DNA of 64,000 nt from Psychroserpens ponticola (GTDB lineage: Bacteria; Bacteroidota; Bacteroidia; Flavobacteriales; Flavobacteriaceae): contig NZ_CP116221.1 in NCBI RefSeq assembly GCF_023556315.2, forward strand, positions 1,809,001 to 1,873,000, given 5' to 3'. Shown here one piece after another: positions 1 through 64,000 of this stretch. A model generated the notes under the pieces. That model was not told the DNA's origin, made no database searches, and was given only the letters and a program-made list of their open reading frames with translations. The translations under genes were made by a program, and so were the position numbers. How positions within the stretch are numbered: position 1 is the first letter of the stretch; every line of letters begins with the position of its first letter.

Positions 1-41
1 TTATTATGGCTAAAAATTTATATAATCTATTTTTCATTTTC

Positions 42-3000
42 TTATTGATTAAAATATTGTAATTGAAATGTACTTTCTAAATAGTTTGCTAACGCTGTTT
101 GTGCTTCCAGTTCTGATTGAATAGCTTCTTTTATAAGTTGTGTAAACGCTGTGTAATCAATCTCTCCTTCTCTATATGCAAACAAAGCACCTGTTTTTTG
201 TTCTTTAATAAGTGGTAATACTTCATTCTTATAGAACAGCCAAGATGTTTTCCATTTTTGGTAATTTTCTTTAGTTTGATTAAATTTAGATTGTACTTCC
301 TTTTGTTTGAACTGCATATTTGATTCGGCAATTTGTCTATCAATTTTTGCTGTTCTAACTTGTGCTTTTGTTGTACCAGATAAAAACGGAATGGAAATAC
401 CAGCTTGATAGGTGTAAAATCCAGAATTTCCATTTACTTTTTGCAAGCCACCTTGAAGGTTGAACTTTGGTAAATTTTCGGCTTTGGCAGCTCTATAGTT
501 TGCTTCTGCTTCTGTGACTTGAAGTTGAGAAATAGTATACAACGGATGTGCTTCTAAACTAAAGGATTCTACATTTATTTCGCTCTCTATATCAATTTCA
601 TCTGAAACTGTATAAAATTCATTAGAAACTAACCATAGATTTAATTGTTGTAATGCAATAGCATATTCACTTTTTGATTGCATAAATTTATTCTGAATTT
701 GTAAGGCTTGATTTTTGGCAGCCGAATATTCTAACCGCGAAATAGCTTCTACTTCATAATTTAATGCAACTGCTTTTTCAAAGTTGGTATAAATAGAATC
801 TAACTCTTTGTATAAATTATATTTTCTTTTACTCTGTAAGGCATTTGCCCACGCCTTTTTAACTTCCAATTCTAAATCTAATTCTGAAAGCTGAAAGGCT
901 TTTTGGGCTAACTGAATACGTTGCTCCTGTAATTTTCTCTTTGGCGAAATACCAAACACGTCTATATTTGATTGACCAACACCTATAGTTGTATAAATAC
1001 CTGTGCCATTGTTAATTTCTTCGCCACCAGTAAAAATTTGAGTAGTACCAAAATCGAAAGCAGTTTCTTTTAATTGTTGTTGCTTATCAATTTCAAGCTG
1101 TCGTTGTTTTAGACTTGGATAGTTTTCTTTAGCCAATTTCACAGCTTCTTGCATTGAAATATTAGGTAACGAATCGTTTATTTGTTGTGCGTTACCTGTT
1201 ATTGGCAACAAAAACATAAAAGCTACCATAGCAGTAACTGTTATTACTTTTTTGTCAGTTCTAAAATTGAATGATTTGTTTTCTACCCAATGATATAATA
1301 TAGGTAAAACGAATAATGTTAATAATGTAGAGGTTAATAAACCACCAATTACAACAGTTGCTAAAGGACGCTGAACTTCTGCACCAGCTGATGCTGAAAT
1401 TGCCATAGGTAAAAAGCCTAAAACATCTGTAAAAGCTGTTAACATAATAGGTCTAATTCTTCGCTTTGTACCTTCTATTATTCTATCTTTTAGATTGGTT
1501 ACTCCTTCTTCTTTTAATTCGTTAAGTCCACTAATCATTACTAATCCGTTTAAAACCGCAACACCAAACAGAACAATAAAACCAACACCTGCCGAAATAC
1601 TAAAAGGCATATCTCGTAACCACAATGCCACAACACCACCAATGGTTGCCATTGGGATAGCGATGTAAATCATTAAGGTTTGTGGTAACGATTTTAGTGC
1701 AAAATATATCAGTACAAAAATGAGTAACAAGGCAATAGGAACGACAGTTTGTAAACGGTTACTGGCACGTTCTAAATTTTCAAAAGCACCACCATAACGA
1801 ATAAAATAACCAGAAGGTAGTTCTAATTGTGCATCTAATTTAGTTTTAATTTCGCCTACTAACGATTTTACATCACGACCTCTTACATTAATACCTACAT
1901 AAGTTCTTCTATTGGTGTTATCTCTACTTATTTGCATTGGACCTGCTTTGTAACTTACATCAGCTACTTCGCGAAGTGGAATCTGTGCACCAGAAGGTAA
2001 GTTGATAAACAAATTTTGCACATCTGTTATGTCTTTACGATTATGAGAACTTAACCTAACCACCAAATCAAATCGTTTTTCGCCTTCAAAAATAGTTCCT
2101 GCTATTCCTCCTGCAAAAGCTGATTGCACAATTTGATTTAACGTGTTTATTTGAAGTCCGTATTGTGCCAATTTACTTCTGTTATAAGTAATTGTCATTT
2201 GCGGTAAACCAGTTGTAGCTTCCGCTTTCATATCTCCAATACCATCAGTACCTGCAATAATTTTAGATATTTCTTCTGTTTTTTGAGACAATACATTTAT
2301 ATCTTCTCCATAAAGTTTAATAGCTATATCTTCTCTAACACCTTCAAGCAATTCGTTAAAACGCATTTCAATTGGTTGCGTAAACTCATAATTCACACCA
2401 GGAATTATTTCCACTGATTCTTTCATTTTTTCGATGAGTTCATCTTTTGTCTCAACGGTTGTCCATTCACCTTTTGGTTTCAGTATTACAAATACATCTG
2501 CTAAATCCATTGGCATTGGATCGGTTGGAATTTCGGCAACACCAATTCGACTTACAATTTTTTCAACTTCTGGAAACTTTGCTTTTACAATTTGTTCAAT
2601 TTTTGTGGTTGTTTCAATCGTTTCTGTAAGCGAGCTTCCGGGTTTTAAAATGGCGTGAAATGCAATGTCACCCTCATCGAGTTGTGGAATAAATTCGCCA
2701 CCCATTCTTGTAAACATAAAAACTGCAATACCAAATAAGACAACAGAAACACCAATTATTAATTTTCCTTTCTTTAAAGCTTTTTCTAATAGTGGTTGGT
2801 ATTTACGTTCTACCCAATGCACGAATTTATCGCCATAAGATTTTTTGTCTGACTTTGGCGCTCTTAAAATAAGTGCAGACATCATTGGAACGTAGGTTAA
2901 ACAAAGTACCATTGCACCAATCATTGCGAAAATAAAGGTCAATGCCATTGGTTTAAACATTTTTCCTTCTATACCTTCTAATGCCAGTATTGGCAGAAAT

Positions 3001-4376
3001 ACAATTAAAATAATCAGCTGACCGAAAAAGGCAGCATTCATCATTTTTTTTGAAGCGTTTGCAGCAACACCATCTCGCTCTTTGGATGTCAATTTCCTTT
3101 TCTTTAGAACTTGCGAAGCAATTAGGAAAACGGTACTTTCTACAATAATCACAGCACCATCGACAATAATTCCGAAATCTATTGCTCCCAGACTCATTAA
3201 GTTAGCCCAAACATCAAACACATTCATTAGTATAAATGCGAATAATAGAGATAATGGAATTGTTGAAGCTACTATTAAACCACCACGCCAATTACCTAAT
3301 AAGAAAATAAGAACAAATATCACTATTAATGCCCCTTCAATTAGATTGGTAGCAACCGTTGAGGTCGTTTCTGCTATTAATTTGCTTCGGTCTAATAATG
3401 GTTCGATAATGACACCTTCTGGTAATGACTCTTCAATTTGAGCCATTCGCACTTTTACATTCTCAATAACATCGTTTGAATTAGCGCCTTTAAGCATCAT
3501 AACCAAACCACCAACTACTTCGCCTTCTCCATCTTGGGTTAAAGCTCCATAACGAATGGCAGCACCAAATTGTACCGTAGCAATGTCGCCTACGGTAATT
3601 GGAATATTGTTTGTGTTTTTAACGGTAATCTTTTTAATATCCTCTAAACTACGCACCAAACCTTCTCCACGAATAAAATTGGCTTGATGGTTCTTTTCAA
3701 TGTATGCTCCACCAGTATTTTGATTGTTAGCTTCAAGAGCTTCAAAAACATCGGTAATTGTTAAACCAATAGCTTTTAATTCGTTTGGGTCTACAGCAAC
3801 TTCGTATTGCTTAATTTTTCCACCTATGGCGTTTACCTCAACTACACCTTCTACCATAGCCATTTGACGCTGTACAATCCAATCTTGCATTGTACGCAAA
3901 TCAGTAACCGAATATTTGTCTTTATACTCTGGTTTTACTTTAAGTGTGTATTGATAAATTTCTCCTAAACCTGAAGAAATAGGACCCATAGTTGGCTCGC
4001 CAAAACCACTCGGAATTTGTTCTTTAACTTCGTTTAGTTTTTCTGCTACTAATTGACGTGGTAGATACGTTCCCATATCATCGTCAAAAACTATAGTAAC
4101 TACAGATAAACCAAAACGAGAAATGGAACGGATTTCCTTTACATCAGGCAGGTTGCTCATTGCAACTTCCACAGGGTAGGTTACAAATTGTTCAATATCC
4201 TCTGTACCTAAATTGGGGGCTTGCGTAATGACTTGAACTTGGTTATTGGTAATATCTGGAACAGCATCTATTGGTACTTGGGTCATACTCCAAATACCTG
4301 CTCCAACAATGGTAAGCGTTAGCAAACCAATAATGAATTTGTTATTGATTGAAAAATCAATGATTTTATTAATCAT
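42..4376 (-). CDS. CzcA/CusA-family heavy-metal RND efflux pump fused to a TolC-like outer-membrane factor
   Basis: Inner-membrane proton-driven exporter of the heavy-metal RND class, 1444 aa. Residues about 1-1040 form the RND transporter: N-terminal transmembrane helix (IIGLLTL), periplasmic porter domains, and the charged helix GAIDFGIIVDGAV that carries the acidic relay residues of the CzcA/CusA group. After about residue 1050 a second signal-like hydrophobic stretch ends in GNAQ and is followed by a coiled-coil-rich outer membrane factor domain (LKQRQLEIDKQQ, ALQQLNLWL). Classical CusA is about 1050 aa, so this is an RND-OMF fusion, an arrangement seen in Bacteroidota. The membrane-fusion partner (CzcB-like) would be expected just left of the window. 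The metal cannot be read from sequence; the His-rich gene upstream suggests a divalent or monovalent cation. Confidence 0.9.
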   Translation of the reverse strand: MINKIIDFSINNKFIIGLLTLTIVGAGIWSMTQVPIDAVPDITNNQVQVITQAPNLGTEDIEQFVTYPVEVAMSNLPDVKEIRSISRFGLSVVTIVFDDDMGTYLPRQLVAEKLNEVKEQIPSGFGEPTMGPISSGLGEIYQYTLKVKPEYKDKYSVTDLRTMQDWIVQRQMAMVEGVVEVNAIGGKIKQYEVAVDPNELKAIGLTITDVFEALEANNQNTGGAYIEKNHQANFIRGEGLVRSLEDIKKITVKNTNNIPITVGDIATVQFGAAIRYGALTQDGEGEVVGGLVMMLKGANSNDVIENVKVRMAQIEESLPEGVIIEPLLDRSKLIAETTSTVATNLIEGALIVIFVLIFLLGNWRGGLIVASTIPLSLLFAFILMNVFDVWANLMSLGAIDFGIIVDGAVIIVESTVFLIASQVLKKRKLTSKERDGVAANASKKMMNAAFFGQLIILIVFLPILALEGIEGKMFKPMALTFIFAMIGAMVLCLTYVPMMSALILRAPKSDKKSYGDKFVHWVERKYQPLLEKALKKGKLIIGVSVVLFGIAVFMFTRMGGEFIPQLDEGDIAFHAILKPGSSLTETIETTTKIEQIVKAKFPEVEKIVSRIGVAEIPTDPMPMDLADVFVILKPKGEWTTVETKDELIEKMKESVEIIPGVNYEFTQPIEMRFNELLEGVREDIAIKLYGEDINVLSQKTEEISKIIAGTDGIGDMKAEATTGLPQMTITYNRSKLAQYGLQINTLNQIVQSAFAGGIAGTIFEGEKRFDLVVRLSSHNRKDITDVQNLFINLPSGAQIPLREVADVSYKAGPMQISRDNTNRRTYVGINVRGRDVKSLVGEIKTKLDAQLELPSGYFIRYGGAFENLERASNRLQTVVPIALLLIFVLIYFALKSLPQTLMIYIAIPMATIGGVVALWLRDMPFSISAGVGFIVLFGVAVLNGLVMISGLNELKEEGVTNLKDRIIEGTKRRIRPIMLTAFTDVLGFLPMAISASAGAEVQRPLATVVIGGLLTSTLLTLFVLPILYHWVENKSFNFRTDKKVITVTAMVAFMFLLPITGNAQQINDSLPNISMQEAVKLAKENYPSLKQRQLEIDKQQQLKETAFDFGTTQIFTGGEEINNGTGIYTTIGVGQSNIDVFGISPKRKLQEQRIQLAQKAFQLSELDLELEVKKAWANALQSKRKYNLYKELDSIYTNFEKAVALNYEVEAISRLEYSAAKNQALQIQNKFMQSKSEYAIALQQLNLWLVSNEFYTVSDEIDIESEINVESFSLEAHPLYTISQLQVTEAEANYRAAKAENLPKFNLQGGLQKVNGNSGFYTYQAGISIPFLSGTTKAQVRTAKIDRQIAESNMQFKQKEVQSKFNQTKENYQKWKTSWLFYKNEVLPLIKEQKTGALFAYREGEIDYTAFTQLIKEAIQSELEAQTALANYLESTFQLQYFNQ

Positions 4377-4495
4377 AGAAAATGTATTAATTCAGTTGAA
4401 AACTTGCGGTGCGAATAGGTGCAACGCTTTTATAGAGCAATGCTTACTTTGAGAAGCATCACGTTAGGATATAGCTATCCTTAAAAAAAACTGAA

Positions 4496-4891
4496 TTATA
4501 CTCGAGGGGGTTGGAAAAGTGATTCCAAATATCTGGAAGTGAAGTTTACTTTATGTAAATTATATTGTTTTTTCTCTTCAAATTTTAGTCGATTGGTTAA
4601 AGCCAAATTATTGTTCGCAATAATTAATACCAAAGGGTGACAACACTGATTATGGGAATGGACTGGTGTATTCTCCTTATCTGGGTTATGATGATGCTCT
4701 TCATTTTTAGCATCGCTGCCAATGTAGTCTTCAACTACATATTCAAGGAAAGAGTCACCATAAACTTTATGGTCTTGATAATGGGTAATAACGTTTGAAA
4801 TTTCTTTAATTGGACCACAAAAGTCCATATCTATGCTTATCCCTTGAAAAAAGAATAAAATAGACATTGAAATGGAAACGAATATTTTCAT
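4496..4891 (-). CDS. Small secreted His/Cys-rich protein, HYC_CC_PP-like family
   Basis: About 131 aa starting at the internal Met of MKIFVSISM, which begins a clean signal peptide (ILFFFQGIS); the longer reading frame adds seven residues that do not fit. Directly after the signal come DMDFCG, then a His-rich stretch (EEHHHN, HSH), a CC pair in NQCCHPL and a terminal FQPPRV. This order (aromatic/His-Cys-Gly, CC, PP) resembles the small Bacteroidota HYC_CC_PP proteins often found beside metal efflux genes. It sits immediately upstream of the efflux pump in the same direction, so a periplasmic metal-binding role is likely, but this is inferred. Confidence 0.65.
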   Translation of the reverse strand: MKIFVSISMSILFFFQGISIDMDFCGPIKEISNVITHYQDHKVYGDSFLEYVVEDYIGSDAKNEEHHHNPDKENTPVHSHNQCCHPLVLIIANNNLALTNRLKFEEKKQYNLHKVNFTSRYLESLFQPPRV

Positions 4892-4955
4892 ATAATTTAG
4901 ACAAATATACAAATTATTGAATGCAATGGTTGTGCAAAAGATAATGAGTTATTTT

Positions 4956-7049
4956 TTATAAAAACCAAAGTTTACTTTTTGCTTCTTCCTTTATGTCACT
5001 TTTAAAGCGAGGTAACATTTGTGCAACCATTTCAGGGTATTTAATGGTTATTGGTACGTTTTGAGGTTTTAATGATTTCCAATATAATCTACTGAATTGA
5101 AATACTTGTGTTAATAATTCAGTAATGATGTTGTCATCTTCAAAAGCATCCTCATTTGGGCTACTCATACTTACTTTAACTGGAAAGGGAAAACCATCGG
5201 AAGGATAAAACTTTTCATCTTCAAATCGTCCATTGTTAAATAATAAAAATTTAAGCATTCCCAATCTTATAAATGTACCACTATATGGCATTAAACTTTC
5301 TTGAAAATCTGTATCATAGGCTATAATATCCTTTGTTTCTGTTTTGTTGATGTTTAATATATAAATGGGTTTATTTTCGAGATTTAGTCTGTGCATCCCT
5401 ATAAGTATAGGTTCCATTTCTTTCTTGCTCATTTCTTTATAAAAATGAATCACAATTTTATCAGCTTCAGATTGATTAAAAAAAGTACGAATCGCTTTTA
5501 TTATGCTTCCTGCTAATTGTGTTGTTTCAGTTTTAGAAAAGCATTGAAAATTGTTAAATATGCCATTGTTTTGAAAACTGAATGCGCTTGCCACGTATCT
5601 ATGTTTATGGTCTTGATTTGTAAATGCACCAACACCTATAACTAATTCCTTTTTTTCAGTAACTGCTAATTTCCAAGGTTTACCACCTAATTTGGCGTGA
5701 ATTGCCAATGAAATGTTATTTAAATGCCATTGATAATTACCTATGTTTTTTTGCAAATCTTCAAAATCAATTGCTTGGGTCATTATATCTTCATTTAAGC
5801 ATAATTCCTTTACTTGATAATAGATGTTTTTTAATTGTGGGTTGGATTCAAAACGCGTGTATGGGCTTATGTAAAAGGCTAAATAGGCTATGTTTTTATC
5901 CCATTGTAATTCTTCTAACTTTTGCATTATCTCTGGAATAGGATTTTCCTTATTTGAAAACTCAATAAAATTATGAAATGCAGAATTTACTTTAATATCT
6001 ATATAAGCTTCTAAACCGTGATAATATGTACCTTGACCTGTACCATTCTTTAAATAGCTCCATAACTTTTTTATTATTGGTTGATGGTCTTTATGGTAAA
6101 TAAAAAAGAACTCTGTGCTAGGATTTTTTGGTCTTAAATATGGTCTATACCTATTAAGTTCCAGTTTTGGGGTTAAGCCAATTTGTTTGTTGCCTTGTGG
6201 GTCTTTGCCATATTCCAACAAGCCTTTATCTTTATCTATATGACCAATCCTGTTTAAAGGTGCATCTATAAACTGTTGATTTCGGAAATCACAAATATGC
6301 TGAAAGTCCTCTGTAAAAAGGTACTCTTTAGTAAAGTTGCTGATTTTATTCAAATACTTACTGTATCTATTCTTTGTTTTTTTACGTTCATAAGGGATGT
6401 TAAAAGCCTTTTGCAAATCTCTGTTAAGAATTGGAAATACTTCATCTAAAATTAGGCTATTGTAAAATTCTTCTTGTTGTGGTGTTTCTCTTTCGGTTTG
6501 ATAATAGAATACTTGGGTTCTAAAAATGGCTTTTGTAACCAAATGTGCATTATCGATCTCTTGAAGGGATTTTTTTAAGATTTTAGTAGTCCCATCAAAA
6601 GAAACTACCAACTCTGGATAATCTGATACTTCGGCAAACTGTATTTTTAAAGAAAACTTATCGTAATAATGATAATCCTTATGATATGCTTCTTTATCTA
6701 ACACCCAAACTTGACGGTCTTTTAAAACCTTATTTTTACAGTTAATGATGTTTAAACTATCAAAATGTTGTTTTATTTGGGCATTTAAGAATTGCTTGTA
6801 TAAATTTTTATTGTAATTATTACAATCTATCTTTAAAGGTTTAAAGCCCTCTGAAGGTGTTGTAAAAGTGGTATAAATTTCTTCTTTTTCCTCTAATTCC
6901 TCATTGGTAAACACTTCTGTAATATTTGCAGGAAACTTTGTATAATATATTGTTTGACACTCTTTGGATTGTTTTAAAGAGACATAAAATGTCAATAACT
7001 TTCGAGGCCAATTGAAATTAAGAATGTTAAATTTTATTTGTTCTTGCAT
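4956..7049 (-). CDS. Long prokaryotic Argonaute with degenerate catalytic site
   Basis: 697 aa, the usual size of long pAgo proteins, with N, PAZ-like, MID and PIWI regions. The MID region holds AFYISPYTR and YYQVKELCL, and the MID/PIWI junction shows the pAgo hallmark KLGGKPW (residues 453-459). The PIWI end NVPITIKYPEMVAQML is also typical. The positions that carry the DEDX tetrad look lost: VIGVGAF (about 470-476) has Gly where the first Asp is expected, HFYKEM (about 535) has no Asp, and TIKY has Lys where His/Asp/Asn is usual. It is therefore probably a guide-directed target binder, not a slicer, as in inactive long-B Argonaute systems that signal to a partner effector. It is last in a same-strand operon behind a membrane protein, the likely effector, 44 bp away. 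Confidence 0.9.
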   Translation of the reverse strand: MQEQIKFNILNFNWPRKLLTFYVSLKQSKECQTIYYTKFPANITEVFTNEELEEKEEIYTTFTTPSEGFKPLKIDCNNYNKNLYKQFLNAQIKQHFDSLNIINCKNKVLKDRQVWVLDKEAYHKDYHYYDKFSLKIQFAEVSDYPELVVSFDGTTKILKKSLQEIDNAHLVTKAIFRTQVFYYQTERETPQQEEFYNSLILDEVFPILNRDLQKAFNIPYERKKTKNRYSKYLNKISNFTKEYLFTEDFQHICDFRNQQFIDAPLNRIGHIDKDKGLLEYGKDPQGNKQIGLTPKLELNRYRPYLRPKNPSTEFFFIYHKDHQPIIKKLWSYLKNGTGQGTYYHGLEAYIDIKVNSAFHNFIEFSNKENPIPEIMQKLEELQWDKNIAYLAFYISPYTRFESNPQLKNIYYQVKELCLNEDIMTQAIDFEDLQKNIGNYQWHLNNISLAIHAKLGGKPWKLAVTEKKELVIGVGAFTNQDHKHRYVASAFSFQNNGIFNNFQCFSKTETTQLAGSIIKAIRTFFNQSEADKIVIHFYKEMSKKEMEPILIGMHRLNLENKPIYILNINKTETKDIIAYDTDFQESLMPYSGTFIRLGMLKFLLFNNGRFEDEKFYPSDGFPFPVKVSMSSPNEDAFEDDNIITELLTQVFQFSRLYWKSLKPQNVPITIKYPEMVAQMLPRFKSDIKEEAKSKLWFL

Positions 7050-7093
7050 AAGTAATGAGGTGTTTTGGGTTTTACATAGAGGAATATTTTTAT

Positions 7094-8161
7094 TTAAAGT
7101 TTAGCATCAATTTTTGCTTTGATTGTTTTAAGCTCATTTATACTTTCATTATCAGGACTGAAATAATTATTAAACTGTTTTTCTATATCACCAGCATACT
7201 GAAGGCTGTAAACTTCAACATCCCAAGTTTTTTTTCTAATTGTCGAGGCTAATTCTATAATATTTCTACTACCTAAATCATCATACCCTTCATCCCTTCT
7301 TATATCCATTGCAGCTTGAATAAAGGGTAATAACAGGTTATCTGATATATACCTAAAATCCGGTACATCTCCAGTATCTTGAATTTCTTGTAAATACGCG
7401 TAATGGGTTGGGGTGTATTCGTTAATTAAATTTGACCAAGGTTTTGTCAAATAATCTGCTGCACCAAATTTTATTCTATAATCATCTACTAATCTGGAAT
7501 TAGCATTTAATAATTCCATCATATCAGAAGCAATTTGCTTTTGTTTAGATACTTTATCTTCGATATGGAATGTGTACTTCTTTTTTAAATCTTTAAATGC
7601 TTCATTATAAAAATCTGATATTTCATAAAGGTTAACAAATTGTTTTTGCCAATCTTCTTCATCTTCACTAAAAAAAGCTTGAAAGGCTTTAAAGTTGGAC
7701 AGTATATCCATTTCAATAACTCTTTCAAAATTTTTGTTAGTATTAAAATACATTGTATTCATTGTTGATGGATTTTCTTTTTCAGCTTTGAAAAATATTT
7801 CCATTCGTTCACCGTGACGTATTATATCCTTTTCTAATGTCTTTAAATAATTAGTTAATAATAATAGACGGTCTTTTAAATCTTGACGTTTATCATTAGC
7901 AGCGTCTTGCCTTTCTATAATTAAATGCTCTCTCTGTTCATAAACTTGATAAAGCACAAAAAGAATTGAGAGAAAAGCTAATATTCCACCAATTAATGAG
8001 CCATAAGCAGAAATGATATGATCTCTGGTATTAAAATCAACATCAAAAAACTTCCAGTTATCGGTTTCATATATTGCTTGAAATGTAAGAAACACAATTA
8101 ATGCTAACGTTAACCAAAACACCCATTTGATTATTTTTTTATAGCGAGATAGTGATTCCAT
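7094..8161 (-). CDS. Two-helix membrane protein resembling putative phage abortive infection (AbiC-like) proteins; probable Argonaute effector
   Basis: 355 aa. Two transmembrane helices lie near the N-terminus (WVFWLTLALIVFLTF, about 13-27, and a second around residues 50-70, IGGILAFLSILFVLYQVY). Each is followed by a long soluble, helix-rich cytoplasmic part with charged coiled-coil-like segments. This layout matches the putative AbiC family of abortive infection proteins. The gene lies 44 bp upstream of the Argonaute gene on the same strand. Known catalytically inactive long Argonautes use membrane, SIR2 or nuclease partners to kill or arrest infected cells; this protein is the natural candidate for that role here. 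Family assignment is by overall layout, not by a catalytic motif. Confidence 0.6.
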   Translation of the reverse strand: MESLSRYKKIIKWVFWLTLALIVFLTFQAIYETDNWKFFDVDFNTRDHIISAYGSLIGGILAFLSILFVLYQVYEQREHLIIERQDAANDKRQDLKDRLLLLTNYLKTLEKDIIRHGERMEIFFKAEKENPSTMNTMYFNTNKNFERVIEMDILSNFKAFQAFFSEDEEDWQKQFVNLYEISDFYNEAFKDLKKKYTFHIEDKVSKQKQIASDMMELLNANSRLVDDYRIKFGAADYLTKPWSNLINEYTPTHYAYLQEIQDTGDVPDFRYISDNLLLPFIQAAMDIRRDEGYDDLGSRNIIELASTIRKKTWDVEVYSLQYAGDIEKQFNNYFSPDNESINELKTIKAKIDAKL

Positions 8162-8166
8162 AACAA

Positions 8167-8280
8167 CTACTTTTTAGGTTTGCTATTTTTTGGTTTAAGC
8201 GAATTAGATGGTTTAGTGGTAGTTCTACCTAAATCAATTTTGACATTTTTAGATTTACTTGAGTTTTTCTGTTTTGCCAT
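8167..8280 (-). CDS. Tiny basic protein 1 (37 aa), GRTTT family
   Basis: Reads MAKQKNSSKSKN...DLGRTTTKPSN...KPKNSKPKK and stops 5 bases before the AbiC-like gene start. It is very Lys-rich with no hydrophobic core. Two more small frames just upstream share the GRTT-x-P and terminal KPK(N/D)SKPKK-like pattern, which argues that these are real paralogous genes. Function unknown; it lies inside the Argonaute operon on the same strand. Confidence 0.5.
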   Translation of the reverse strand: MAKQKNSSKSKNVKIDLGRTTTKPSNSLKPKNSKPKK

Positions 8281-8285
8281 TGCGT

Positions 8286-8414
8286 CTATTTTTTAGGTTT
8301 TGAATCTTTTGGTTTTAAAAAAGTAGGTGGCTTTGTTGTTGTTCTACCAGCTCCAACATTATCCCATATTGTATTTGGATTTGATTTTGGTAAATTTTTG
8401 TCCTTGTCTTTCAT
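8286..8414 (-). CDS. Tiny basic protein 2 (42 aa), GRTTT family
   Basis: Begins MKDKDKNLPK and contains WDNVGAGRTTTKPP followed by LKPKDSKPKK at the end. It shares the GRTTTKP motif and the Lys-rich tail with the 37-aa protein immediately downstream, from which it is separated by 5 bases. Function unknown; it is too short for a folded catalytic domain and may be a nucleic-acid-binding or partner peptide of the defence operon. Confidence 0.5.
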   Translation of the reverse strand: MKDKDKNLPKSNPNTIWDNVGAGRTTTKPPTFLKPKDSKPKK

Positions 8415-8416
8415 AA

Positions 8417-8554
8417 TTATTTCTTTTTAGGCTTATTGCTTAATTGAGATGTTGGTAATGGTGTCGTTCTGCCTTTTTGATTCTGCCGATTTTGTGCAGG
8501 ATTTTGTTTTGTATTCGTCTTGGGTTTCTGTTGTGATGTGATTTTTTTTGCCAT
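8417..8554 (-). CDS. Tiny basic protein 3 (45 aa), GRTTT family, overlapping the upstream membrane gene
   Basis: Begins MAKKITSQQKPK and has QKGRTTPLPTS and a terminal NKPKKK. Its start lies inside the C-terminal coding part of the preceding membrane protein gene in another frame, so the two overlap by about 120 bases. The stop is 2 bases from the start of tiny protein 2. The shared motif with its two neighbours supports it. Function unknown. Confidence 0.45.
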   Translation of the reverse strand: MAKKITSQQKPKTNTKQNPAQNRQNQKGRTTPLPTSQLSNKPKKK

Positions 8555-8981
8555 TGTATGCGTTTATTGATGTATATATTAATATGCAGAATAGACCTAT
8601 AGCTAAAGTGTAAATTGAAGCTAAATTTAATCTGTTCATTTTTTTATTTCTCGAATTTATGCCACTAACTATCTCATCATATTCTTTTTCATCATCAATA
8701 TCTTGAACTGCTTTAGTATTATTTTTACTTGCTATATAATGCGATAATAAATTGATAAATAATGTTGTAGTTAACAGAAACCAACCAATAGAAATAATCC
8801 AAATACAAATAGCGTTTTCTAAAGGACTTATTTTGTCTATAAATGTAATAGTAAGACCTAAAGCGCCAGACGCAATTATTGTAATGTATTTCTCGAAATG
8901 GTCATCACTTTTACTCTTCTCTAACAGTAATGATAGTCGATAGTCATCCCAAGCCTTTATTTGTTTTTTAGTTTTTTTCAA
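8433..8981 (-). CDS. Small multi-helix membrane protein in the Argonaute operon
   Basis: 182 aa with four hydrophobic segments: IIASGALGLTITFI, AICIWIISIGWFLLTTTLFI, a short NLLSHYIA region and LASIYTLAIGLFCILIYTSI. The N-terminal part is charged. The start is a TTG overlapping the TGA of the XRE gene (TTGA), showing tight translational coupling. The last 40 or so residues are read from DNA that also encodes tiny protein 3, so the true C-terminus deserves checking. Not assigned to a family; a membrane partner in the defence operon is inferred from location. Confidence 0.6.
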   Translation of the reverse strand: MKKTKKQIKAWDDYRLSLLLEKSKSDDHFEKYITIIASGALGLTITFIDKISPLENAICIWIISIGWFLLTTTLFINLLSHYIASKNNTKAVQDIDDEKEYDEIVSGINSRNKKMNRLNLASIYTLAIGLFCILIYTSINAYNGKKNHITTETQDEYKTKSCTKSAESKRQNDTITNISIKQ

Positions 8982-9298
8982 AATGTTACATCTATGTTCA
9001 GTAAACTTAATTCATCAATCTTACTAATTTTTTCTTCAGCTATTTTGAGGATTTCCGTACGCTCTTTTTCATTTTTTAGCATTAGTACAATTTGTTCAGA
9101 CATCCATAGCTTAATTAATTCGTTCTCGTCTTCTTTTAATGTTTTAGCAAAAGCGACTACTTGTTCGCGTCTTGCTATACGAATTCCACGTTCTATTTTG
9201 CTTAAATAGGCAACATCCATATTTAGGTTTGCAGCCATTTCTCTTAATAGTAAATTGTGCTTTTCACGCAATGAACGTATATACTCTCCAAACTCCAT
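8978..9298 (-). CDS. XRE-family helix-turn-helix transcriptional regulator
   Basis: About 106 aa from the Met of MEFGEYIRSL. The helix-turn-helix spans roughly residues 6-60 (LREKHNLLLREMAANLNM, then DVAYLSKIERG, with the typical recognition helix YLSKIERG). It heads the same-strand operon running through the membrane proteins to Argonaute and overlaps the next gene by four bases. It is probably an autorepressor of the defence operon. The frame extends eight residues further upstream, but MEFGEY matches the usual start of the family. Confidence 0.85.
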   Translation of the reverse strand: MEFGEYIRSLREKHNLLLREMAANLNMDVAYLSKIERGIRIARREQVVAFAKTLKEDENELIKLWMSEQIVLMLKNEKERTEILKIAEEKISKIDELSLLNIDVTF

Positions 9299-9392
9299 AA
9301 TAGAATTATTTAGACTTGTCAAATTTTGTCTAATTTAAGAAAAGGAAAGAAAGAAGTAAGAAAAAGATATTAACAGTTATTAACAAGGGAAT

Positions 9393-9433
9393 GAGGATAT
9401 TAAGGATTTGAGGACATTATATTTAATATCCTC
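9393..9433. repeat. Inverted repeat between XRE operon promoter region and the primase-like gene
   Basis: GAGGATATT at the left is the exact reverse complement of AATATCCTC at the right, and AGGATTT/AAATCCT motifs extend the symmetry. It lies just upstream of the XRE gene and just after the DUF3987 gene end, so it could be a terminator stem for the latter or an operator for the former. No T-run follows on the relevant strand that would decide this. Confidence 0.45.
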
Positions 9434-9453
9434 TAAATCCTGAACTTCCCCAA

Positions 9454-11193
9454 TTATAATTTTGCAGGATTTGAATAGGTATTGTGAGCTTCTCTATGGA
9501 TTAAACCTGCTTCAACAAATTTGGTAATATAACCTTCTGCTGTTTTATTTGGAATGTTATGTTTAATGGCTAAACCTAAATAGTGTTGTCTGTCAAATTC
9601 TTTTGGTAAACTCTCTAAAAAGCGTTCTTTTCTATTTAAGCGTTTTACTGTTTTTTGCTCCATAGGTAAATCATTAAACACTTTACTACTGTGTTTAACC
9701 AAAATTGAAATTATGGTTAGTGCATTATCAAAGTCAACATCTTCACATTGTTTCACTGCATTGACATCGCCATCTTCCATAATGCGAAATACTGTGAATA
9801 ACATTGTTATTCTAAAGGCAATTAAGCCTAACCTCCTAATAGTAGCAATATATTCTTCGGGTTGCAGATTGATGTATTTGGTTTGTAAGGATTCAAAAAA
9901 CGTATGGAATTGTTCTTGTTGCGATACAGTCAATCTTATTTCTATTTCTGGATTGTTTTTAAGCGTTTTATACAGTCCTAAAAACTCACTACCTAATTGG
10001 TTGTAATAATCATCAAGTCCTAAACTATTATTGTTTTGGAATACATTTTTCCAAGTCGGCTTGATATTCATATAATAGAACATAAAGCGACTAAACAACC
10101 CATTTTCTGCATTAGGTATTAAGGTTGCTACTTGTTTTGGTGTACCAGATAATACGGTTGATAAACAGGGTTTTTCAATATCTACATATTCTCTATCTGT
10201 TCTACGATAATAACTGATGGTTTCGTGATGAAATGCTTTACGAAAGCCATCACTATAATTACCATAATCGCTTTTAAACGCTTGTGCAAGTGTATCTCCT
10301 TCGGTTTCAAAAATCAACCCTTTGCCTTCATTATCTGATATTAATTGATATACACCGGTTACACTATTATTGGCAGGAATGAACAACATTCGTTCTGGTG
10401 GTTTACTCGGTTTTTCCAAGTTTTCATCTTTGCCTTTATTCATATTGTAAGTCGCTGTTTCTGTATTAAATTGTTGCTTTAATACTTTAGCTTGTTCCCT
10501 TTTTAGTTTATGTACAGGATCTACCAAATTTTTAATTTGGTTGAGTCTGCCTTTACCTGCAGATGCAGGTGCAGTTACAAAAAGATATAAATTGCTATAT
10601 ACTTTTCGTTGGTCGTAAACGCCAAATAGTTTAGGAAAGCAAGCACTAAAAGCTGTTAAAGCACCTAACAATAGAATATCTTTTTCTTCTTGACTACTCG
10701 CAGGATTTACAACTTGTTGTAAAAACTGTGGAAGACTGTCATATATCTTTTCAGGAATAGTAGGCATTGTTTCTTGTTCCTTTTCCTCTTTTTGTTGAGG
10801 TAACTTCATTTCGATTTTTGATAGCCTTATACCTTCTTGATGTGCGTGATGATAAAAGGTTGCAATACTTATTCCGTGTCCTTTAGCGTTAAGGCATTTA
10901 TTGAATTGTTCGTCACATTCTTTAGAATCATATTCTGCATAATTTTTACTTATGCGGTGGAAATAATCTCTACCTGATTCTCCATATTCTTCAGCTAAAG
11001 CAAAGCCTAAATCTCGCCAAGTAGCGTAATTGCCTGTTATATCTGTACCAGACTGCTCAATTGCCGAGATATAGGATTCTATGTCGTTATCAGCAACAGC
11101 AACAACGTTAGTTGTTGCTTTGTTGCTGACTGTTGGTTTTGGTTGCGCTTTTGGAACGTCTAACCAATCTTTTGGGTTAAATGATTTTGTCAT
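9454..11193 (-). CDS. PriCT-2/DUF3987 primase-helicase-like protein of mobile elements
   Basis: 579 aa. The N-terminal part (about residues 38-115, DIESYISAIEQSG, WRDLGFALAEEYGE, GISIATFYHHAH) looks like a PriCT-2 primase C-terminal domain. The rest is the DUF3987 ATPase-like region, with a P-loop-like APASAGKGRLNQ near residue 210 and FETEGDTLAQAFK resembling a Walker B region. Such proteins accompany integrative elements and phages of Bacteroidota and probably act in element replication. It overlaps the upstream VirE-like gene by 4 bases. Confidence 0.8.
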   Translation of the reverse strand: MTKSFNPKDWLDVPKAQPKPTVSNKATTNVVAVADNDIESYISAIEQSGTDITGNYATWRDLGFALAEEYGESGRDYFHRISKNYAEYDSKECDEQFNKCLNAKGHGISIATFYHHAHQEGIRLSKIEMKLPQQKEEKEQETMPTIPEKIYDSLPQFLQQVVNPASSQEEKDILLLGALTAFSACFPKLFGVYDQRKVYSNLYLFVTAPASAGKGRLNQIKNLVDPVHKLKREQAKVLKQQFNTETATYNMNKGKDENLEKPSKPPERMLFIPANNSVTGVYQLISDNEGKGLIFETEGDTLAQAFKSDYGNYSDGFRKAFHHETISYYRRTDREYVDIEKPCLSTVLSGTPKQVATLIPNAENGLFSRFMFYYMNIKPTWKNVFQNNNSLGLDDYYNQLGSEFLGLYKTLKNNPEIEIRLTVSQQEQFHTFFESLQTKYINLQPEEYIATIRRLGLIAFRITMLFTVFRIMEDGDVNAVKQCEDVDFDNALTIISILVKHSSKVFNDLPMEQKTVKRLNRKERFLESLPKEFDRQHYLGLAIKHNIPNKTAEGYITKFVEAGLIHREAHNTYSNPAKL

Positions 11194-12098
11194 AATTTTT
11201 GATGTCTTTTATGTAAAAAAGCTGTTGGGTCGTATGGTAAGAAACACGCTCTGGAAACGTCTTTACCTGACTGGTCAACTTCTATATTATAGGTTTGCTT
11301 AATGTAATTGGCTACTGCTGTGAAATACTCACTATGAGATACTTCTAAAATGTCAATTCTGATTATCCATTTAAGACCATCTCCAGATGGTGAGGTGAAT
11401 AGCATTTCGGTTTCAAAGTATTCATCGTTCAACAATTGTGTTTTTAACTCTTGCAGATTATCTAAATGGTCAAAATCAATAGTTAATAGATTAGAATGCT
11501 GTAACAAATTACTATCGTTACGTTTTTCAAATACTCCTGAAAAGGTGACGTAATCAAAGCGATTAGCTTTGAATTTACGAGCTTCTTTTACATCTGTTAT
11601 TGCTCTTAAATCTTCTGTACTCTTTTTGTATTTATCACTTGTGATTAATTCAAATACTTGATGTAACCGCAAGGTTTCCGTAGGAAACACATTGCGAACA
11701 GGTGCTTTGAAAAAGCTACAATGCGCATACCAGGTATCGTCTGGGTCATTCAACCATTCCAATTCGTCTTTTTCCTTGACTTCTAAATTTAGATGTAGTT
11801 CTTGGTTTATATTCTGTAATACATCCGCTTCATCAGTCATTTTAAAATGGTATTGTGCAAAATCGAATACATCGCCTATAAAGGTTTCTAATTCTGTGTC
11901 TTTATGCGTCGCAATAACACCATCGATATGAATCCGTAAAGTTTCTTTACCACCATTAAAAGGGTTTCGGGTTATCCCGCAGTCCCTTCCTTTTAAAGAA
12001 AGGACTGTAGTTTCAGGATAATACTGTCTCAACACATAGGCGTAAATCTTTAAACCATAATGTGTTTTGTCTAATATTGCTTCTCTACTTATTTCCAT
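11190..12098 (-). CDS. VirE-like / BT4734-family protein
   Basis: About 302 aa starting at MEISREAIL; the longer frame adds Thr-rich residues and overlaps more of the previous gene. The central part (FSGVFEKRND, LTIDFDHLDNL, SPSGDGLKWIIRI) matches the primase-like VirE_N/BT4734 family that precedes PriCT/DUF3987 proteins in Bacteroidota mobile elements; the Asp-x-Asp in IDFDH is consistent with a metal-binding primase-polymerase fold. It forms a replication module with the downstream gene, which it overlaps by 4 bases. Confidence 0.75.
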   Translation of the reverse strand: MEISREAILDKTHYGLKIYAYVLRQYYPETTVLSLKGRDCGITRNPFNGGKETLRIHIDGVIATHKDTELETFIGDVFDFAQYHFKMTDEADVLQNINQELHLNLEVKEKDELEWLNDPDDTWYAHCSFFKAPVRNVFPTETLRLHQVFELITSDKYKKSTEDLRAITDVKEARKFKANRFDYVTFSGVFEKRNDSNLLQHSNLLTIDFDHLDNLQELKTQLLNDEYFETEMLFTSPSGDGLKWIIRIDILEVSHSEYFTAVANYIKQTYNIEVDQSGKDVSRACFLPYDPTAFLHKRHQKL

Positions 12099-12381
12099 TA
12101 CACTTGAAATTATGGTTGTAGTAGTTGTCTTGAAGCAATTGCTCAACATCAGAAACTTTATAATAAAACTTGCCTTGAACTTTACTATATGGCAGTGTAC
12201 CGTTTGTTCTAAATGTTTGCAGTGTTCGCTTACTAATATGTAAGGTCTGTAAGACGTCTTGATTGTCTATCCACGTATCTTTTAATACTTCGGCTCTCGA
12301 TATTTGTAGCAATTCGATACGTGCCTTTATGTCCTTTATTTCTTGTGAGAGCGCCAAGATTAAATCGATTATTTCAGTCAT
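12085..12381 (-). CDS. MerR/excisionase-like helix-turn-helix protein
   Basis: 98 aa. The N-terminal coiled coil (LILALSQEIKDIKARIELLQ) is followed by a winged HTH: WIDNQDVLQTLHISKRTLQTFRTNG and then LPYSKVQGKFYYKVSDVEQLL. This is the usual helix_turn_helix_17/excisionase pattern in Bacteroidota elements. It overlaps its upstream paralogue by 4 bases and its downstream neighbour by about 14, so the three are translationally coupled. Likely controls excision or element gene expression. Confidence 0.8.
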   Translation of the reverse strand: MTEIIDLILALSQEIKDIKARIELLQISRAEVLKDTWIDNQDVLQTLHISKRTLQTFRTNGTLPYSKVQGKFYYKVSDVEQLLQDNYYNHNFKCNGNK

Positions 12382-12680
12382 AATTTTACCGCTCCTTTCT
12401 TAATTAAGAAGTCGGCAGCTTGCTGCTCGATTTCGTCTTGTGAGTCCATACGGTTACGCAGTAACCAATGGTCTAACTCTTCACGTTGGAAATAAATCTT
12501 TTTGCCATTCGGTTTATAGTGTGGAATGGCTCCCGTACTCGTCAATTTGTACAAGTGTGATTGGGAAAGTTCTAAATACTTGCAAGTTTCATTGAAATTC
12601 AATACTTGCTTTTGCATCGTTTGTTGCTCTATTAAGAGTTTTTCGATACGGTCTAATTTTTCGATGATATTTGTGTCCAT
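12378..12680 (-). CDS. Excisionase-family helix-turn-helix protein
   Basis: 100 aa. A short coiled coil at the start (IEKLDRIEKLLIEQQ) precedes FNETCKYLELSQSHLYKLTSTG and IPHYKPNGKKIYFQREELDHWL, the standard HTH_17 DNA-binding domain. First gene of the four-gene replication/regulation block of the element. An 18-bp near palindrome sits 27 bp upstream of its start and may be its operator. Confidence 0.85.
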   Translation of the reverse strand: MDTNIIEKLDRIEKLLIEQQTMQKQVLNFNETCKYLELSQSHLYKLTSTGAIPHYKPNGKKIYFQREELDHWLLRNRMDSQDEIEQQAADFLIKKGAVKL

Positions 12681-12706
12681 CGTTTATTTTGTTTTAAATA
12701 AATGAG

Positions 12707-12724
12707 GACATCTGGCCAAATGTC
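12707..12724. promoter_or_regulatory. 18-bp near-perfect palindrome upstream of the HTH block
   Basis: GACATCTGGCCAAATGTC is symmetric at 16 of 18 positions, centred on TGGCCA. It lies 27 bp before the start of the first HTH gene. The position suits an operator for one of the element's HTH proteins; this is inferred from symmetry alone. Confidence 0.4.
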
Positions 12725-12836
12725 ATTCTTGGTTTTCAAGAACAGGACAAAGGTTCAAAATTGGTAAGTCTATTTTAGTAAGGGTGTAAAACAAGGGTAA
12801 GACAACAGTAAGATTTCTTACTATTCTTACTGTTTT

Positions 12837-13787
12837 TTATTGCAGTTGTTGGATGATTTTGTCTATTTCTTCCTTTTCTTTTGGATTGTGGACTTTGTTT
12901 TTGTGAAGATTATTAGCTTTTAAATCTGCTCCTGTTTTGGTAATGAATTTTCCAGAGCGTTCAATTGCGGTAGGATTGAAACTATTAAAGAAAGGTTTGA
13001 GTTTTGAAACTACATAACTAAATTGGGTGGTTTCGCATTCCAAATAAATTTGAGAATCTATTTGTGTAAAATCTTTTGCAATTAAAAGTTTATGTAATTC
13101 TTCAACGGAAGTTCCATTTTGTAGTAAATCAATTTTAAAATGTAGGTCTTTTAATACTGTTAATAGTTTTGCGGTATCTCTACTTTTAAAACCAAATGAA
13201 GTTTTTGGTTTGCTTTTAGGCTTTGATGTTTTTTTAATGACTACTTTTTTAGAGGTCTCAATCTTCTTTATTAAGTCTGCATTGAATTTAGTGTCATTGA
13301 AATATTTTTCAGCTATTTCGGGAATCGTAAATAATGGTGTTTCTGAAAACTGTCCGTACTGCTCTTGTAATTCAGCATATAGTCGTATCACTGATACTTT
13401 TAGATAATTAATTATATAGTCAACATCTTCGCTTAAATTTACCGTTATCTCCCTTTTACTAATGTAGCTGGCTATGTCATTTAAGTACTTATCAAATTTA
13501 TTATGCAGAATCGTATAGCTGTAATTATTTTCTGATGTTGTGGCATTCTCTGGAAAGTCTGCAATAAATGAAACAATAATCTTTTCAGTTTCATTAAAAA
13601 TGCTTTTTTGGTAATACTCTTTTTTGCTATTTAAAGGTCTTTTAAAATGTATTTTAAAAACCGCATTAGTTGCTAATGGATATAATTTTATTTCAGATAA
13701 CAATAATTGAAATTCTCTTTCTGATCTATTGTCGCGATGTAATCCTTTAGTTATAGAAACTAAACTTGAAAATATGTTATTTTTCAT
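12837..13787 (-). CDS. Hypothetical protein of the integrative element
   Basis: 316 aa; I do not recognise a family. It has a helical N-terminal half, a Lys/Pro-rich linker around residues 185-200 (KTSKPKSKPKTSFGFK) and a C-terminal domain with FKSRDTAKLLTVL and FNPTAIERSGKF. Its start overlaps the integrase stop by one base, so the two are co-transcribed. Proteins of this size beside integrases are common in Bacteroidota elements, but no role can be assigned from motifs. Confidence 0.7.
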   Translation of the reverse strand: MKNNIFSSLVSITKGLHRDNRSEREFQLLLSEIKLYPLATNAVFKIHFKRPLNSKKEYYQKSIFNETEKIIVSFIADFPENATTSENNYSYTILHNKFDKYLNDIASYISKREITVNLSEDVDYIINYLKVSVIRLYAELQEQYGQFSETPLFTIPEIAEKYFNDTKFNADLIKKIETSKKVVIKKTSKPKSKPKTSFGFKSRDTAKLLTVLKDLHFKIDLLQNGTSVEELHKLLIAKDFTQIDSQIYLECETTQFSYVVSKLKPFFNSFNPTAIERSGKFITKTGADLKANNLHKNKVHNPKEKEEIDKIIQQLQ

Positions 13788-14881
13788 TATAAATCCAATT
13801 GAATACGGTTAGCAGCATCTTTCTTTTTATCGTCGATTACTTTGGCATAAATCTGCGTTGTTCTTAATTCTTTATGACCTAATAATTTTGATACTGTATA
13901 AATATCTGTACCTAAAGTTAATTGTAAAGTTGCATAGGTATGACGTGCACAGTGAAAAGTAATATTTTTTGTAATACCCGCTTTCATTATCCATTGTTGT
14001 AATTTCAAATTAGACCAGGCACTATAATGCAAATCTTTGAAAATTTTATCAGTCTGCTTTCCTTCTTCTCCTAATAGTTCTCTTGCTTGTTCAGAAATAG
14101 GTAAAGTTTCAGCTCCTTTGGTTTTCTTTTGTCTAAAGCGGATGTAGTATCCCATTTCTTTAGAATGCTGTACTTCTGACCACACTAACTTTTCAATGTC
14201 TGACCATCTTAATCCGGTAATTGCTGAAAATATAAAAGCTTTTTTTAATAAAGGAAGTTCACATTCAGTGTTTGCTGCTCTTTGTAATTCATCAAGCGTT
14301 AAAAATTCTCGTTGAGGTTCACCTTGTTTGAAATACTCAACACCGTTGGCAGGATTTACTTTTAGAATACCATCTTTAACAGCTTGTTTTAGTGCTGCTG
14401 AAAACTTACCATAGTATGAATATTTAGAGTTTTGAGATAATTTTTTTCCAGCTCTTCCCATAGCATCCTTATCTAAATACTCTTTAAACCGCTCTACAAA
14501 CGATTTGTCTATATCTTGAAAACTAACATCGGTTGGACAAAAGATTTTTAAATGCTTTAGCATACTATTCCAATTCCCATAATTACCTGCACTTGTGTTT
14601 TTCTTTTCTGCTAATGTGGTTATGTATGTAATAAAACTACCCTTTAATTTCTCAATATCCTTAAATCCGTAAATACCATTTTGTATTTCAATTTGACGTT
14701 GAGCACAAATCGTTTCAGCAAGTTGCTTTGTTTTCTTATTAACGTCTCTTTCAATTTTTGTTTTAGGATTAGCAGTAAGATATAACCTTAAATATTCAGT
14801 TTTTCTTTTACCCTTATGATAGTAGTCTAAATACAAACTAATATTATCATTTTTTTTGCGCTGTCTTAATGTTACTTTCAT
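13787..14881 (-). CDS. Tyrosine integrase of the mnmE-targeted element
   Basis: 364 aa with an N-terminal arm-binding region (TLRQRKKNDNISLYLDYYHKGKR), a SAM-like core-binding domain and the catalytic domain. Catalytic residues seen are Arg in ITGLRWSDIEKL, His-x-x-Arg in HCARHTYAT, His in LLGHKELRTT and the Tyr nucleophile in QIYAKV. It is the typical phage-integrase SAM-like type of Bacteroidota elements. It lies about 590 bp from the mnmE 3' end, where the element is inserted, and is therefore the likely enzyme that chose that site. Confidence 0.9.
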   Translation of the reverse strand: MKVTLRQRKKNDNISLYLDYYHKGKRKTEYLRLYLTANPKTKIERDVNKKTKQLAETICAQRQIEIQNGIYGFKDIEKLKGSFITYITTLAEKKNTSAGNYGNWNSMLKHLKIFCPTDVSFQDIDKSFVERFKEYLDKDAMGRAGKKLSQNSKYSYYGKFSAALKQAVKDGILKVNPANGVEYFKQGEPQREFLTLDELQRAANTECELPLLKKAFIFSAITGLRWSDIEKLVWSEVQHSKEMGYYIRFRQKKTKGAETLPISEQARELLGEEGKQTDKIFKDLHYSAWSNLKLQQWIMKAGITKNITFHCARHTYATLQLTLGTDIYTVSKLLGHKELRTTQIYAKVIDDKKKDAANRIQLDL

Positions 14882-14887
14882 AATAAA

Positions 14888-15253
14888 TCAATTAAAGAGG
14901 TTTTCAATTTGCCAACGAGCTACTATATGTTTTCTACCAAAAGGAACTGCTTTTAAACGTCCTTGTTGTATCATTCTTTGGATGGTCCATCTACTTACAC
15001 CAATGAGTTGAGAAGCCTCTGTTACGCTTAAAAAATCTTTGTTGTTTACTGCATTTGGGTTGTAGTGATTAACTATTTCTTTTTGCTGTTGAATAGTTTC
15101 TTGAAGTGTGGCTTGTACTTTCTCATTACGTTTACGTGCCTTATATGCTCTTTTAGCACAAATATCACTACAGTATTTAGTAACTGTTGTACGTGCTGTA
15201 AAGGCATTACCACAATGCTTACAAGTTTTTGGGATGTATAAATTACTGCTCAT
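14888..15253 (-). CDS. Zinc-ribbon plus excisionase-type HTH protein
   Basis: About 121 aa from the Met of MSSNLYIPKT. A four-Cys motif (CKHCGNAFTA...YCSDICAKRAYKARKR) is followed by a linker and an HTH_17 domain (LSVTEASQLIGVSRWTIQRM, then LKAVPFGRKHIVARWQI). The zinc motif upstream of an excisionase-like domain is found in regulators next to integrases. It is 6 bp upstream of the integrase gene and probably regulates integration or excision. The upstream frame continues 30 more residues with no good start signal. Confidence 0.75.
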   Translation of the reverse strand: MSSNLYIPKTCKHCGNAFTARTTVTKYCSDICAKRAYKARKRNEKVQATLQETIQQQKEIVNHYNPNAVNNKDFLSVTEASQLIGVSRWTIQRMIQQGRLKAVPFGRKHIVARWQIENLFN

Positions 15254-15470
15254 AAATGGTGCTTTATGTAGCGTTATGGTGCAACGTGGGGCAATATGGT
15301 GCATCATTTCGCCAATCTCTCTGCCAACAGATTTGGGCAACAAATCCGTATTTAAGGCAACAGATATACAACAAATTTAATCAAAAAAGAGCAAATAAAC
15401 AACAAATAAAAGAAGATAAAATACTATAAAGTCAACAATAACAAGGGATTAGCAAATAAAAGAAAGCAAG
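15254..15470. other. Non-coding end of the mobile element next to mnmE
   Basis: About 215 bases without a gene. The part at 15360-15470 is A-rich with several repeated AGCAAATAAA/ACAACAAATAAA words, e.g. gagcaaataaacaacaaataaaag and again agcaaataaaag. Short direct repeats here are where arm-type integrase sites would be expected, but no binding site can be proven. Confidence 0.4.
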
Positions 15471-15488
15471 TTACTTCCCGATACAAAA
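15471..15488. other. Attachment site: last 18 bases of mnmE
   Basis: On the mnmE coding strand it reads TTTTGTATCGGGAAGTAA, encoding the C-terminal (F)CIGK and stop. SGI1-type elements recombine at an 18-bp core of almost the same sequence at the end of trmE/thdF (mnmE). Accessory DNA begins exactly after the stop codon here, with a tyrosine integrase about 590 bp away. The matching second repeat is not in the window. Confidence 0.65.
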
Positions 15489-16862
15489 ATTAGCAAATAT
15501 ATTACCCAGCAAATCATCATTAGTAATCTCACCTGTAATTTCACCAAAGTGATACAAGGCCTGACGAATATCAATAGCCAATAAATCGCCCGAAATCCCT
15601 GTTTCTAGTCCACCTTTAACATTCTGAATCTCTTCAAAGGCTTTCAACAATGCATCATAATGACGTGAGTTCGTCACAATAGTTTCATTATTTCTAAGAG
15701 CTCCTGTATTAATTAAATCTAGAAGCGAATTTGTCAACTGCTCAACACCAAAGCCTGTCTTAGCAGATAATAGCTTGATGTCTGGAATGTCTATTTGTAG
15801 TTTAGAAATTAAAATATCATCAACCTTATCAATCTTATTCGCTATAACTAGAAGTGGTTTTTGCGGATATTTATTCTTGATTTTCTCTAATTCAACCTTT
15901 AAAACCGAGCTTTTTACTTTAAAATCATGTGCATCAAACAAATAGATAACAACTTGCGCTTGATCTATTTTTTCAAAAGTTTTTTTAATTCCAATCGTTT
16001 CAACAACATCTTCAGTATCTCTAATTCCTGCAGTATCAATAAAACGGAAACCAATACCTCCTATCGATATTTCATCTTCAATTGTATCTCTTGTAGTTCC
16101 AGCAATCTCCGAAACTATAGCGCGTTCTTCATTTAATAAGGCGTTCAATAAAGTCGATTTGCCAACATTAGGTTCGCCTACAATAGCGACAGGAATACCA
16201 TTTTTAATAACATTTCCAACTGCAAACGAATCTATCAATCGTTTTAATACAAATGTGATTCTATCAACCAAATCTTTAAATTGAGAACGATCTGCAAACT
16301 CTACATCTTCTTCTGCAAAATCTAATTCAAGTTCTATTAACGATGCAAAGTTGAGAAGCTCCTCTCTTAACTTTGCAATTTCCGAAGAAAAACCGCCTCG
16401 CATTTGCTGCATCGCAATTTGATGCGACGCTTCATTATCACTAGCTATTAAATCTGCTACAGCTTCAGCTTGCGATAAATCTAACTTACCATTTAAAAAG
16501 GCTCGCAATGTAAACTCTCCTGCATTTGCCATTCGACATCCTTTGCGAAGAAATAATTGTATAATTTCTTGCTGAATGTAATTTGAACCATGGCAAGAAA
16601 TCTCTATAACATCTTCACCTGTATAAGAATTTGGATTTTTAAATACCGACACTAAAACTTCATCAATAACTCTTCCCTTCTCTATAATATGACCTAAATG
16701 AATGGTATGTGTTTGCTGATTGATGAGTGATTTATTGCTTACAACCGATTTAAAATGAGCATCAACAATAGAAATAGCCTCATTTCCTGAAAGGCGTATC
16801 ACAGCAATAGCACCACTTCCAGCCGCAGAAGCCAAAGCAATAATTGTATCTTGATAAGTCAT
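15471..16862 (-). CDS. mnmE: tRNA modification GTPase MnmE
   Basis: About 463 aa from the Met of MTYQDTIIALA, the conserved start; the frame extends six residues to a GTG. MnmE, with MnmG, adds the carboxymethylaminomethyl group to wobble uridine 34 of certain tRNAs. Visible features are the N-terminal tetrahydrofolate-binding domain, the inserted G domain with P-loop GEPNVGKSTLLN and DTAGIRDT, NKID, and the C-terminal FCIGK with the conserved Cys. The reading frame is intact even though a mobile element is inserted at its end, because the attachment core restores the last codons. Confidence 0.97.
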   Translation of the reverse strand: MTYQDTIIALASAAGSGAIAVIRLSGNEAISIVDAHFKSVVSNKSLINQQTHTIHLGHIIEKGRVIDEVLVSVFKNPNSYTGEDVIEISCHGSNYIQQEIIQLFLRKGCRMANAGEFTLRAFLNGKLDLSQAEAVADLIASDNEASHQIAMQQMRGGFSSEIAKLREELLNFASLIELELDFAEEDVEFADRSQFKDLVDRITFVLKRLIDSFAVGNVIKNGIPVAIVGEPNVGKSTLLNALLNEERAIVSEIAGTTRDTIEDEISIGGIGFRFIDTAGIRDTEDVVETIGIKKTFEKIDQAQVVIYLFDAHDFKVKSSVLKVELEKIKNKYPQKPLLVIANKIDKVDDILISKLQIDIPDIKLLSAKTGFGVEQLTNSLLDLINTGALRNNETIVTNSRHYDALLKAFEEIQNVKGGLETGISGDLLAIDIRQALYHFGEITGEITNDDLLGNIFANFCIGK

Positions 16863-16953
16863 TTTGTATGTGTTTTTCACAAAAGTATTGGAATTTTAAC
16901 GTTATAACGCATTTTATAAAAGTTCTTTAAGTTTTTATTATCAATTGACTTCT

Positions 16954-16961
16954 TATATTTG
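16954..16961 (+). promoter_or_regulatory. Probable Bacteroidota promoter -7 box (TAnnTTTG)
   Basis: TATATTTG occurs 23 bases before the start of the first TlpA-like gene, in the intergenic space between divergent mnmE and tlpA. This matches the Bacteroidota -7 consensus TAnnTTTG; a clear -33 TTTG is not obvious. Confidence 0.4.
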
Positions 16962-16983
16962 TAGTAGCAAAAAAATTAAAATT

Positions 16984-18138
16984 ATGAAGCATATTATTTC
17001 TATTCTAGTCCTTTGTTTACTTGTATCATCTTGTAAAACGGAAGAAAAACAAACCCTGAAAAGAAATGGGTATTATATTTCCGGAACTGCTCCTGGTGTT
17101 TATAATGGAGTGAGAGCTTATTTAGAAACTAATGGAGATCGAGGAAAAAAAATTGCAATGGATACTGCAATCGTAATGAATGAAAAATTCGTGTTTGAAG
17201 GCAGAGTGGATTATCCTCAAATGGTAAATTTAAAAATAAACAGTGTTAAAGGTACTGCTCCTTTAATAGTTGACAACGTAGAAATGACAATTTCTGTTGA
17301 TATTGAAAATTTGAATGAATCGAAAATATTAGGCTCTGAAGCCAATTCGGCTTTGCAATTGTATAATGAGAAAACGAGCGAATTAACCTCAAAACGGTTT
17401 AGTGCTAGTAGAAAATTACGGTCTAAAGAAAGTGATATAAATGTAGATGAACTTCAAAAGACAATGAAAGATATCTCTTCAAAAATGAAAGACTTTCCTT
17501 TTGAGTTTGTCAGTGAAAATAAAGACAATGCTTTTTCTATATTACTGCTTCAAAAATTGGCAGAATCTAAAACTGCCGATTTAACAAGAATAGAATCTAG
17601 TATAAATAATTTAAGTGAAAAGCAGAAAAATTCTATTAATGCGAGCATGCTTAAAACTCAAATTCAGATCAAAAAGTCAGAAGCAGCTGCTCTAGGTGCT
17701 TCTGCCATAGGACAAACCGCACCTTCATTTTCTGCTCCTAATCCAGAAGGAAAAACGCTAGCTTTAAATGATGTTAAAGGAAAATTAACGCTTATCGACT
17801 TTTGGGCGTCTTGGTGTAAACCTTGTCGAAGAGAAAATCCGAATGTTGTAAAAGTATATCAGAAATATCACAGTAAAGGTCTTGAAATTATTAGTGTATC
17901 TCTTGATGGCAGCAGAAATCAAAAAGATCCTAAAGCGTCATGGATAAAAGCGATTAAAGACGACAATCTGACTTGGAGTCATGTGTCTAACTTAAAATAT
18001 TTTAACGATCCCATTGCTAAATCTTATAATATACGTTCTATACCTGCTACATTTTTATTAGATCAAGATGGAAAGATTATTGCAAAAAACCTTAGAGGTA
18101 ATGCTCTTGAGAAAAAAGTTGCTGAATACCTAAACTAA
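16984..18138 (+). CDS. TlpA-like thioredoxin lipoprotein with DUF4369-like N-terminal domain
   Basis: About 384 aa, starting at MKHIISILV. The signal peptide has a lipobox ending LVSSCKTEE, so this is an outer- or inner-membrane lipoprotein facing the periplasm. The N-terminal half (YYISGTAPGVYNGVRAYLE, VFEGRVDYPQMVNLKI) is the beta-rich DUF4369 type, and the C-terminal AhpC/TSA-TlpA domain carries FWASWCKPCRREN, an intact CxxC thiol-disulfide site, and a cis-Pro region (RSIPATFLLD). It is followed after 5 bases by a paralogue whose active site is lost. Likely a periplasmic disulfide reductase. Confidence 0.9.
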   Translation: MKHIISILVLCLLVSSCKTEEKQTLKRNGYYISGTAPGVYNGVRAYLETNGDRGKKIAMDTAIVMNEKFVFEGRVDYPQMVNLKINSVKGTAPLIVDNVEMTISVDIENLNESKILGSEANSALQLYNEKTSELTSKRFSASRKLRSKESDINVDELQKTMKDISSKMKDFPFEFVSENKDNAFSILLLQKLAESKTADLTRIESSINNLSEKQKNSINASMLKTQIQIKKSEAAALGASAIGQTAPSFSAPNPEGKTLALNDVKGKLTLIDFWASWCKPCRRENPNVVKVYQKYHSKGLEIISVSLDGSRNQKDPKASWIKAIKDDNLTWSHVSNLKYFNDPIAKSYNIRSIPATFLLDQDGKIIAKNLRGNALEKKVAEYLN

Positions 18139-18143
18139 AAGCA

Positions 18144-19316
18144 ATGAAAACCTCTATTTTATACATTGTTATCTGTATCCTTATTTTCTCTTGCAAAGAA
18201 AATACTAAAGTAGAACCTATACCTGTTAAACTTGATGGTTATACCATTTCTGGAAATGCTCCAGGAGTGTATAATGGTTTAAGAGCTTATTTAAAATCTA
18301 CTAACGAAAAAGGACTTTTAAAAAATCAAGACACTGCCATCATCATGAATGAAAAATTCATGTTTGAAGGAAAAGTTGATAGCATTGAAGCATGGTATTT
18401 AGAAGTCGATAGTTATGATAGTTCGTTTCCGTTTATTATAGACAATGCCAATTTAAGCATAGTCGTTAATAAAGATGATATTAGGAAATCTAAAATTGAA
18501 GGCAATCCTATTAACAATACCATAGCCGATTTTAATGCACAATTAATAAAGCTTAATGATTCGATTGAAAAAACGAGAGCGCGATATAGAGAGATGATTA
18601 ACAACAAAGAAAATGTTACTGGTATGTCACAAAAAGTTGCAAATTTAAAAGATGCCATTGCGTTATATCCTCATCAGTTTATCAAAAACAACAAAGACAA
18701 TCCATATAGTATGGTATTAATTCATACTATGATAAGAAGAAACACATCTAAAAAAGGCATGCTTCTCGAATCTTACGATGCCCTAAATGAAGCTCTTAAA
18801 AATTCAAACTTAGGTAAGCGAGTTGCTAAAAGCATACCAGATATTAGAAAACAATATGACATCATTGCTGCAACTCATATAGGGCGTAAAGCTCCTAATT
18901 TTTCAGCTCCTAATCCAAATGGAAAGATCATTGAATTAAATGCTATTAAAGGAAAGGCGACTTTAATCCATTTTTGGTCATCTTGGTATGGCGCTTCTAG
19001 AAGGGAAAACAAAAGATTAGTTCAGTTGTATGATAAGTACAATGATAAAGGGTTAGAGATGATCGGTGTTTCTTTAGATGGAAATGCAGATCAAAAACAT
19101 CCTAAATCTGATTGGAAAAAAGCGATTAAAGACGACCAACTTATTTGGAATCAAATCTCAAACCTTAATTACTTTAATGATACCATTTCTAAAGCTTATA
19201 GTATAAGGTCATTACCTGCATCATTTCTATTAAATAGTGAAGGTGTAATAATTGGTAAGAATCTTAACGGAAATTCATTAGACTCAAAACTAAAAGAGCT
19301 CTTAGAACTCAATTAA
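18144..19316 (+). CDS. TlpA-like lipoprotein with degenerate active site
   Basis: 390 aa, lipobox at ILIFSCKEN. Same layout as the preceding gene and clearly a tandem paralogue (YTISGNAPGVYNGLRAYLK, IRSLPASFLLNSEG), but the CxxC is replaced: FWSSWYGASRREN has Tyr-Gly-Ala-Ser. It cannot do thiol chemistry at that site and may be a chaperone, binding partner or decaying copy. The rest of the fold is well preserved, which argues against simple decay. Its stop overlaps the convergent rhomboid gene by 4 bases. Confidence 0.9.
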   Translation: MKTSILYIVICILIFSCKENTKVEPIPVKLDGYTISGNAPGVYNGLRAYLKSTNEKGLLKNQDTAIIMNEKFMFEGKVDSIEAWYLEVDSYDSSFPFIIDNANLSIVVNKDDIRKSKIEGNPINNTIADFNAQLIKLNDSIEKTRARYREMINNKENVTGMSQKVANLKDAIALYPHQFIKNNKDNPYSMVLIHTMIRRNTSKKGMLLESYDALNEALKNSNLGKRVAKSIPDIRKQYDIIAATHIGRKAPNFSAPNPNGKIIELNAIKGKATLIHFWSSWYGASRRENKRLVQLYDKYNDKGLEMIGVSLDGNADQKHPKSDWKKAIKDDQLIWNQISNLNYFNDTISKAYSIRSLPASFLLNSEGVIIGKNLNGNSLDSKLKELLELN

Positions 19317-19948
19317 AGTTTTCCCATTTTATGCATTACGAATAAAACGATTATTGGAATGGCTAGTAATCCAATCATTAACAAATCTGTTTCAAATAGT
19401 GAAGGCATCAAAATTAAAGTAACAACAAAGCCTCCAATTGCGCCTCCAAAATGAGCATCATGACCAATATTATCGTTTCGTTTTCTCATTCCGTAAATGG
19501 AATACAATAAGTACCCAATTCCAAAAACAAAACCAGGAATAAAAAAGTTAATTTGCATCATAGGATCTATTAATATCGCAGAATAAAGAATTCCCATGAC
19601 TGCTCCACTTGCTCCTACTGCACTATAATGATATTCATTCTTGTGAAAGTAGAAAGACAACAAACTTCCCATAATCAAACTACACACATAAACAATTAAG
19701 AAATTAAATTCTCCTAATTCATAAATAACACGGTCTGCAAAAAAGTAAAGTGTTAACATATTAAATAATAAATGCTGCTGATCTGCATGCAAAAACCCAG
19801 AACTAAACACTCTTATCTGTTCACCTCGTCTTATGCCACCTATGTTAAATTTATAACGCTCAAAAAAACTATAATCATTAAATCCCTTAAATGAGATCAA
19901 GACATTAGCCGCAATTATTACAATGGTTACTAAACTTAAGCCACCCAT
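19313..19948 (-). CDS. Rhomboid-family intramembrane serine protease
   Basis: 211 aa with about six transmembrane helices. The catalytic Ser is in GASGAVMGIL (about residue 115) and the catalytic His in HDAHFGGAIGG (about residue 165), with HADQQHLLFNMLTLYFF giving the conserved L1/TM2 His-Asn motif. It cleaves membrane proteins within the bilayer; the substrate is unknown. Convergent with, and overlapping by 4 bases, the TlpA paralogue. Confidence 0.92.
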   Translation of the reverse strand: MGGLSLVTIVIIAANVLISFKGFNDYSFFERYKFNIGGIRRGEQIRVFSSGFLHADQQHLLFNMLTLYFFADRVIYELGEFNFLIVYVCSLIMGSLLSFYFHKNEYHYSAVGASGAVMGILYSAILIDPMMQINFFIPGFVFGIGYLLYSIYGMRKRNDNIGHDAHFGGAIGGFVVTLILMPSLFETDLLMIGLLAIPIIVLFVMHKMGKL

Positions 19949-20004
19949 AAACTTTAAACATTAAATTATACATATATTTGCTCCTGCAAATCTAAGATTA
20001 ATAA

Positions 20005-20895
20005 ATGCAATTTCTAGTTTACATTTTAATATATCCATTTTTATGGTTCGTTTCAATACTTCCATTCAGGCTTTTATATGTCTTTTCTGATGGACTCTAC
20101 TTTATTCTATATTACATTGTTGGTTATCGAAAAAAAGTAGTAAAAGAAAACCTAAACCTTGTATTTCCTGAGAAGTCTGAAAAGGAAATCAAAACCATTA
20201 CCAAAAAATTCTTTCATCATTTATGTGATATGGTTGTTGAGTCGATTAAATCGATAAGCATTTCTGAAGAAGAAATGAAAAAACGTTTCGTATTCACTAA
20301 TATTGAAGAAGTACACAAAATTGAAGATGCGAATAAAAGCATGGTAATGATGTGTGCACATTATGGAAGTTGGGAATGGATTTTTGTGTTACAAACCTAT
20401 GTAAAATCTATGGGCTACGGAATTTACAAACGGATTGCAAACAAGCATTTTGACAAACTTGTTAAAAGCATAAGAGCTAAATACAATAGCTATCTTATTA
20501 CAACTAAAGAAGCGATACCTAGACTTATTGAAGCCAAAAATAATGGTGAACGTACTATTAATGGGTTTATCTCAGACCAATCGCCTAAGCTTCATAAAGC
20601 ATTTCATTGGAATGAATTCATGAACATTAAAGTTCCTATACATACAGGTGCCGAAATGTTAGCCAAAAAATTAGATATGGCTGTTATCTTTTTTAGTGTT
20701 AAAAAAATTAAAAGAGGGTACTACGAAACAACGTTTAAAACGATCACTATGGAACCTAACGAATATAAAGATTATGAGATTACAGACATCTTTTTAAAGT
20801 TGGTTGAAAAACAAATTTATGAGGCTCCTGAATATTATTTGTGGACGCATAAGCGCTGGAAACACAGAAATGACGTTCCGCCAGAATTTCAATAA
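20005..20895 (+). CDS. LpxL/HtrB-like lysophospholipid acyltransferase
   Basis: 296 aa. N-terminal hydrophobic segment (LVYILIYPFLWFVSILPF), then CAHYGSWEWIF, the H-x4-E/D-type catalytic motif of lipid A secondary acyltransferases in its flavobacterial form, and FISDQSPK. It transfers acyl chains to lipid A or a related lipid at the inner membrane. Divergent from rhomboid with 56 bp between; convergent with the downstream aminotransferase with 3 bp between the stops. Confidence 0.9.
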   Translation: MQFLVYILIYPFLWFVSILPFRLLYVFSDGLYFILYYIVGYRKKVVKENLNLVFPEKSEKEIKTITKKFFHHLCDMVVESIKSISISEEEMKKRFVFTNIEEVHKIEDANKSMVMMCAHYGSWEWIFVLQTYVKSMGYGIYKRIANKHFDKLVKSIRAKYNSYLITTKEAIPRLIEAKNNGERTINGFISDQSPKLHKAFHWNEFMNIKVPIHTGAEMLAKKLDMAVIFFSVKKIKRGYYETTFKTITMEPNEYKDYEITDIFLKLVEKQIYEAPEYYLWTHKRWKHRNDVPPEFQ

Positions 20896-20898
20896 ATC

Positions 20899-22404
20899 CT
20901 AAAGCTTAAACCAAGATTTTACAATAGTATCTTGAGACACATCATTCTTAACCTTGTGATGTACAAATTCATTATTTGTTCCTATATATTCATAATCTTT
21001 AGCCCATTCTTTATGGTTTTTAGCTAAGGACTTAATACTATGACAAACAAAATTCATTTCTTCATTTGTAGTTGTTGGATGAATAGACATGCGAATCCAA
21101 CCTGGTTTTCTCACTAAATCTCCTATAGAAATTTCACTTGTAAGTTCTTGACTTGTTTTTTGATCTACATGCAATAGGAAATGCCCATAAGTTCCTGCAC
21201 AACTACAACCTCCACGTGTTTGAATTCCGAAGCGATCATTTAATAATTTCACTCCTAAATTAAAATGTAAGTTATCAATATAAAACGAAATTACACCTAA
21301 TCGGTCTTGATGCTGACCAGCCAAAATATTTATATTTTCAATATTAGAAAGTTCGCTGAAAATAATTTTATTAAGCTCATGTTCACGATCAAGGATATTT
21401 TCAATTCCCATATCCTCTTTGAGTTTTATCGCTAAAGCCGTTTTTATAGTTTGAAGAAATCCTGGAGTTCCTCCATCTTCACGATCTTCAATATTATCAA
21501 TGTATTTGTGTTCTCCCCAAGGATTAGTCCAACTTACGGTTCCACCTCCTGGACAATCAGGAATCATATTATGATACAATTTCTTATTAAAAACCAAAAC
21601 ACCTGAAGTTCCTGGTCCTCCGAGAAATTTATGAGGTGAAAAGAAAATGGCATCTAGAGCCTGATCTTCATTTTTAGGATGCATATCTATATCGACATAA
21701 GGTGCAGAACATGCAAAATCTACAAAACAAACTCCACCATGTTTGTGCATTAACTCAGCAACATCATGATGAGGCGTTTGAATTCCTGTAACATTAGATC
21801 CTCCAACAATGGATGCAATTTTTAATGTACAATCTTTATATTGTTCAAGAAGAGTTTCAAGGTTTTTTAAACAAAAGAGTCCTTCGTCATCAGGTGGAAT
21901 CACTTCTACTTTAGCTATCGTTTCTAACCAAGACGTTTGATTAGAATGATGTTCCATATGCGAAATAAAAACCACTGGACGAATTTCATCAGGAATATTG
22001 GTGAATTTTCTTAGGTTCTCAGGAATTTTAAGTCCGAGAATACGCTGAAACTTATTCACAACGCCTGTCATACCATTTCCTGAAACGATTAAGACATCAT
22101 CTTCATTACAATTGACATGCTTTTTTATGATATGTTTCGCTTCATGATAGGCTTTAGTCATTGCAGTTCCAGATACTGTCGTTTCAGTATGTGTATTGGC
22201 GACAAATGGTCCGAATTCATTACAAATCTTTTCTTCAATAGGTCTGTATAAACGACCAGAAGCTGTCCAATCTGTGTAAATAATTTTTTTTGTTCCGAAA
22301 GGCGATTCAAACTCTTGATCTATACCAATAATATGTTGTCTAAACGTTTGAAAATGTTGTTCTAGCTTTGACTTTTTAGTAGTTATTACATTTGAATCAT
22401 TCAT
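20899..22404 (-). CDS. Class V aminotransferase / cysteine desulfurase-like PLP enzyme
   Basis: 501 aa. PLP-binding Lys is in FFSPHKFLGGPGTSG (about residue 255), with VDFACSAPYVDIDMH giving the cofactor Asp region and TRGGCSCAGTYGH a Cys-rich active-site loop like that of SufS/NifS-type enzymes. The family is present across Bacteroidota as a long form of class V aminotransferase. The substrate cannot be read from sequence; a cysteine desulfurase-like reaction is possible because of the Cys pair. Followed by a secreted protein gene on the same strand. Confidence 0.85.
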   Translation of the reverse strand: MNDSNVITTKKSKLEQHFQTFRQHIIGIDQEFESPFGTKKIIYTDWTASGRLYRPIEEKICNEFGPFVANTHTETTVSGTAMTKAYHEAKHIIKKHVNCNEDDVLIVSGNGMTGVVNKFQRILGLKIPENLRKFTNIPDEIRPVVFISHMEHHSNQTSWLETIAKVEVIPPDDEGLFCLKNLETLLEQYKDCTLKIASIVGGSNVTGIQTPHHDVAELMHKHGGVCFVDFACSAPYVDIDMHPKNEDQALDAIFFSPHKFLGGPGTSGVLVFNKKLYHNMIPDCPGGGTVSWTNPWGEHKYIDNIEDREDGGTPGFLQTIKTALAIKLKEDMGIENILDREHELNKIIFSELSNIENINILAGQHQDRLGVISFYIDNLHFNLGVKLLNDRFGIQTRGGCSCAGTYGHFLLHVDQKTSQELTSEISIGDLVRKPGWIRMSIHPTTTNEEMNFVCHSIKSLAKNHKEWAKDYEYIGTNNEFVHHKVKNDVSQDTIVKSWFKL

Positions 22405-22423
22405 TATTTAATTTTTTTTGTAC

Positions 22424-23521
22424 TTAAATCTTAATGACTTTCTTTGTTAATATAACACTATTTGAAACCATTTTCAAAAAATATAGCCCAGAATTTAAAT
22501 TTGAAACATCAATAGTATTCAACTTAGTTTTCATCAATTTTTTACCTGAAACATCATAAAGTTCAAAATAAAAGGATTGACCGTTTAAATTTTGAATTGT
22601 GATTGTATCTGAAGTTGGATTTGGAAAAATTTGAATTTGACCCACTAAAAAATCATCTAAACTTAAATTATTACAGTCGCCATTAAAATTAGCATTGGAA
22701 TCCACATAAATCCAGTTTACCTCACTATAATTTGCGTCGTCAACTTCAATACAGTCAAGATCAGGATTACCATTGGCTTGAAAATTAGTCACATTTGTAT
22801 TGTTCCCATTTTTCACATTTAAATAAGTAAGTTCATTAGTATAACAACTCAAATATGTCAGTAATGAATTATTTGATAAATCTAAAGTGGTTATATTATT
22901 CTGATGACACAATATTGTGTTTAAGTTTACACTGTTAGATAAATCTAAACTTTCTATAGTATTTCCTGAGCACCATAGTAATTCAAGTTGCGTATTATTA
23001 CTTACATCAAGAACTGGTATTTCATTATCATAGCACCATAACAGTCTTAGTTGAAGATTATTAGTGACATCTAAACTTACTAAGTCATTATTTAAAATAC
23101 TCAATCGGTCGAGATTTGGCAAACCACTTACATCAATTGTTGTTAGATAATTATCGTAAGTCCATACTTGTTCTAAAGCTGTATTAGAACCTAATGTAAG
23201 GTTAGTTAAATCATTTTGATAACAACGTAAAAGACGCAATTGTTGATTATTACTAACATCTAATGTTTGCAAATCATTAATATAAACATCTAAATGATCG
23301 AGAGCAGCAAAGTCTTCAATTCCTGTTAATTCTGAAATATTCTTTTCGCTTATATTTAAATACGTTACTGTATTAATCATTGCCGTAGGAACAAAGTCAT
23401 CCAAAGGCCCAGAATCTAGTCCTAAATCGATTAACGCTTGTTCAAAATTATCATCAGGAACAAATGTATTTTGGGAAAAGCAAAGGCTACTACACAATAG
23501 AATTAAAACAATAGATCTCAT
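22424..23521 (-). CDS. T9SS-secreted leucine-rich-repeat protein
   Basis: 365 aa. Signal peptide MRSIVLILLCSSLCFS, then repeated LRR-like units of about 21 residues (LDVSNNTQLELLWCSGN, LDLSNSVNLNTILCHQN and similar), ending in a type IX secretion sorting domain (IQIFPNPTSDTITIQNL ... GLYFLKMVSN). It is exported across the outer membrane and probably anchored or released. It lies between glmM and the aminotransferase on the same strand with 3 bp to glmM. Confidence 0.88.
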   Translation of the reverse strand: MRSIVLILLCSSLCFSQNTFVPDDNFEQALIDLGLDSGPLDDFVPTAMINTVTYLNISEKNISELTGIEDFAALDHLDVYINDLQTLDVSNNQQLRLLRCYQNDLTNLTLGSNTALEQVWTYDNYLTTIDVSGLPNLDRLSILNNDLVSLDVTNNLQLRLLWCYDNEIPVLDVSNNTQLELLWCSGNTIESLDLSNSVNLNTILCHQNNITTLDLSNNSLLTYLSCYTNELTYLNVKNGNNTNVTNFQANGNPDLDCIEVDDANYSEVNWIYVDSNANFNGDCNNLSLDDFLVGQIQIFPNPTSDTITIQNLNGQSFYFELYDVSGKKLMKTKLNTIDVSNLNSGLYFLKMVSNSVILTKKVIKI

Positions 23522-23524
23522 GAA

Positions 23525-24913
23525 TTATATATTTGCTATGTCTTTAATTTCAGAAATGATTTTATTAGCAAGTGCATCTGCTTCATTTTGTGAAGGTGCT
23601 TCCGTATAAATTCGAATAATTGGTTCGGTATTACTTTTTCTTAAATGAACCCATGAATCAGAAAAATCAATTTTCACACCATCAATAGTCGTTAAATTCT
23701 CATGTGCATACTTAGCTTCCATTGTGCTCAAAATACCATCGACATCTAATTCTGGTGTTAATTGAATTTTCTTCTTACTCATATAATAATTTGGATACGA
23801 CGCTCTCAAATCGCTCACATTCATTTTCTTTTCAGCCAGAAGACTTAAAAACAAAGCTACACCAACCAAAGCATCACGACCATAATGTAACTCAGGATAG
23901 ATAATTCCTCCATTACCTTCTCCACCAATTATAGCGTTATTCTTTTTCATAAGGCTAACAACATTGACTTCACCAACAGCACTCGCTTCATAAGTTCCGC
24001 CATGCTTTTCAGTAATATCTCTAAGCGCTCTAGTAGAACTCATATTACTTACGGTGTTTCCTTTAGTTTTACTCAATACGTAATCTGCACAAGCCACTAA
24101 CGTATATTCTTCACCAAACATCTCTCCTTTTTCGTCCATAAACGCCAAACGATCAACATCTGGATCTACAACAATTCCGAAATCTGCATGCTCTTTTACA
24201 ACCGCTTTTGATAAGTCGGTTAAATGCTCTTTAAGCGGTTCAGGATTATGAGGAAATTGTCCGTTAGGTTCACAAAATAATTTTACAGGATGTACACCTA
24301 AACGTTCTAATAATAAAGGAATTGCAATTCCTCCTGTTGAATTCACACCATCAACAACCACTTTGAAATTGACTTTCTTTATTGCTTCAACATTTACCAA
24401 ATCCATATCTAGAACTTCATCAATATGTAAATCGATATAAGCATCATTAATGGTTATTTTTCCTAAGCTATCAACATCAGCAAAGGTCATATCTGTTCCT
24501 TCAGCAAGTTTTAAAATTTTAGCACCTTCTTCACCATTCAAAAATTCACCTTTAGCATCTAATAATTTAAGAGCATTCCATTGTTTCGGATTGTGACTTG
24601 CCGTTAATATGATTCCACCATCAGCATGTTCCATTGGTACAGCAACTTCAACTGTTGGTGTCGTAGATAAGCCTAAATCAATCACATGAATTCCTAGACC
24701 AACTAAGGTGTTCATTACTAAATTCTGAATCATTTCACCAGAAATTCGAGCATCACGACCAACCACAACTCTGTAATTGTCTTTGTCACGTTGTTGCTTG
24801 ATCCATGTGCCATAAGCAGATGCAAATTTCACAGCATCAATAGGTGTTAAATTATCGCCTACATTACCTCCAATAGTTCCTCTAATTCCTGAAATTGATT
24901 TTATAAGTGTCAT
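23525..24913 (-). CDS. glmM: Phosphoglucosamine mutase
   Basis: 462 aa. Active-site phosphoserine loop TASHNPKQWNALK (about residue 103), metal-binding loop DPDVDRLAF, sugar-binding GEGNGGIIYP and phosphate-binding SNTEPIIRIY are all present. It converts glucosamine-6-phosphate to glucosamine-1-phosphate for UDP-GlcNAc and cell wall synthesis. This alpha-D-phosphohexomutase could in principle also be a phosphomannomutase/phosphoglucomutase, but glmM is the best fit in this phylum. Confidence 0.88.
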   Translation of the reverse strand: MTLIKSISGIRGTIGGNVGDNLTPIDAVKFASAYGTWIKQQRDKDNYRVVVGRDARISGEMIQNLVMNTLVGLGIHVIDLGLSTTPTVEVAVPMEHADGGIILTASHNPKQWNALKLLDAKGEFLNGEEGAKILKLAEGTDMTFADVDSLGKITINDAYIDLHIDEVLDMDLVNVEAIKKVNFKVVVDGVNSTGGIAIPLLLERLGVHPVKLFCEPNGQFPHNPEPLKEHLTDLSKAVVKEHADFGIVVDPDVDRLAFMDEKGEMFGEEYTLVACADYVLSKTKGNTVSNMSSTRALRDITEKHGGTYEASAVGEVNVVSLMKKNNAIIGGEGNGGIIYPELHYGRDALVGVALFLSLLAEKKMNVSDLRASYPNYYMSKKKIQLTPELDVDGILSTMEAKYAHENLTTIDGVKIDFSDSWVHLRKSNTEPIIRIYTEAPSQNEADALANKIISEIKDIANI

Positions 24914-24987
24914 ATATTGTTAATATTTTCAGCAAATATACCATTTCAAAACCGTAAATCTTAACTCACAATTCGTAAATTACACCT

Positions 24988-25590
24988 ATGAATTTTCTAG
25001 CCCATATTTACCTTTCAGGAGACAACAAAATGATTACCATTGGCAACTTCGTCGCAGATGCTATTAGAGGTAATAAATACAAAATACTATCTTCAGAGTT
25101 TCAAGTTGGTATAAAACTACATCGTCATATCGATACGTTTACAGATTCGCATCCTATTGTAAGGCAGAGCACCAAACGATTACACAAAAACTATAGCCAT
25201 TATAGCGGAGTGATTGTTGATATTTTATACGATCATTTTTTAGCCAAAAACTGGCTTACCTATTCAGACATTCCTTTAGATGTGTATATTGATGATTTTT
25301 ATGAGTGTTTGAAAGAACACCATGACGTCTTACCCGAACGCTTTCAGAAGCTCATGCCTTTCATGATTGCAGACAATTGGTTATTGAGTTATGCGGAAGT
25401 TGATGGCATACAGCGAGTTTTGAACGGCATGAATAAGCGCACAAAAAACAAATCTAGAATGCACCTAGCAACCAAAGAACTCAAAGAATTCTATTCTGAA
25501 TTTGAAGATGAATTTACGCGCTTTTTTGAAGAATTGATAGAAACCTCAAACACGAAACGTTTGGAACTCGAAAAAGAATACAAAATATGA
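24988..25590 (+). CDS. ACP phosphodiesterase (AcpH-like)
   Basis: 200 aa. Begins NFLAHIYLSGDNK and contains IGNFVADAIRGNKY and GIKLHRHIDTFTDSHP, the metal-binding His/Asp cluster of acyl-carrier-protein phosphodiesterases. It removes 4'-phosphopantetheine from ACP. Divergent from glmM and overlapping the next gene (Ggt) by 4 bases, hence co-translated. Confidence 0.88.
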   Translation: MNFLAHIYLSGDNKMITIGNFVADAIRGNKYKILSSEFQVGIKLHRHIDTFTDSHPIVRQSTKRLHKNYSHYSGVIVDILYDHFLAKNWLTYSDIPLDVYIDDFYECLKEHHDVLPERFQKLMPFMIADNWLLSYAEVDGIQRVLNGMNKRTKNKSRMHLATKELKEFYSEFEDEFTRFFEELIETSNTKRLELEKEYKI

Positions 25591-27281
25591 GAACTTATGT
25601 TGCTTTATTAATCCTACTATTATCGATTTCAGCTTGTAAAAAAGAACAAATACAAGTTCATAAAAAAAGAGGTCTCATTACAGAAAATGCTATGGTCGTC
25701 ACAGCAAGAAAAGAAGCCTCACAAATAGGAAGTGCTATTTTAAAAAAAGGCGGAAATGCCTTTGATGCGATGTTCGCAACAGAAATGGCGTTGGCAGTCG
25801 TATATCCTTATGCAGGGAATTTAGGAGGAGGCGGATTTATGGTTTACAGACTGGCAGATGGAGAAACAGGCGCTTTAGATTATAGAGAAAAGGCACCTTT
25901 AGCAGCTCACAAAACCATGTATTTAGATGAAAACGGCAATGTTATTAAAGATTTGAGTTCTGTTGGAGTACATTCAGTAGGCGTTCCTGGTACCATTGCT
26001 GGAATTTTTGCTGCTCATGAGAAATTTGGAACGCTTCCTATTAAAGATATCATGCAACCTGTTATTGAACTCGCTCAAAATGGTTTTATTATCACTGAAA
26101 AGCAGCATGTAAAATTAGAACATTATGATAGTATTATTCGAGCGGTTAACGGAAAAGACATTCTGTTTACTAAAAACATAAAAGTAAAAGACACTATTAA
26201 AAACCTGAAGCTTGCTGAAACACTAAAGCGAATCGTAACAAATGGAAAAGATGAGTTTTACAAAGGTGAAACTGCTAAGCAACTCATTACGTTTTTAAAT
26301 GAAAAAGGAACCATAATGACGCTTGAAGATCTAGAGCGTTATGAAGCAAAATGGCGAGATCCAATCCAGTTTAAGTATAAAGACCTGAATGTAATTTCTA
26401 TGTCACCTCCTTCAAGTGGTGGCTTATGTTTGGCTCAGATTATGAAGATGATAGAACCCTTCGATTTAAAATCTTATGGTCATAATTCGGTAAAAAGTAT
26501 TCAAGTGATGGTGGAAGCAGAACGTCGTGCTTATGCAGACCGAAGTTACTTTTTAGGAGATCCCGATTTTGTGGACATTCCGACTAAAAAACTATTAAGT
26601 GATGCGTATTTAAGTAAACGTATGGACAATTTTTCGTTTGAAAAACCAACACCTTCAGACTCTATTTCCTATGGAGAAATCTTAGGCTACGAAAGTGAAG
26701 AAACGACGCACTACTCTATTGTTGATCCGTTTGGAAATGCAGTTTCAGTAACCACCACATTAAATAGTGGCTATGGTTCTAAACTATATGTTGATACACT
26801 CGGATTCTTTTTGAACAACGAAATGGATGATTTCAGCAGCAAACCAGGAGAACCCAATATTTACGGATTAATTGGAGGAAAAGCCAATAGTATTGCTCCA
26901 GAAAAACGCATGCTAAGTGCTATGACTCCTACAATAGTTGAAAAAAACGGAGAACTGTTTATGGTTTTAGGAACACCAGGAGGTTCTACAATTATAACTT
27001 CCGTATTACAAACCATTTTAAATGTGGTAGAATTTGATATGACAATGCAAGACGCTGTTGATGCGCCTCGATTACATCACCAGTGGCTACCAGATCATAT
27101 TCGGATGGAAGTCGATTTATTTTCCGAAGAACTAAAGCAACAATTAGAAGCCAAAGGTTATGATATTAATGAAGCCTCTGCACCTATTACTGCAAGAGTT
27201 GAAGCTATTTTAGTGTTAGAAAGCGGGAAACTCGAGGGAGGAGCCGATTATAGAGCTGACGATACTGCAATCGGATTTTGA
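25587..27281 (+). CDS. ggt: Gamma-glutamyltransferase (glutathione hydrolase)
   Basis: 564 aa with a lipobox LSISACKKE. The self-processing Thr nucleophile is in ETTHYSIVDPFGNAVSVTTTLN (split here: EETTHYS then VTTTLN), and GGKANSIAPEKRMLSAMTPT plus GTPGGSTIITSVLQ give the glutamate-binding loop. It transfers or hydrolyses gamma-glutamyl groups in the periplasm. It is the last ordinary chromosomal gene before the integron-like array. Confidence 0.93.
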   Translation: MRTYVALLILLLSISACKKEQIQVHKKRGLITENAMVVTARKEASQIGSAILKKGGNAFDAMFATEMALAVVYPYAGNLGGGGFMVYRLADGETGALDYREKAPLAAHKTMYLDENGNVIKDLSSVGVHSVGVPGTIAGIFAAHEKFGTLPIKDIMQPVIELAQNGFIITEKQHVKLEHYDSIIRAVNGKDILFTKNIKVKDTIKNLKLAETLKRIVTNGKDEFYKGETAKQLITFLNEKGTIMTLEDLERYEAKWRDPIQFKYKDLNVISMSPPSSGGLCLAQIMKMIEPFDLKSYGHNSVKSIQVMVEAERRAYADRSYFLGDPDFVDIPTKKLLSDAYLSKRMDNFSFEKPTPSDSISYGEILGYESEETTHYSIVDPFGNAVSVTTTLNSGYGSKLYVDTLGFFLNNEMDDFSSKPGEPNIYGLIGGKANSIAPEKRMLSAMTPTIVEKNGELFMVLGTPGGSTIITSVLQTILNVVEFDMTMQDAVDAPRLHHQWLPDHIRMEVDLFSEELKQQLEAKGYDINEASAPITARVEAILVLESGKLEGGADYRADDTAIGF

Positions 27282-27320
27282 TTTGTAGATTATTTTCTCT
27301 ATTTTTCAATTTAAAATTTT

Positions 27321-28496
27321 ATGAAAAATCGACCAGAAATACATTTAATTAAATTCTATTATAAAGAGAAGCATCAAATAGGGATTAAATTTAAATACAA
27401 CAAAATACTAATAGATGTTGCCAAATCTATTCCATCTTCAAAATGGAATCAAATAGTTATGTTATGGCACCTTCCCTATACTACAAAAAACCTTGATTTG
27501 ATTCGGTATTATTTTAAAGATTATGCATTCATAAATGAGAATGCATTAGGATTACAGGCAAAGCAAAAGAAAAGTATGCCTAAAACTGAAAGAAAATTAA
27601 ACGAAGAGCAAAAAATAGTACTTAATAATTATTATAAATACTTAAGAGGGAAACGCTATAGTGATAGTACAGTAAAAAATTACACATTTCAAATTGCTGA
27701 TTTTATTGATTACCATAGAGAGAAACAAATTCAAGATTTATGCAATAGAGATGTCGAATTATTTATAGAAGATGTTTTTATAAAGCGAAAACTAAGTATT
27801 AGTGTTCAACGACAATTTATAAGTGCATTAAAATTATTTATTGTTTTTGATAAATCGACACAAATTGAAGACATAGAATTAGTACGACCAAAGCGAGATA
27901 AAGTATTACCAACAGTTCTATCACAAAATGAGGTAATTGAATTAATAGCGAAAACAAAAAATTTAAAGCATAGAACCATTATTGCATTATTATATTCGGC
28001 AGGATTAAGAATAAGCGAACTCATAAATTTAAAAATTGATGATATAAATATTAACCGAAAGCAGTTTATTATTAAAAAAGCCAAAGGCAGAAAAGACAGA
28101 TATGCACCTTTAGCTGAGCATTTATTACCACTATTAAGAAATTATATGATCACCTATGAACCAGAAACCTATCTTATAGAAGGAAAGCCAGGTTTTAAAT
28201 ATAGTTCAAGTAGTGTGAGTAAATTTTTGCATAAAGCAGCTTCACAATGCCGTTTAAAAGTTCGTGTTACACCACATACATTACGACATAGTTATGCAAC
28301 ACACTTATTAGAAAATGGTGTAGGGCTGCGACATATTCAATCGTTATTAGGCCATGCAAAACCAGAAACTACAATGATTTACACACATGTAGCTAGGAAA
28401 GACTTATTAGAGATTCGAAGCCCACTAGATCTTGCTGTAGAACACTATAAAAAAACGGATAATCTGGAACAAAAGTTCAAGATATCGGAAAAATAG
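27321..28496 (+). CDS. Tyrosine recombinase, IntI/Xer-like, of the integron-like array
   Basis: 391 aa. An N-terminal arm-like extension (about 1-85, with WNQIVMLWHLPYTT) precedes the SAM-like core-binding domain (about 95-180) and the catalytic domain. Catalytic residues: Arg230 (AGLRISEL), Lys255 (KAKGRKDR), His319/Arg322 (TPHTLRHS), His345 (LLGHAKPETT), Tyr354 (MIYTHV). The start of the catalytic domain (VLPTVLS-x2-EV) and the end (RSPLDL) resemble integron integrases, but the approximately 30-residue IntI insertion with ALxRKYP and W..WVFP is absent between Lys255 and the HxxR box. It is co-directional with the cassettes and its stop is 37 bp from the attI-like point. It is the likely enzyme that inserts and excises the cassettes. 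Confidence 0.9.
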   Translation: MKNRPEIHLIKFYYKEKHQIGIKFKYNKILIDVAKSIPSSKWNQIVMLWHLPYTTKNLDLIRYYFKDYAFINENALGLQAKQKKSMPKTERKLNEEQKIVLNNYYKYLRGKRYSDSTVKNYTFQIADFIDYHREKQIQDLCNRDVELFIEDVFIKRKLSISVQRQFISALKLFIVFDKSTQIEDIELVRPKRDKVLPTVLSQNEVIELIAKTKNLKHRTIIALLYSAGLRISELINLKIDDININRKQFIIKKAKGRKDRYAPLAEHLLPLLRNYMITYEPETYLIEGKPGFKYSSSSVSKFLHKAASQCRLKVRVTPHTLRHSYATHLLENGVGLRHIQSLLGHAKPETTMIYTHVARKDLLEIRSPLDLAVEHYKKTDNLEQKFKISEK

Positions 28497-28499
28497 CAA

Positions 28500-28539
28500 C
28501 TGATATTGTGTATATTTATCGATATATAACGAGTTGTAG
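28500..28539 (+). other. attI-like site, start of the cassette array
   Basis: Short A/T-rich spacer after the integrase stop containing TATATAAC-GA-GTTGTAG. GTT at 28533-28535 is the only GTT core that is not preceded by a full CATACAC...CGTT attC arm, as expected for a primary insertion site. The bases after G (TTGTAGGTAAT) belong to cassette 1, because they match its end (ACCTACAAC). Boundaries of any integrase-binding arms are unknown. Confidence 0.6.
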
Positions 28540-28558
28540 GTAATATAAAAACAAGAAA

Positions 28559-29266
28559 ATGAGAAAAATTGTTCTTCTGATTATACTAATTAGCCAACTC
28601 TCTTTTGGTCAAGATGGAACTCAAGGAACGTTTTCAATGGCTGTTGTTAAACCAAATAAAGCTGAAATAGAAAAATCTTTAGAAAAGTTTACTGACTCAA
28701 TAGAATTAACATATCGTAATCAATATTACACTTATCGTAATCGTCTTATCGAAATGCAGGATGAAAAACCTGAAGATTACCCAGAAGATATGAGAGCAGA
28801 TTTTAAAGAAAGTAAAAAACAAGCTGCTCTTGAACTGAAACAATTGGATAGTCTAGAGAACCAAATCTTGAATTATAAATATTACGAACTGATTTCATAC
28901 TACACGACAACAATTCTGAATATGTCTTTTAATGAATATGAACCATATTCCAGTATTTTTGAGGTTCAAAATCATGAAATTGAAAACGATGAATTATCAG
29001 AATATGCGGAAATTAAAAAAGTAGATTTTATTTTACTGTTTGAGAACATAAAAGTCACAAATATAGAAGGACTTTACAAAATGACTTCTCAACTAAAATT
29101 GTACTCGAAAAAAGAAAACAAAATTGTTCTCGAAAAGAATGTTTTCGGAAATACAAATAGCTATGGAGGAATGTGGACTTGTGGAAATTCATTGTCGTGT
29201 TTATTTATTACGTCAATTAAAAACTCAATGGAATTCTTAATCCCAGAAATCAGGCAAAGAATATAA
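28559..29266 (+). CDS. Cassette 1: secreted hypothetical protein
   Basis: 235 aa, signal peptide MRKIVLLIILISQLSFG. The body has a charged coiled-coil-like region (YRNRLIEMQDEKPED, ALELKQLDSLENQILN) and a C-terminal part with GMWTCGNSLSCLFI containing two Cys that may form a disulfide. No family recognised. First cassette gene, hence closest to the integrase. Confidence 0.75.
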   Translation: MRKIVLLIILISQLSFGQDGTQGTFSMAVVKPNKAEIEKSLEKFTDSIELTYRNQYYTYRNRLIEMQDEKPEDYPEDMRADFKESKKQAALELKQLDSLENQILNYKYYELISYYTTTILNMSFNEYEPYSSIFEVQNHEIENDELSEYAEIKKVDFILLFENIKVTNIEGLYKMTSQLKLYSKKENKIVLEKNVFGNTNSYGGMWTCGNSLSCLFITSIKNSMEFLIPEIRQRI

Positions 29267-29274
29267 AATACTAC

Positions 29275-29408
29275 CTACAACAACGTGTATAACCAATTGC
29301 TTGGTTATCGCATACTCGGAAATTCCTAGCGGAATTTCCTATTGGTTCGTTTTCTTTTGCTAACTTAGTCATAGCCAACGCAACTAGCCATACACAAAAC
29401 CGTTAGGC
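29275..29408 (+). repeat. attC-like site 1 (type A)
   Basis: Left tag CTACAAC (cassette 1), right tag GTTAGGC (cassette 2); the two do not pair with each other but each pairs with the other end of its own cassette. Apical stem GGAAATTCC/GGAATTTCC. Confidence 0.85.
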
Positions 29409-29427
29409 ACAAGCGGATCTCACTCAA

Positions 29428-29856
29428 ATGGAAAAACAGTTTACTTCGATATACAGGATTCGAGAATATGGTTTAAGTTGGGGAATCAGAATTCAAATTT
29501 CAGCAAGAATTGAAAAAGATAGTGGAGGAATAAAAATATCTCACAATCTGTTTTATGAAAACAAAGTTGAAAACATAAAACTAACGACTCAAGAAATTAA
29601 TCTTTTGTTGGCTGGTATAAAATGGGTAAACTCATTGATTATAAATAAAATTAAGTTTCCGATAAAAATTGTTCTTGAAAAAATTGAATTAAATGAATGT
29701 GACTATCAAAGCGAAGGATTATTTTATGCAATTGCATTTTGGGCATCTGAGACTTTTAAATTTAGTTTGCCACAATATGAATTTAAATATGATGAAGAAA
29801 ATGGTAAATATATTTTCCCAAATTTAACTGATGATATAGAAAAAGCCAATGCCTAA
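29428..29856 (+). CDS. Cassette 2: hypothetical protein (identical copy in cassette 7)
   Basis: 142 aa, cytoplasmic by sequence (no signal). Contains YRIREYGLSWGIRIQISARIEKDSGG and WVNSLIINKIKFPIKIVLEKIEL; the ending YAIAFWASETFKFSLP suggests an alpha/beta fold. No family recognised. The stop TAA overlaps the AAC of the attC-like site. The same protein is encoded at 33919-34347. Confidence 0.75.
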   Translation: MEKQFTSIYRIREYGLSWGIRIQISARIEKDSGGIKISHNLFYENKVENIKLTTQEINLLLAGIKWVNSLIINKIKFPIKIVLEKIELNECDYQSEGLFYAIAFWASETFKFSLPQYEFKYDEENGKYIFPNLTDDIEKANA

Positions 29857-29984
29857 CAACGTGTATAACCAATTGCTTGGTTTGTGTGTACTCGGAAATT
29901 CCTATCGGAATTTCCTACTGGTTCGGTTTCTTTTGCTAACTTAGTCCTAGCCAACGCAACAAGCCATACACAAAACCGTTAGGC
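29851..29984 (+). repeat. attC-like site 2 (type A)
   Basis: GCCTAAC left tag and GTTAGGC right tag, here perfectly matching the RYYYAAC and GTTRRRY consensus of integron attC sites. 134 bp; apical stem GGAAATTCC/GGAATTTCC. Confidence 0.9.
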
Positions 29985-30004
29985 ACAAGAAAAAAATACT
30001 ACTA

Positions 30005-31165
30005 ATGAGATTAAATCTGCTGATATTATTAATGGTCATAAATTTAAGCTGTGTTAAAGGTCAATCTCAAAAAAAAATTGACAAAAAAGCAAATAAAGAA
30101 CATATCTTACCATTAAAAATCAAAATTAGAGGGCAACTTAAACAAATTGAAGATTCAGGATTAATAATTCCTTCAATTGAATTTAACATAAATAGAAATT
30201 ACGTAAAAGTTAAAGTTGGAGCAAATGAATTTTACAACACCAAATATGAGAATACTTCATTCTCTGAAATATTTAAATTGTTTGTCGTAGATGATTTTAA
30301 GAGTAATGAATACTTTTATAATCCCTATTTTAAATATATGGGTTATTTAGAAACATCAAAGGAAATAGCAGACAAAGAATACAAACGAAAATTTTCAAAT
30401 TTTAAGAGAAAAGATATTAAAATCAATTATTTGGAATTGGATTCTACCGAAATTAGAAAATTTACTGTTCTTTCAAATTACATAAATGAAATAGCTATAG
30501 AGATTTTACAAGAATCAATTCAAAAAGATTCTATGATCGTTGCTAGTTCAATATCTGAAGCCTTAAAAAAACCTAAAAAAATTTATGAGTTAAGTTATAG
30601 AAATTCTTCGACCACAATTCTCTCTCCCGAAATTGGAAAACTAACTAATTTAAGAGTTTTGGATATTTCTGGTTCTCAAATAAAAATTATTCCTCCAGAA
30701 ATAGAAAATTGTATTCATTTAAAATCAATTATAGCTAATGCAAGTCAATTATCAAAAGTTCCCAATTCAATAGGAAATTTGAAAAAATTAAGAAACATCA
30801 ATTTCAGTTATTGCAAATTAAAAGAGTTACCAGAAGAATTTGGAAAACTAGAATCACTTTGGAATTTAAGTCTTGGTTCAAATCAACTAGATGATTTGCC
30901 AGAAAGTTTTACCAACTTAAAAAACTTACAAATGCTTAATATCTCTAATAATAATTTCTATGAATTTCCTAGAGAAGTTTTAAGTATAGAAAGTGTTGGG
31001 AATTTATGGATGCATGGAAATCGCTTCAAACAAATTCCTAGTGAAATTGTCAATTTAAAAGGCTTGCATCATTTTTTAGTTGATGTAACTGAAATAGATA
31101 ATATTGAAGAGATAAAATCACTTATACCTAAGGTAAGAATAATTGATGAAACAAATAGAAGATAA
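30005..31165 (+). CDS. Cassette 3: leucine-rich-repeat lipoprotein
   Basis: 386 aa. Lipoprotein-like start (MVINLSCVKGQ). The first half is unassigned; from about residue 205 there are seven or so 23-residue leucine-rich repeats (LTNLRVLDISGSQIKIIPPEI, LKNLQMLNISNNNFYEFP and others), of the type used for protein binding. Probably on the cell surface or periplasmic; partner unknown. Confidence 0.82.
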   Translation: MRLNLLILLMVINLSCVKGQSQKKIDKKANKEHILPLKIKIRGQLKQIEDSGLIIPSIEFNINRNYVKVKVGANEFYNTKYENTSFSEIFKLFVVDDFKSNEYFYNPYFKYMGYLETSKEIADKEYKRKFSNFKRKDIKINYLELDSTEIRKFTVLSNYINEIAIEILQESIQKDSMIVASSISEALKKPKKIYELSYRNSSTTILSPEIGKLTNLRVLDISGSQIKIIPPEIENCIHLKSIIANASQLSKVPNSIGNLKKLRNINFSYCKLKELPEEFGKLESLWNLSLGSNQLDDLPESFTNLKNLQMLNISNNNFYEFPREVLSIESVGNLWMHGNRFKQIPSEIVNLKGLHHFLVDVTEIDNIEEIKSLIPKVRIIDETNRR

Positions 31166-31172
31166 TTCCAGT

Positions 31173-31305
31173 GCCTAACAACGTGTATAACCAATTGCTT
31201 GGTCATAGCCTACTTGGAAATTCCTAACGGAATTTCCTCTGGTTCGTTTTCTTTTGTTAACTTAGTTCTCGCCAACGCAACAAGCCATACACAAACACGT
31301 TGCAA
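31173..31305 (+). repeat. attC-like site 3 (type A)
   Basis: GCCTAAC / GTTGCAA; apical stem GGAAATTCC/GGAATTTCC with a four-base loop. Confidence 0.85.
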
Positions 31306-31575
31306 CCAATTGCTCCAAATCCTAACTCCTTTTTAAATTCAGTCTATTAAGTTTATAATTTTAGATCTATTGCTCACTCAAACCCTTAAAGGAGAAAGCT
31401 TACTCAAACTCTATACAAAAAAAAGAAAAGGTTTCTTACTCTAACGGATTTTGAGCTTGTTTACAGAACGTTCTACTTAAACGCCTAATTCTGCTTACTC
31501 AAACTCGCTAAATGTGATTACTCCTGCTTCAACGCTCTAAGTAAAACGTGCTTACTCTACTCTGTCGCAAAAGTG
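31306..31575 (+). other. Cassette 4: non-coding cassette with TTACTC motifs
   Basis: No reading frame of note in 403 bp. The word (C/T)TTACTC occurs repeatedly, often as TTACTCAAACTC. The last 60 bases (GTGATTACTC... CTCTGTCGC) are nearly the same as the end of cassette 14. The cassette start tag TTGCAACC pairs with its end tag (ATGCAAC). Confidence 0.6.
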
Positions 31576-31708
31576 ATGCAACAACGTGTATAATTAATTA
31601 CTGCGGAATTTCCCAAACGGAAATTCACAATAATTAATTAACTTAGCTGCTAATCGGAAAATGACTTACGCCCTTTTCCGTAACTAATCATACACAAAAC
31701 CGTTGTAG
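31576..31708 (+). repeat. attC-like site 4 (type B)
   Basis: Same outer frame as type A but a different middle: TAATTAATTACTGCGGAATTTCC ... GGAAATTC split by a short loop, and a second stem CGGAAAA/TTTTCCG. All type B sites here end a non-coding cassette. Confidence 0.85.
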
Positions 31709-31733
31709 GTAATTTACCAACCCAAGAAACTTA

Positions 31734-32951
31734 ATGAAAAAAAACACAAATCATAGACACACAAAAGAAACTCTCTACTACTCTATTTCTAGAATGTTGG
31801 AAAGAGCATCTTATTATGGTATGCGTATACTAATTGTTCTATATATGACCGGAGAAGTCCTGAAAATGGATAGAACTGACGCTATAATAACTTATGGTTG
31901 GGTTGCAGGCTCATTAGTGTTTTCTCAAATAATTGGTGCTTTACTGGGAGACTTGCTCATTGGAAACAGAAAATCAATTATTATTGGTGGTATTATTCAA
32001 GCTATTGGTGCCTTCTGCTTAATTATTCCAACAAATATTGGTCTATATGTTGGATTATCGCTAGTGGTATTAGGTAGCGGTTTATTTACACCTAATATTA
32101 TCTCAAACTTTGGGAAATCATATTTAAGCAAAACAAAATTATTAGATTCAGCCTTTACATTATTCTATTTAGCAATAAATTTAGGATCATTTCTTGGAAT
32201 CTTAATAGTTGGTCATTTTGGAGAAGAATATGGTTATAATATTGGGTTTTTAGTATCTGGAATAATGATGCTATTTTCATTAATTCCTATGTGGATTTTA
32301 AAAGAACAAAAGCCTACTAAAAATCAAGAAAACAAATACTCTATAAGCAAAAGAGTTTTAAATATTTTCATTGCTTTTCTAGTAGTTGGATTATTTTGGG
32401 GTGCTTACGAAATCTCAAATATTCGTTTTTTCGAATTACAATTGCAATTCATCGAAATTTCATCGTTTGATATACCAAATAGTATCTGGTACTCAATGAA
32501 CTCTATCTATATTTTACCAATTAGCTTAATCGCAGTTATTATATGGACATATTTTTACAATAGTCAATTTTTTAAATTAATGCTTGGTTCTATTTTTGGA
32601 TTAATCTCATTTGGTATTTTATTCCTAATTCCTGAAGTTGCAACTGAACAAAATACAATTATCTATTTCGTGTCATTACTATTTCTAAGTATTTCGGAAA
32701 TCCATATTGCGCCAATAATTCATTCAATACTAACTAAGTATTCTAACCCAAAATATCTAGCAATACTAATAAGTCTAGCATTTATTCCAACAAAATTAAT
32801 TTCATTGATATTTAGTTTATTCAATGATAGATTTTATGACAGACCTAGTTTAGGTTTAATATTTGGAACAATTTTAATGGCAATTATTAGTGTTGGGCTT
32901 ATTACCTATGTGTTATGGAATAAAAAAAACTACCTACAACAACGTGTATAG
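31734..32951 (+). CDS. Cassette 5: POT-like MFS transporter
   Basis: 405 aa, about twelve transmembrane helices. The N-terminal ERASYYGMRILIVLYM is a form of the ExxERFxYYG motif of proton-dependent oligopeptide transporters, although the first Glu is replaced (SRMLERA). Typical members are 450-500 aa, so this is short. The stop TAG lies inside the attC-like site (read CGT GTA TAG), so the last residues QQRV are encoded by it. Likely imports di- or tripeptides; substrate not provable. Confidence 0.82.
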   Translation: MKKNTNHRHTKETLYYSISRMLERASYYGMRILIVLYMTGEVLKMDRTDAIITYGWVAGSLVFSQIIGALLGDLLIGNRKSIIIGGIIQAIGAFCLIIPTNIGLYVGLSLVVLGSGLFTPNIISNFGKSYLSKTKLLDSAFTLFYLAINLGSFLGILIVGHFGEEYGYNIGFLVSGIMMLFSLIPMWILKEQKPTKNQENKYSISKRVLNIFIAFLVVGLFWGAYEISNIRFFELQLQFIEISSFDIPNSIWYSMNSIYILPISLIAVIIWTYFYNSQFFKLMLGSIFGLISFGILFLIPEVATEQNTIIYFVSLLFLSISEIHIAPIIHSILTKYSNPKYLAILISLAFIPTKLISLIFSLFNDRFYDRPSLGLIFGTILMAIISVGLITYVLWNKKNYLQQRV

Positions 32952-33065
32952 TCAATTACTCATTCTGTGTGTACTCGGAAAATCCTACGGATTTTCCTCT
33001 GGTTCGTTTTCTTTTACTAACTTAGTTCTAGCCAACGCAACTAACCATACACGAACACGTTGGCA
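32934..33065 (+). repeat. attC-like site 5 (type A)
   Basis: CTACAAC / GTTGGCA; apical stem GGAAAATCC/GGATTTTCC, changed from site 1 on both strands so pairing is kept. Supplies the stop codon of the transporter. Confidence 0.85.
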
Positions 33066-33095
33066 GTAATTAAAAACCAAACGAGAACATAATAA

Positions 33096-33788
33096 ATGAA
33101 AATTCGAAAATTAAAATTATTTACAAATAAACTTGAGTTAGAAAAAACATTCTACTCTCAAACTTTAGGTTTTGAAATAATAGAAAACAACTCGAATTAT
33201 TTTACAATAAATATAGGATGGAGCGAATTAACATTTGAAAAATCTAAAAAAGAATATATATATCATTATTGTTTTTTAATTCCATCTAATAAGCTGGAAC
33301 AAGCAATGAAATGGATGGAAAAGCGTGTTCCAATTATTGATATTGAGAATGGAAGGAAAACTCAAAGATTTGAAAGTTGGAATGCAGACTCATTTTACTT
33401 TTATGATGCTAGTGGAAATATTGCCGAATTTATAGTAAGACATAAATTGAATAACGGAATTAGTTCCGATTTCAATATTTCTGATGTATTATGTGTAAAT
33501 GAAATAGGAATGCCAACAAATAACGTAGAAAGGGTAAATAATGAACTTCTAAAAAAATTTGGTACAGAGTTTTGGAAAGGTGATTTAAAACGATTTGGTA
33601 CGAATGGTTCTCAAGAAGGCTTATTTTTATTACCAAACTACGAAATAAAAAAAATCTGGTTTCCAACTTCATCAATAAAAATTAAACCAGAACCTTTTGA
33701 AATTCTACTTGAGAATAATGGAAAAAAATATTACATGGAATATAAAAACGAAGAAATAATAACTACAGCCAACAACGTGTATAATTAA
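33096..33788 (+). CDS. Cassette 6: VOC/glyoxalase-fold protein
   Basis: 230 aa. The N-terminal 120 residues (LKLFTNKLELEKTFYSQTLGF, SWNADSFYFYDASGNIAEF) have the beta-alpha-beta-beta-beta layout and the conserved D-x-x-GNxxEF end of vicinal oxygen chelate proteins; the second half looks like a more diverged repeat. Ligand and metal are unknown. The final residues and TAA stop (NNVYN*) come from the attC-like site. Confidence 0.75.
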   Translation: MKIRKLKLFTNKLELEKTFYSQTLGFEIIENNSNYFTINIGWSELTFEKSKKEYIYHYCFLIPSNKLEQAMKWMEKRVPIIDIENGRKTQRFESWNADSFYFYDASGNIAEFIVRHKLNNGISSDFNISDVLCVNEIGMPTNNVERVNNELLKKFGTEFWKGDLKRFGTNGSQEGLFLLPNYEIKKIWFPTSSIKIKPEPFEILLENNGKKYYMEYKNEEIITTANNVYN

Positions 33789-33899
33789 TTGCTTGGTCTG
33801 TGTTTACTCGGAAAATCCTACGGATTTTCCTCTGGTTCGGTTTCTTTTACTAACTTAGTTCTTGCCAACGCAACTTAACCATACACGAACACGTTAGGC
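33767..33899 (+). repeat. attC-like site 6 (type A)
   Basis: AGCCAAC / GTTAGGC; apical stem GGAAAATCC/GGATTTTCC. Confidence 0.85.
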
Positions 33900-33918
33900 A
33901 CAAGCGGATCTCACTCAA

Positions 33919-34347
33919 ATGGAAAAACAGTTTACTTCGATATACAGGATTCGAGAATATGGTTTAAGTTGGGGAATCAGAATTCAAATTTCAGCAAGAA
34001 TTGAAAAAGATAGTGGAGGAATAAAAATATCTCACAATCTGTTTTATGAAAACAAAGTTGAAAACATAAAACTAACGACTCAAGAAATTAATCTTTTGTT
34101 GGCTGGTATAAAATGGGTAAACTCATTGATTATAAATAAAATTAAGTTTCCGATAAAAATTGTTCTTGAAAAAATTGAATTAAATGAATGTGACTATCAA
34201 AGCGAAGGATTATTTTATGCAATTGCATTTTGGGCATCAGAGACTTTCAAATTTAGTTTGCCACAATATGAATTTAAATATGATGAAGAAAATGGTAAAT
34301 ATATTTTCCCAAATTTAACTGATGATATAGAAAAAGCCAATGCCTAA
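33919..34347 (+). CDS. Cassette 7: hypothetical protein, second copy
   Basis: 142 aa, the same protein as at 29428-29856. I see two silent base differences (TCT/TCA for Ser and TTT/TTC for Phe) and a few more in the attC-like site. Both cassettes are 576 bp, so the whole cassette was copied, not just the gene. Function unknown. Confidence 0.78.
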   Translation: MEKQFTSIYRIREYGLSWGIRIQISARIEKDSGGIKISHNLFYENKVENIKLTTQEINLLLAGIKWVNSLIINKIKFPIKIVLEKIELNECDYQSEGLFYAIAFWASETFKFSLPQYEFKYDEENGKYIFPNLTDDIEKANA

Positions 34348-34475
34348 CAACGTGTATAACCAATTGCTTGGTTTGTGTGCACTCGGAAATTCCTATCGGA
34401 ATTTCCTACTGGTTCGGTTTCTTTTGCTAACTTAGTCCTTGCCAACGCAACTAGCCATACACAAAACCGTTGTGC
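34342..34475 (+). repeat. attC-like site 7 (type A)
   Basis: GCCTAAC / GTTGTGC; close match to site 2 with several point changes. Confidence 0.85.
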
Positions 34476-34624
34476 ATAATGCGGAAAAACGATAAAAATT
34501 GAAAAATTGAACTATAAAAGCCAGCCGCATAAATAGCACATTTGTTTTTTTCCAACGCAAAATCCAACGCTAAAAAAAACAAAAGAGCTATTTTAGCCAA
34601 CGCTCGACCAAACCAACAAAATGA

Positions 34625-36994
34625 ATGAATAAAAAAGACTTATCTGAATCTGACATAAAGGCGAAATTTATCACACCTGCTATTTTAAAATCAGGTTGGG
34701 ATGAGCAAACACAATTAGGACGTGAGATTTTCTTCACAGATGGTCGAATCTATGTGAAAGGAAAGCTGACTGCAAGAGGAAAACGAAAATTTGCGGACTA
34801 TATACTTTTCTACAAACCGAATGTTCCGATTGCAATAATTGAGGCAAAAGACAACAAACACAGCGTAAAAAGTGGAATTCAACAAGCTCTTGGCTACGCC
34901 AACACCTTGGATATTCCTTGTGTGTTTAGTAGTAATGGAGACGGATTTTACTTTCACGACAAAACAGCAACAGACGGAGAAATTGAAAAAGAACTGACTT
35001 TAGACGAATTTCCAAGTCCTGAAATTCTTTGGCAGAAATACAAAAAATACAAAGGAATTGAAACCGAAGAAGTTGAAGAAATTGCAAAACAAGATTATTT
35101 TCAAGATGGTTCTGGTCGTAGTCCAAGATACTACCAACAAATTGCTGTAAACAGAACAATCGAAGCAGTTGCAAAAGGATTAGACCGAATTCTTTTAGTT
35201 ATGGCAACTGGAACAGGAAAAACTTATACAGCTTTTCAAATCATTTACAGACTTTGGAAAAGTGGAGCAAAAAAAAGAATCTTATTTTTAGCGGACAGAA
35301 CTGCATTAATTGACCAAACAGCTCGTGGAGATTTTAGACATTTTAAAGATGCTCTAACAATCATAAAAAAGAAACAAATTGACACAGCTTACAATATTTA
35401 TTTAGCATTATATCAAGGTTTATCAGATAGTCAAGGAGCAGATGCATACAAACAATTTAGTCCAGACTTTTTTGATTTAATCATAATTGACGAGTGCCAC
35501 AGAGGAAGTGCTAAAGAAGATAGCAAATGGCGTGAGATTTTAGCTTATTTCAACAAAGCAACTCACATTGGTTTAACAGCAACACCAAAAGAAACCGAAG
35601 AAGTTTCAAATATTGATTATTTCGGTGAGCCTCTTTACACCTATTCTTTAAAACAAGGAATTGATGATGGTTTTCTGGCACCTTATAAAGTTGTAAAAGT
35701 CACTTTAGATATTGATGCGGAAGGTTGGCGACCAACACAAGGTTTTGTAGATAAAAGCGGAAATCCAGTTGAAGATAGAATTTACAACAGAACGGATTTT
35801 GACAAAAATATAGTTGTTGACGAACGCAGAAAATTAGTTGCAAAAAAGATAACCGAATTCTTAAAAGGTTATGACAGATTTGCAAAATCAATCGTTTTCT
35901 GTATTGATATTGAGCACGCAGAAGGAATGCGTTCCGCATTGGCTAACGCCAATGCCGATTTATTCGCTCAAAACAATAAGTACGTAATGCAAATTACAGG
36001 CGATAACGAAGAAGGAAAACGTGAGTTGGATAGTTTTATCAATCCAAGTGAACCTTATCCTGTTATTGCTACAACTTCAAAATTAATGACTACAGGAGTT
36101 GATGCTCAAACTTGTAAACTCATTGTTTTAGATAGTAATATTGGTTCAATGACCGAGTTTAAACAAATTATTGGTCGTGGAACGAGAATAAATGAGGAAT
36201 ATGGTAAAACATATTTTACCATTATGGACTTTAGAAATGTAACCAACTTATTTGCTGACCCTGATTTTGATGGTGACCCAGTAATGATAAAACAAGTTGG
36301 TGAAGATGATGATTTATCTGGTGCAGAAGACGAAATGACAGATGAAGTAATCACAGACATTTTGGATGGCGAAGAAGTTGATTTTCCAGACATTGAAGGT
36401 GGTGGAGAAATTGAAGAAGATACAAGGCGTGAAAAAATTCGAGTGGATGGTGTTCAAGTAAAAATTGTAAATGAACGTGTGCAATATTTAGGTAATGATG
36501 GTAAAATTATAACGGAAAGCCTAAAGGACTACACTAAAAATAGCGTTACCAAACAATATCAAAGTTTAGAGAAATTTCTAAATTCTTGGAATAATTCAGA
36601 AAAGAAAGAAGTTATTATTAAAGAATTAGAAGAACAAGGAATTTTCTTTGAAGCTTTAAAAGATGAAGTTGGAAAAGAATTTGACGCTTTCGATTTAATC
36701 TGTCACGTAGCTTTTGAAGCAAAGCCCTTAACAAGAAAAGAAAGAGCAAACAACGTAAAAAAGAGAAACTATTTTACCAAATATGGAGACAAAGCCCAAA
36801 CGGTTTTAAATAGTTTACTCGATAAATATGCAGAAGATGGTTTATTAACTATTGAAAGTACAGAAGTATTAAAACTTGACCCTTTAAATAAATTAGGAAC
36901 ACCAATTGAATTAATCAAAGCTTTTGGTAGTAAAAAAGTTTATTTACAAGCATTGAAGGAATTAGAAACACAATTATACAATACAACAGCATAA
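34625..36994 (+). CDS. hsdR: Cassette 8: type I restriction enzyme R subunit
   Basis: 789 aa, starting at MNKKDLSESD; an ATG four bases earlier stops after three codons. N-terminal nuclease domain with Asp58 and Glu73-x-Lys75 (FADYI...IIEAKD), then superfamily 2 helicase motifs: Walker A GTGKT at 196-200, DECH at 289-292, TATPKE, and QIIGRGTR. The motor pulls DNA toward the complex and cuts it when unmodified. The hsdM-S gene follows with no gap (stop then ATG). Confidence 0.95.
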   Translation: MNKKDLSESDIKAKFITPAILKSGWDEQTQLGREIFFTDGRIYVKGKLTARGKRKFADYILFYKPNVPIAIIEAKDNKHSVKSGIQQALGYANTLDIPCVFSSNGDGFYFHDKTATDGEIEKELTLDEFPSPEILWQKYKKYKGIETEEVEEIAKQDYFQDGSGRSPRYYQQIAVNRTIEAVAKGLDRILLVMATGTGKTYTAFQIIYRLWKSGAKKRILFLADRTALIDQTARGDFRHFKDALTIIKKKQIDTAYNIYLALYQGLSDSQGADAYKQFSPDFFDLIIIDECHRGSAKEDSKWREILAYFNKATHIGLTATPKETEEVSNIDYFGEPLYTYSLKQGIDDGFLAPYKVVKVTLDIDAEGWRPTQGFVDKSGNPVEDRIYNRTDFDKNIVVDERRKLVAKKITEFLKGYDRFAKSIVFCIDIEHAEGMRSALANANADLFAQNNKYVMQITGDNEEGKRELDSFINPSEPYPVIATTSKLMTTGVDAQTCKLIVLDSNIGSMTEFKQIIGRGTRINEEYGKTYFTIMDFRNVTNLFADPDFDGDPVMIKQVGEDDDLSGAEDEMTDEVITDILDGEEVDFPDIEGGGEIEEDTRREKIRVDGVQVKIVNERVQYLGNDGKIITESLKDYTKNSVTKQYQSLEKFLNSWNNSEKKEVIIKELEEQGIFFEALKDEVGKEFDAFDLICHVAFEAKPLTRKERANNVKKRNYFTKYGDKAQTVLNSLLDKYAEDGLLTIESTEVLKLDPLNKLGTPIELIKAFGSKKVYLQALKELETQLYNTTA

Positions 36995-39259
36995 ATGGCA
37001 AACGTAGCAGCAGTAGTAAGCAGCATAAGAAATATAATGCGTCAAGACAGAGGGATTTCTGGTGATGCCCAAAGATTAGAGCAATTAGGTTGGATGCTCT
37101 TTTTAAAAATTATTGACGACAAAGACCAAGAATTAGAAATTTTAAAAGACGATTATCAGTCTGTAATTCCAGAGCAATTTCAATGGAGAACTTGGGCAAG
37201 TGACCCAGAAGGAATTACAGGAGATGATTTATTGGAATTTATAGACAGTAACGCCCAAAACAACCGAGGGTTATTTGCCACTTTACGTAATCTCACAAGT
37301 ATTAATAATCCAAAACGTGCTGCCATAGCGAAAGAAGTTTTTGATGGTTCAAATAACTATATGAAGAGTGGTTACGAAATGCGAAAAGTCATAAATAAAC
37401 TCAATGAAATTGACTTTAACAATTCTAACGATAAGCACATTTTCGGCAATATTTACGAAAGTATTTTACAAGAATTGCGTGATGCAGGAAATAAAGGTGA
37501 ATACTACACACCAAGAGCAGTAACACAGTTTATGACACAAATGACCAATCCAAGATTGGGTGAAAAAGTACTTGACCCTGCAGCTGGTACAGGAGGTTTT
37601 TTAAGCGCAGCAATAGACCACGTTAGAGAAAATTATGTAAATACGGTAGAAGACGAGCATCTTCTGCAAAAAAGTATTACAGGATGGGAATTAAAACCTG
37701 TAGCATACGTTTTAGGACTAACCAATTTAATTTTACACGAAATGGATGTTCCTGACTATCATTATATTGATAGTCTAAAAAAGGAATATAATAGTATTGG
37801 TAAAAAAGACCAAGTCGATGTAATATTAGCTAATCCACCATTTGGTGCAAGTATAGCTGAAGGTGTAGAATCAAACTTTCCGAGTTCTTTTCGTTGTCGT
37901 GAATCAGCAGATTTATTTGTTGTATTAATGTTAAAATTATTAAACCATAATGGTAGAGCTGCAATTGTTTTACCTGATGGATGTATTAAAGGCGAAGGAG
38001 TAAAAGCTCGAATACATAAAAAACTATTAACAGAATGTAATCTGCATACAATTATTAGAATGCCGACTAGTACATTTTTTCCAGCAGCAGTTAGAACAAA
38101 TCTGCTTTTTTTTGAAAAAGGAAAGAAAACAAATGATATTTGGTACTATGAGCATAAATTACCCAAAGGTCAAAAAAGCTACTCTAAAACTAAACCTATT
38201 GAATTTGATGAATTTCAACCAATTATAAAATGGTGGCAAAACAGAGAAGAATCTTCAGTTTCTTGGAAAGTAAATGTTTCAGAATTAAAAGATTGGGATT
38301 TAGATATTAAAAATCCATATCAAGAGAAAATAAAACATATTCCTGCTACTGAATTATATGAAAAATATAACAACAAACTGACTTCAGTTCAACAAACATT
38401 CTCTACAATATCAAAAAATATATTATTTAACAGAATTCCAGTTCTAGACAAACTTCTTCAAAATAATAATTCTTTGTTCCTAAACATAGATTTTATTAAT
38501 AAATTCAAGAAAGTTATTATTCTAGAAGGGCTAAAAGGAAATTTAAGTAAAGATTTTAGCGATAAACAAGAATTCAAGTCTGGAGAGTTACTCTCTGATA
38601 AAATGTTGGAAGAAAAAGCAATCATTTTTGAAGAAGAAAGACTTAAACCTGAAAAATCAGTAATTCCAATTGAAAAACAAGCAATACCGTATAAAATACC
38701 AAACCATTGGTGTTGGAATATACTTGATAATGTTTCAATATTTTATAATGGTAAGGCTCACGAAAAATTAGTTGATTCAAGTGGTCAATATATTTTAGTA
38801 AACTCAAAATTTGTCTCAACAAATGGTTCAGTTAAAAAACACAGTACTGAAATATTAGTTCCTCTTAAAAAAAATGATATTGCCATAGTAATGAGTGATG
38901 TTCCTAACGGTAGAGCTTTAAGTAGATGCTATCTTGTAGAGGAAAACAACTTATATACACTAAACCAAAGAATTGGATGTTTAAAATCATTATGTGGTAT
39001 TCATCCTGAATACTTAAAAATGGTTTTAGATAGAAATAAATATTACTTGAATTTTAATGATGGAAAAAAACAAACAAATCTGAAAAAAAGTCAAATTTTA
39101 TCTTGCCCAATTCCAATTCCACCTCTAGAAGAACAAAAATATATAATAGAACAGGTAAATAACTTATTGAAAAAATGTGAAGAATTAGAATTAGAAATCG
39201 AAAGTCAAAATAGTCTTTCTGAAAATCTTATTGATTCAATTTTAAATGAATCTTTTTAA
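36995..39259 (+). CDS. hsdM: Cassette 8: type I HsdM-HsdS fusion
   Basis: 754 aa. N-terminal HsdM helical part, then the N6-adenine methyltransferase domain: DPAAGTGGF at 194-202 (S-adenosylmethionine) and NPPFG at 280-284 (catalytic). From about residue 560 a single HsdS-type target-recognition domain follows (IPNHWCWNILDNVSIF, LEEQKYIIEQVNNLLKKCEELELEIE with the coiled coil). A normal HsdS has two such domains, so two copies of this fusion would be needed to read a two-part target. It methylates the host and directs HsdR. Confidence 0.92.
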   Translation: MANVAAVVSSIRNIMRQDRGISGDAQRLEQLGWMLFLKIIDDKDQELEILKDDYQSVIPEQFQWRTWASDPEGITGDDLLEFIDSNAQNNRGLFATLRNLTSINNPKRAAIAKEVFDGSNNYMKSGYEMRKVINKLNEIDFNNSNDKHIFGNIYESILQELRDAGNKGEYYTPRAVTQFMTQMTNPRLGEKVLDPAAGTGGFLSAAIDHVRENYVNTVEDEHLLQKSITGWELKPVAYVLGLTNLILHEMDVPDYHYIDSLKKEYNSIGKKDQVDVILANPPFGASIAEGVESNFPSSFRCRESADLFVVLMLKLLNHNGRAAIVLPDGCIKGEGVKARIHKKLLTECNLHTIIRMPTSTFFPAAVRTNLLFFEKGKKTNDIWYYEHKLPKGQKSYSKTKPIEFDEFQPIIKWWQNREESSVSWKVNVSELKDWDLDIKNPYQEKIKHIPATELYEKYNNKLTSVQQTFSTISKNILFNRIPVLDKLLQNNNSLFLNIDFINKFKKVIILEGLKGNLSKDFSDKQEFKSGELLSDKMLEEKAIIFEEERLKPEKSVIPIEKQAIPYKIPNHWCWNILDNVSIFYNGKAHEKLVDSSGQYILVNSKFVSTNGSVKKHSTEILVPLKKNDIAIVMSDVPNGRALSRCYLVEENNLYTLNQRIGCLKSLCGIHPEYLKMVLDRNKYYLNFNDGKKQTNLKKSQILSCPIPIPPLEEQKYIIEQVNNLLKKCEELELEIESQNSLSENLIDSILNESF

Positions 39260-39403
39260 TGCCAACGCTAAAAGCCATACACATTTGCAATTCGCTACAG
39301 CCAACGCTACGCCAAAAATTGCAAAAGAGTATGTCTTGCCAATGCTCAAATCAGAACTAAATAACAAACATCGGAAAACCAAACTGAACGTGAAAAGCAC
39401 TAT
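39260..39403 (+). other. Spacer with a decayed attC fragment after hsdM-S
   Basis: Directly after the stop there is TGCCAACGCTAAAAGCCATACACA, resembling the inner CCAACGCAACTAGCCATACACA of type A sites but lacking the CGTT core. It may be a remnant of a lost site inside this long cassette. Confidence 0.4.
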
Positions 39404-39600
39404 GCACAACAACGTGTATAAAACATAGCTATTATAGGCTTTCCGAGAGGTTTTTGTATATTTACATAGTACGCCAAATTTTTTATTTGGTTATATTTAG
39501 AAAAGAAAATTAAACATAAAAATAAAAAATTCGGCTCGTGCAAAATCTGAAAAATTAGTGTTTATTTATACGCTACGTTTCATACACAAGACCGTTGGGC
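39404..39600 (+). repeat. attC-like site 8 (type C, 197 bp)
   Basis: GCACAAC / GTTGGGC. Longer middle with GCTTTCCGAGAGG, an apical CCAAAT-TTTT-ATTTGG stem and ATTCGGCTC; only sites 8 and 18 are of this type. Confidence 0.8.
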
Positions 39601-39622
39601 GTAATGTAAAAATCCTCCGAAT

Positions 39623-40201
39623 ATGACAGAGTTATTAATACAAAATATTTTAAACCATATTACGCTTTCCAAAAAAGAGATAGATAGCTTTTGCAACTTA
39701 TTCGACCAAAAAGAAGTTCAAAAAAAACACTTTTTACTGCGAGAAGGTCAAATTTGCAAGTTTGAGGGCTTTGTTACTAAAGGTCTTTTTAGAGTATATC
39801 ATATAGATAATAATGGCTTTGAACAAGTACTCTATTTTGCACAGGAAAATTGGTGGATAACCGATATCGACAGTTTTACCAATGAAACGCCATCTCAACT
39901 TTACATACAAGCGTTAGAGGACAGTGAAGTATTATTAATTTCAAAAAAAGACAAAGAGCTTGCTTATGATAACATTCCAAAAATAGAAAAACTGTTTAGA
40001 GTAATGACTCAAAAAACGCATATCTCGTTACAACGAAGAATGATAGATAATTTGAGTAAAAATGCCGACCAACGTTATATAGACTTTATTGAAAAATATC
40101 CTAATCTCTTTCAACGATTAACCAACGTGCAGATTGCCGCTTACTTGGGTATAAGCCACGAGTTTTTGAGTAAAATAAGACGAAAAATCGCCAGTAAATA
40201 A
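39623..40201 (+). CDS. Cassette 9: Crp/Fnr-like transcriptional regulator
   Basis: 192 aa. N-terminal cyclic nucleotide-binding-type beta barrel (FLLREGQICKFEGFVTKGLFRVYHIDNNG) and C-terminal HTH (RLTNVQIAAYLGISHEFLSKIRRKIA). The Flavobacteria have many such proteins whose ligand is unknown. First of three genes in one cassette; it may control the two that follow. Confidence 0.88.
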   Translation: MTELLIQNILNHITLSKKEIDSFCNLFDQKEVQKKHFLLREGQICKFEGFVTKGLFRVYHIDNNGFEQVLYFAQENWWITDIDSFTNETPSQLYIQALEDSEVLLISKKDKELAYDNIPKIEKLFRVMTQKTHISLQRRMIDNLSKNADQRYIDFIEKYPNLFQRLTNVQIAAYLGISHEFLSKIRRKIASK

Positions 40202-40236
40202 TAGTAGAAAATTCATTTATTGAACTTGTTCAATGT

Positions 40237-40264
40237 TTTGAAGTAGGTAACCGTTGCATCTTTG
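40237..40264 (+). promoter_or_regulatory. Possible internal promoter in cassette 9
   Basis: TTTG, a 16-base spacer and CATCTTTG (one change from TAnnTTTG) lie 26 bases before the metallo-hydrolase start. This resembles the Bacteroidota promoter layout. Weak evidence. Confidence 0.3.
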
Positions 40265-40289
40265 TACCATCAGTAAAAACAAGACAGAA

Positions 40290-41180
40290 ATGAAATCGAT
40301 TTTTTCAACAGTATTTTTAACAATTTTAATTTTATTCAAAATGAACGCACAAGAACAAAGTTTTAAAACAATAGAAACAAGCAAATTTAAACTTCAAGTT
40401 TACAACGCATCAGAAAATAGTTTTGGTGTGGCATCTGTTATTATCTCAGGTAAAAACGATGCCGTATTAATAGATGCACAATTTACCTTGGCAGAGGCAA
40501 CAAAAGTAGCACAAGAAATCAAAAACTCAGGAAAGAACTTAACTACAATTTATGTTTCGCATGGCGACCCTGATTTTTATTTCGGATTAGAAGTCTTCAA
40601 AAAATATTTCCCAGAGGTTACGGCATATGCTTCGTCTGCAACAGTAGAGCATATTAAAGCTACAGCTCAAAAGAAATTGGAAGTTTGGGGCGAAAAATTA
40701 GGCAATAACATCACATCTAATGTTGTCTTACCTCAAGTTCTAAAAGGAAATTCGATTGAGTTAGAAGGCGAAAAACTAGAAATCATTGGATTAGACGAAT
40801 TCCCAAAAAGAACCTTTGTATGGATACCATCAATTAAAACAGCTTTAGGCGGAATTAATGTTTTTGGCACAACATTTAATGTGTGGATGGCAGATGCACA
40901 AACAACAGAGGTTCGTAACAACTGGATCTCGATCTTAAATACTATCAGCGAATTAAAACCTGAAATAGTAATCCCTGCACACGCAAATACCAATTCAGAT
41001 TTCACTATTGATGCTGTAAACCACACGAAGAATTATATTCAATTTTATGAAGAAGCTTTGAGTAGCAATAAAACTTCTGAAGCGTTAATAGCAACTATTA
41101 AATCAAAATATCCAAATTTAACTTTTGAAACAGCCTTAATGTTAGGAGCAAAAGTGAACACAGGAGAAATGAAATGGTAA
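40290..41180 (+). CDS. Cassette 9: MBL-fold metallo-hydrolase, secreted
   Basis: About 297 aa from MKSIFSTVFL with a signal peptide ending KMNAQ. The beta-lactamase-fold metal motif is altered: YVSHGDPDFYFG instead of HxHxDH, and IPAHANTNS later. A QuiP/quorum-lactonase-like or glyoxalase II-like hydrolase with reduced metal ligation is possible. Overlaps the next gene by 7 bases. Confidence 0.8.
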   Translation: MKSIFSTVFLTILILFKMNAQEQSFKTIETSKFKLQVYNASENSFGVASVIISGKNDAVLIDAQFTLAEATKVAQEIKNSGKNLTTIYVSHGDPDFYFGLEVFKKYFPEVTAYASSATVEHIKATAQKKLEVWGEKLGNNITSNVVLPQVLKGNSIELEGEKLEIIGLDEFPKRTFVWIPSIKTALGGINVFGTTFNVWMADAQTTEVRNNWISILNTISELKPEIVIPAHANTNSDFTIDAVNHTKNYIQFYEEALSSNKTSEALIATIKSKYPNLTFETALMLGAKVNTGEMKW

Positions 41181-41638
41181 GAACTATAATAATCATCAAC
41201 TTGACAATGCTTTTAGTATTGTCAAGTTGTTTATTTAAACAAGAAGTTATGACAAATCTCGACATAATAAAAAGTACCTATGAAGGTGAAACATCAGAAG
41301 AAAACGGCAAAAATTTAGCCAAATATGTAGCCGTAAATATCAGTTGGACAGAAGCCAAAGGCTTTCCTTATGCAGGAACTTATATTGGTTTAGAAAGTGT
41401 TACTGAAAATGTTTTTAAACGCTTAGGTAGCGAGTGGATTGATTATAAATTTACACCCGAAGATTATATTGCAAATGAAGACAAAGTAGTTGCTTATGGA
41501 ACCTATTCGGGTACATATAAAAAAACGAACAAGTATTTTGAAGCAAGAGTTGCCCATATATGGAAACTGAACAATGGCAAGATTATCAGTTTTGAGCAGT
41601 TTGTAGATAGTAAATCGGTTGACGAAGCAATACGTTAA
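41174..41638 (+). CDS. Cassette 9: SnoaL/NTF2-like lipoprotein
   Basis: 154 aa. Lipobox LVLSSCLFK, then a cone-shaped NTF2-like fold: YVAVNISWTEAKGFPYAGTYIG, and VAHIWKLNNGKIISFEQFVDS at the end, characteristic of SnoaL-like proteins with EQFVDS. Could be an isomerase-like or ligand-binding protein. Third gene of the cassette; its stop is 9 bp from the attC-like left tag. Confidence 0.85.
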   Translation: MVRTIIIINLTMLLVLSSCLFKQEVMTNLDIIKSTYEGETSEENGKNLAKYVAVNISWTEAKGFPYAGTYIGLESVTENVFKRLGSEWIDYKFTPEDYIANEDKVVAYGTYSGTYKKTNKYFEARVAHIWKLNNGKIISFEQFVDSKSVDEAIR

Positions 41639-41646
41639 AACACTAC

Positions 41647-41777
41647 GCCCAACAACGTGTATAATTAATGGCTAGTCCTCGCCTACTTACGAAAATCCTC
41701 GCGGATTTTCTATTTGGTTTTTATTTGCTAAATTAGGTGCTTAAACACGCCACTAATCATACACAAAACCGTTAACA
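41647..41777 (+). repeat. attC-like site 9 (type D)
   Basis: GCCCAAC / GTTAACA. Middle differs: GAAAATCC-TCGC-GGATTTTC stem and TTAAACACGCCACTAATCATACACA. Confidence 0.85.
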
Positions 41778-42240
41778 ACAATAGTGCAAAAATTCAACAG
41801 CACTACTCTATTTGAACTATTGTTTTAAATACAAAAATCTCAAATTTCTCATTTAAGATTTTCGTTTATCATTTTTTGGAGAACTAAACGCTTTTTGGTT
41901 TGTTTTTGTTTATTAAGTTATAGCTAGAAAACTCTCAAGATAATTTCTTACTTCAATGGTAAACAATTTATTTTTAAGATAATATCTTCGATCATTTAAA
42001 ATTGTTTTTTTGTAAGTCAGTCGAATTATCGCTTGCGTTCTGTATCGTTCTAAAATCCAAAAAAGGTGTTCGTTAGTATTCCTGTGGTACAACCTAAATG
42101 CTATTATGGACTTTTCTCTTTTGCCAAATCAACGGTTTCTTGGGAGTATCAGCTAATGTTAGTTATAGCATTCTCTTTCGGTTGCTGTGAAGTATATAGC
42201 TAGTTCTGTGATTCACCAATGACTTGTGCTGCACTACAGT
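41778..42240 (+). repeat. Cassette 10: non-coding 596-bp cassette, copy 1
   Basis: Four near-identical copies exist (cassettes 10, 13, 16, 24). No reading frame is conserved. Contains CAATAGT...ACTATTG and AAAATCT...AGATTTT inverted pairs near its start and a long fixed stretch near its end (TTTCTTGGGAGTATCAGC, CATTCTCTTTCGGTTGCTG). May be a structured RNA or a promoter cassette. Confidence 0.75.
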
Positions 42241-42372
42241 TGCTAACAACGTGTATAATTAATTACTACGGAATTTCCAATCGGAAATTCACAATAATTA
42301 ATTATATTAGCTAATAATCGGAAAATGACTTACGTCCTTTTCCGTAACTAATCATACACAAAACCGTTGTAC
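42241..42372 (+). repeat. attC-like site 10 (type B)
   Basis: TGCTAAC / GTTGTAC; TAATTAATT outer arms, GGAATTTCC/GGAAATTC and CGGAAAA/TTTTCCG stems. Confidence 0.85.
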
Positions 42373-42388
42373 AACATTTGACCTAACA

Positions 42389-43159
42389 ATGAAAATTCGA
42401 GTTTTAACAATAATATTCCTAGTACTTAGTCTAACTTTTTTTGGACAAGAAACCGAATCAAAAGATTGTTTCGAAATAAAATATCTTGATTTTTTTGGTT
42501 TAGAAAACCAAGAAATTGTAAAATGGCCAAAATCTGAAATAAGTGGATTATTGGCAATGGATTTTGAGAAAGACAGAAATGGCTCAACTATTAAAACAAG
42601 TTTTATAATTCCTTTAATTATTTACCAACTAAAAGAGTATCATCCGAATTGTAAGTCTAATATTGATACAACATATTTAAATCAAATTTCAGAATTATAT
42701 TTTAAAATAAGAGGTTTGGATAATACAATACTAAATACCAAATCAACTACCGAAAAAATTGAGTTTTTACTAAACGATTTTTATTCTCAAGTAGAAAACA
42801 TAAAATATCTACCAAAAATGACAATGACCTTTGACGATGGTCCTTTTTATGGTGTTGAATTTGAAAGTAAAACAGAATTAAAACCTATTAAAAAACATGA
42901 AACGGAATTTGGTTTTTTGACTGTTTCAAAAATTGATAACAAAACTATATTAACAAGCAAGGACAATAAAGGGAAAACAATATGGCAAAAGTCTATAACT
43001 GGATTATCAGATAGAAACTTAACTGAATTACATTTTACAGAAAATCCTATAGAATATAATTCTGTAGCAACTGTTGCTCATATGTATTCAGAAGGAGAAA
43101 GATTTACGTTGTATTTAAAAAAGGACGGAAGTTTTATGTATTATTTCCATTCTTGGTAA
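42389..43159 (+). CDS. Cassette 11: secreted hypothetical protein
   Basis: 256 aa with signal peptide MKIRVLTIIFLVLSLTFFGQ. Central MTMTFDDGPFYGVEFESK and C-terminal GERFTLYLKKDGSFMYYFHSW. No family recognised. The cassette starts with GTTGTACAACAT and ends CGTTGTACAAC, so both ends carry the same palindrome. Confidence 0.72.
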   Translation: MKIRVLTIIFLVLSLTFFGQETESKDCFEIKYLDFFGLENQEIVKWPKSEISGLLAMDFEKDRNGSTIKTSFIIPLIIYQLKEYHPNCKSNIDTTYLNQISELYFKIRGLDNTILNTKSTTEKIEFLLNDFYSQVENIKYLPKMTMTFDDGPFYGVEFESKTELKPIKKHETEFGFLTVSKIDNKTILTSKDNKGKTIWQKSITGLSDRNLTELHFTENPIEYNSVATVAHMYSEGERFTLYLKKDGSFMYYFHSW

Positions 43160-43174
43160 AATAAAAATAACGTT

Positions 43175-43306
43175 GTACAACAACGTGTATAACCAATTGC
43201 TTGGTTGTGTGTACTCGGAAAATCCTGCGGATTTTCCTACTGGTTCGGTTTCTTTTATTAACTTAGTTCTCGCCAACGCAACAAGCCATACACGAACACG
43301 TTGTGC
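43175..43306 (+). repeat. attC-like site 11 (type A)
   Basis: GTACAAC / GTTGTGC; stem GGAAAATCC/GGATTTTCC. Confidence 0.85.
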
Positions 43307-43423
43307 GTAATTCCCTCAAATTGCGGAAAGAAAATAATTACTTCATATTAACGTTTAGTAAATGGTTAAAAAACTGAAAATCAAAAAATATTAATAACTG
43401 ATTTTCATAACGTTGTAGAAAAG

Positions 43424-43999
43424 ATGAATAGAAAACTATTATTAATCATTTTAATAATTCCAAATATATTTTATTGTCAAAGCGCATTTGAAGTTTCTGA
43501 TTTTAAAAATGTACATTCAAAGGTGATTAGTATATTAAATGAAAAACAAATATTCTCTTCAGACGTTAACATTGAAGAAATTTATATAACAGATTTAATT
43601 GATGTCGAGAATAAAGTTGATGATAACCTCACAAATGGTATATACTGGATTTATTATCATTATCACTGGAATTCTTATTTACTGATTAAAAACAAAAATA
43701 AATTTATCTTTTATAATGATCCTCTAAAGAATATTGATTCCTTATTTAAAAAAGTAATAGAGATTGATAAAACAAAAAAAGAATCTAAAGCATATTTAAA
43801 AAAAATTTATAATCATCTTTTTGGTTTAATAGAAGACAAACATAAACGAAGATTTACGGTTATTTCAACTGACCGAAAAGAATACAAAAAAAATGAGAGG
43901 CAATCCAAAAAGATTAATAAAGACAAAATTCATTCTGAACAAAAAAAATTAAAAAAGGAATATCATTATTATTTGGATTTAATAAAAACGGATAAATAA
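43424..43999 (+). CDS. Cassette 12: secreted basic hypothetical protein (copy at 63600)
   Basis: 191 aa, signal peptide ending NIFYCQ. Tyr-rich centre (GIYWIYYHYHWNSYLLI), Lys-rich C-terminal third (KEYKKNERQSKKINKDK). No family recognised. A 118-base leader between cassette start and gene is unusually long and contains a CGTTGTAG word resembling an R' core. The same cassette starts again at the end of the window. Confidence 0.72.
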   Translation: MNRKLLLIILIIPNIFYCQSAFEVSDFKNVHSKVISILNEKQIFSSDVNIEEIYITDLIDVENKVDDNLTNGIYWIYYHYHWNSYLLIKNKNKFIFYNDPLKNIDSLFKKVIEIDKTKKESKAYLKKIYNHLFGLIEDKHKRRFTVISTDRKEYKKNERQSKKINKDKIHSEQKKLKKEYHYYLDLIKTDK

Positions 44000-44007
44000 A
44001 AAACTAC

Positions 44008-44141
44008 GCACAACAACGTGTATAATTAATTGCTTGGTCTGTGTGTACTCGGAAAATCCTATCGGATTTTCCTACTGGTTCGTTTCTTTTTGCTAACTTA
44101 GTTCTAGCCAACGCAACTAACCATACACAAAACCGTTAACA
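44008..44141 (+). repeat. attC-like site 12 (type A)
   Basis: GCACAAC / GTTAACA; stem GGAAAATCC/GGATTTTCC. Confidence 0.85.
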
Positions 44142-44605
44142 ACAATAGTGCAAAAATTCAACAGCACTACTCTATTTGAACTATTATTGTAAATACAAAA
44201 ATCTCTAATTTCTCATTTAAGATTTTCGTTTATCATTTTTTGGAGAACTAAACGCTTTTATGGTCTGTTTTTGTTTATTAACTTATAGCTAGAAAACTCT
44301 CAAGATAATTTCTTACTTCAATGGTAAACAGTTTCTTTTTAAGATAATATGTTCGTTCATTTAAAATTGTTTTTTCGTAAGTCAGCCAAATTATCGCTAG
44401 CGTTCTGTATCGTTCTTAAATCCAAAAAAGGTGTTCGTTAGTATTCCTGTGGTACAACCTAAATGCTATTATGGACTTTTCTCTTTTGCCAAATCAACGG
44501 TTTCTTGGGAGTATCAGCTAATGTTAGTTATAGCATTCTCTTTCGGTTGCTGTGAAGTATATAGCTAGTTCTGTGATTTACCAATGACTTGTTCTGCACT
44601 ACAGT
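44142..44605 (+). repeat. Cassette 13: non-coding 596-bp cassette, copy 2
   Basis: Same unit as at 41778 with scattered point changes, e.g. GATAATATGTTCGTTC. No gene seen. Confidence 0.75.
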
Positions 44606-44737
44606 TGCTAACAACGTGTATAATTAATTACTGCGGAATTTCCAATCGGAAATTCACAATAATTAATTATATTAGCTAATAATCGGAAAATGACTTACGC
44701 CCTTTTCCGTAACTAACCATACACAAACACGTTAACA
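44606..44737 (+). repeat. attC-like site 13 (type B)
   Basis: TGCTAAC / GTTAACA; same two-stem middle as site 4. Confidence 0.85.
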
Positions 44738-45083
44738 ACAATAGCTCCAAATTGTAACTCCTATTCTTAGTATCTTATTAAAATTAAAACTTCGGAACTA
44801 TTGCCACTCAAACTCTTAAAGTTGAAAGTTTACTCAAACTCTTAAAATCATTGTAGCGAAAAAAAGCCTGGTTTTTTTTGCGATTTTTTTTTTTTGAGTT
44901 TTAAAGAAGTATTCTCCAAAAAACACTTTTGATGAAAATTTTAATTATTTCAAAATGATTTTAAGCAGGTTTGTGGAACTTTTCACTCTTTCCCTTAAGG
45001 CTTTTTACTCTTCTCACTTTATGTGATTACTCTTGCTTCAACTCTCTAAGTTAAACGTGCCTACTCTACTCTGTCGCTAAAGT
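44738..45083 (+). other. Cassette 14: non-coding cassette related to cassette 4
   Basis: 480-bp cassette, no gene. Shares ACTCAAACTC repeats and the last 60 bases with cassette 4, and has two T runs (about 8 and 14 bases) near 44872-44896 separated by GCGA, in an otherwise unexplained stretch. Confidence 0.6.
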
Positions 45084-45217
45084 TGCTAACAACGTGTATA
45101 ACCAATTGCTCAATTTGTGCGTACTCGGAAATTCCTAACGGAATTTCCTATTGGTTCGGTTTCTTTTGTTAACTTAGTTCTCGCCAACGCAACAAGCCAT
45201 ACACGAACACGTTAGGC
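45084..45217 (+). repeat. attC-like site 14 (type A)
   Basis: TGCTAAC / GTTAGGC; stem GGAAATTCC/GGAATTTCC. The only type A site that closes a non-coding cassette here. Confidence 0.85.
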
Positions 45218-45228
45218 TTAATTAAAAA

Positions 45229-46080
45229 ATGAAACACGCAATTAAAATATTTCTGTTCTTCTTCAGCATTTTTTGTTTTGCACAAAATGTTAGCAAAGAA
45301 ATTAAAACAATAGAGGGAATATGGATTGCTGAAGATTATTACAATTCCTTCGAACAAACGAAAAGTGCTATTAAATCTAAAAATGCGTTTAACTTAAATT
45401 ATCCTGTAGCTCTTAGAATTAACTCAAAAGATATTAAAAACGGAATATTAAACATTGGATACTCAGAACTTCATGACCATAACATTTATCCTGAAGTGTC
45501 TAATATTTCTATTTTTAAGATTAATTTAAATAAAAAAGATTCTATTGGTTACTATAAGACTACCGACATTTCATATTTCAATTACGAATGGATTTCGTAT
45601 TTAAGATGGAATATCGATAAAAACTCACTTACTCTTTATAGACCGAAAGGAAATGGTCTTGAAGAATATTATATTAAATACAAAAGAGTTGAATCTAAAT
45701 TCAGAAAAGATTATTTATTTCCAAATCCTTTATATTATTACACTAGAAATAAAACTCTCAGTGGAAATTATACTTTGAAGGATAATTTGGGAAATATACT
45801 CTCTGAAAACTTTACTATTGGAGATAACGGAATTGTAAGTGGATTCACTCTATTAGACAATTTCACTGCTTACTTTTCAACTGATATTTACTGTGGTCCT
45901 CCTGCAATAAATGATCTCGTTATGTTCTTTGATGATATTTTGATTGAGGAAAAGGAAGTATTCTATTTCCTTTATAAAAAGAACGAAAATGGTAATATTG
46001 ATTTTCATAAAAGATTATATAATAAAGAAAATGGTTCTGATAAACTTGGAGAAATAATTTATGAATTAGTAAAAAACTAA
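45229..46080 (+). CDS. Cassette 15: secreted hypothetical protein
   Basis: 283 aa, signal peptide MKHAIKIFLFFFSIFCFAQ. Followed by IEGIWIAEDYYNSF, a start typical of small lipocalin-like or beta-barrel ligand binders, and aromatic-rich beta strands throughout. Exact family unknown. Stop TAA is directly followed by the GCCTAAC tag. Confidence 0.72.
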   Translation: MKHAIKIFLFFFSIFCFAQNVSKEIKTIEGIWIAEDYYNSFEQTKSAIKSKNAFNLNYPVALRINSKDIKNGILNIGYSELHDHNIYPEVSNISIFKINLNKKDSIGYYKTTDISYFNYEWISYLRWNIDKNSLTLYRPKGNGLEEYYIKYKRVESKFRKDYLFPNPLYYYTRNKTLSGNYTLKDNLGNILSENFTIGDNGIVSGFTLLDNFTAYFSTDIYCGPPAINDLVMFFDDILIEEKEVFYFLYKKNENGNIDFHKRLYNKENGSDKLGEIIYELVKN

Positions 46081-46213
46081 GCCTAACAACGTGTATAACC
46101 AATTGCTTGGTTCTAGCCTACTTGGAAATTCCTAACGGAATTTCCTCTGGTTCGTTTTCTTTTGTTAACTTAGTTCTCGCCAACGCAACTAGCCATACAC
46201 AAGACCGTTAACA
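46081..46213 (+). repeat. attC-like site 15 (type A)
   Basis: GCCTAAC / GTTAACA; stem GGAAATTCC/GGAATTTCC. Confidence 0.85.
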
Positions 46214-46677
46214 ACAATAGTGCAAAAATTCAACAGCACTACTCTATTTGAACTATTATTATTAACACAAAAATCTCAAATTTCTCATTTAAGATTTTCG
46301 CTTTATCATTTTTTGGAGAACTAAACGCTTTTATGGTCTGTTTTTGTTTATTAAATTATAGCTAGGAAACTCTCAAGATAATTTCTTACTTCAATGGTAA
46401 ACAATTTATTTTTAAGATAATATCTTCGATCATTTAAAATTGTTTTTTGTAAGTCAGTCGAATTATCGCTTGCGTTCTGTATCGTTCTAAAATCCAAAAA
46501 AGGTGTTCGTTAGTATTCCTGTGGTACAACCTAAATGCTATTATGGACTTTTCTCTTTTGCCAAATCAACGGTTTCTTGGGAGTATCAGCTAATGTTAGT
46601 TATAGCATTCTCTTTCGGTTGCTGTGAAGTATATAGCTAGTTCTGTAATTTACCAATGACTTGTGCTGCACTACAGT
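46214..46677 (+). repeat. Cassette 16: non-coding 596-bp cassette, copy 3
   Basis: Same unit as at 41778 with few changes. No gene seen. Confidence 0.75.
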
Positions 46678-46809
46678 TGCTAACAACGTGTATAATTAAT
46701 TACTGCGGAATTTCCAATCGGAAATTCACAATAATTAATTAACTTAGCTGCTAATCGGAAAATGACTTACGCCATTTTCCGTAACTAATCATACACAAAA
46801 CCGTTGGCA
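46678..46809 (+). repeat. attC-like site 16 (type B)
   Basis: TGCTAAC / GTTGGCA. Second stem reads CGGAAAAT/ATTTTCCG, extended by a base pair relative to site 4. Confidence 0.85.
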
Positions 46810-46828
46810 ACAATTTAAAAAACCTAAA

Positions 46829-47464
46829 TTGAAACAATTATCTTATTTTATTTGTATTCTACTTTTTGTCACAAATTGTAAAAAGTCAGATGAAAAAACA
46901 GTCAGAACCGAAAATTCTTTAGGATTAGATTCTTCAAAAAAAACCTGCGATAGTACTTCAACATACTTAACAAACTTTATTTTTTCAACCAAAAAAGATG
47001 TCAATATTTTTGACGATGGAGAATACGATGATGATTGGGATGAAATTTTGGATAATGCTGCAGAATATCAAAATGAAGTTTTATCTCTTCTAAATTGTTC
47101 TAACATAACAGATGCACAGAAGGAATTCCTAATAAGTGCAATGAATGGACTTTCATTCCAAAATTATATTGAATTTATATCTGAATGTTTTGAAAAGTAT
47201 AAAGTTGGTGAAATCTCAAAAAAAACTCTTGAATACCCAACTATATTCAACAACATAAAACATAGATATTATGTTGGTAAATACTATCAAAATGAAGAGG
47301 TAATAGAATTACTTACACAGATTAAGAATTATGAAACCATTAAAGGCAGCACGTTAGAAAAAAGAATTGACGAAGTTCTGAATGGAGAATTTTGGAAAGA
47401 AAGGGTTGAATTTTATTCAAGTGATGCTATGAATAGTCATACTGAATTATTAGAAGGTTGGTAA
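46829..47464 (+). CDS. Cassette 17: lipoprotein, unknown
   Basis: 211 aa from a TTG start; lipobox ILLFVTNCKKS. Acidic stretch NIFDDGEYDDDWDEILDNAAEY follows. C-terminal part is helical. No family recognised. The start codon is rare but the lipoprotein signal begins right after it, so it is likely right. Confidence 0.65.
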   Translation: MKQLSYFICILLFVTNCKKSDEKTVRTENSLGLDSSKKTCDSTSTYLTNFIFSTKKDVNIFDDGEYDDDWDEILDNAAEYQNEVLSLLNCSNITDAQKEFLISAMNGLSFQNYIEFISECFEKYKVGEISKKTLEYPTIFNNIKHRYYVGKYYQNEEVIELLTQIKNYETIKGSTLEKRIDEVLNGEFWKERVEFYSSDAMNSHTELLEGW

Positions 47465-47472
47465 AAAACAGT

Positions 47473-47604
47473 AGCCAACAACGTGTATAACCAATTGCTA
47501 GTTTGTGTGTACTCGGAAAATCCTACGGATTTTCCTACTGGTTCGTTTCTTTTTGCTAACTTAGTTCTCGCCAACGCAACTAGCCATACACAAAACCGTT
47601 GGCA
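47473..47604 (+). repeat. attC-like site 17 (type A)
   Basis: AGCCAAC / GTTGGCA; stem GGAAAATCC/GGATTTTCC. Confidence 0.85.
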
Positions 47605-47609
47605 ACAAT

Positions 47610-48242
47610 ATGAAAAAACCGTTAAGAATATTGATTTCACTAATTATTATGTCATTTATGACACATATTTGTTATTCTCAGAAACTGAATAAAATATACT
47701 ACGGAATTTCCTCTGACAGTTTAATAAACAACCATCTTTTAGAATTTAAAAATGACTCAACACTTGAATTAAGTTCTATTCAAAGGCATATGTCAAAACA
47801 GTTCAGGATGACTTTTAACTATAAAAAAGAAAATAGAGTTTTGAAAATCTATAAATCGGAATTAAAACATTCTGACAGTTTAGATTTAGCAAATAATGGA
47901 TTTGCAAATTTCATAAAAGACCTGAATTTTAAATTAGATAATAAAGCGATTCTTGACCAAAATAATGGATTAGTATATGTTTTAAACAATGACTTTAAAA
48001 AGAAACATTATTTGACATATATTATAAACGGAAAGGAATATAAGTTAGATTCTGGATTAACTAATTCTTACGGACTTTTAGAAAGAGAACCAAAACGGAA
48101 TAAAAAACTTGAAAGAAAATTAAATACAATCAATCCTCAATTAGAAAACTATGAGATTAATGTTTACAAAGGAATAGTTGCTTATCAAAAATTTGGATAT
48201 GAAAGTGTCTTTGGAGTTATAGAAATGAACAAAAAGAAATAA
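47610..48242 (+). CDS. Cassette 18: secreted hypothetical protein
   Basis: 210 aa with signal peptide ending THICYSQ. It shows IYYGISSDSLINNHLLEFKNDSTLELSS, basic C-terminal part (EREPKRNKKLERKLN) and no known motif. The gene starts only six bases after the attC-like core. Confidence 0.7.
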   Translation: MKKPLRILISLIIMSFMTHICYSQKLNKIYYGISSDSLINNHLLEFKNDSTLELSSIQRHMSKQFRMTFNYKKENRVLKIYKSELKHSDSLDLANNGFANFIKDLNFKLDNKAILDQNNGLVYVLNNDFKKKHYLTYIINGKEYKLDSGLTNSYGLLEREPKRNKKLERKLNTINPQLENYEINVYKGIVAYQKFGYESVFGVIEMNKKK

Positions 48243-48250
48243 AATACTGT

Positions 48251-48445
48251 TGCCAACACCGTGTATAAAACATAGCTAGTAAAAGCTTTCCGAGAGGTTT
48301 GTGTTTATTTTCAAAGTCCGCCAAATTTTTAAATTTGGCTTTTAAGATTGATAAGTTAAAAACAAAATATAAAAATTCGGCTCTGTGTTTATCCGAAAAG
48401 TAGTACCTTTTTACACGCTACGTTTCATACACAAAACCGTTAGCC
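48251..48445 (+). repeat. attC-like site 18 (type C, 195 bp)
   Basis: TGCCAAC / GTTAGCC; here AACACCG replaces AACAACG. Apical GCCAAATTT/AAATTTGGC differs from site 8 but still pairs. Confidence 0.8.
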
Positions 48446-48470
48446 ACAATACGAAAAACGAAAATACCGA

Positions 48471-49043
48471 ATGAGTAAACTGAATTTAGATATTAGAGAT
48501 AATTACGAGTATTTCCAAGAGTTATCGTATGAAGAAAAGAATCTCGCTACCAATCCAATTGTTCTCGAACCGAAAAGAAATAATAGAGATTGGTTAAAAC
48601 AGTCAACGAAAATTGACCATTCTACAATTGATGAAAATATCACTTTGATAGTTGAAAAAAAACTATCATTATACAAATATGGAATTAAATTACATTGTCC
48701 GAATTTTACAGAAAAACCATATTTCAGATTTGATTCAGATGGACCTGCTCATAGGAACAAAACGGAATTACCATTATCTGAACAAATAATTACGACACCA
48801 CATTTTAATACTTACGATGAGAAAGGACAAGAATTTGCTTATAAAAGTGATACTCTGAAAAGTGAGAAAGACGCAAAAGCAATTGTCGAGAATTTAGATT
48901 TTGGAATAAGTCATTTTTTCCAAGAAACAAATATCAAAACAAATGGAAAAACAGAATACCCAGAAATAAAAGTTAATGAGCCAGAATTATTTGAAATTGA
49001 ACCAAAGACTGACCCATTAAATGGAATTGATTTTTTAGATTAG
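48471..49043 (+). CDS. Cassette 19: hypothetical protein A
   Basis: 190 aa, no signal, hydrophilic. Contains KLHCPNFTEKPYFRFDSDGPAHRN, HFNTYDEKGQEFAYKSDTL and an acidic C-terminus. The downstream gene begins 4 bp later, so they form a two-gene unit. No family recognised; a toxin-antitoxin or defence pair is possible from the arrangement only. Confidence 0.72.
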   Translation: MSKLNLDIRDNYEYFQELSYEEKNLATNPIVLEPKRNNRDWLKQSTKIDHSTIDENITLIVEKKLSLYKYGIKLHCPNFTEKPYFRFDSDGPAHRNKTELPLSEQIITTPHFNTYDEKGQEFAYKSDTLKSEKDAKAIVENLDFGISHFFQETNIKTNGKTEYPEIKVNEPELFEIEPKTDPLNGIDFLD

Positions 49044-49047
49044 CGGA

Positions 49048-49866
49048 ATGGATAAATTGTTAGACATATTCAAAACAATCAAAGATGATTTCTGCTCTCT
49101 TACAACTTATAAATTGCGAGGAGAGAGTTTAGAGGTAATCACGCCATTTACGACTTTAAACAATAAATTTGTTTCTGTTTTCATAAAAGAAATTAAAGGT
49201 AAATATGTGATTTCAGATGCTGGATGGACTGACTTAAATTATTATGATGTAAGTATTAGCGAAGAATCTGATGATATAATTGAGCGTATTTTCACTTATT
49301 ATCAAGAGAGTTTTGAGATTTCTACAACCTCTGACAAAGCTGGAACTTTACATTATTTTAAAACTTGTTCAAATCCAAGAGATATTCCAGCAAATGTTTA
49401 TGATTTAGCCAACTTTATTGTTGGAGCAGTAAATTCTTTAGGAATTAGATATAAAGACGAGAAAGAAGAAAAAGAAAGAGAGACATTTAGAAAAGACGCA
49501 AATACTTTTTTGAAAGTAAATTATAACGACAATGTAAAACTTCAAAAGTCTTTAGATGATTTTCAAAATATAAGATTTAATGCCTTAATTACAAAAAACT
49601 CTGACATCTTTTTAGTTTCTTATGTGACTGGAAGTAGTTCATATTATTTCACGAATGATTTAAGAAAAACTATCGTGAATTTTGAGATTTCAGAAAAATC
49701 GAAATATAGAAGTTTCATTCGGGAAAAAGTTTCAATTATTAATGACCAAGCTGTCGGTTATCAACCCGAAAGATTGAGCAGTATGATGGATTTATTAAAT
49801 GAAAAAACTACGCAGGAACCAATAAAATGGTCTGAAAAAGAAAAGATTTTAGAGATAATCCGATAA
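49048..49866 (+). CDS. Cassette 19: DUF1828-like protein
   Basis: 272 aa. N-terminal segment (YKLRGESLEVITPFTTLNNKFVSVFI, KGKYVISDAGWTDLNYY) matches the pattern of DUF1828, a domain of unknown function found near phage and restriction genes. C-terminal half is unassigned and could be a DUF1829-like partner domain. Paired with the preceding gene in the same cassette. Confidence 0.68.
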   Translation: MDKLLDIFKTIKDDFCSLTTYKLRGESLEVITPFTTLNNKFVSVFIKEIKGKYVISDAGWTDLNYYDVSISEESDDIIERIFTYYQESFEISTTSDKAGTLHYFKTCSNPRDIPANVYDLANFIVGAVNSLGIRYKDEKEEKERETFRKDANTFLKVNYNDNVKLQKSLDDFQNIRFNALITKNSDIFLVSYVTGSSSYYFTNDLRKTIVNFEISEKSKYRSFIREKVSIINDQAVGYQPERLSSMMDLLNEKTTQEPIKWSEKEKILEIIR

Positions 49867-49875
49867 AAGTACTGT

Positions 49876-50007
49876 GGCTAACACCGTGTATAATTCATTG
49901 CTAGTTATAGCCCACTTACGAAAGTCCTCGCGGACTTTCTATCTGTGATTTATTTGCTAACTTTAGTGCTTATACACGCAACGAAATCATACACAAAACC
50001 GTTGGCA
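49876..50007 (+). repeat. attC-like site 19 (type D)
   Basis: GGCTAAC / GTTGGCA; stem GAAAGTCC/GGACTTTC, a compensatory A-T to G-C change relative to site 9. Confidence 0.85.
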
Positions 50008-50015
50008 AACATTTG

Positions 50016-50555
50016 ATGAAAATCGATAATGAAATTAAAAATTGGAAAGATTATTTGGAAAGAAAATTTTCTGACCAATCAATTTATACAATTGACGATA
50101 AAACTAATGTGTTATCCAACGGAGTATATAACGTAACTGCGAAAGGAAGTAAAACGGAAATTAGTTTCATATATCCAGATAAAGATTGGCTTACAATTGA
50201 CGATATCCAATTTCATAATTCTAAAGTAAATGGTTGGTCTGGAGAATTATTAGGAGGCAACGGACCAAAACGCGGGAAATTTAATCAAGAAAATATTGAT
50301 TACGTAAATAAGGTTCTCGAAACTCCTCTGAAAAAAGGCTGGACTTGTACTGATTATTCCTTATTTGGGAAAGTTTTCAAATCAGTTACTAGAGAAGGAA
50401 TGAAACCAAAAGTTGGAATTAAAATATTGACAGATTTTAACTTTGGTTGCATAGGAACAATATTATTTCCGATTACATTTCTTATCAATATTGGAATAGA
50501 AATAGGTTTAATAGGAAAGAAAAAAACCAGTATTATAAAACCAATGGTGGAATAA
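50016..50555 (+). CDS. Cassette 20: hypothetical protein with C-terminal membrane segment
   Basis: 179 aa from the ATG one codon after a TTG. Hydrophilic body (WKDYLERKFSDQSIY, NGWSGELLGGNGPKRGKF) and a C-terminal hydrophobic stretch FGCIGTILFPITFLINIGIEIGLI. No family recognised. Confidence 0.7.
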   Translation: MKIDNEIKNWKDYLERKFSDQSIYTIDDKTNVLSNGVYNVTAKGSKTEISFIYPDKDWLTIDDIQFHNSKVNGWSGELLGGNGPKRGKFNQENIDYVNKVLETPLKKGWTCTDYSLFGKVFKSVTREGMKPKVGIKILTDFNFGCIGTILFPITFLINIGIEIGLIGKKKTSIIKPMVE

Positions 50556-50574
50556 AAAACGATTTGCCAACACC

Positions 50575-50696
50575 GTGTATATTTAATTGCTAGGTCTAGC
50601 CTACTTACGAATATTCCTGCGGAATATTCTATTCGTTTTTTATTTACTAAATTAGTTGCTCAAACACGCAACTAAGCATACACAAACACGTTACCA
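50575..50696 (+). repeat. attC-like site 20 (type D, 122 bp)
   Basis: TGCCAAC / GTTACCA; stem GAATATTCC/GGAATATTC, another paired variant. Confidence 0.82.
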
Positions 50697-50708
50697 CACA
50701 TTTAAGAA

Positions 50709-51353
50709 ATGCCTACACCAATTCATAGTAAAATAATAAACAAGATTGCTCGCGGATTTTTTAAAGAGTATGGAATTGTTCGCAAAGGTCAATCAAGAAT
50801 TTGGTTAGATGACCACTATTGGTTCACTACAATTATCGAGTTCCAACCTTTTAGTAATAGACAAGGAACTTGCTTAAATGTTGCTGTAAATTTTCATTGG
50901 TACGAAAAAGATTATCTCTCTTTTGATATTGGAGATAGAGAATCTGAATTTATAGATTTTGAGACTGAAGAACAATTTGAAATCAAAATGAATTCTCTTG
51001 TGGAATTAGCTTTAAAACGAACGTTAGGGTTTCGAGAAAAATTAGCGAATTTAGAAACTGGAACAAATACAATTCTGAATCACAAATTTGCAAGTGACAG
51101 TCTTTGGGGAAATTATCACCGAGCAATTATTTGCGGATTAAAAAATGATCAAAAAAATGCTGAACAATATTTTGATTTGATATTAAAGACAGATCATGAT
51201 GTAGCTTGGGCAAATAAATTAAAAGACAGAGTTTCTAATTTAAAAACTGAACTGAATAACATTACGGATTTTCAAAAAAGAGTCGATTTGATTATTGAGA
51301 AAACAAGGAATGAAAAGAAACTAAAAGCAATTGAAATAAAAAACGTGTGGTAA
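50709..51353 (+). CDS. Cassette 21: hypothetical cytoplasmic protein
   Basis: 214 aa, no signal. Starts PTPIHSKIINKIARGFFKEYGIVRKGQSRIWLDDHYWF, similar in shape to DUF4304-like proteins often seen beside polymorphic toxins, with a helical second half. Family not certain. Stop TAA overlaps the AAC of the attC-like site. Confidence 0.68.
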   Translation: MPTPIHSKIINKIARGFFKEYGIVRKGQSRIWLDDHYWFTTIIEFQPFSNRQGTCLNVAVNFHWYEKDYLSFDIGDRESEFIDFETEEQFEIKMNSLVELALKRTLGFREKLANLETGTNTILNHKFASDSLWGNYHRAIICGLKNDQKNAEQYFDLILKTDHDVAWANKLKDRVSNLKTELNNITDFQKRVDLIIEKTRNEKKLKAIEIKNVW

Positions 51354-51481
51354 CAACGTGTATAACCAATTGCTTGGTTTGTGTGTACTCGGAAATTCCT
51401 AGCGGAATTTCCTACTGATTCGGTTTCTTTTGTTAACTTAGTTCCTGCCAACGCAACAAGCCATACACAAAACCGTTGTAC
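51348..51481 (+). repeat. attC-like site 21 (type A)
   Basis: TGGTAAC / GTTGTAC; stem GGAAATTCC/GGAATTTCC. Confidence 0.85.
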
Positions 51482-51499
51482 AACATTAAGAAAACTCAA

Positions 51500-51892
51500 A
51501 TGCTGAACTTATTTAGAACACAAAAAAAAGAAATTCCATCATTTGAAATTTTACAAAATTCAGAATTTAAGGACAAATACTTTAGTCGTTTATCTCCTTG
51601 GGATTGGATGGATAATAAAATGATTCATGTCTTTGATAAAAATTCGCCAAGAGTTGTTACAATGGATCCTTGGCCTCAATTAATTTATTTAGAAGCAAAT
51701 GGACAAATTACTGTTTCAGAATTTGTTTATAAAATGGCTTCAAGTTATAATCGAAAGACACCAATTCCAAAAGAATTAGATATTACAATCATTTCTGTTC
51801 TAAACGATTTAGTTGAAGATAATCTGATAGAGTTAACTCTTGAAAAGCAAAATCTCAGTAACGATATTCAATATCCAAAATCTGAACAATAA
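51500..51892 (+). CDS. Cassette 22: PqqD-like small protein
   Basis: 130 aa. FDKNSPRVVTMDPWPQLIYLEANGQITVSEFVYKMASSY and VLNDLVEDNLIEL resemble the PqqD/winged-helix peptide-binding fold of peptide-modifying systems, though no partner enzyme is in the cassette. Family assignment tentative. Confidence 0.6.
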   Translation: MLNLFRTQKKEIPSFEILQNSEFKDKYFSRLSPWDWMDNKMIHVFDKNSPRVVTMDPWPQLIYLEANGQITVSEFVYKMASSYNRKTPIPKELDITIISVLNDLVEDNLIELTLEKQNLSNDIQYPKSEQ

Positions 51893-51897
51893 TTTGA

Positions 51898-52095
51898 ATG
51901 AAAAACCCACTTACTAAACAACAAGAACGACTCAGAGGAAAGAAAGTTAATGATATGACAAATCAAGAGCTTGAAACTTGGATTCAAGCTTGTGATAAAA
52001 TGGAAAATTGGGTTAATGCTAATAAAGCTCGTAGAAGTTGGACACAATCAAGAGATAAAGCTGAATCCGAACTTGAAAAAAGGACTAAAAACTAA
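51898..52095 (+). CDS. Cassette 22: small Lys/Arg-rich protein
   Basis: 65 aa, 5 bp after the preceding gene. Highly charged, single helix-like (LRGKKVNDMTNQELETWIQACDKME, then NKARRSWTQSRDKAESELEKRTK). Unknown. Confidence 0.55.
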   Translation: MKNPLTKQQERLRGKKVNDMTNQELETWIQACDKMENWVNANKARRSWTQSRDKAESELEKRTKN

Positions 52096-52152
52096 AGTTG
52101 CAGAAAATAAAAAATGGAATAAAATCATTCTTTATCAATAATAGAAAACGTT

Positions 52153-52286
52153 GTACAACAACGTGTATAACCAATTGCTCAGTTTGTGTGTACTCGGAAA
52201 ATCCTATCGGATTTTCCTAATGGTTCGATTTATTTTGTTAACTTAGTTCTTGCCAACGCAACAAGCCATACACAAACACGTTAGGT
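52153..52286 (+). repeat. attC-like site 22 (type A)
   Basis: GTACAAC / GTTAGGT; stem GGAAAATCC/GGATTTTCC. Confidence 0.85.
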
Positions 52287-52320
52287 GCAATTACCAAGCA
52301 AACTCTGAAAAACTAAATAA

Positions 52321-53268
52321 ATGAACCTAAATGATTTTTCTTCTATAATTAAAAATGAGAAAAAAGACGAAAGTCAAAAAGAACAGGCATTTTACAAATT
52401 CTATGACTATTATTCTGAATTAGTAAAAAGCGTTTTAAAGAAAAAGACATTTACTGAACGACAATTATCAGTAGATATATTTAGAAAAAAATTCACAGAA
52501 AAACAATCAGAAGCTGTATTCAAAAAACAATTATTCGCATCTTTAAAAACATTAGAAAGAATAAAAAAAGGAATTGAAACTGGAGTTGTAAATAGGTTTA
52601 ATATAGGTAAGACTAATGGTTCAATAAATGACTTTTCTGATTTTCTTTTTATTTTTTCATTTGATGTTTATGAATTAGTCAAATACGCTGAATTTAAATA
52701 TAATAATAAAACATTAAATTATTCTATGGGTTCTTCTATAGGTTCATCCACAAGAGATGTATTTGAAAATGGGTCAATCATATTATTTATAAAACACTTT
52801 GGAACTGATTCAATTCATTATAGAGACTTTTTTTCTTATTCTGTATTTACAATTAGATTGATGATTGAGGTTGCTGGTAAGAAAATTTTAGGTTTTAATT
52901 CTATAACAGATGAAAATGGAGATAGAATTAGAAAAATAAAAACACAAATTGCGTGGGAATTTATCAAAAATGACCAAATTAACTTCAAAAGAATTCAACT
53001 TCCTATTGAAGTTGATACAATTCTAAAAATTGAAAAATGGACAAATCAATTTATACATACTGGTTATATACAACCAATATATTTAATTGAAAATGCATTA
53101 TTGTTTTTAGATAAATTAACATTTCCAAAATCCACAAAAATATCTAATTATAATACCTTAAAATTGGAATTTGAACAATTCTTAAAGGAAAAAGTAAAAG
53201 AAGAACAAGAAATAATTATTAATTGGGAAAACAAGAACAATATGGAATCAAAAATAATATCTGAATAA
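52321..53268 (+). CDS. Cassette 23: hypothetical protein
   Basis: 315 aa, no signal. N-terminal helical part (FYKFYDYYSELVKSVLKKKTFTERQL), C-terminal part with IEKWTNQFIHTGYIQPIYLIENALLFLD. No recognised family. The long coding frame without signal contrasts with the secreted cargo of most cassettes. Confidence 0.7.
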   Translation: MNLNDFSSIIKNEKKDESQKEQAFYKFYDYYSELVKSVLKKKTFTERQLSVDIFRKKFTEKQSEAVFKKQLFASLKTLERIKKGIETGVVNRFNIGKTNGSINDFSDFLFIFSFDVYELVKYAEFKYNNKTLNYSMGSSIGSSTRDVFENGSIILFIKHFGTDSIHYRDFFSYSVFTIRLMIEVAGKKILGFNSITDENGDRIRKIKTQIAWEFIKNDQINFKRIQLPIEVDTILKIEKWTNQFIHTGYIQPIYLIENALLFLDKLTFPKSTKISNYNTLKLEFEQFLKEKVKEEQEIIINWENKNNMESKIISE

Positions 53269-53278
53269 TAAAAACTGC

Positions 53279-53414
53279 ACCTAACAACGTGTATAACCAA
53301 TTGCTTGGTTTGTGTGTACTCGGAAAATCCTAGCGGATTTTCCTATTGGTTCGGTTCCTTTTTACTAACTTAGTCCTAGCCAGCGCAACTGAGCCATACA
53401 CAAACACGTTAACA
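53279..53414 (+). repeat. attC-like site 23 (type A)
   Basis: ACCTAAC / GTTAACA; stem GGAAAATCC/GGATTTTCC. Confidence 0.85.
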
Positions 53415-53878
53415 ACAATAGTGCAAAAATTCAACAGTACTACTCTATTTGAACTATTGTTATTAATACAAAAATCTCAAATTTCTCATTTAAGATTTTC
53501 GCTTTATCATTTTTTGGAGAACTAAACGCTTTTTGGTTTGGTTTTGTTTATTAAGTTATAGCTAGAAAACTCTCAAGAAAATTGATCACTTAAATGGCAA
53601 ACAATTTATTTTTAGAATAATATGTTTTATCATTTAAAATTGTTTTTTCATAAGTCAGCCGAATTATCGATAGCGTTCTGTATCGTTCTAAAATCCAAAA
53701 AAGGTGTTCGTTAGTATTCCTGTGGTGCAACCTAAATGCTATTATGGACTTTTCTCTTTTTCCAAATCAACGGTTTCTTGGGAGTATCAGCTAATGTTAG
53801 TTATAGCATTCTCTTTCGGTTGCTGTGAAGTATATAGCTAGTTCTGTGATTCACCAATGACTTGTGCTGCACTACAGT
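53415..53878 (+). repeat. Cassette 24: non-coding 596-bp cassette, copy 4
   Basis: Same unit as at 41778, the most diverged of the four (e.g. GATCACTTAAATGGC). No gene seen. Confidence 0.75.
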
Positions 53879-54010
53879 TGCTAACAACGTGTATAATTAA
53901 TTACTGCGGAATTTCCAATCGGAAATTCACAATAATTAATTAACTTAGCTGCTAATCGGAAAATGACTTACGTCCTTTTCCGTAACTAATCATACACAAA
54001 ATCGTTGGCA
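53879..54010 (+). repeat. attC-like site 24 (type B)
   Basis: TGCTAAC / GTTGGCA; same middle as site 4, with AATCGTT instead of AACCGTT at the right core. Confidence 0.85.
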
Positions 54011-54049
54011 AACATTTAGAAATCCACTTAAAACAAAAACCAAAAGCAA

Positions 54050-54877
54050 ATGAATAGAATAAAACTGAATTTAATTTTTTCAATATTATTTGTTTGTGTC
54101 TTTTTTGTTTCTTGCTTAAAAAACAAAAAAGAATACTTCGACAATGGAAATCTAAAAGCTGAATATCAAAAAACAAAAAATGGAATACTAGAAGGGAAAT
54201 ATATAAAATATTACGAGAATGGTAATATTAAATCTATTCAATTATTTAGAAATAATGTTGAAATTGATTCAACTATAGTTTACGATAGCTTAAAATCTAA
54301 CACAATAAAAACAGCTATTTATAGAAACAAAAATTCGATAGATAGTATCTATGTTAAAAATTATGATAATAGCTATATTACAAGTGAAGGTCATATGTTT
54401 AAAACGCAAAAAACAGGTAAATGGAAATTATATAAAAACCAAAAAATAGATAAGATCATGCAATATAAAAATATTGATGGCAAGCAATATTTAAATCAAG
54501 GATGGTTTTTCGATAAGTCAGGAGATACTATACATGAATATGGTAGTAATTATAAGTTTAAATACTCAGTTAAACTAAAAGAAAAAACAATAGACATTTC
54601 TATAAAATATAAACCATTAATTGCTGAAAATGCTAATGTGATTTTACTACATAATGAAAAGCTTAACAAAGAATTCTCAAATATTGATGAAGTTGTTTTA
54701 GATACCATTTTTTTTACTAATAATAAAGTTGATATCGAATATAAAGTTAAACATAAAAGAGAAAAATTAAATTTTAATCTTAGAGGTATAATTAAAGAGT
54801 ATGCAGATTTACTTAAAAATGATTCAATCTATTACAGAGAAAGATTGATTTATTTAGATGAAAAAATCGTCAAATAG
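54050..54877 (+). CDS. Cassette 25: MORN/YwqK-like lipoprotein
   Basis: 275 aa, lipobox CVFFVSCLK. Then EYFDNGNLKAEYQKTKNGILEGKYIKYYENGNIKSIQLF, two MORN_2-type repeats as in YwqK-family antitoxin-like proteins. The rest (KIDKIMQYKNIDGKQYLNQ) continues similar strands. Probably a surface or periplasmic protein; the antitoxin-like name reflects a family label, not a proven role. Confidence 0.75.
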   Translation: MNRIKLNLIFSILFVCVFFVSCLKNKKEYFDNGNLKAEYQKTKNGILEGKYIKYYENGNIKSIQLFRNNVEIDSTIVYDSLKSNTIKTAIYRNKNSIDSIYVKNYDNSYITSEGHMFKTQKTGKWKLYKNQKIDKIMQYKNIDGKQYLNQGWFFDKSGDTIHEYGSNYKFKYSVKLKEKTIDISIKYKPLIAENANVILLHNEKLNKEFSNIDEVVLDTIFFTNNKVDIEYKVKHKREKLNFNLRGIIKEYADLLKNDSIYYRERLIYLDEKIVK

Positions 54878-54911
54878 AATCATAAAGTTTGAGAATAATT
54901 AAAAAACGATT

Positions 54912-55045
54912 TGCCAACAACGTGTATAACCAATTGCTCAGTCTGTGTGTACTCGGAAAATCCTAGCGGATTTTCCTATTGGTTCGGTTTATTTTGCTAA
55001 CTTAGTTCCTGCCAACGCAACAAGCCATACACAAACACGTTGTGC
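54912..55045 (+). repeat. attC-like site 25 (type A)
   Basis: TGCCAAC / GTTGTGC; stem GGAAAATCC/GGATTTTCC. Confidence 0.85.
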
Positions 55046-55076
55046 CTAATTAACGAAAACCGACCAAAAACATAAA

Positions 55077-55943
55077 ATGAGTAAACTTGAATTCACATTT
55101 GCCGAAAAACTTTCATTAAAAAACAGTCCAGATTTTAATGAAGATTGGCTTCAAAATAAAATCGCTGAAAACCCTCAAATTTTAGGACTTGGAGAACTAG
55201 ATTTAATTGAACGGGAAAGAAAACATAAATCTGGAAGACTTGATTTACTTCTTGCAGATACACAAAACGAAAAAAGATACGAAGTAGAAATTATGCTTGG
55301 CGAATTAGATGCTAGTCATATAATTAGATGTCTTGAATATTGGGATATTGAAAAGAAAAGATATCCACATTATGAACATTGTGCTGTAATTGTAGCTGAA
55401 GATATAACAAGTAGATTTTTAAACGTTTTAAGTTTGTTTAATGGTCACATTCCATTAATTGCAATTCAACTAAATGCTTTAAAAGTTGGAAATAAAATTG
55501 TCCTAGACTTCGTGACAGTAATGAACCAATTTGCATTGAGAAGAGATGATACAGTAGAAGCTAAATTAGTAGAAACTAATAGAGATTATTGGAATAAAAG
55601 AGCAACTAAAAAAACAGTAGAAATAGTTGACAAACTTCTTGAAATCTTAAATAGCAATCTAGACAGTTCGCAACAATTAAATTATAATAAGTATTATATT
55701 GGACTTAATGATGGTTTCAAATCAAGAAACTTCATACATTTTAAACCAAAGAAACAATTTACTCATATCTATTTTGAACTTATGAACAAAGAAGAATGGA
55801 TTGAGAAACTTGATGATTTAGGAATAACATCTACTGCGAATAAAAGAAATTTACAAGTAACTGTTACACCTAAACAAGTCACAGATAATATTAATATTTT
55901 GACTGAATTAATAAAAGAATCGGTTGAATTTTATAATAACTAG
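55077..55943 (+). CDS. Cassette 26: PD-(D/E)XK-like nuclease-fold protein
   Basis: 288 aa. N-terminal half shows a nuclease-like core: ENPQILGLGELDLIERERKH, GRLDLLLADTQ and RYEVEIMLGELD, i.e. an Asp strand followed by E-x-E, but the catalytic Lys is not obvious. The C-terminal half has no known motif. A phage-defence or DNA-repair role would fit integron cargo; this is inferred. The last codon is 1 base from the attC-like tag. Confidence 0.68.
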   Translation: MSKLEFTFAEKLSLKNSPDFNEDWLQNKIAENPQILGLGELDLIERERKHKSGRLDLLLADTQNEKRYEVEIMLGELDASHIIRCLEYWDIEKKRYPHYEHCAVIVAEDITSRFLNVLSLFNGHIPLIAIQLNALKVGNKIVLDFVTVMNQFALRRDDTVEAKLVETNRDYWNKRATKKTVEIVDKLLEILNSNLDSSQQLNYNKYYIGLNDGFKSRNFIHFKPKKQFTHIYFELMNKEEWIEKLDDLGITSTANKRNLQVTVTPKQVTDNINILTELIKESVEFYNN

Positions 55944-56076
55944 GCACAACAACGTGTATATTTAATTGCTAGGTCTAGCCTACTTACGAATATTCCTGCG
56001 GAATATTCTATCTGTGTTTTATTTACTAAATTAGTTGCTTAAACAACGCAACTAATCATACACAAAACCGTTGTAG
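55944..56076 (+). repeat. attC-like site 26 (type D)
   Basis: GCACAAC / GTTGTAG; stem GAATATTCC/GGAATATTC as in site 20. Confidence 0.82.
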
Positions 56077-56103
56077 CACATTAAAAAAAAACTCAAATTG
56101 AAC

Positions 56104-57369
56104 ATGAAGAAGATTTTAACCTTATTTATAATAATATTATTAAGTACTTTATCATTCTGCCAAGAAATAAAAACGGAAGATTGGACTACTGACCTTAATT
56201 TTTTGAAATCCGAATTACAAAAAAAACATATTAACCTATTTTTTAAATTAACAAAAAATGAGTTTGAAGAAGGAATTGAAGAAATCATTTCAAAATTAGA
56301 TTCTGATTCAGATTTTGAAACTACAATGAAATTGAGTCAATTGCTTGCCAAAATTGGAGATTCTCATACAACTATAAACATTTCCAAATTTTTGAATATC
56401 CAAAAGAATATTCCAATTAATTGCACTTGGTTTGGGGAAGATATACACGTTGTAAGTACTTCAAAAGATAATTACGAAATTCTTGACAAAAAAATGGTCT
56501 CAATAAATGAATACCATATTAAAACAATTATTGATAGTATAAAAACTATATTTTCTAATGATAATAATGCAACAATTAAGAAAGGAACGATTCGATTAAT
56601 AAACAACAAAAAGCTTCTTGACTATTTTGGTTTTTCAAAGTCTTCAGATTCTATTTACAGAATTGGTTTTGAAAACAGTAAAAATCAATTGTCATTTGAA
56701 AATGTGGCGACAGAAAGATATGACAAAAAAACTAGAATAAGCACAAAAATAGATGGATTAAGACCATATTATATAGAAGGTAAAGGAAACATTTTTAAGG
56801 AAAAATATTATGAAAAAGATAAAATATACTACATCCAATATAATAAATGCATTAGTAAAGAATCTGTTTTAGCAACAGGTAATAAATTAGAAGCAACAAA
56901 ATACCCTTCGTACAAGAAGTTTGAACAAAAAATATTGAATACAATAGAAACTAAAAAAGTTAAAAAACTAATTTTTGACATGAGATTCAATACAGGTGGT
57001 AATTCATCAATAATTAAGAATCTAATTAGACAAATTCGTGTAAACAAATCTCTTAACCAAAAAGACAAGTTATTTGTTGTTGTTGGACAAAGAACTTATT
57101 CTTCAGCTATACTCAATACTCTTGCATTTAAACATTTTACAAATGCTACAGTCATTGGTGAAGAAACATCAGGTATGCCAAATCATTATGGTAATATTAA
57201 GTCTTTTTATCTTCCGTATTCTAATATTAAATTAAATTATTCAACAAAATATCATAATTTATATAAAGGTATTGATAATACCATAAAACCAGATATTGAA
57301 ATAATAAGAACATTTGATGATTATAAAAAAGGAATTGATCCTATTTATGAGTTTGTAAAAAATTATTAA
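56104..57369 (+). CDS. Cassette 27: S41 family peptidase
   Basis: 421 aa from the ATG two codons after a TTG. Signal peptide MKKILTLFIIILLSTLSFCQ, then an N-terminal domain, LIFDMRFNTGGNSSIIKNLI and VVVGQRTYSSAILNTLAFK, in which the Ser after TYS is the expected nucleophile of C-terminal processing peptidases, and GEETSGMPNHYG. No obvious PDZ. A secreted protease of unknown target. Confidence 0.85.
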   Translation: MKKILTLFIIILLSTLSFCQEIKTEDWTTDLNFLKSELQKKHINLFFKLTKNEFEEGIEEIISKLDSDSDFETTMKLSQLLAKIGDSHTTINISKFLNIQKNIPINCTWFGEDIHVVSTSKDNYEILDKKMVSINEYHIKTIIDSIKTIFSNDNNATIKKGTIRLINNKKLLDYFGFSKSSDSIYRIGFENSKNQLSFENVATERYDKKTRISTKIDGLRPYYIEGKGNIFKEKYYEKDKIYYIQYNKCISKESVLATGNKLEATKYPSYKKFEQKILNTIETKKVKKLIFDMRFNTGGNSSIIKNLIRQIRVNKSLNQKDKLFVVVGQRTYSSAILNTLAFKHFTNATVIGEETSGMPNHYGNIKSFYLPYSNIKLNYSTKYHNLYKGIDNTIKPDIEIIRTFDDYKKGIDPIYEFVKNY

Positions 57370-57384
57370 TCTGATAATAACGTG

Positions 57385-57517
57385 CTACAACAACGTGTAT
57401 AATTCATTGCTAGTACTCACCTACTTGGAAATTCCTTCGGAATTTCCTCTGGTTCGTTTTTGTTTACTAATTTAGTTGCTGAAACACGCAACGAAATCAT
57501 ACACAAACACGTTACCT
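57385..57517 (+). repeat. attC-like site 27 (type D)
   Basis: CTACAAC / GTTACCT; stem GGAAATTCC/GGAATTTCC. The cassette end CGTGCTACAAC pairs perfectly with its start GTTGTAGCAC. Confidence 0.85.
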
Positions 57518-57537
57518 GCAAGCTGAAAATCAGAACT

Positions 57538-58737
57538 ATGAAAAAAAATTTAGTGATAAAATTATTTCTTATCTCATTAATAACAAACTCTTGTTTTGGA
57601 CAAAATGACAGCAAGTTTTCAATTAATGGAAAAACTAAAAATTTAGTCAATGGAACAATCTTACTATTACAAAATCCATTATCAAACAAATTCATTGATT
57701 CAGTAAAAGTCCTTGACAACACTTTTGTTTTTAATACTCAACTGACCTATTTTCCAGCGAAACTAATTCTTTGGAGAGATGGTTCTACTGCAAAAACAAT
57801 ATGGGTTGAAAACAAAAATATGACTTTTGATTCTAGCAATTCAAATTTTGAGAATGCAATTATAAATGGCTCAATTACAGACAGATTAGCTACATCATTA
57901 AAGAGTAAATATAAGGAACTAAAATCCTATGAAGAAATAGTTGCGTTCGAGTTAGAGTTTATAAAAAACAATCCAAATAATATAATAAGTGCTCATAACT
58001 TATCTATTATGGCAAAGGCATTTGGACATGAAGAGTCAGAAAAACTATTTAATAAATTTTCCATTAAAAATAGACAATCACAATATGGAAAAATAATATC
58101 TGACTATTTAGATTTGAACATCACTAAAACCCCTCAAATAGGAGAAAAGTACGTTGATTTTTCAATGAATAATCAAAACGGTATACAAAAACAATTATCT
58201 GAACTTGATGGGAAATATGTTCTTCTTGAATTTTGGGCTTCGTGGTGTCTTCCTTGTCGTGAAGAAAACCCAGAATTAGTTAAAGTTTATAATAAATATA
58301 TAGAATCTAATTTTGAGATTTTTGCAGTTTCTTTAGATGAGAATAAAGAAAATTGGATAAAAGCTATAAAAAAAGACAACTTGAACTGGAAACACGTAAG
58401 CGATTTAGAAGGAACAAATAATAAAGCCTCTCTAATTTATGCTGTAAATGGTATTCCAGATAATATTCTTATCGATAAAAATGGGATAATAATTGCTCGA
58501 AATTTGAGAAGCAAAAAATTAGACGAATTATTATACGAATTGATATTCAAAAAGGCATACACAATTAAGAAAGAAAAAAATGGAACAACTTTACGTTTGA
58601 GTGAATCAATTGTTTGGAAAGATGAAAATGGTAAAATATTAACAAAATTAGAGGTTGAAAAAATGCTTGACACTAAAAAATATATTCCTAATTTGGATAC
58701 AGAGAAAAATATTATGGTGTTGAAAAAAAAGGATTGA
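57538..58737 (+). CDS. Cassette 28: TlpA-like thioredoxin
   Basis: 399 aa from MKKNLVIKL. Signal peptide ending SCFGQ, N-terminal DUF4369-like domain (FSINGKTKNLVNGTILLLQNP), TlpA domain with FWASWCLPCREENP (intact CxxC) and IPDNILIDKNG. It is a third member of the family seen twice in the chromosome at 16984-19316, here mobile. Likely a periplasmic disulfide reductase. Confidence 0.88.
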   Translation: MKKNLVIKLFLISLITNSCFGQNDSKFSINGKTKNLVNGTILLLQNPLSNKFIDSVKVLDNTFVFNTQLTYFPAKLILWRDGSTAKTIWVENKNMTFDSSNSNFENAIINGSITDRLATSLKSKYKELKSYEEIVAFELEFIKNNPNNIISAHNLSIMAKAFGHEESEKLFNKFSIKNRQSQYGKIISDYLDLNITKTPQIGEKYVDFSMNNQNGIQKQLSELDGKYVLLEFWASWCLPCREENPELVKVYNKYIESNFEIFAVSLDENKENWIKAIKKDNLNWKHVSDLEGTNNKASLIYAVNGIPDNILIDKNGIIIARNLRSKKLDELLYELIFKKAYTIKKEKNGTTLRLSESIVWKDENGKILTKLEVEKMLDTKKYIPNLDTEKNIMVLKKKD

Positions 58738-58763
58738 CATAGGTAAAGAAATTAAAAGCCAGC

Positions 58764-58897
58764 AGGTAACAACGTGTATAACCAATTGCTTGGTTTGTGT
58801 GTACTCGGAAATTCCTATCGGAATTTCCTATTGGTTAGTTCATTTTTGTTAACTTAGTTCTCGCCAACGCAACTAGCCATACACAAACACGTTGCCA
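58764..58897 (+). repeat. attC-like site 28 (type A)
   Basis: AGGTAAC / GTTGCCA; stem GGAAATTCC/GGAATTTCC. Confidence 0.85.
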
Positions 58898-58933
58898 GTA
58901 ATTAAAAAAAAACCGTAACTAAACATTGAACAA

Positions 58934-59248
58934 ATGGAAATAACGACTGAAATAGCTGTGATTTTAGGTGCTTTAATTGGTGGTTCAATTTCTATTTTAA
59001 CAACTTGGATACAACAGCGAAATCAAGTAAATAGAGATTTAACGAGAATAGCGTATGAAATGGCTGTTAAGGAATATGAAACGTTAATAGCAAATAGTCC
59101 AGGGAAAACTGTTGTTCCTCTTGAGGCTTTCGTTACATATTATATAGAATATTTAAAGATGGTTAAATCAAAGAAATTCAAACTCAACGATATTACCAAA
59201 TTAAGAGAATTTAGAACGGAATTGAATAAAATATATCAGAAAAACTAA
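58934..59248 (+). CDS. Cassette 29: small membrane-anchored hypothetical protein
   Basis: 104 aa. N-terminal helix IAVILGALIGGSISILTTWI followed by QQRNQVNRDLTRIAYEMAVKEYE, a common membrane-anchored pattern of unknown function. 9 bp before the next gene. Confidence 0.65.
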   Translation: MEITTEIAVILGALIGGSISILTTWIQQRNQVNRDLTRIAYEMAVKEYETLIANSPGKTVVPLEAFVTYYIEYLKMVKSKKFKLNDITKLREFRTELNKIYQKN

Positions 59249-59257
59249 AATACGAAT

Positions 59258-59719
59258 ATGAAAAAAATACTTTTTATTGCATTACTAACATTTGTAGGAA
59301 ATTCACTTTTTGCTCAAAAGACAGCATCAACTAACGGAACTGAATATTATAGTTGTAGTCAAAAAAATGGAATGACTTCAATTCCGGGAGATTATAAACT
59401 GACTGTTCAATATGACGAAAAAGAATTAGGATTTAATGCAAGTGGCGGACAAAGAATGACATCATTTTCAACCGTTAAAAAAACTGACAAGTACGTTATC
59501 GGACAAAATGGAGAGGGAAATTACGCCTTTTTCGATATTACTAAAAAACAGTTTTACTACATTGATTATTATATGAAAAGATATTTAACTGCTGGATATG
59601 GTTCACAAAGTGCTGAAATCAAACAGAATACTCTAAAAATAATGGATGTTTTGAAAAAAGGAGAAAGTCAAAAAGATGCAATTCAGTATCTGATTAAACA
59701 AACTGAATACGGATTTTGA
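59258..59719 (+). CDS. Cassette 29: secreted hypothetical protein
   Basis: 153 aa with signal peptide ending NSLFAQ. GGQRMTSFSTVKKTDKYV and TAGYGSQSAEIKQNTLKI; no family known. Second gene of its cassette. Confidence 0.65.
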   Translation: MKKILFIALLTFVGNSLFAQKTASTNGTEYYSCSQKNGMTSIPGDYKLTVQYDEKELGFNASGGQRMTSFSTVKKTDKYVIGQNGEGNYAFFDITKKQFYYIDYYMKRYLTAGYGSQSAEIKQNTLKIMDVLKKGESQKDAIQYLIKQTEYGF

Positions 59720-59736
59720 TTCGGAAAAATAACTAC

Positions 59737-59867
59737 TGGCAACACCGTGTATAATTAATGGCTAGTTCTCGCCTACTTACGAAAATCCTCGCGGATTTTC
59801 TATTCGGTTTTTATTTGTTAAATTAGGTGCTTAAACACGCCACTAATCATACACAAACACGTTGCCA
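59737..59867 (+). repeat. attC-like site 29 (type D)
   Basis: TGGCAAC / GTTGCCA; here both sides pair because cassettes 29 and 30 share the same tag. Stem GAAAATCC/GGATTTTC. Confidence 0.85.
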
Positions 59868-59908
59868 GTAATTTGACTGAACCGAAAACATTGATGTTTA
59901 TTGATTAA

Positions 59909-60679
59909 ATGAAAAACCGATTTTTAGTTTATTTTTTAGCCATTTTCACTTTCTTCTCTTGCAAAAATCAACAAGAAGAAATATCTGATAATTCATTTTA
60001 TCAAGCAAATTATGAATTCAGTAATAAAGTTCTAAATCGATACAAGAGAGAATACTATTTGAAAATTGAAGAACAACCTTCACGAAAAATCGATGAGTTA
60101 AATCAATTAGATTCAAGGTTTCAATTGCTTATTTCTAATATAGATAAAGCAATCTCGAATAAAGACAGTAATCTAGAAGAAATAACTTCTGAATACAACA
60201 AAATCTTAAATGCAATTCCAAAAATAGTGAATAATAGAAAAGATTATTTATCATCCGAATTTAAGCCAATAAAATCTAATTCTAATGAATTAAATCTTAA
60301 CTATATAAAGAATAGACTTTCGATTGCTATGACCTATGCTTTTGAATATGCAAACAGAACGACATACGCGTCTGACAAACTTATTACTGCAAAAATAAAC
60401 TCATACTCTTCTAAAATAGGAGATAACGGTATCAAAGTTTCTTTAACATCTAATCTCGAACTGTATAAAATAAAAAACAGACATATTATCGTCAATAAAA
60501 TTGAATTTAATGGAAGAGAAAAAAAAGTCGAGTACACATTGAAAGAACGTTACTCTTTTGTTGATTTTGAATTTGATTCATTGCAAAAAGGAACCTACAG
60601 AATAAATGGAATATTCAGATTTTATGAAGGAAACAAAAAAATAGATATTCCTATTAATGAAGTATTTACAGTGAAATAA
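59909..60679 (+). CDS. Cassette 30: lipoprotein, unknown
   Basis: 256 aa, lipobox TFFSCKNQQ. Helical middle (EEITSEYNKILNAIPKIV) and beta-rich end with KKIDIPINEVFTVK. Unknown. Confidence 0.68.
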   Translation: MKNRFLVYFLAIFTFFSCKNQQEEISDNSFYQANYEFSNKVLNRYKREYYLKIEEQPSRKIDELNQLDSRFQLLISNIDKAISNKDSNLEEITSEYNKILNAIPKIVNNRKDYLSSEFKPIKSNSNELNLNYIKNRLSIAMTYAFEYANRTTYASDKLITAKINSYSSKIGDNGIKVSLTSNLELYKIKNRHIIVNKIEFNGREKKVEYTLKERYSFVDFEFDSLQKGTYRINGIFRFYEGNKKIDIPINEVFTVK

Positions 60680-60686
60680 AAACTAC

Positions 60687-60821
60687 TGGCAACACCGTGT
60701 ATAATTAATTGCTTTGGCAAGTGCTTATTTGGAAAATTCCTTCGGAATTTTCTCGCGTTCGTTTTTGTTTACTAAATTAGTTGCTCAAACACGCAACTAA
60801 GCATACACAAACACGTTGTAT
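60687..60821 (+). repeat. attC-like site 30 (type D)
   Basis: TGGCAAC / GTTGTAT; stem GGAAAATTCC/GGAATTTTC, yet another paired variant. Confidence 0.82.
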
Positions 60822-60855
60822 GTAATTTGAGAAATTGATGAAACATTAAAAACAA

Positions 60856-61410
60856 ATGAATAAACTAAATTTATTACTTCTTTTTTTGTTCTTTCTTGGT
60901 GTTTCCTGTCAACAAAAAAAACAAACGATTCAAGAGTTTGGCAAATCTGTTTATCAAACTTATAAAACAGATTTAAACGATCAGAAAAATTTATATCTGA
61001 CCAAATCAGAATTAAGAAAATTATTAAAAGAATTTAGAAGCGATAATTCAGGTAATGACCAATTAAATGAGTTTATAGATTTTACTATCGAGAAGCAAGA
61101 AGAACATATAAACCTCGCAGAATATGATTTAGAAATTACTTTTAGCGAGTTTCAGTGGAATAATTCAAAAATCGATAGTATTACTTATGATATTGTTTTC
61201 CCAAAACCAGGAAAAGACTCAATTATTAATTGGCCAAAATCCAAAACTCAAATAATTACGGATTTAAAAGAAAAATTCCTTTTAGATATTTTTGTTTTTG
61301 GTAATGACAATGAAAGAAAAATCAGAATGGATTTAAATGGAGTTGTTTTCATAGATGAGGAGTTAAAACTATTTAAGAAAAGACCAAGCATCAAATATGT
61401 TAATGAATAA
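60856..61410 (+). CDS. Cassette 31: lipoprotein, unknown
   Basis: 184 aa, lipobox FLGVSCQQK. Hydrophilic, with ITFSEFQWNNSKIDSITYDIVFPK, and acidic/basic helices. Unknown. Confidence 0.68.
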   Translation: MNKLNLLLLFLFFLGVSCQQKKQTIQEFGKSVYQTYKTDLNDQKNLYLTKSELRKLLKEFRSDNSGNDQLNEFIDFTIEKQEEHINLAEYDLEITFSEFQWNNSKIDSITYDIVFPKPGKDSIINWPKSKTQIITDLKEKFLLDIFVFGNDNERKIRMDLNGVVFIDEELKLFKKRPSIKYVNE

Positions 61411-61417
61411 AAACTAC

Positions 61418-61561
61418 ATACAACAACGTGTATAACCAATTGCTTGGTTTGTGTGTACTCGGAAATTCCTATCGGAATTTCCTACTGGTTCGGTTTCTTT
61501 TGTTAACTTAGTTCTCGCCAACGCAACAAGCCATACACAAACACGTTGGCATTCATTGTGA
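61418..61561 (+). repeat. attC-like site 31 (type A)
   Basis: ATACAAC / GTTGGCA; stem GGAAATTCC/GGAATTTCC. Confidence 0.85.
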
Positions 61562-61608
61562 ATAATAATTTTAACAATATTTCAAATTACAAAAATATCT
61601 CATTAAAA

Positions 61609-63258
61609 TTATTCTTTCATAACTCTGTAAACAACTGAATTGCCATCAATTTCAACAGAAATTAAATACATTCCTGAATTTAATTCTGACATATTGATTT
61701 CTTCCACCAGTGAATTAGGCTTGGAACTAGAAATTTGTTGACCTAAAAGATTATATACTCTTACAAAATCCATTTTCTTATTAGATTTTAAATTCAAAAT
61801 GTTGCTAGTTGGATTTGGGTATAAAGTAAAATCTTTAAATGTAAAATCTTCAATTGTTAATGTAGCGTTTTGAACTAAAATATCAAATAATCCTGTTGCT
61901 CTATCTGTTTCAGAATCTGACCAAACTTGTATATAATAATCTGTATTTGTCGTTACAGGAATATCCAATAATGCATTTTCAGCACAAGCATTAATCACTT
62001 GGGTTAAATTTGAACAATCACCTTCCCAAAGCTGTAAATTATAACTAGATTCTGCAATAATATCCAAATTGTTAAAAGATTCAGAATTGACCTTAAACCA
62101 TACATCAAGTCTATTAACATCATTACAACTTGGTATTTGAATCGAAGTTGTAGAAAGGTCATCATATGCTTGTAATTGTTGTCCAATCGTAAGCGAGAAT
62201 GCATTATCACACTCATCGTTAAAAGGTACAAATCCACAAGCAAAAGCCACTTCTCCAACACTACTACAACTTTCAGCATTGTTTTCAATTATGAAAAGAG
62301 GATATAGGTCTATAAAATCAGGCTCTTGTAATCGATTAATGGAAGCACAAAAAAGATTATTTTCACATATAGACAAATTCGGATTATTGGTGATTTTTAG
62401 GAAAGGACCAAATGTTGTTGAAAAGTTATTAAATGCAGAAATATCATCAAGTAAGGGGTTATTGTCTATAACTAATTGAGAAATACCACCTCCTCCAATA
62501 TCTCCTAAGCTTTGTAATAAATCATTATTTGAAATTACAAAATCTTGGTCAGAAACGCCAAAATTGTCACTTAATCCTGTTAAATTAATTAAAGAATCGT
62601 TATTTATTATTTGCAAAAAGTCATAGACTCCATCGAATGCTTGCAACCCATTTAAACTACCCAAAACAGGATTGTTAGATATAATAATGAAAAAAGCATA
62701 CAACCCAATATCAATATTGGCATTTGATATATTTGTTAGAGCACTTATATCTGTCAACGAAATATTATCATCGATTTTAAGTCCCGTAAAACCTCCTCCA
62801 CCTATTCCATTGGGATCAAAATCTGTAACAAAATTTAATCCTTCTAAATTTACTAGTGAAGAACAGCCTTGAATATGCAAATGACTCAATGAAGTTAGAC
62901 CTGTAAATACAGTAAGGTTAGTTAGTAAAGGATTGTCTTCTAATTGCAAAGCAGTATTATTTGAGATTAAAGATTGTAAATTATGTAATCCATCTAATTC
63001 TGTTAATAATGGATTGTCCAAAATCCTCAAATTTGGAATATAAGTAATAGTTGATAACGCTGTTAAATCTGTAATATCAGCACCACTTATAGTTAAACGA
63101 TCAGTTAACATAGTACAATCTGGATAATTAGTTGAAAAAGCATCTACTTCTGCTTGAGAACTTAAAGTAATGTTTGAAGTTGGACATTGGCTAAAATTAA
63201 GGATAGGTAATAAGCCTAGTATTAAGCATAATACCAAAAAATGTAACTTTGTTTTCAT
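61609..63258 (-). CDS. Cassette 32: T9SS-secreted leucine-rich protein, inverted in its cassette
   Basis: 549 aa on the minus strand, opposite to all other cassette genes. Signal peptide ending LNFSQ, LRR-like units (LTALSTITYIPNLRILDNPLLTELDGLHNL style), a Cys-rich link, and a C-terminal sorting tail (FTLYPNPTSNILNLKSN ... GMYLISVEI). It resembles the chromosomal protein at 22424-23521. Cassette tags (GTTGGCATTC / GAAATGCCAAC) pair, so it is a genuine cassette. Confidence 0.85.
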   Translation of the reverse strand: MKTKLHFLVLCLILGLLPILNFSQCPTSNITLSSQAEVDAFSTNYPDCTMLTDRLTISGADITDLTALSTITYIPNLRILDNPLLTELDGLHNLQSLISNNTALQLEDNPLLTNLTVFTGLTSLSHLHIQGCSSLVNLEGLNFVTDFDPNGIGGGGFTGLKIDDNISLTDISALTNISNANIDIGLYAFFIIISNNPVLGSLNGLQAFDGVYDFLQIINNDSLINLTGLSDNFGVSDQDFVISNNDLLQSLGDIGGGGISQLVIDNNPLLDDISAFNNFSTTFGPFLKITNNPNLSICENNLFCASINRLQEPDFIDLYPLFIIENNAESCSSVGEVAFACGFVPFNDECDNAFSLTIGQQLQAYDDLSTTSIQIPSCNDVNRLDVWFKVNSESFNNLDIIAESSYNLQLWEGDCSNLTQVINACAENALLDIPVTTNTDYYIQVWSDSETDRATGLFDILVQNATLTIEDFTFKDFTLYPNPTSNILNLKSNKKMDFVRVYNLLGQQISSSKPNSLVEEINMSELNSGMYLISVEIDGNSVVYRVMKE

Positions 63259-63349
63259 AATTTGAGTTTAGATGTAAATGACTTAAGACCAAATATATCA
63301 ATTTTCTTATTGACTTCTGAAAAACATATTAAATCTAAAAACAACGAAA

Positions 63350-63482
63350 TGCCAACAACGTGTATAACCAATTGCTCAGTTTGTGTGTACTCGGAAAATC
63401 CTGCAGATTTTCCTACTGGTTCGTTTTCTTTTGTTAACTTAGTTCTCGCCAACGCAACTAGCCATACACAAACACGTTGTGC
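63350..63482 (+). repeat. attC-like site 32 (type A)
   Basis: TGCCAAC / GTTGTGC; one arm of the apical stem has a change (GGAAAATCCTGC-AGATTTTCC) that breaks one pair. Confidence 0.85.
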
Positions 63483-63599
63483 GTAATTCCCTCAAATTGC
63501 GGAAAGAAAATAATTACTTCATATTAACGTTTAGTAAATGGTTAAAAAACTGAAAATCAAAAAATATTAATAACTGATTTTCATAACGTTGTAGAAAAG

Positions 63600-64000
63600 A
63601 TGAATAGAAAACTATTATTAATCATTTTAATAATTCCAAATATATTTTATTGTCAAAGCGCATTTGAAGTTTCTGATTTTAAAAATGTACATTCAAAGGT
63701 GATTAGTATATTAAATGAAAAACAAATATTCTCTTCAGACGTTAACATTGAAGAAATTTATATAACAGATTTAATTGATGTCGAGAATAAAGTTGATGAT
63801 AACCTCACAAATGGTATATACTGGATTTATTATCATTATCACTGGAATTCTTATTTACTGATTAAAAACAAAAATAAATTTATCTTTTATAATGATCCTC
63901 TAAAGAATATTGATTCCTTATTTAAAAAAGTAATAGAGATTGATAAAACAAAAAAAGAATCTAAAGCATATTTAAAAAAAATTTATAATCATCTTTTTGG
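63600..64000 (+). CDS. Cassette 33: second copy of the cassette 12 gene, cut by the window edge
   Basis: The 525 bases from the cassette start at 63476 to the window end appear identical to 43300-43824, including the long leader. The visible protein starts MNRKLLLIILIIPNIF and includes GIYWIYYHYHW. Shows that whole cassettes have been copied at a distance of 20 kb. The 3' end is outside the window. Confidence 0.75.
   Translation, partial: MNRKLLLIILIIPNIFYCQSAFEVSDFKNVHSKVISILNEKQIFSSDVNIEEIYITDLIDVENKVDDNLTNGIYWIYYHYHWNSYLLIKNKNKFIFYNDPLKNIDSLFKKVIEIDKTKKESKAYLKKIYNHLF

Follow-up and report, generated by a model that had tools for sequence, protein, structure and literature searches.

A tyrosine recombinase gene that is followed by a long series of similar sites raises the question of whether the locus is an integron and, if so, of what kind. 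The window, which is the whole stretch of DNA analysed, comprises 64,000 nucleotides (bases 1809001-1873000) of the closed, single-contig 4.03 Mb genome of Psychroserpens ponticola. The locus is very probably a chromosomal cassette-capture platform that would work like an integron, and its predicted driver is a tyrosine recombinase (P0001) outside the IntI family. On the tests that sequence can decide, the array is integron-like, except for the two that define membership of the IntI family, both of which P0001 fails.

The cassette array

The array behind the recombinase gene has 273 cassette-end sites, all in one orientation, in about 250 kb. The distance from the predicted attI crossover to the last site, also about 250 kb, corresponds to 6.2% of the genome. 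The array overruns the window, its final site ending at 279055 on the window scale, or at about position 2088055 of the chromosome. The window itself contains 32 complete attC-like sites, which span positions 29279-63478 (Table 1). The original prediction had counted at least 33 discrete units behind the recombinase; the array is real and far bigger than that, but the window holds only 32 complete sites.

The left arm of the inner site, AAC...GTGTAT, is found 274 times on the forward strand and three times on the other strand of the 303 kb read, far beyond chance, and 273 of the 274 forward matches fall in the array, with a median spacing of 772. Shufflons and other invertible arrays have sites in opposite orientations, and the strand counts rule them out. 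The RYYYAAC consensus alone is not informative, with 133 matches versus 148 expected from shuffling. The ends proposed at the outset, RYYYAAC ... GTTRRRY, are nevertheless borne out, the array sites having inner complementary boxes as well. The site cores, from AAC to GTT, are 122-128 nt long, except for two of 187 and 189 nt, which excludes an Xer/dif module, whose XerC/XerD sites are 28 bp. There are 240 distinct cores among the 272 two-armed sites; the right arm is absent from the 272nd site and altered in a few others. The units have a median length of 771 bp and range from 399 to 5125 bp (271 units).

Table 1. Recombinase gene, attI-like site, attC-like sites (AAC to GTT) and selected cassettes, in window coordinates
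Feature	Position	Strand	Remarks
Tyrosine recombinase P0001, 391 aa	27321..28496	+	N-terminal domain (about 1-77), core-binding SAM-like domain, catalytic domain
attI-like site TATATTT...ATATAACGAG^TTGTAGG	28511..28540	+	Directly behind recombinase stop codon; G at 28533
Predicted attI crossover	between 28533 and 28534	+	Inferred
Cassette array in window	28534..64000	+	32 complete units; goes on to about 279055, same scale
attC-like site 1	29279..29404	+	
attC-like site 2	29855..29980	+	
attC-like site 3	31177..31301	+	
attC-like site 4	31580..31704	+	
attC-like site 5	32938..33061	+	
attC-like site 6	33771..33895	+	
attC-like site 7	34346..34471	+	
attC-like site 8	39408..39596	+	Long, 189 nt
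attC-like site 9	41651..41773	+	
attC-like site 10	42245..42368	+	
attC-like site 11	43179..43302	+	
attC-like site 12	44012..44137	+	
attC-like site 13	44610..44733	+	
attC-like site 14	45088..45213	+	
attC-like site 15	46085..46209	+	
attC-like site 16	46682..46805	+	
attC-like site 17	47477..47600	+	
attC-like site 18	48255..48441	+	Long, 187 nt
attC-like site 19	49880..50003	+	
attC-like site 20	50569..50692	+	
attC-like site 21	51352..51477	+	
attC-like site 22	52157..52282	+	
attC-like site 23	53283..53410	+	
attC-like site 24	53883..54006	+	
attC-like site 25	54916..55041	+	
attC-like site 26	55948..56072	+	
attC-like site 27	57389..57513	+	
attC-like site 28	58768..58893	+	
attC-like site 29	59741..59863	+	
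attC-like site 30	60691..60817	+	
attC-like site 31	61422..61547	+	
attC-like site 32	63354..63478	+	
Cassette 2	29403..29978	+	Near-duplicate of cassette 7 (33894-34469)
Cassette 8, 5125 bp	34470..39594	+	Type I restriction: HsdR 34625-36994, HsdM-HsdS fusion 36995-39259
Cassette 10	41772..42366	+	Gene-less; one of 30 near-identical array copies (window: also 13, 16, 24)
Cassette 32	61546..63476	-	Opposite-strand gene 61609-63258 (leucine-rich repeats, secretion tail)

Structure of the sites

Each arm stem is 16 bp long and begins with GTGTAT. The two strands of the site are not equivalent. Among the 43 distinct arm pairs, the stem has 4.63 mismatches on the top strand versus 2.30 on the bottom strand. 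At arm positions 7, 8 and 12 the bottom strand is paired in 37, 36 and 38 of the 43 arm pairs, the top strand in 0, 17 and 8. At these places pairing on the bottom strand runs through G-T wobbles, while the top strand is mostly mismatched. The same polarity is found in other genomes, where 162 G-T pairs lie on the bottom strand and three on the top, with all 34 loci pointing in the same direction, although these loci share ancestry and are not 34 independent tests. The 69 distinct stems that gave these counts come from the best 150 of 259 hits and were required to have at least five of the first six pairs intact, so that positions 1-6 are selected and positions 7-14 are not. By predicted energy, the bottom strand is the more stable in 248 of the 272 two-armed sites. 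The minimum-energy folds are mixed, and the expected long arm stem is missing from most of the 14 sites inspected. Based on the wobble pattern and the energies, a folded bottom strand would be the likely substrate of site recombination.

The units as cassettes

An integron cassette leaves its array as a circle, and its end box must match its own start box; the two boxes of one arrayed site belong to different cassettes. The units of this array follow the same logic. The end box of a unit (AAC end) is complementary to the start box of the same unit (GTT end) at 3.64 of 4 bases, and all four variable bases match in 185 of 269 units, compared with 12-21 of 266-269 at eight other lags and with a mean of 15.5 and a maximum of 25 in 200 shuffles. 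This test used 269 of the 273 sites, three right arms having been recovered later and one being missing. Match frequencies for the first six bases beyond GTT are 0.99, 0.86, 0.88, 0.91, 0.99 and 0.94, falling to 0.52 at the seventh base and to 0.00, a fixed mismatch, at the eighth. The ninth and tenth bases match at 0.90 and 0.96, values that partly reflect fixed bases (at lag 1 they are 0.70 and 0.44). Outside this species, 14 loci, all but one from other genera, show a perfect match in 105 of their 119 units, versus 5 of 105 at lag -1, 9 of 120 at lag +1 and at most 15 in 500 shuffles; these loci were picked for many hits from the 56 with hits, and their 122 hits were typed by hand. Such own-end matching reads as the signature of cassettes passing through a circle. 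The sites bound the units, and this check set out with the original prediction thus came out in its favour.

Near-full-length duplicates form 23 families among the 271 units. In the families of 30, 10, 6 and 5 copies, the longest open reading frame of the member shown is only 29-59 aa. Near-identical cassettes recur at different positions in the array, and their identity stops at the G^TT border. In the 96 cassette pairs with at least 97% identity, many of which may stem from the 30-copy family and so are not independent, identity is 0.98 over the first 60 nt of the unit, and past the unit end it drops to 0.56 over 7 nt and then to 0.36 over the following 53. Cassettes 39 and 54 are identical over 972 bp.

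Cassette 39 also provides a link to other genera. The cassettes that directly follow attI in Tenacibaculum pelagium (locus L137) and in genome G022 (L065) share 92-93% DNA identity with it, and in both the likeness starts with the base right behind the G of attI. In L141 the cassette is again first behind attI, 89% identical from base 8 on, and its relatives in L116 and L213 lie within the arrays rather than at the first place. In L137 the match stops a few bases into attC, so the same cassette body is borne there by a different attC type; the recombinase of T. pelagium has 53% protein identity to P0001. Altogether, 18 fetched loci, some of them overlapping within a single genome, contain matches to 14 cassettes (39 and 54 being the same) that cover more than 60% of the cassette body. 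The check for permuted arrays suggested with the original prediction therefore gave a positive answer, the same cassette being found at different places in the arrays of other genera.

The recombinase

The residues R, K, H, R, H and Y, which we take to be those of the active site, are invariant across 17 aligned rows. The best-scoring solved structures for P0001 are archaeal XerA, both by sequence and by fold. Its N-terminal domain is predicted as a block (residues 1-70, pLDDT 83-96) that resembles the XPB damage-recognition and HARP domains with middling strength. Three members have no such domain and their loci still bear sites, so the domain is not required. The gene that precedes the recombinase gene encodes a gamma-glutamyltransferase.

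As defined in PMC9668308, an integron has a recombinase with an IntI-specific additional domain around patch III, and by this usual definition the locus is not an integron, which corrects the original prediction. The IntI model matches P0001 in two pieces with a score of 198 bits, below the curated cut-off of 265 bits. When it is aligned to IntI4 (2a3v), about 44 IntI residues are left unpaired. The IntI-specific insert of about 42 residues is absent in all 30 relatives measured, in which the distance from the K-box to HxLRH is 64-65 residues, versus 106 in all 22 measurable IntI (six IntI rows were not measurable). In both trees, IntI forms its own clade (100/100), and P0001 and its relatives stand elsewhere, among Bacteroidota Xer-like recombinases (97/91). 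A grouping that joins g1, g2 and IntI and leaves out the remaining Xer-like rows of Bacteroidota is rejected (p-AU 0.00013), while a grouping of g1 and IntI without g2 is not (p-AU 0.286). The first tree has 27 of the 30 fetched IntI loci and one PDB row; the second has 14 of those 27 IntI, 20 of 21 g1 rows and 28 of 30 Xer-like loci. The root is placed at the midpoint, which does not give the older side.

According to PMC8138268, which cites MacDonald et al., the IntI insert is essential for integron function, a point against the explanation favoured here. The same source describes an integron-like subgroup of tyrosine recombinases in which the insert is not fully conserved, so insert-less relatives of P0001 may already stand in that classification, unremarked.

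Distribution in the Flavobacteriaceae

The recombinase, the attI motif and the sites recur together across the Flavobacteriaceae, in dozens of species. A scan of species genomes gave 401 relatives of the recombinase, of which the best 80 were kept for locus analysis; these belong to Psychroserpens, Winogradskyella, Polaribacter, Tenacibaculum, Algibacter, Lutibacter, Olleya and other genera. In 69 of these 80 loci, the attI motif is in the same place, at most 400 nt from the gene, a conserved motif after which variable cassettes start. Of the other 11 loci, six have a variant of the motif by eye and one has no sequence there. TAnnTTTG, a Bacteroidota promoter element and thus a candidate cassette promoter (Pc) at attI, occurs in 25 of the 69 attI flanks versus 51 of 1651 control 43-mers, and may be a recombinase-binding sequence instead.

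A covariance model built from 26 window sites finds 259 sites in the 80 loci; every one has the orientation of the gene, and 258 lie downstream and one upstream, even though 734 kb were searched upstream versus 343 kb downstream. By the table of hits, 56 of the 80 loci have sites; the sequence behind the gene exceeds 1 kb in just three of the remaining 24 (L144, L148 and L178). The contig ends less than 1 kb downstream in 26 of the 80 loci and upstream in one, which fits the expectation that arrays break assemblies. In a sample of 198 Flavobacteriaceae genomes, where up to 16 candidates per genome were scored, 167 have at least one site. The recombinase is found at E 1e-75 in 125 of the 198, some of the matches being fragments. 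Sites are present in 119 of these 125 genomes and also in 48 of the 73 recombinase-negative ones, which counts against the explanation favoured here. Behind three distant relatives from other families (L218, L221 and L228) lie repeat arrays whose sites differ in sequence; L228 has six readable units, of which by eye four are perfect and two match at three of four bases. No array is seen in L222 and L227, and L219 gave only two weak site hits.

The IntI cut-off is exceeded in 84 of 296 sampled Bacteroidota genomes, and none of the 86 IntI-matching genomes in that sample is in the Flavobacteriaceae. Integrons as such are already listed from Bacteroidota in PMC8618304 and PMC9668308, a correction to the original prediction, which knew of no described array of this size and architecture in the phylum. 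A literature search, with preprints and most subscription papers outside its reach, found no title or opening of an abstract that reports a Flavobacteriaceae cassette array with a non-IntI recombinase.

Comparison with known systems

The array has many features in common with the V. cholerae superintegron as described in PMC11551772, namely an attI beside the recombinase gene, cassettes in the same direction that are each closed by a palindromic site, the G^TT boundary, end complementarity within the cassette and gene-less cassettes. Unlike that of the superintegron, the recombinase here is outside the IntI clade and has no insert, the complementarity of the end boxes extends about 6 nt past GTT, the eighth base being a fixed mismatch, and the polarity of the arms is given by G-T wobble. 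The array is also larger, with 273 sites against 179 cassettes in 126 kb; since a literature search on the largest chromosomal integron found no paper, the claim of size is limited to this comparison. Canonical integrons of other Bacteroidota, such as that of Salinibacter ruber M1 (PMC9024848), share the phylum and the cassette principle, but they have a true IntI with the insert.

XerA, XerC and XerD are simple tyrosine recombinases with the same catalytic core, also without the insert; P0001 and its relatives differ from them in lying beside an attI motif with an array of cassettes and, in most cases, in having an extra N-terminal domain. The integron-like subgroup of PMC8138268, compared here by its description, could include such insert-less proteins, but in the part of that source available no cassette array or attI is described for them. 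The CALIN of Polaribacter phage P12002L (PMC9892861), known from its description only, has attC-like sites and a Flavobacteriaceae host, and one of its attC sites was used by IntI1 in an assay. In that source CALINs are clusters of cassettes that have no integrase, unlike the recombinase-linked array of P. ponticola.

Proposed mechanism and alternative explanations

In the mechanism proposed, P0001 would excise the unit between two sites as a circle bearing one complete attC and would insert such circles either at the G^TT of attI or into a further attC site. Each attC would act as a folded bottom strand, with the choice of strand written in its G-T pairs, and new cassettes would enter beside attI. 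We lean, by a little, towards regarding the system as a second, independent integron of the Bacteroidota, in which a recombinase of Xer lineage, mostly with a HARP/XPB-like N-terminal domain that would read folded DNA, took up cassette capture without the IntI insert, spread in the Flavobacteriaceae and in further families of the phylum, and gave rise to arrays that may rank with the largest known. Any search that requires IntI would overlook such arrays within the large family Flavobacteriaceae. Should the recombinase act in this way, the IntI insert is not the sole solution for recombining a folded attC, and the origin of integrons and the minimal needs of single-strand recombination become directly testable.

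The sites could instead act as double-stranded, Xer-like core sites, a less likely possibility for which the recombinase without the IntI insert and the mixed minimum-energy folds speak. The consistent wobble asymmetry, with arm positions 7, 8 and 12 pairing on the bottom strand and mostly not on the top, and the greater predicted stability of the bottom strand argue for folded single strands. It is unlikely that the locus is an ordinary integron whose IntI lost its insert, so that P0001 would come from within the IntI family. The split match to the IntI model is consistent with such an origin, as are the C-terminal ends (SPLD in P0001, SPL in IntI4), the position of IntI in the midpoint-rooted tree, nearest to the wider clade that holds P0001, and the grouping of g1 with IntI that is not rejected. 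P0001 is never inside the IntI clade in either tree, however, the wider grouping with g1 and g2 is rejected, and the insert is absent from every relative measured.

The housekeeping XerC/XerD pair might work the sites, with P0001 as a bystander or regulator. Two other Xer-like genes in the genome and the sites in genomes without a detected P0001 relative speak for this, but the sites do not have the length of dif sites and in dozens of species it is a relative of P0001 that lies beside the attI motif and the sites, which makes the proposal quite improbable. A decayed fossil, formerly mobile and now reduced to static repeats, would account for the few altered right arms and the one that is missing. 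It is hard to reconcile with nearly identical cassettes at distant positions, with the exact identity of cassettes 39 and 54, or with the invariance of the presumed active-site residues, and is highly improbable.

Cassette content

The array marks a reservoir of mostly unknown genes that apparently move between marine genera. An open reading frame of at least 80 aa in the direction of the array is present in 202 of the 271 units, four units have one only in the opposite direction, and 65 have neither. The mixture of unknowns, secreted proteins and one restriction system that had been expected of a sedentary integron is supported: of 20 cassette proteins from the window that were scanned, 15 match nothing in Pfam at E 0.001, and the recognisable cargo of the window includes a type I restriction system, carried by a single 5.1 kb cassette, as well as a peptidase, a transporter and a thioredoxin-like protein. 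Among 103 cassette proteins scanned, which are part of those from the 202 units, three match ParE toxins of toxin-antitoxin pairs, two match a cation-efflux family, and five defence models are matched by one protein each.

Cassettes without genes and a restriction cassette

Several cassette families of the array contain no gene. The largest, a cassette of about 600 bp, is present in 30 near-identical copies along the array, with a mean column conservation of 0.97; four copies lie in the window (see the table) and the remaining 26 are spread along the array, which also has gene-less families of 10, 6 and 5 copies. In the cassette comparison, no match covering more than 60% of the body of the 30-copy cassette was found among the other loci fetched. 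Because gene-less cassettes of Vibrio bear promoters (PMC11014356), those of this array may, by analogy, be regulatory. Another cassette, 5.1 kb long, holds a complete type I restriction system, in which a single ORF joins the HsdM and HsdS domains.

Features located in the window
Feature	Position	Remark
N-terminal domain of recombinase P0001	27321-27550	predicted HARP/XPB-like fold
Type I restriction cassette	34470-39594
Gene-less 30-copy cassette	41772-42366
Gene-less 30-copy cassette	44136-44731
Gene-less 30-copy cassette	46208-46803
Gene-less 30-copy cassette	53409-54004

Sites and recombinases in other genomes

Cassette 39 (68147-69118 on the window scale, outside the window) and L137:1539-2397 of Tenacibaculum pelagium have the same body but different attC types in different genera, with identity stopping soon past AACAACGTGTATAA, the pattern that a swap of the site would leave. 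Exact matches to the site pattern of the array in 22 viral contig stretches (L229-L250) hint that phages carry these cassettes.

The predicted N-terminal domain occurs in most, not all, of the recombinase family members inspected. In other Bacteroidota families, arrays with a different site sequence stand behind distant recombinase relatives (L218, L221 and L228); judged by eye, L228 follows the end-box logic of the Psychroserpens ponticola array. In other parts of the phylum canonical IntI is frequent (G248, G339 and 82 other Bacteroidota genomes), with at most three matches per genome.
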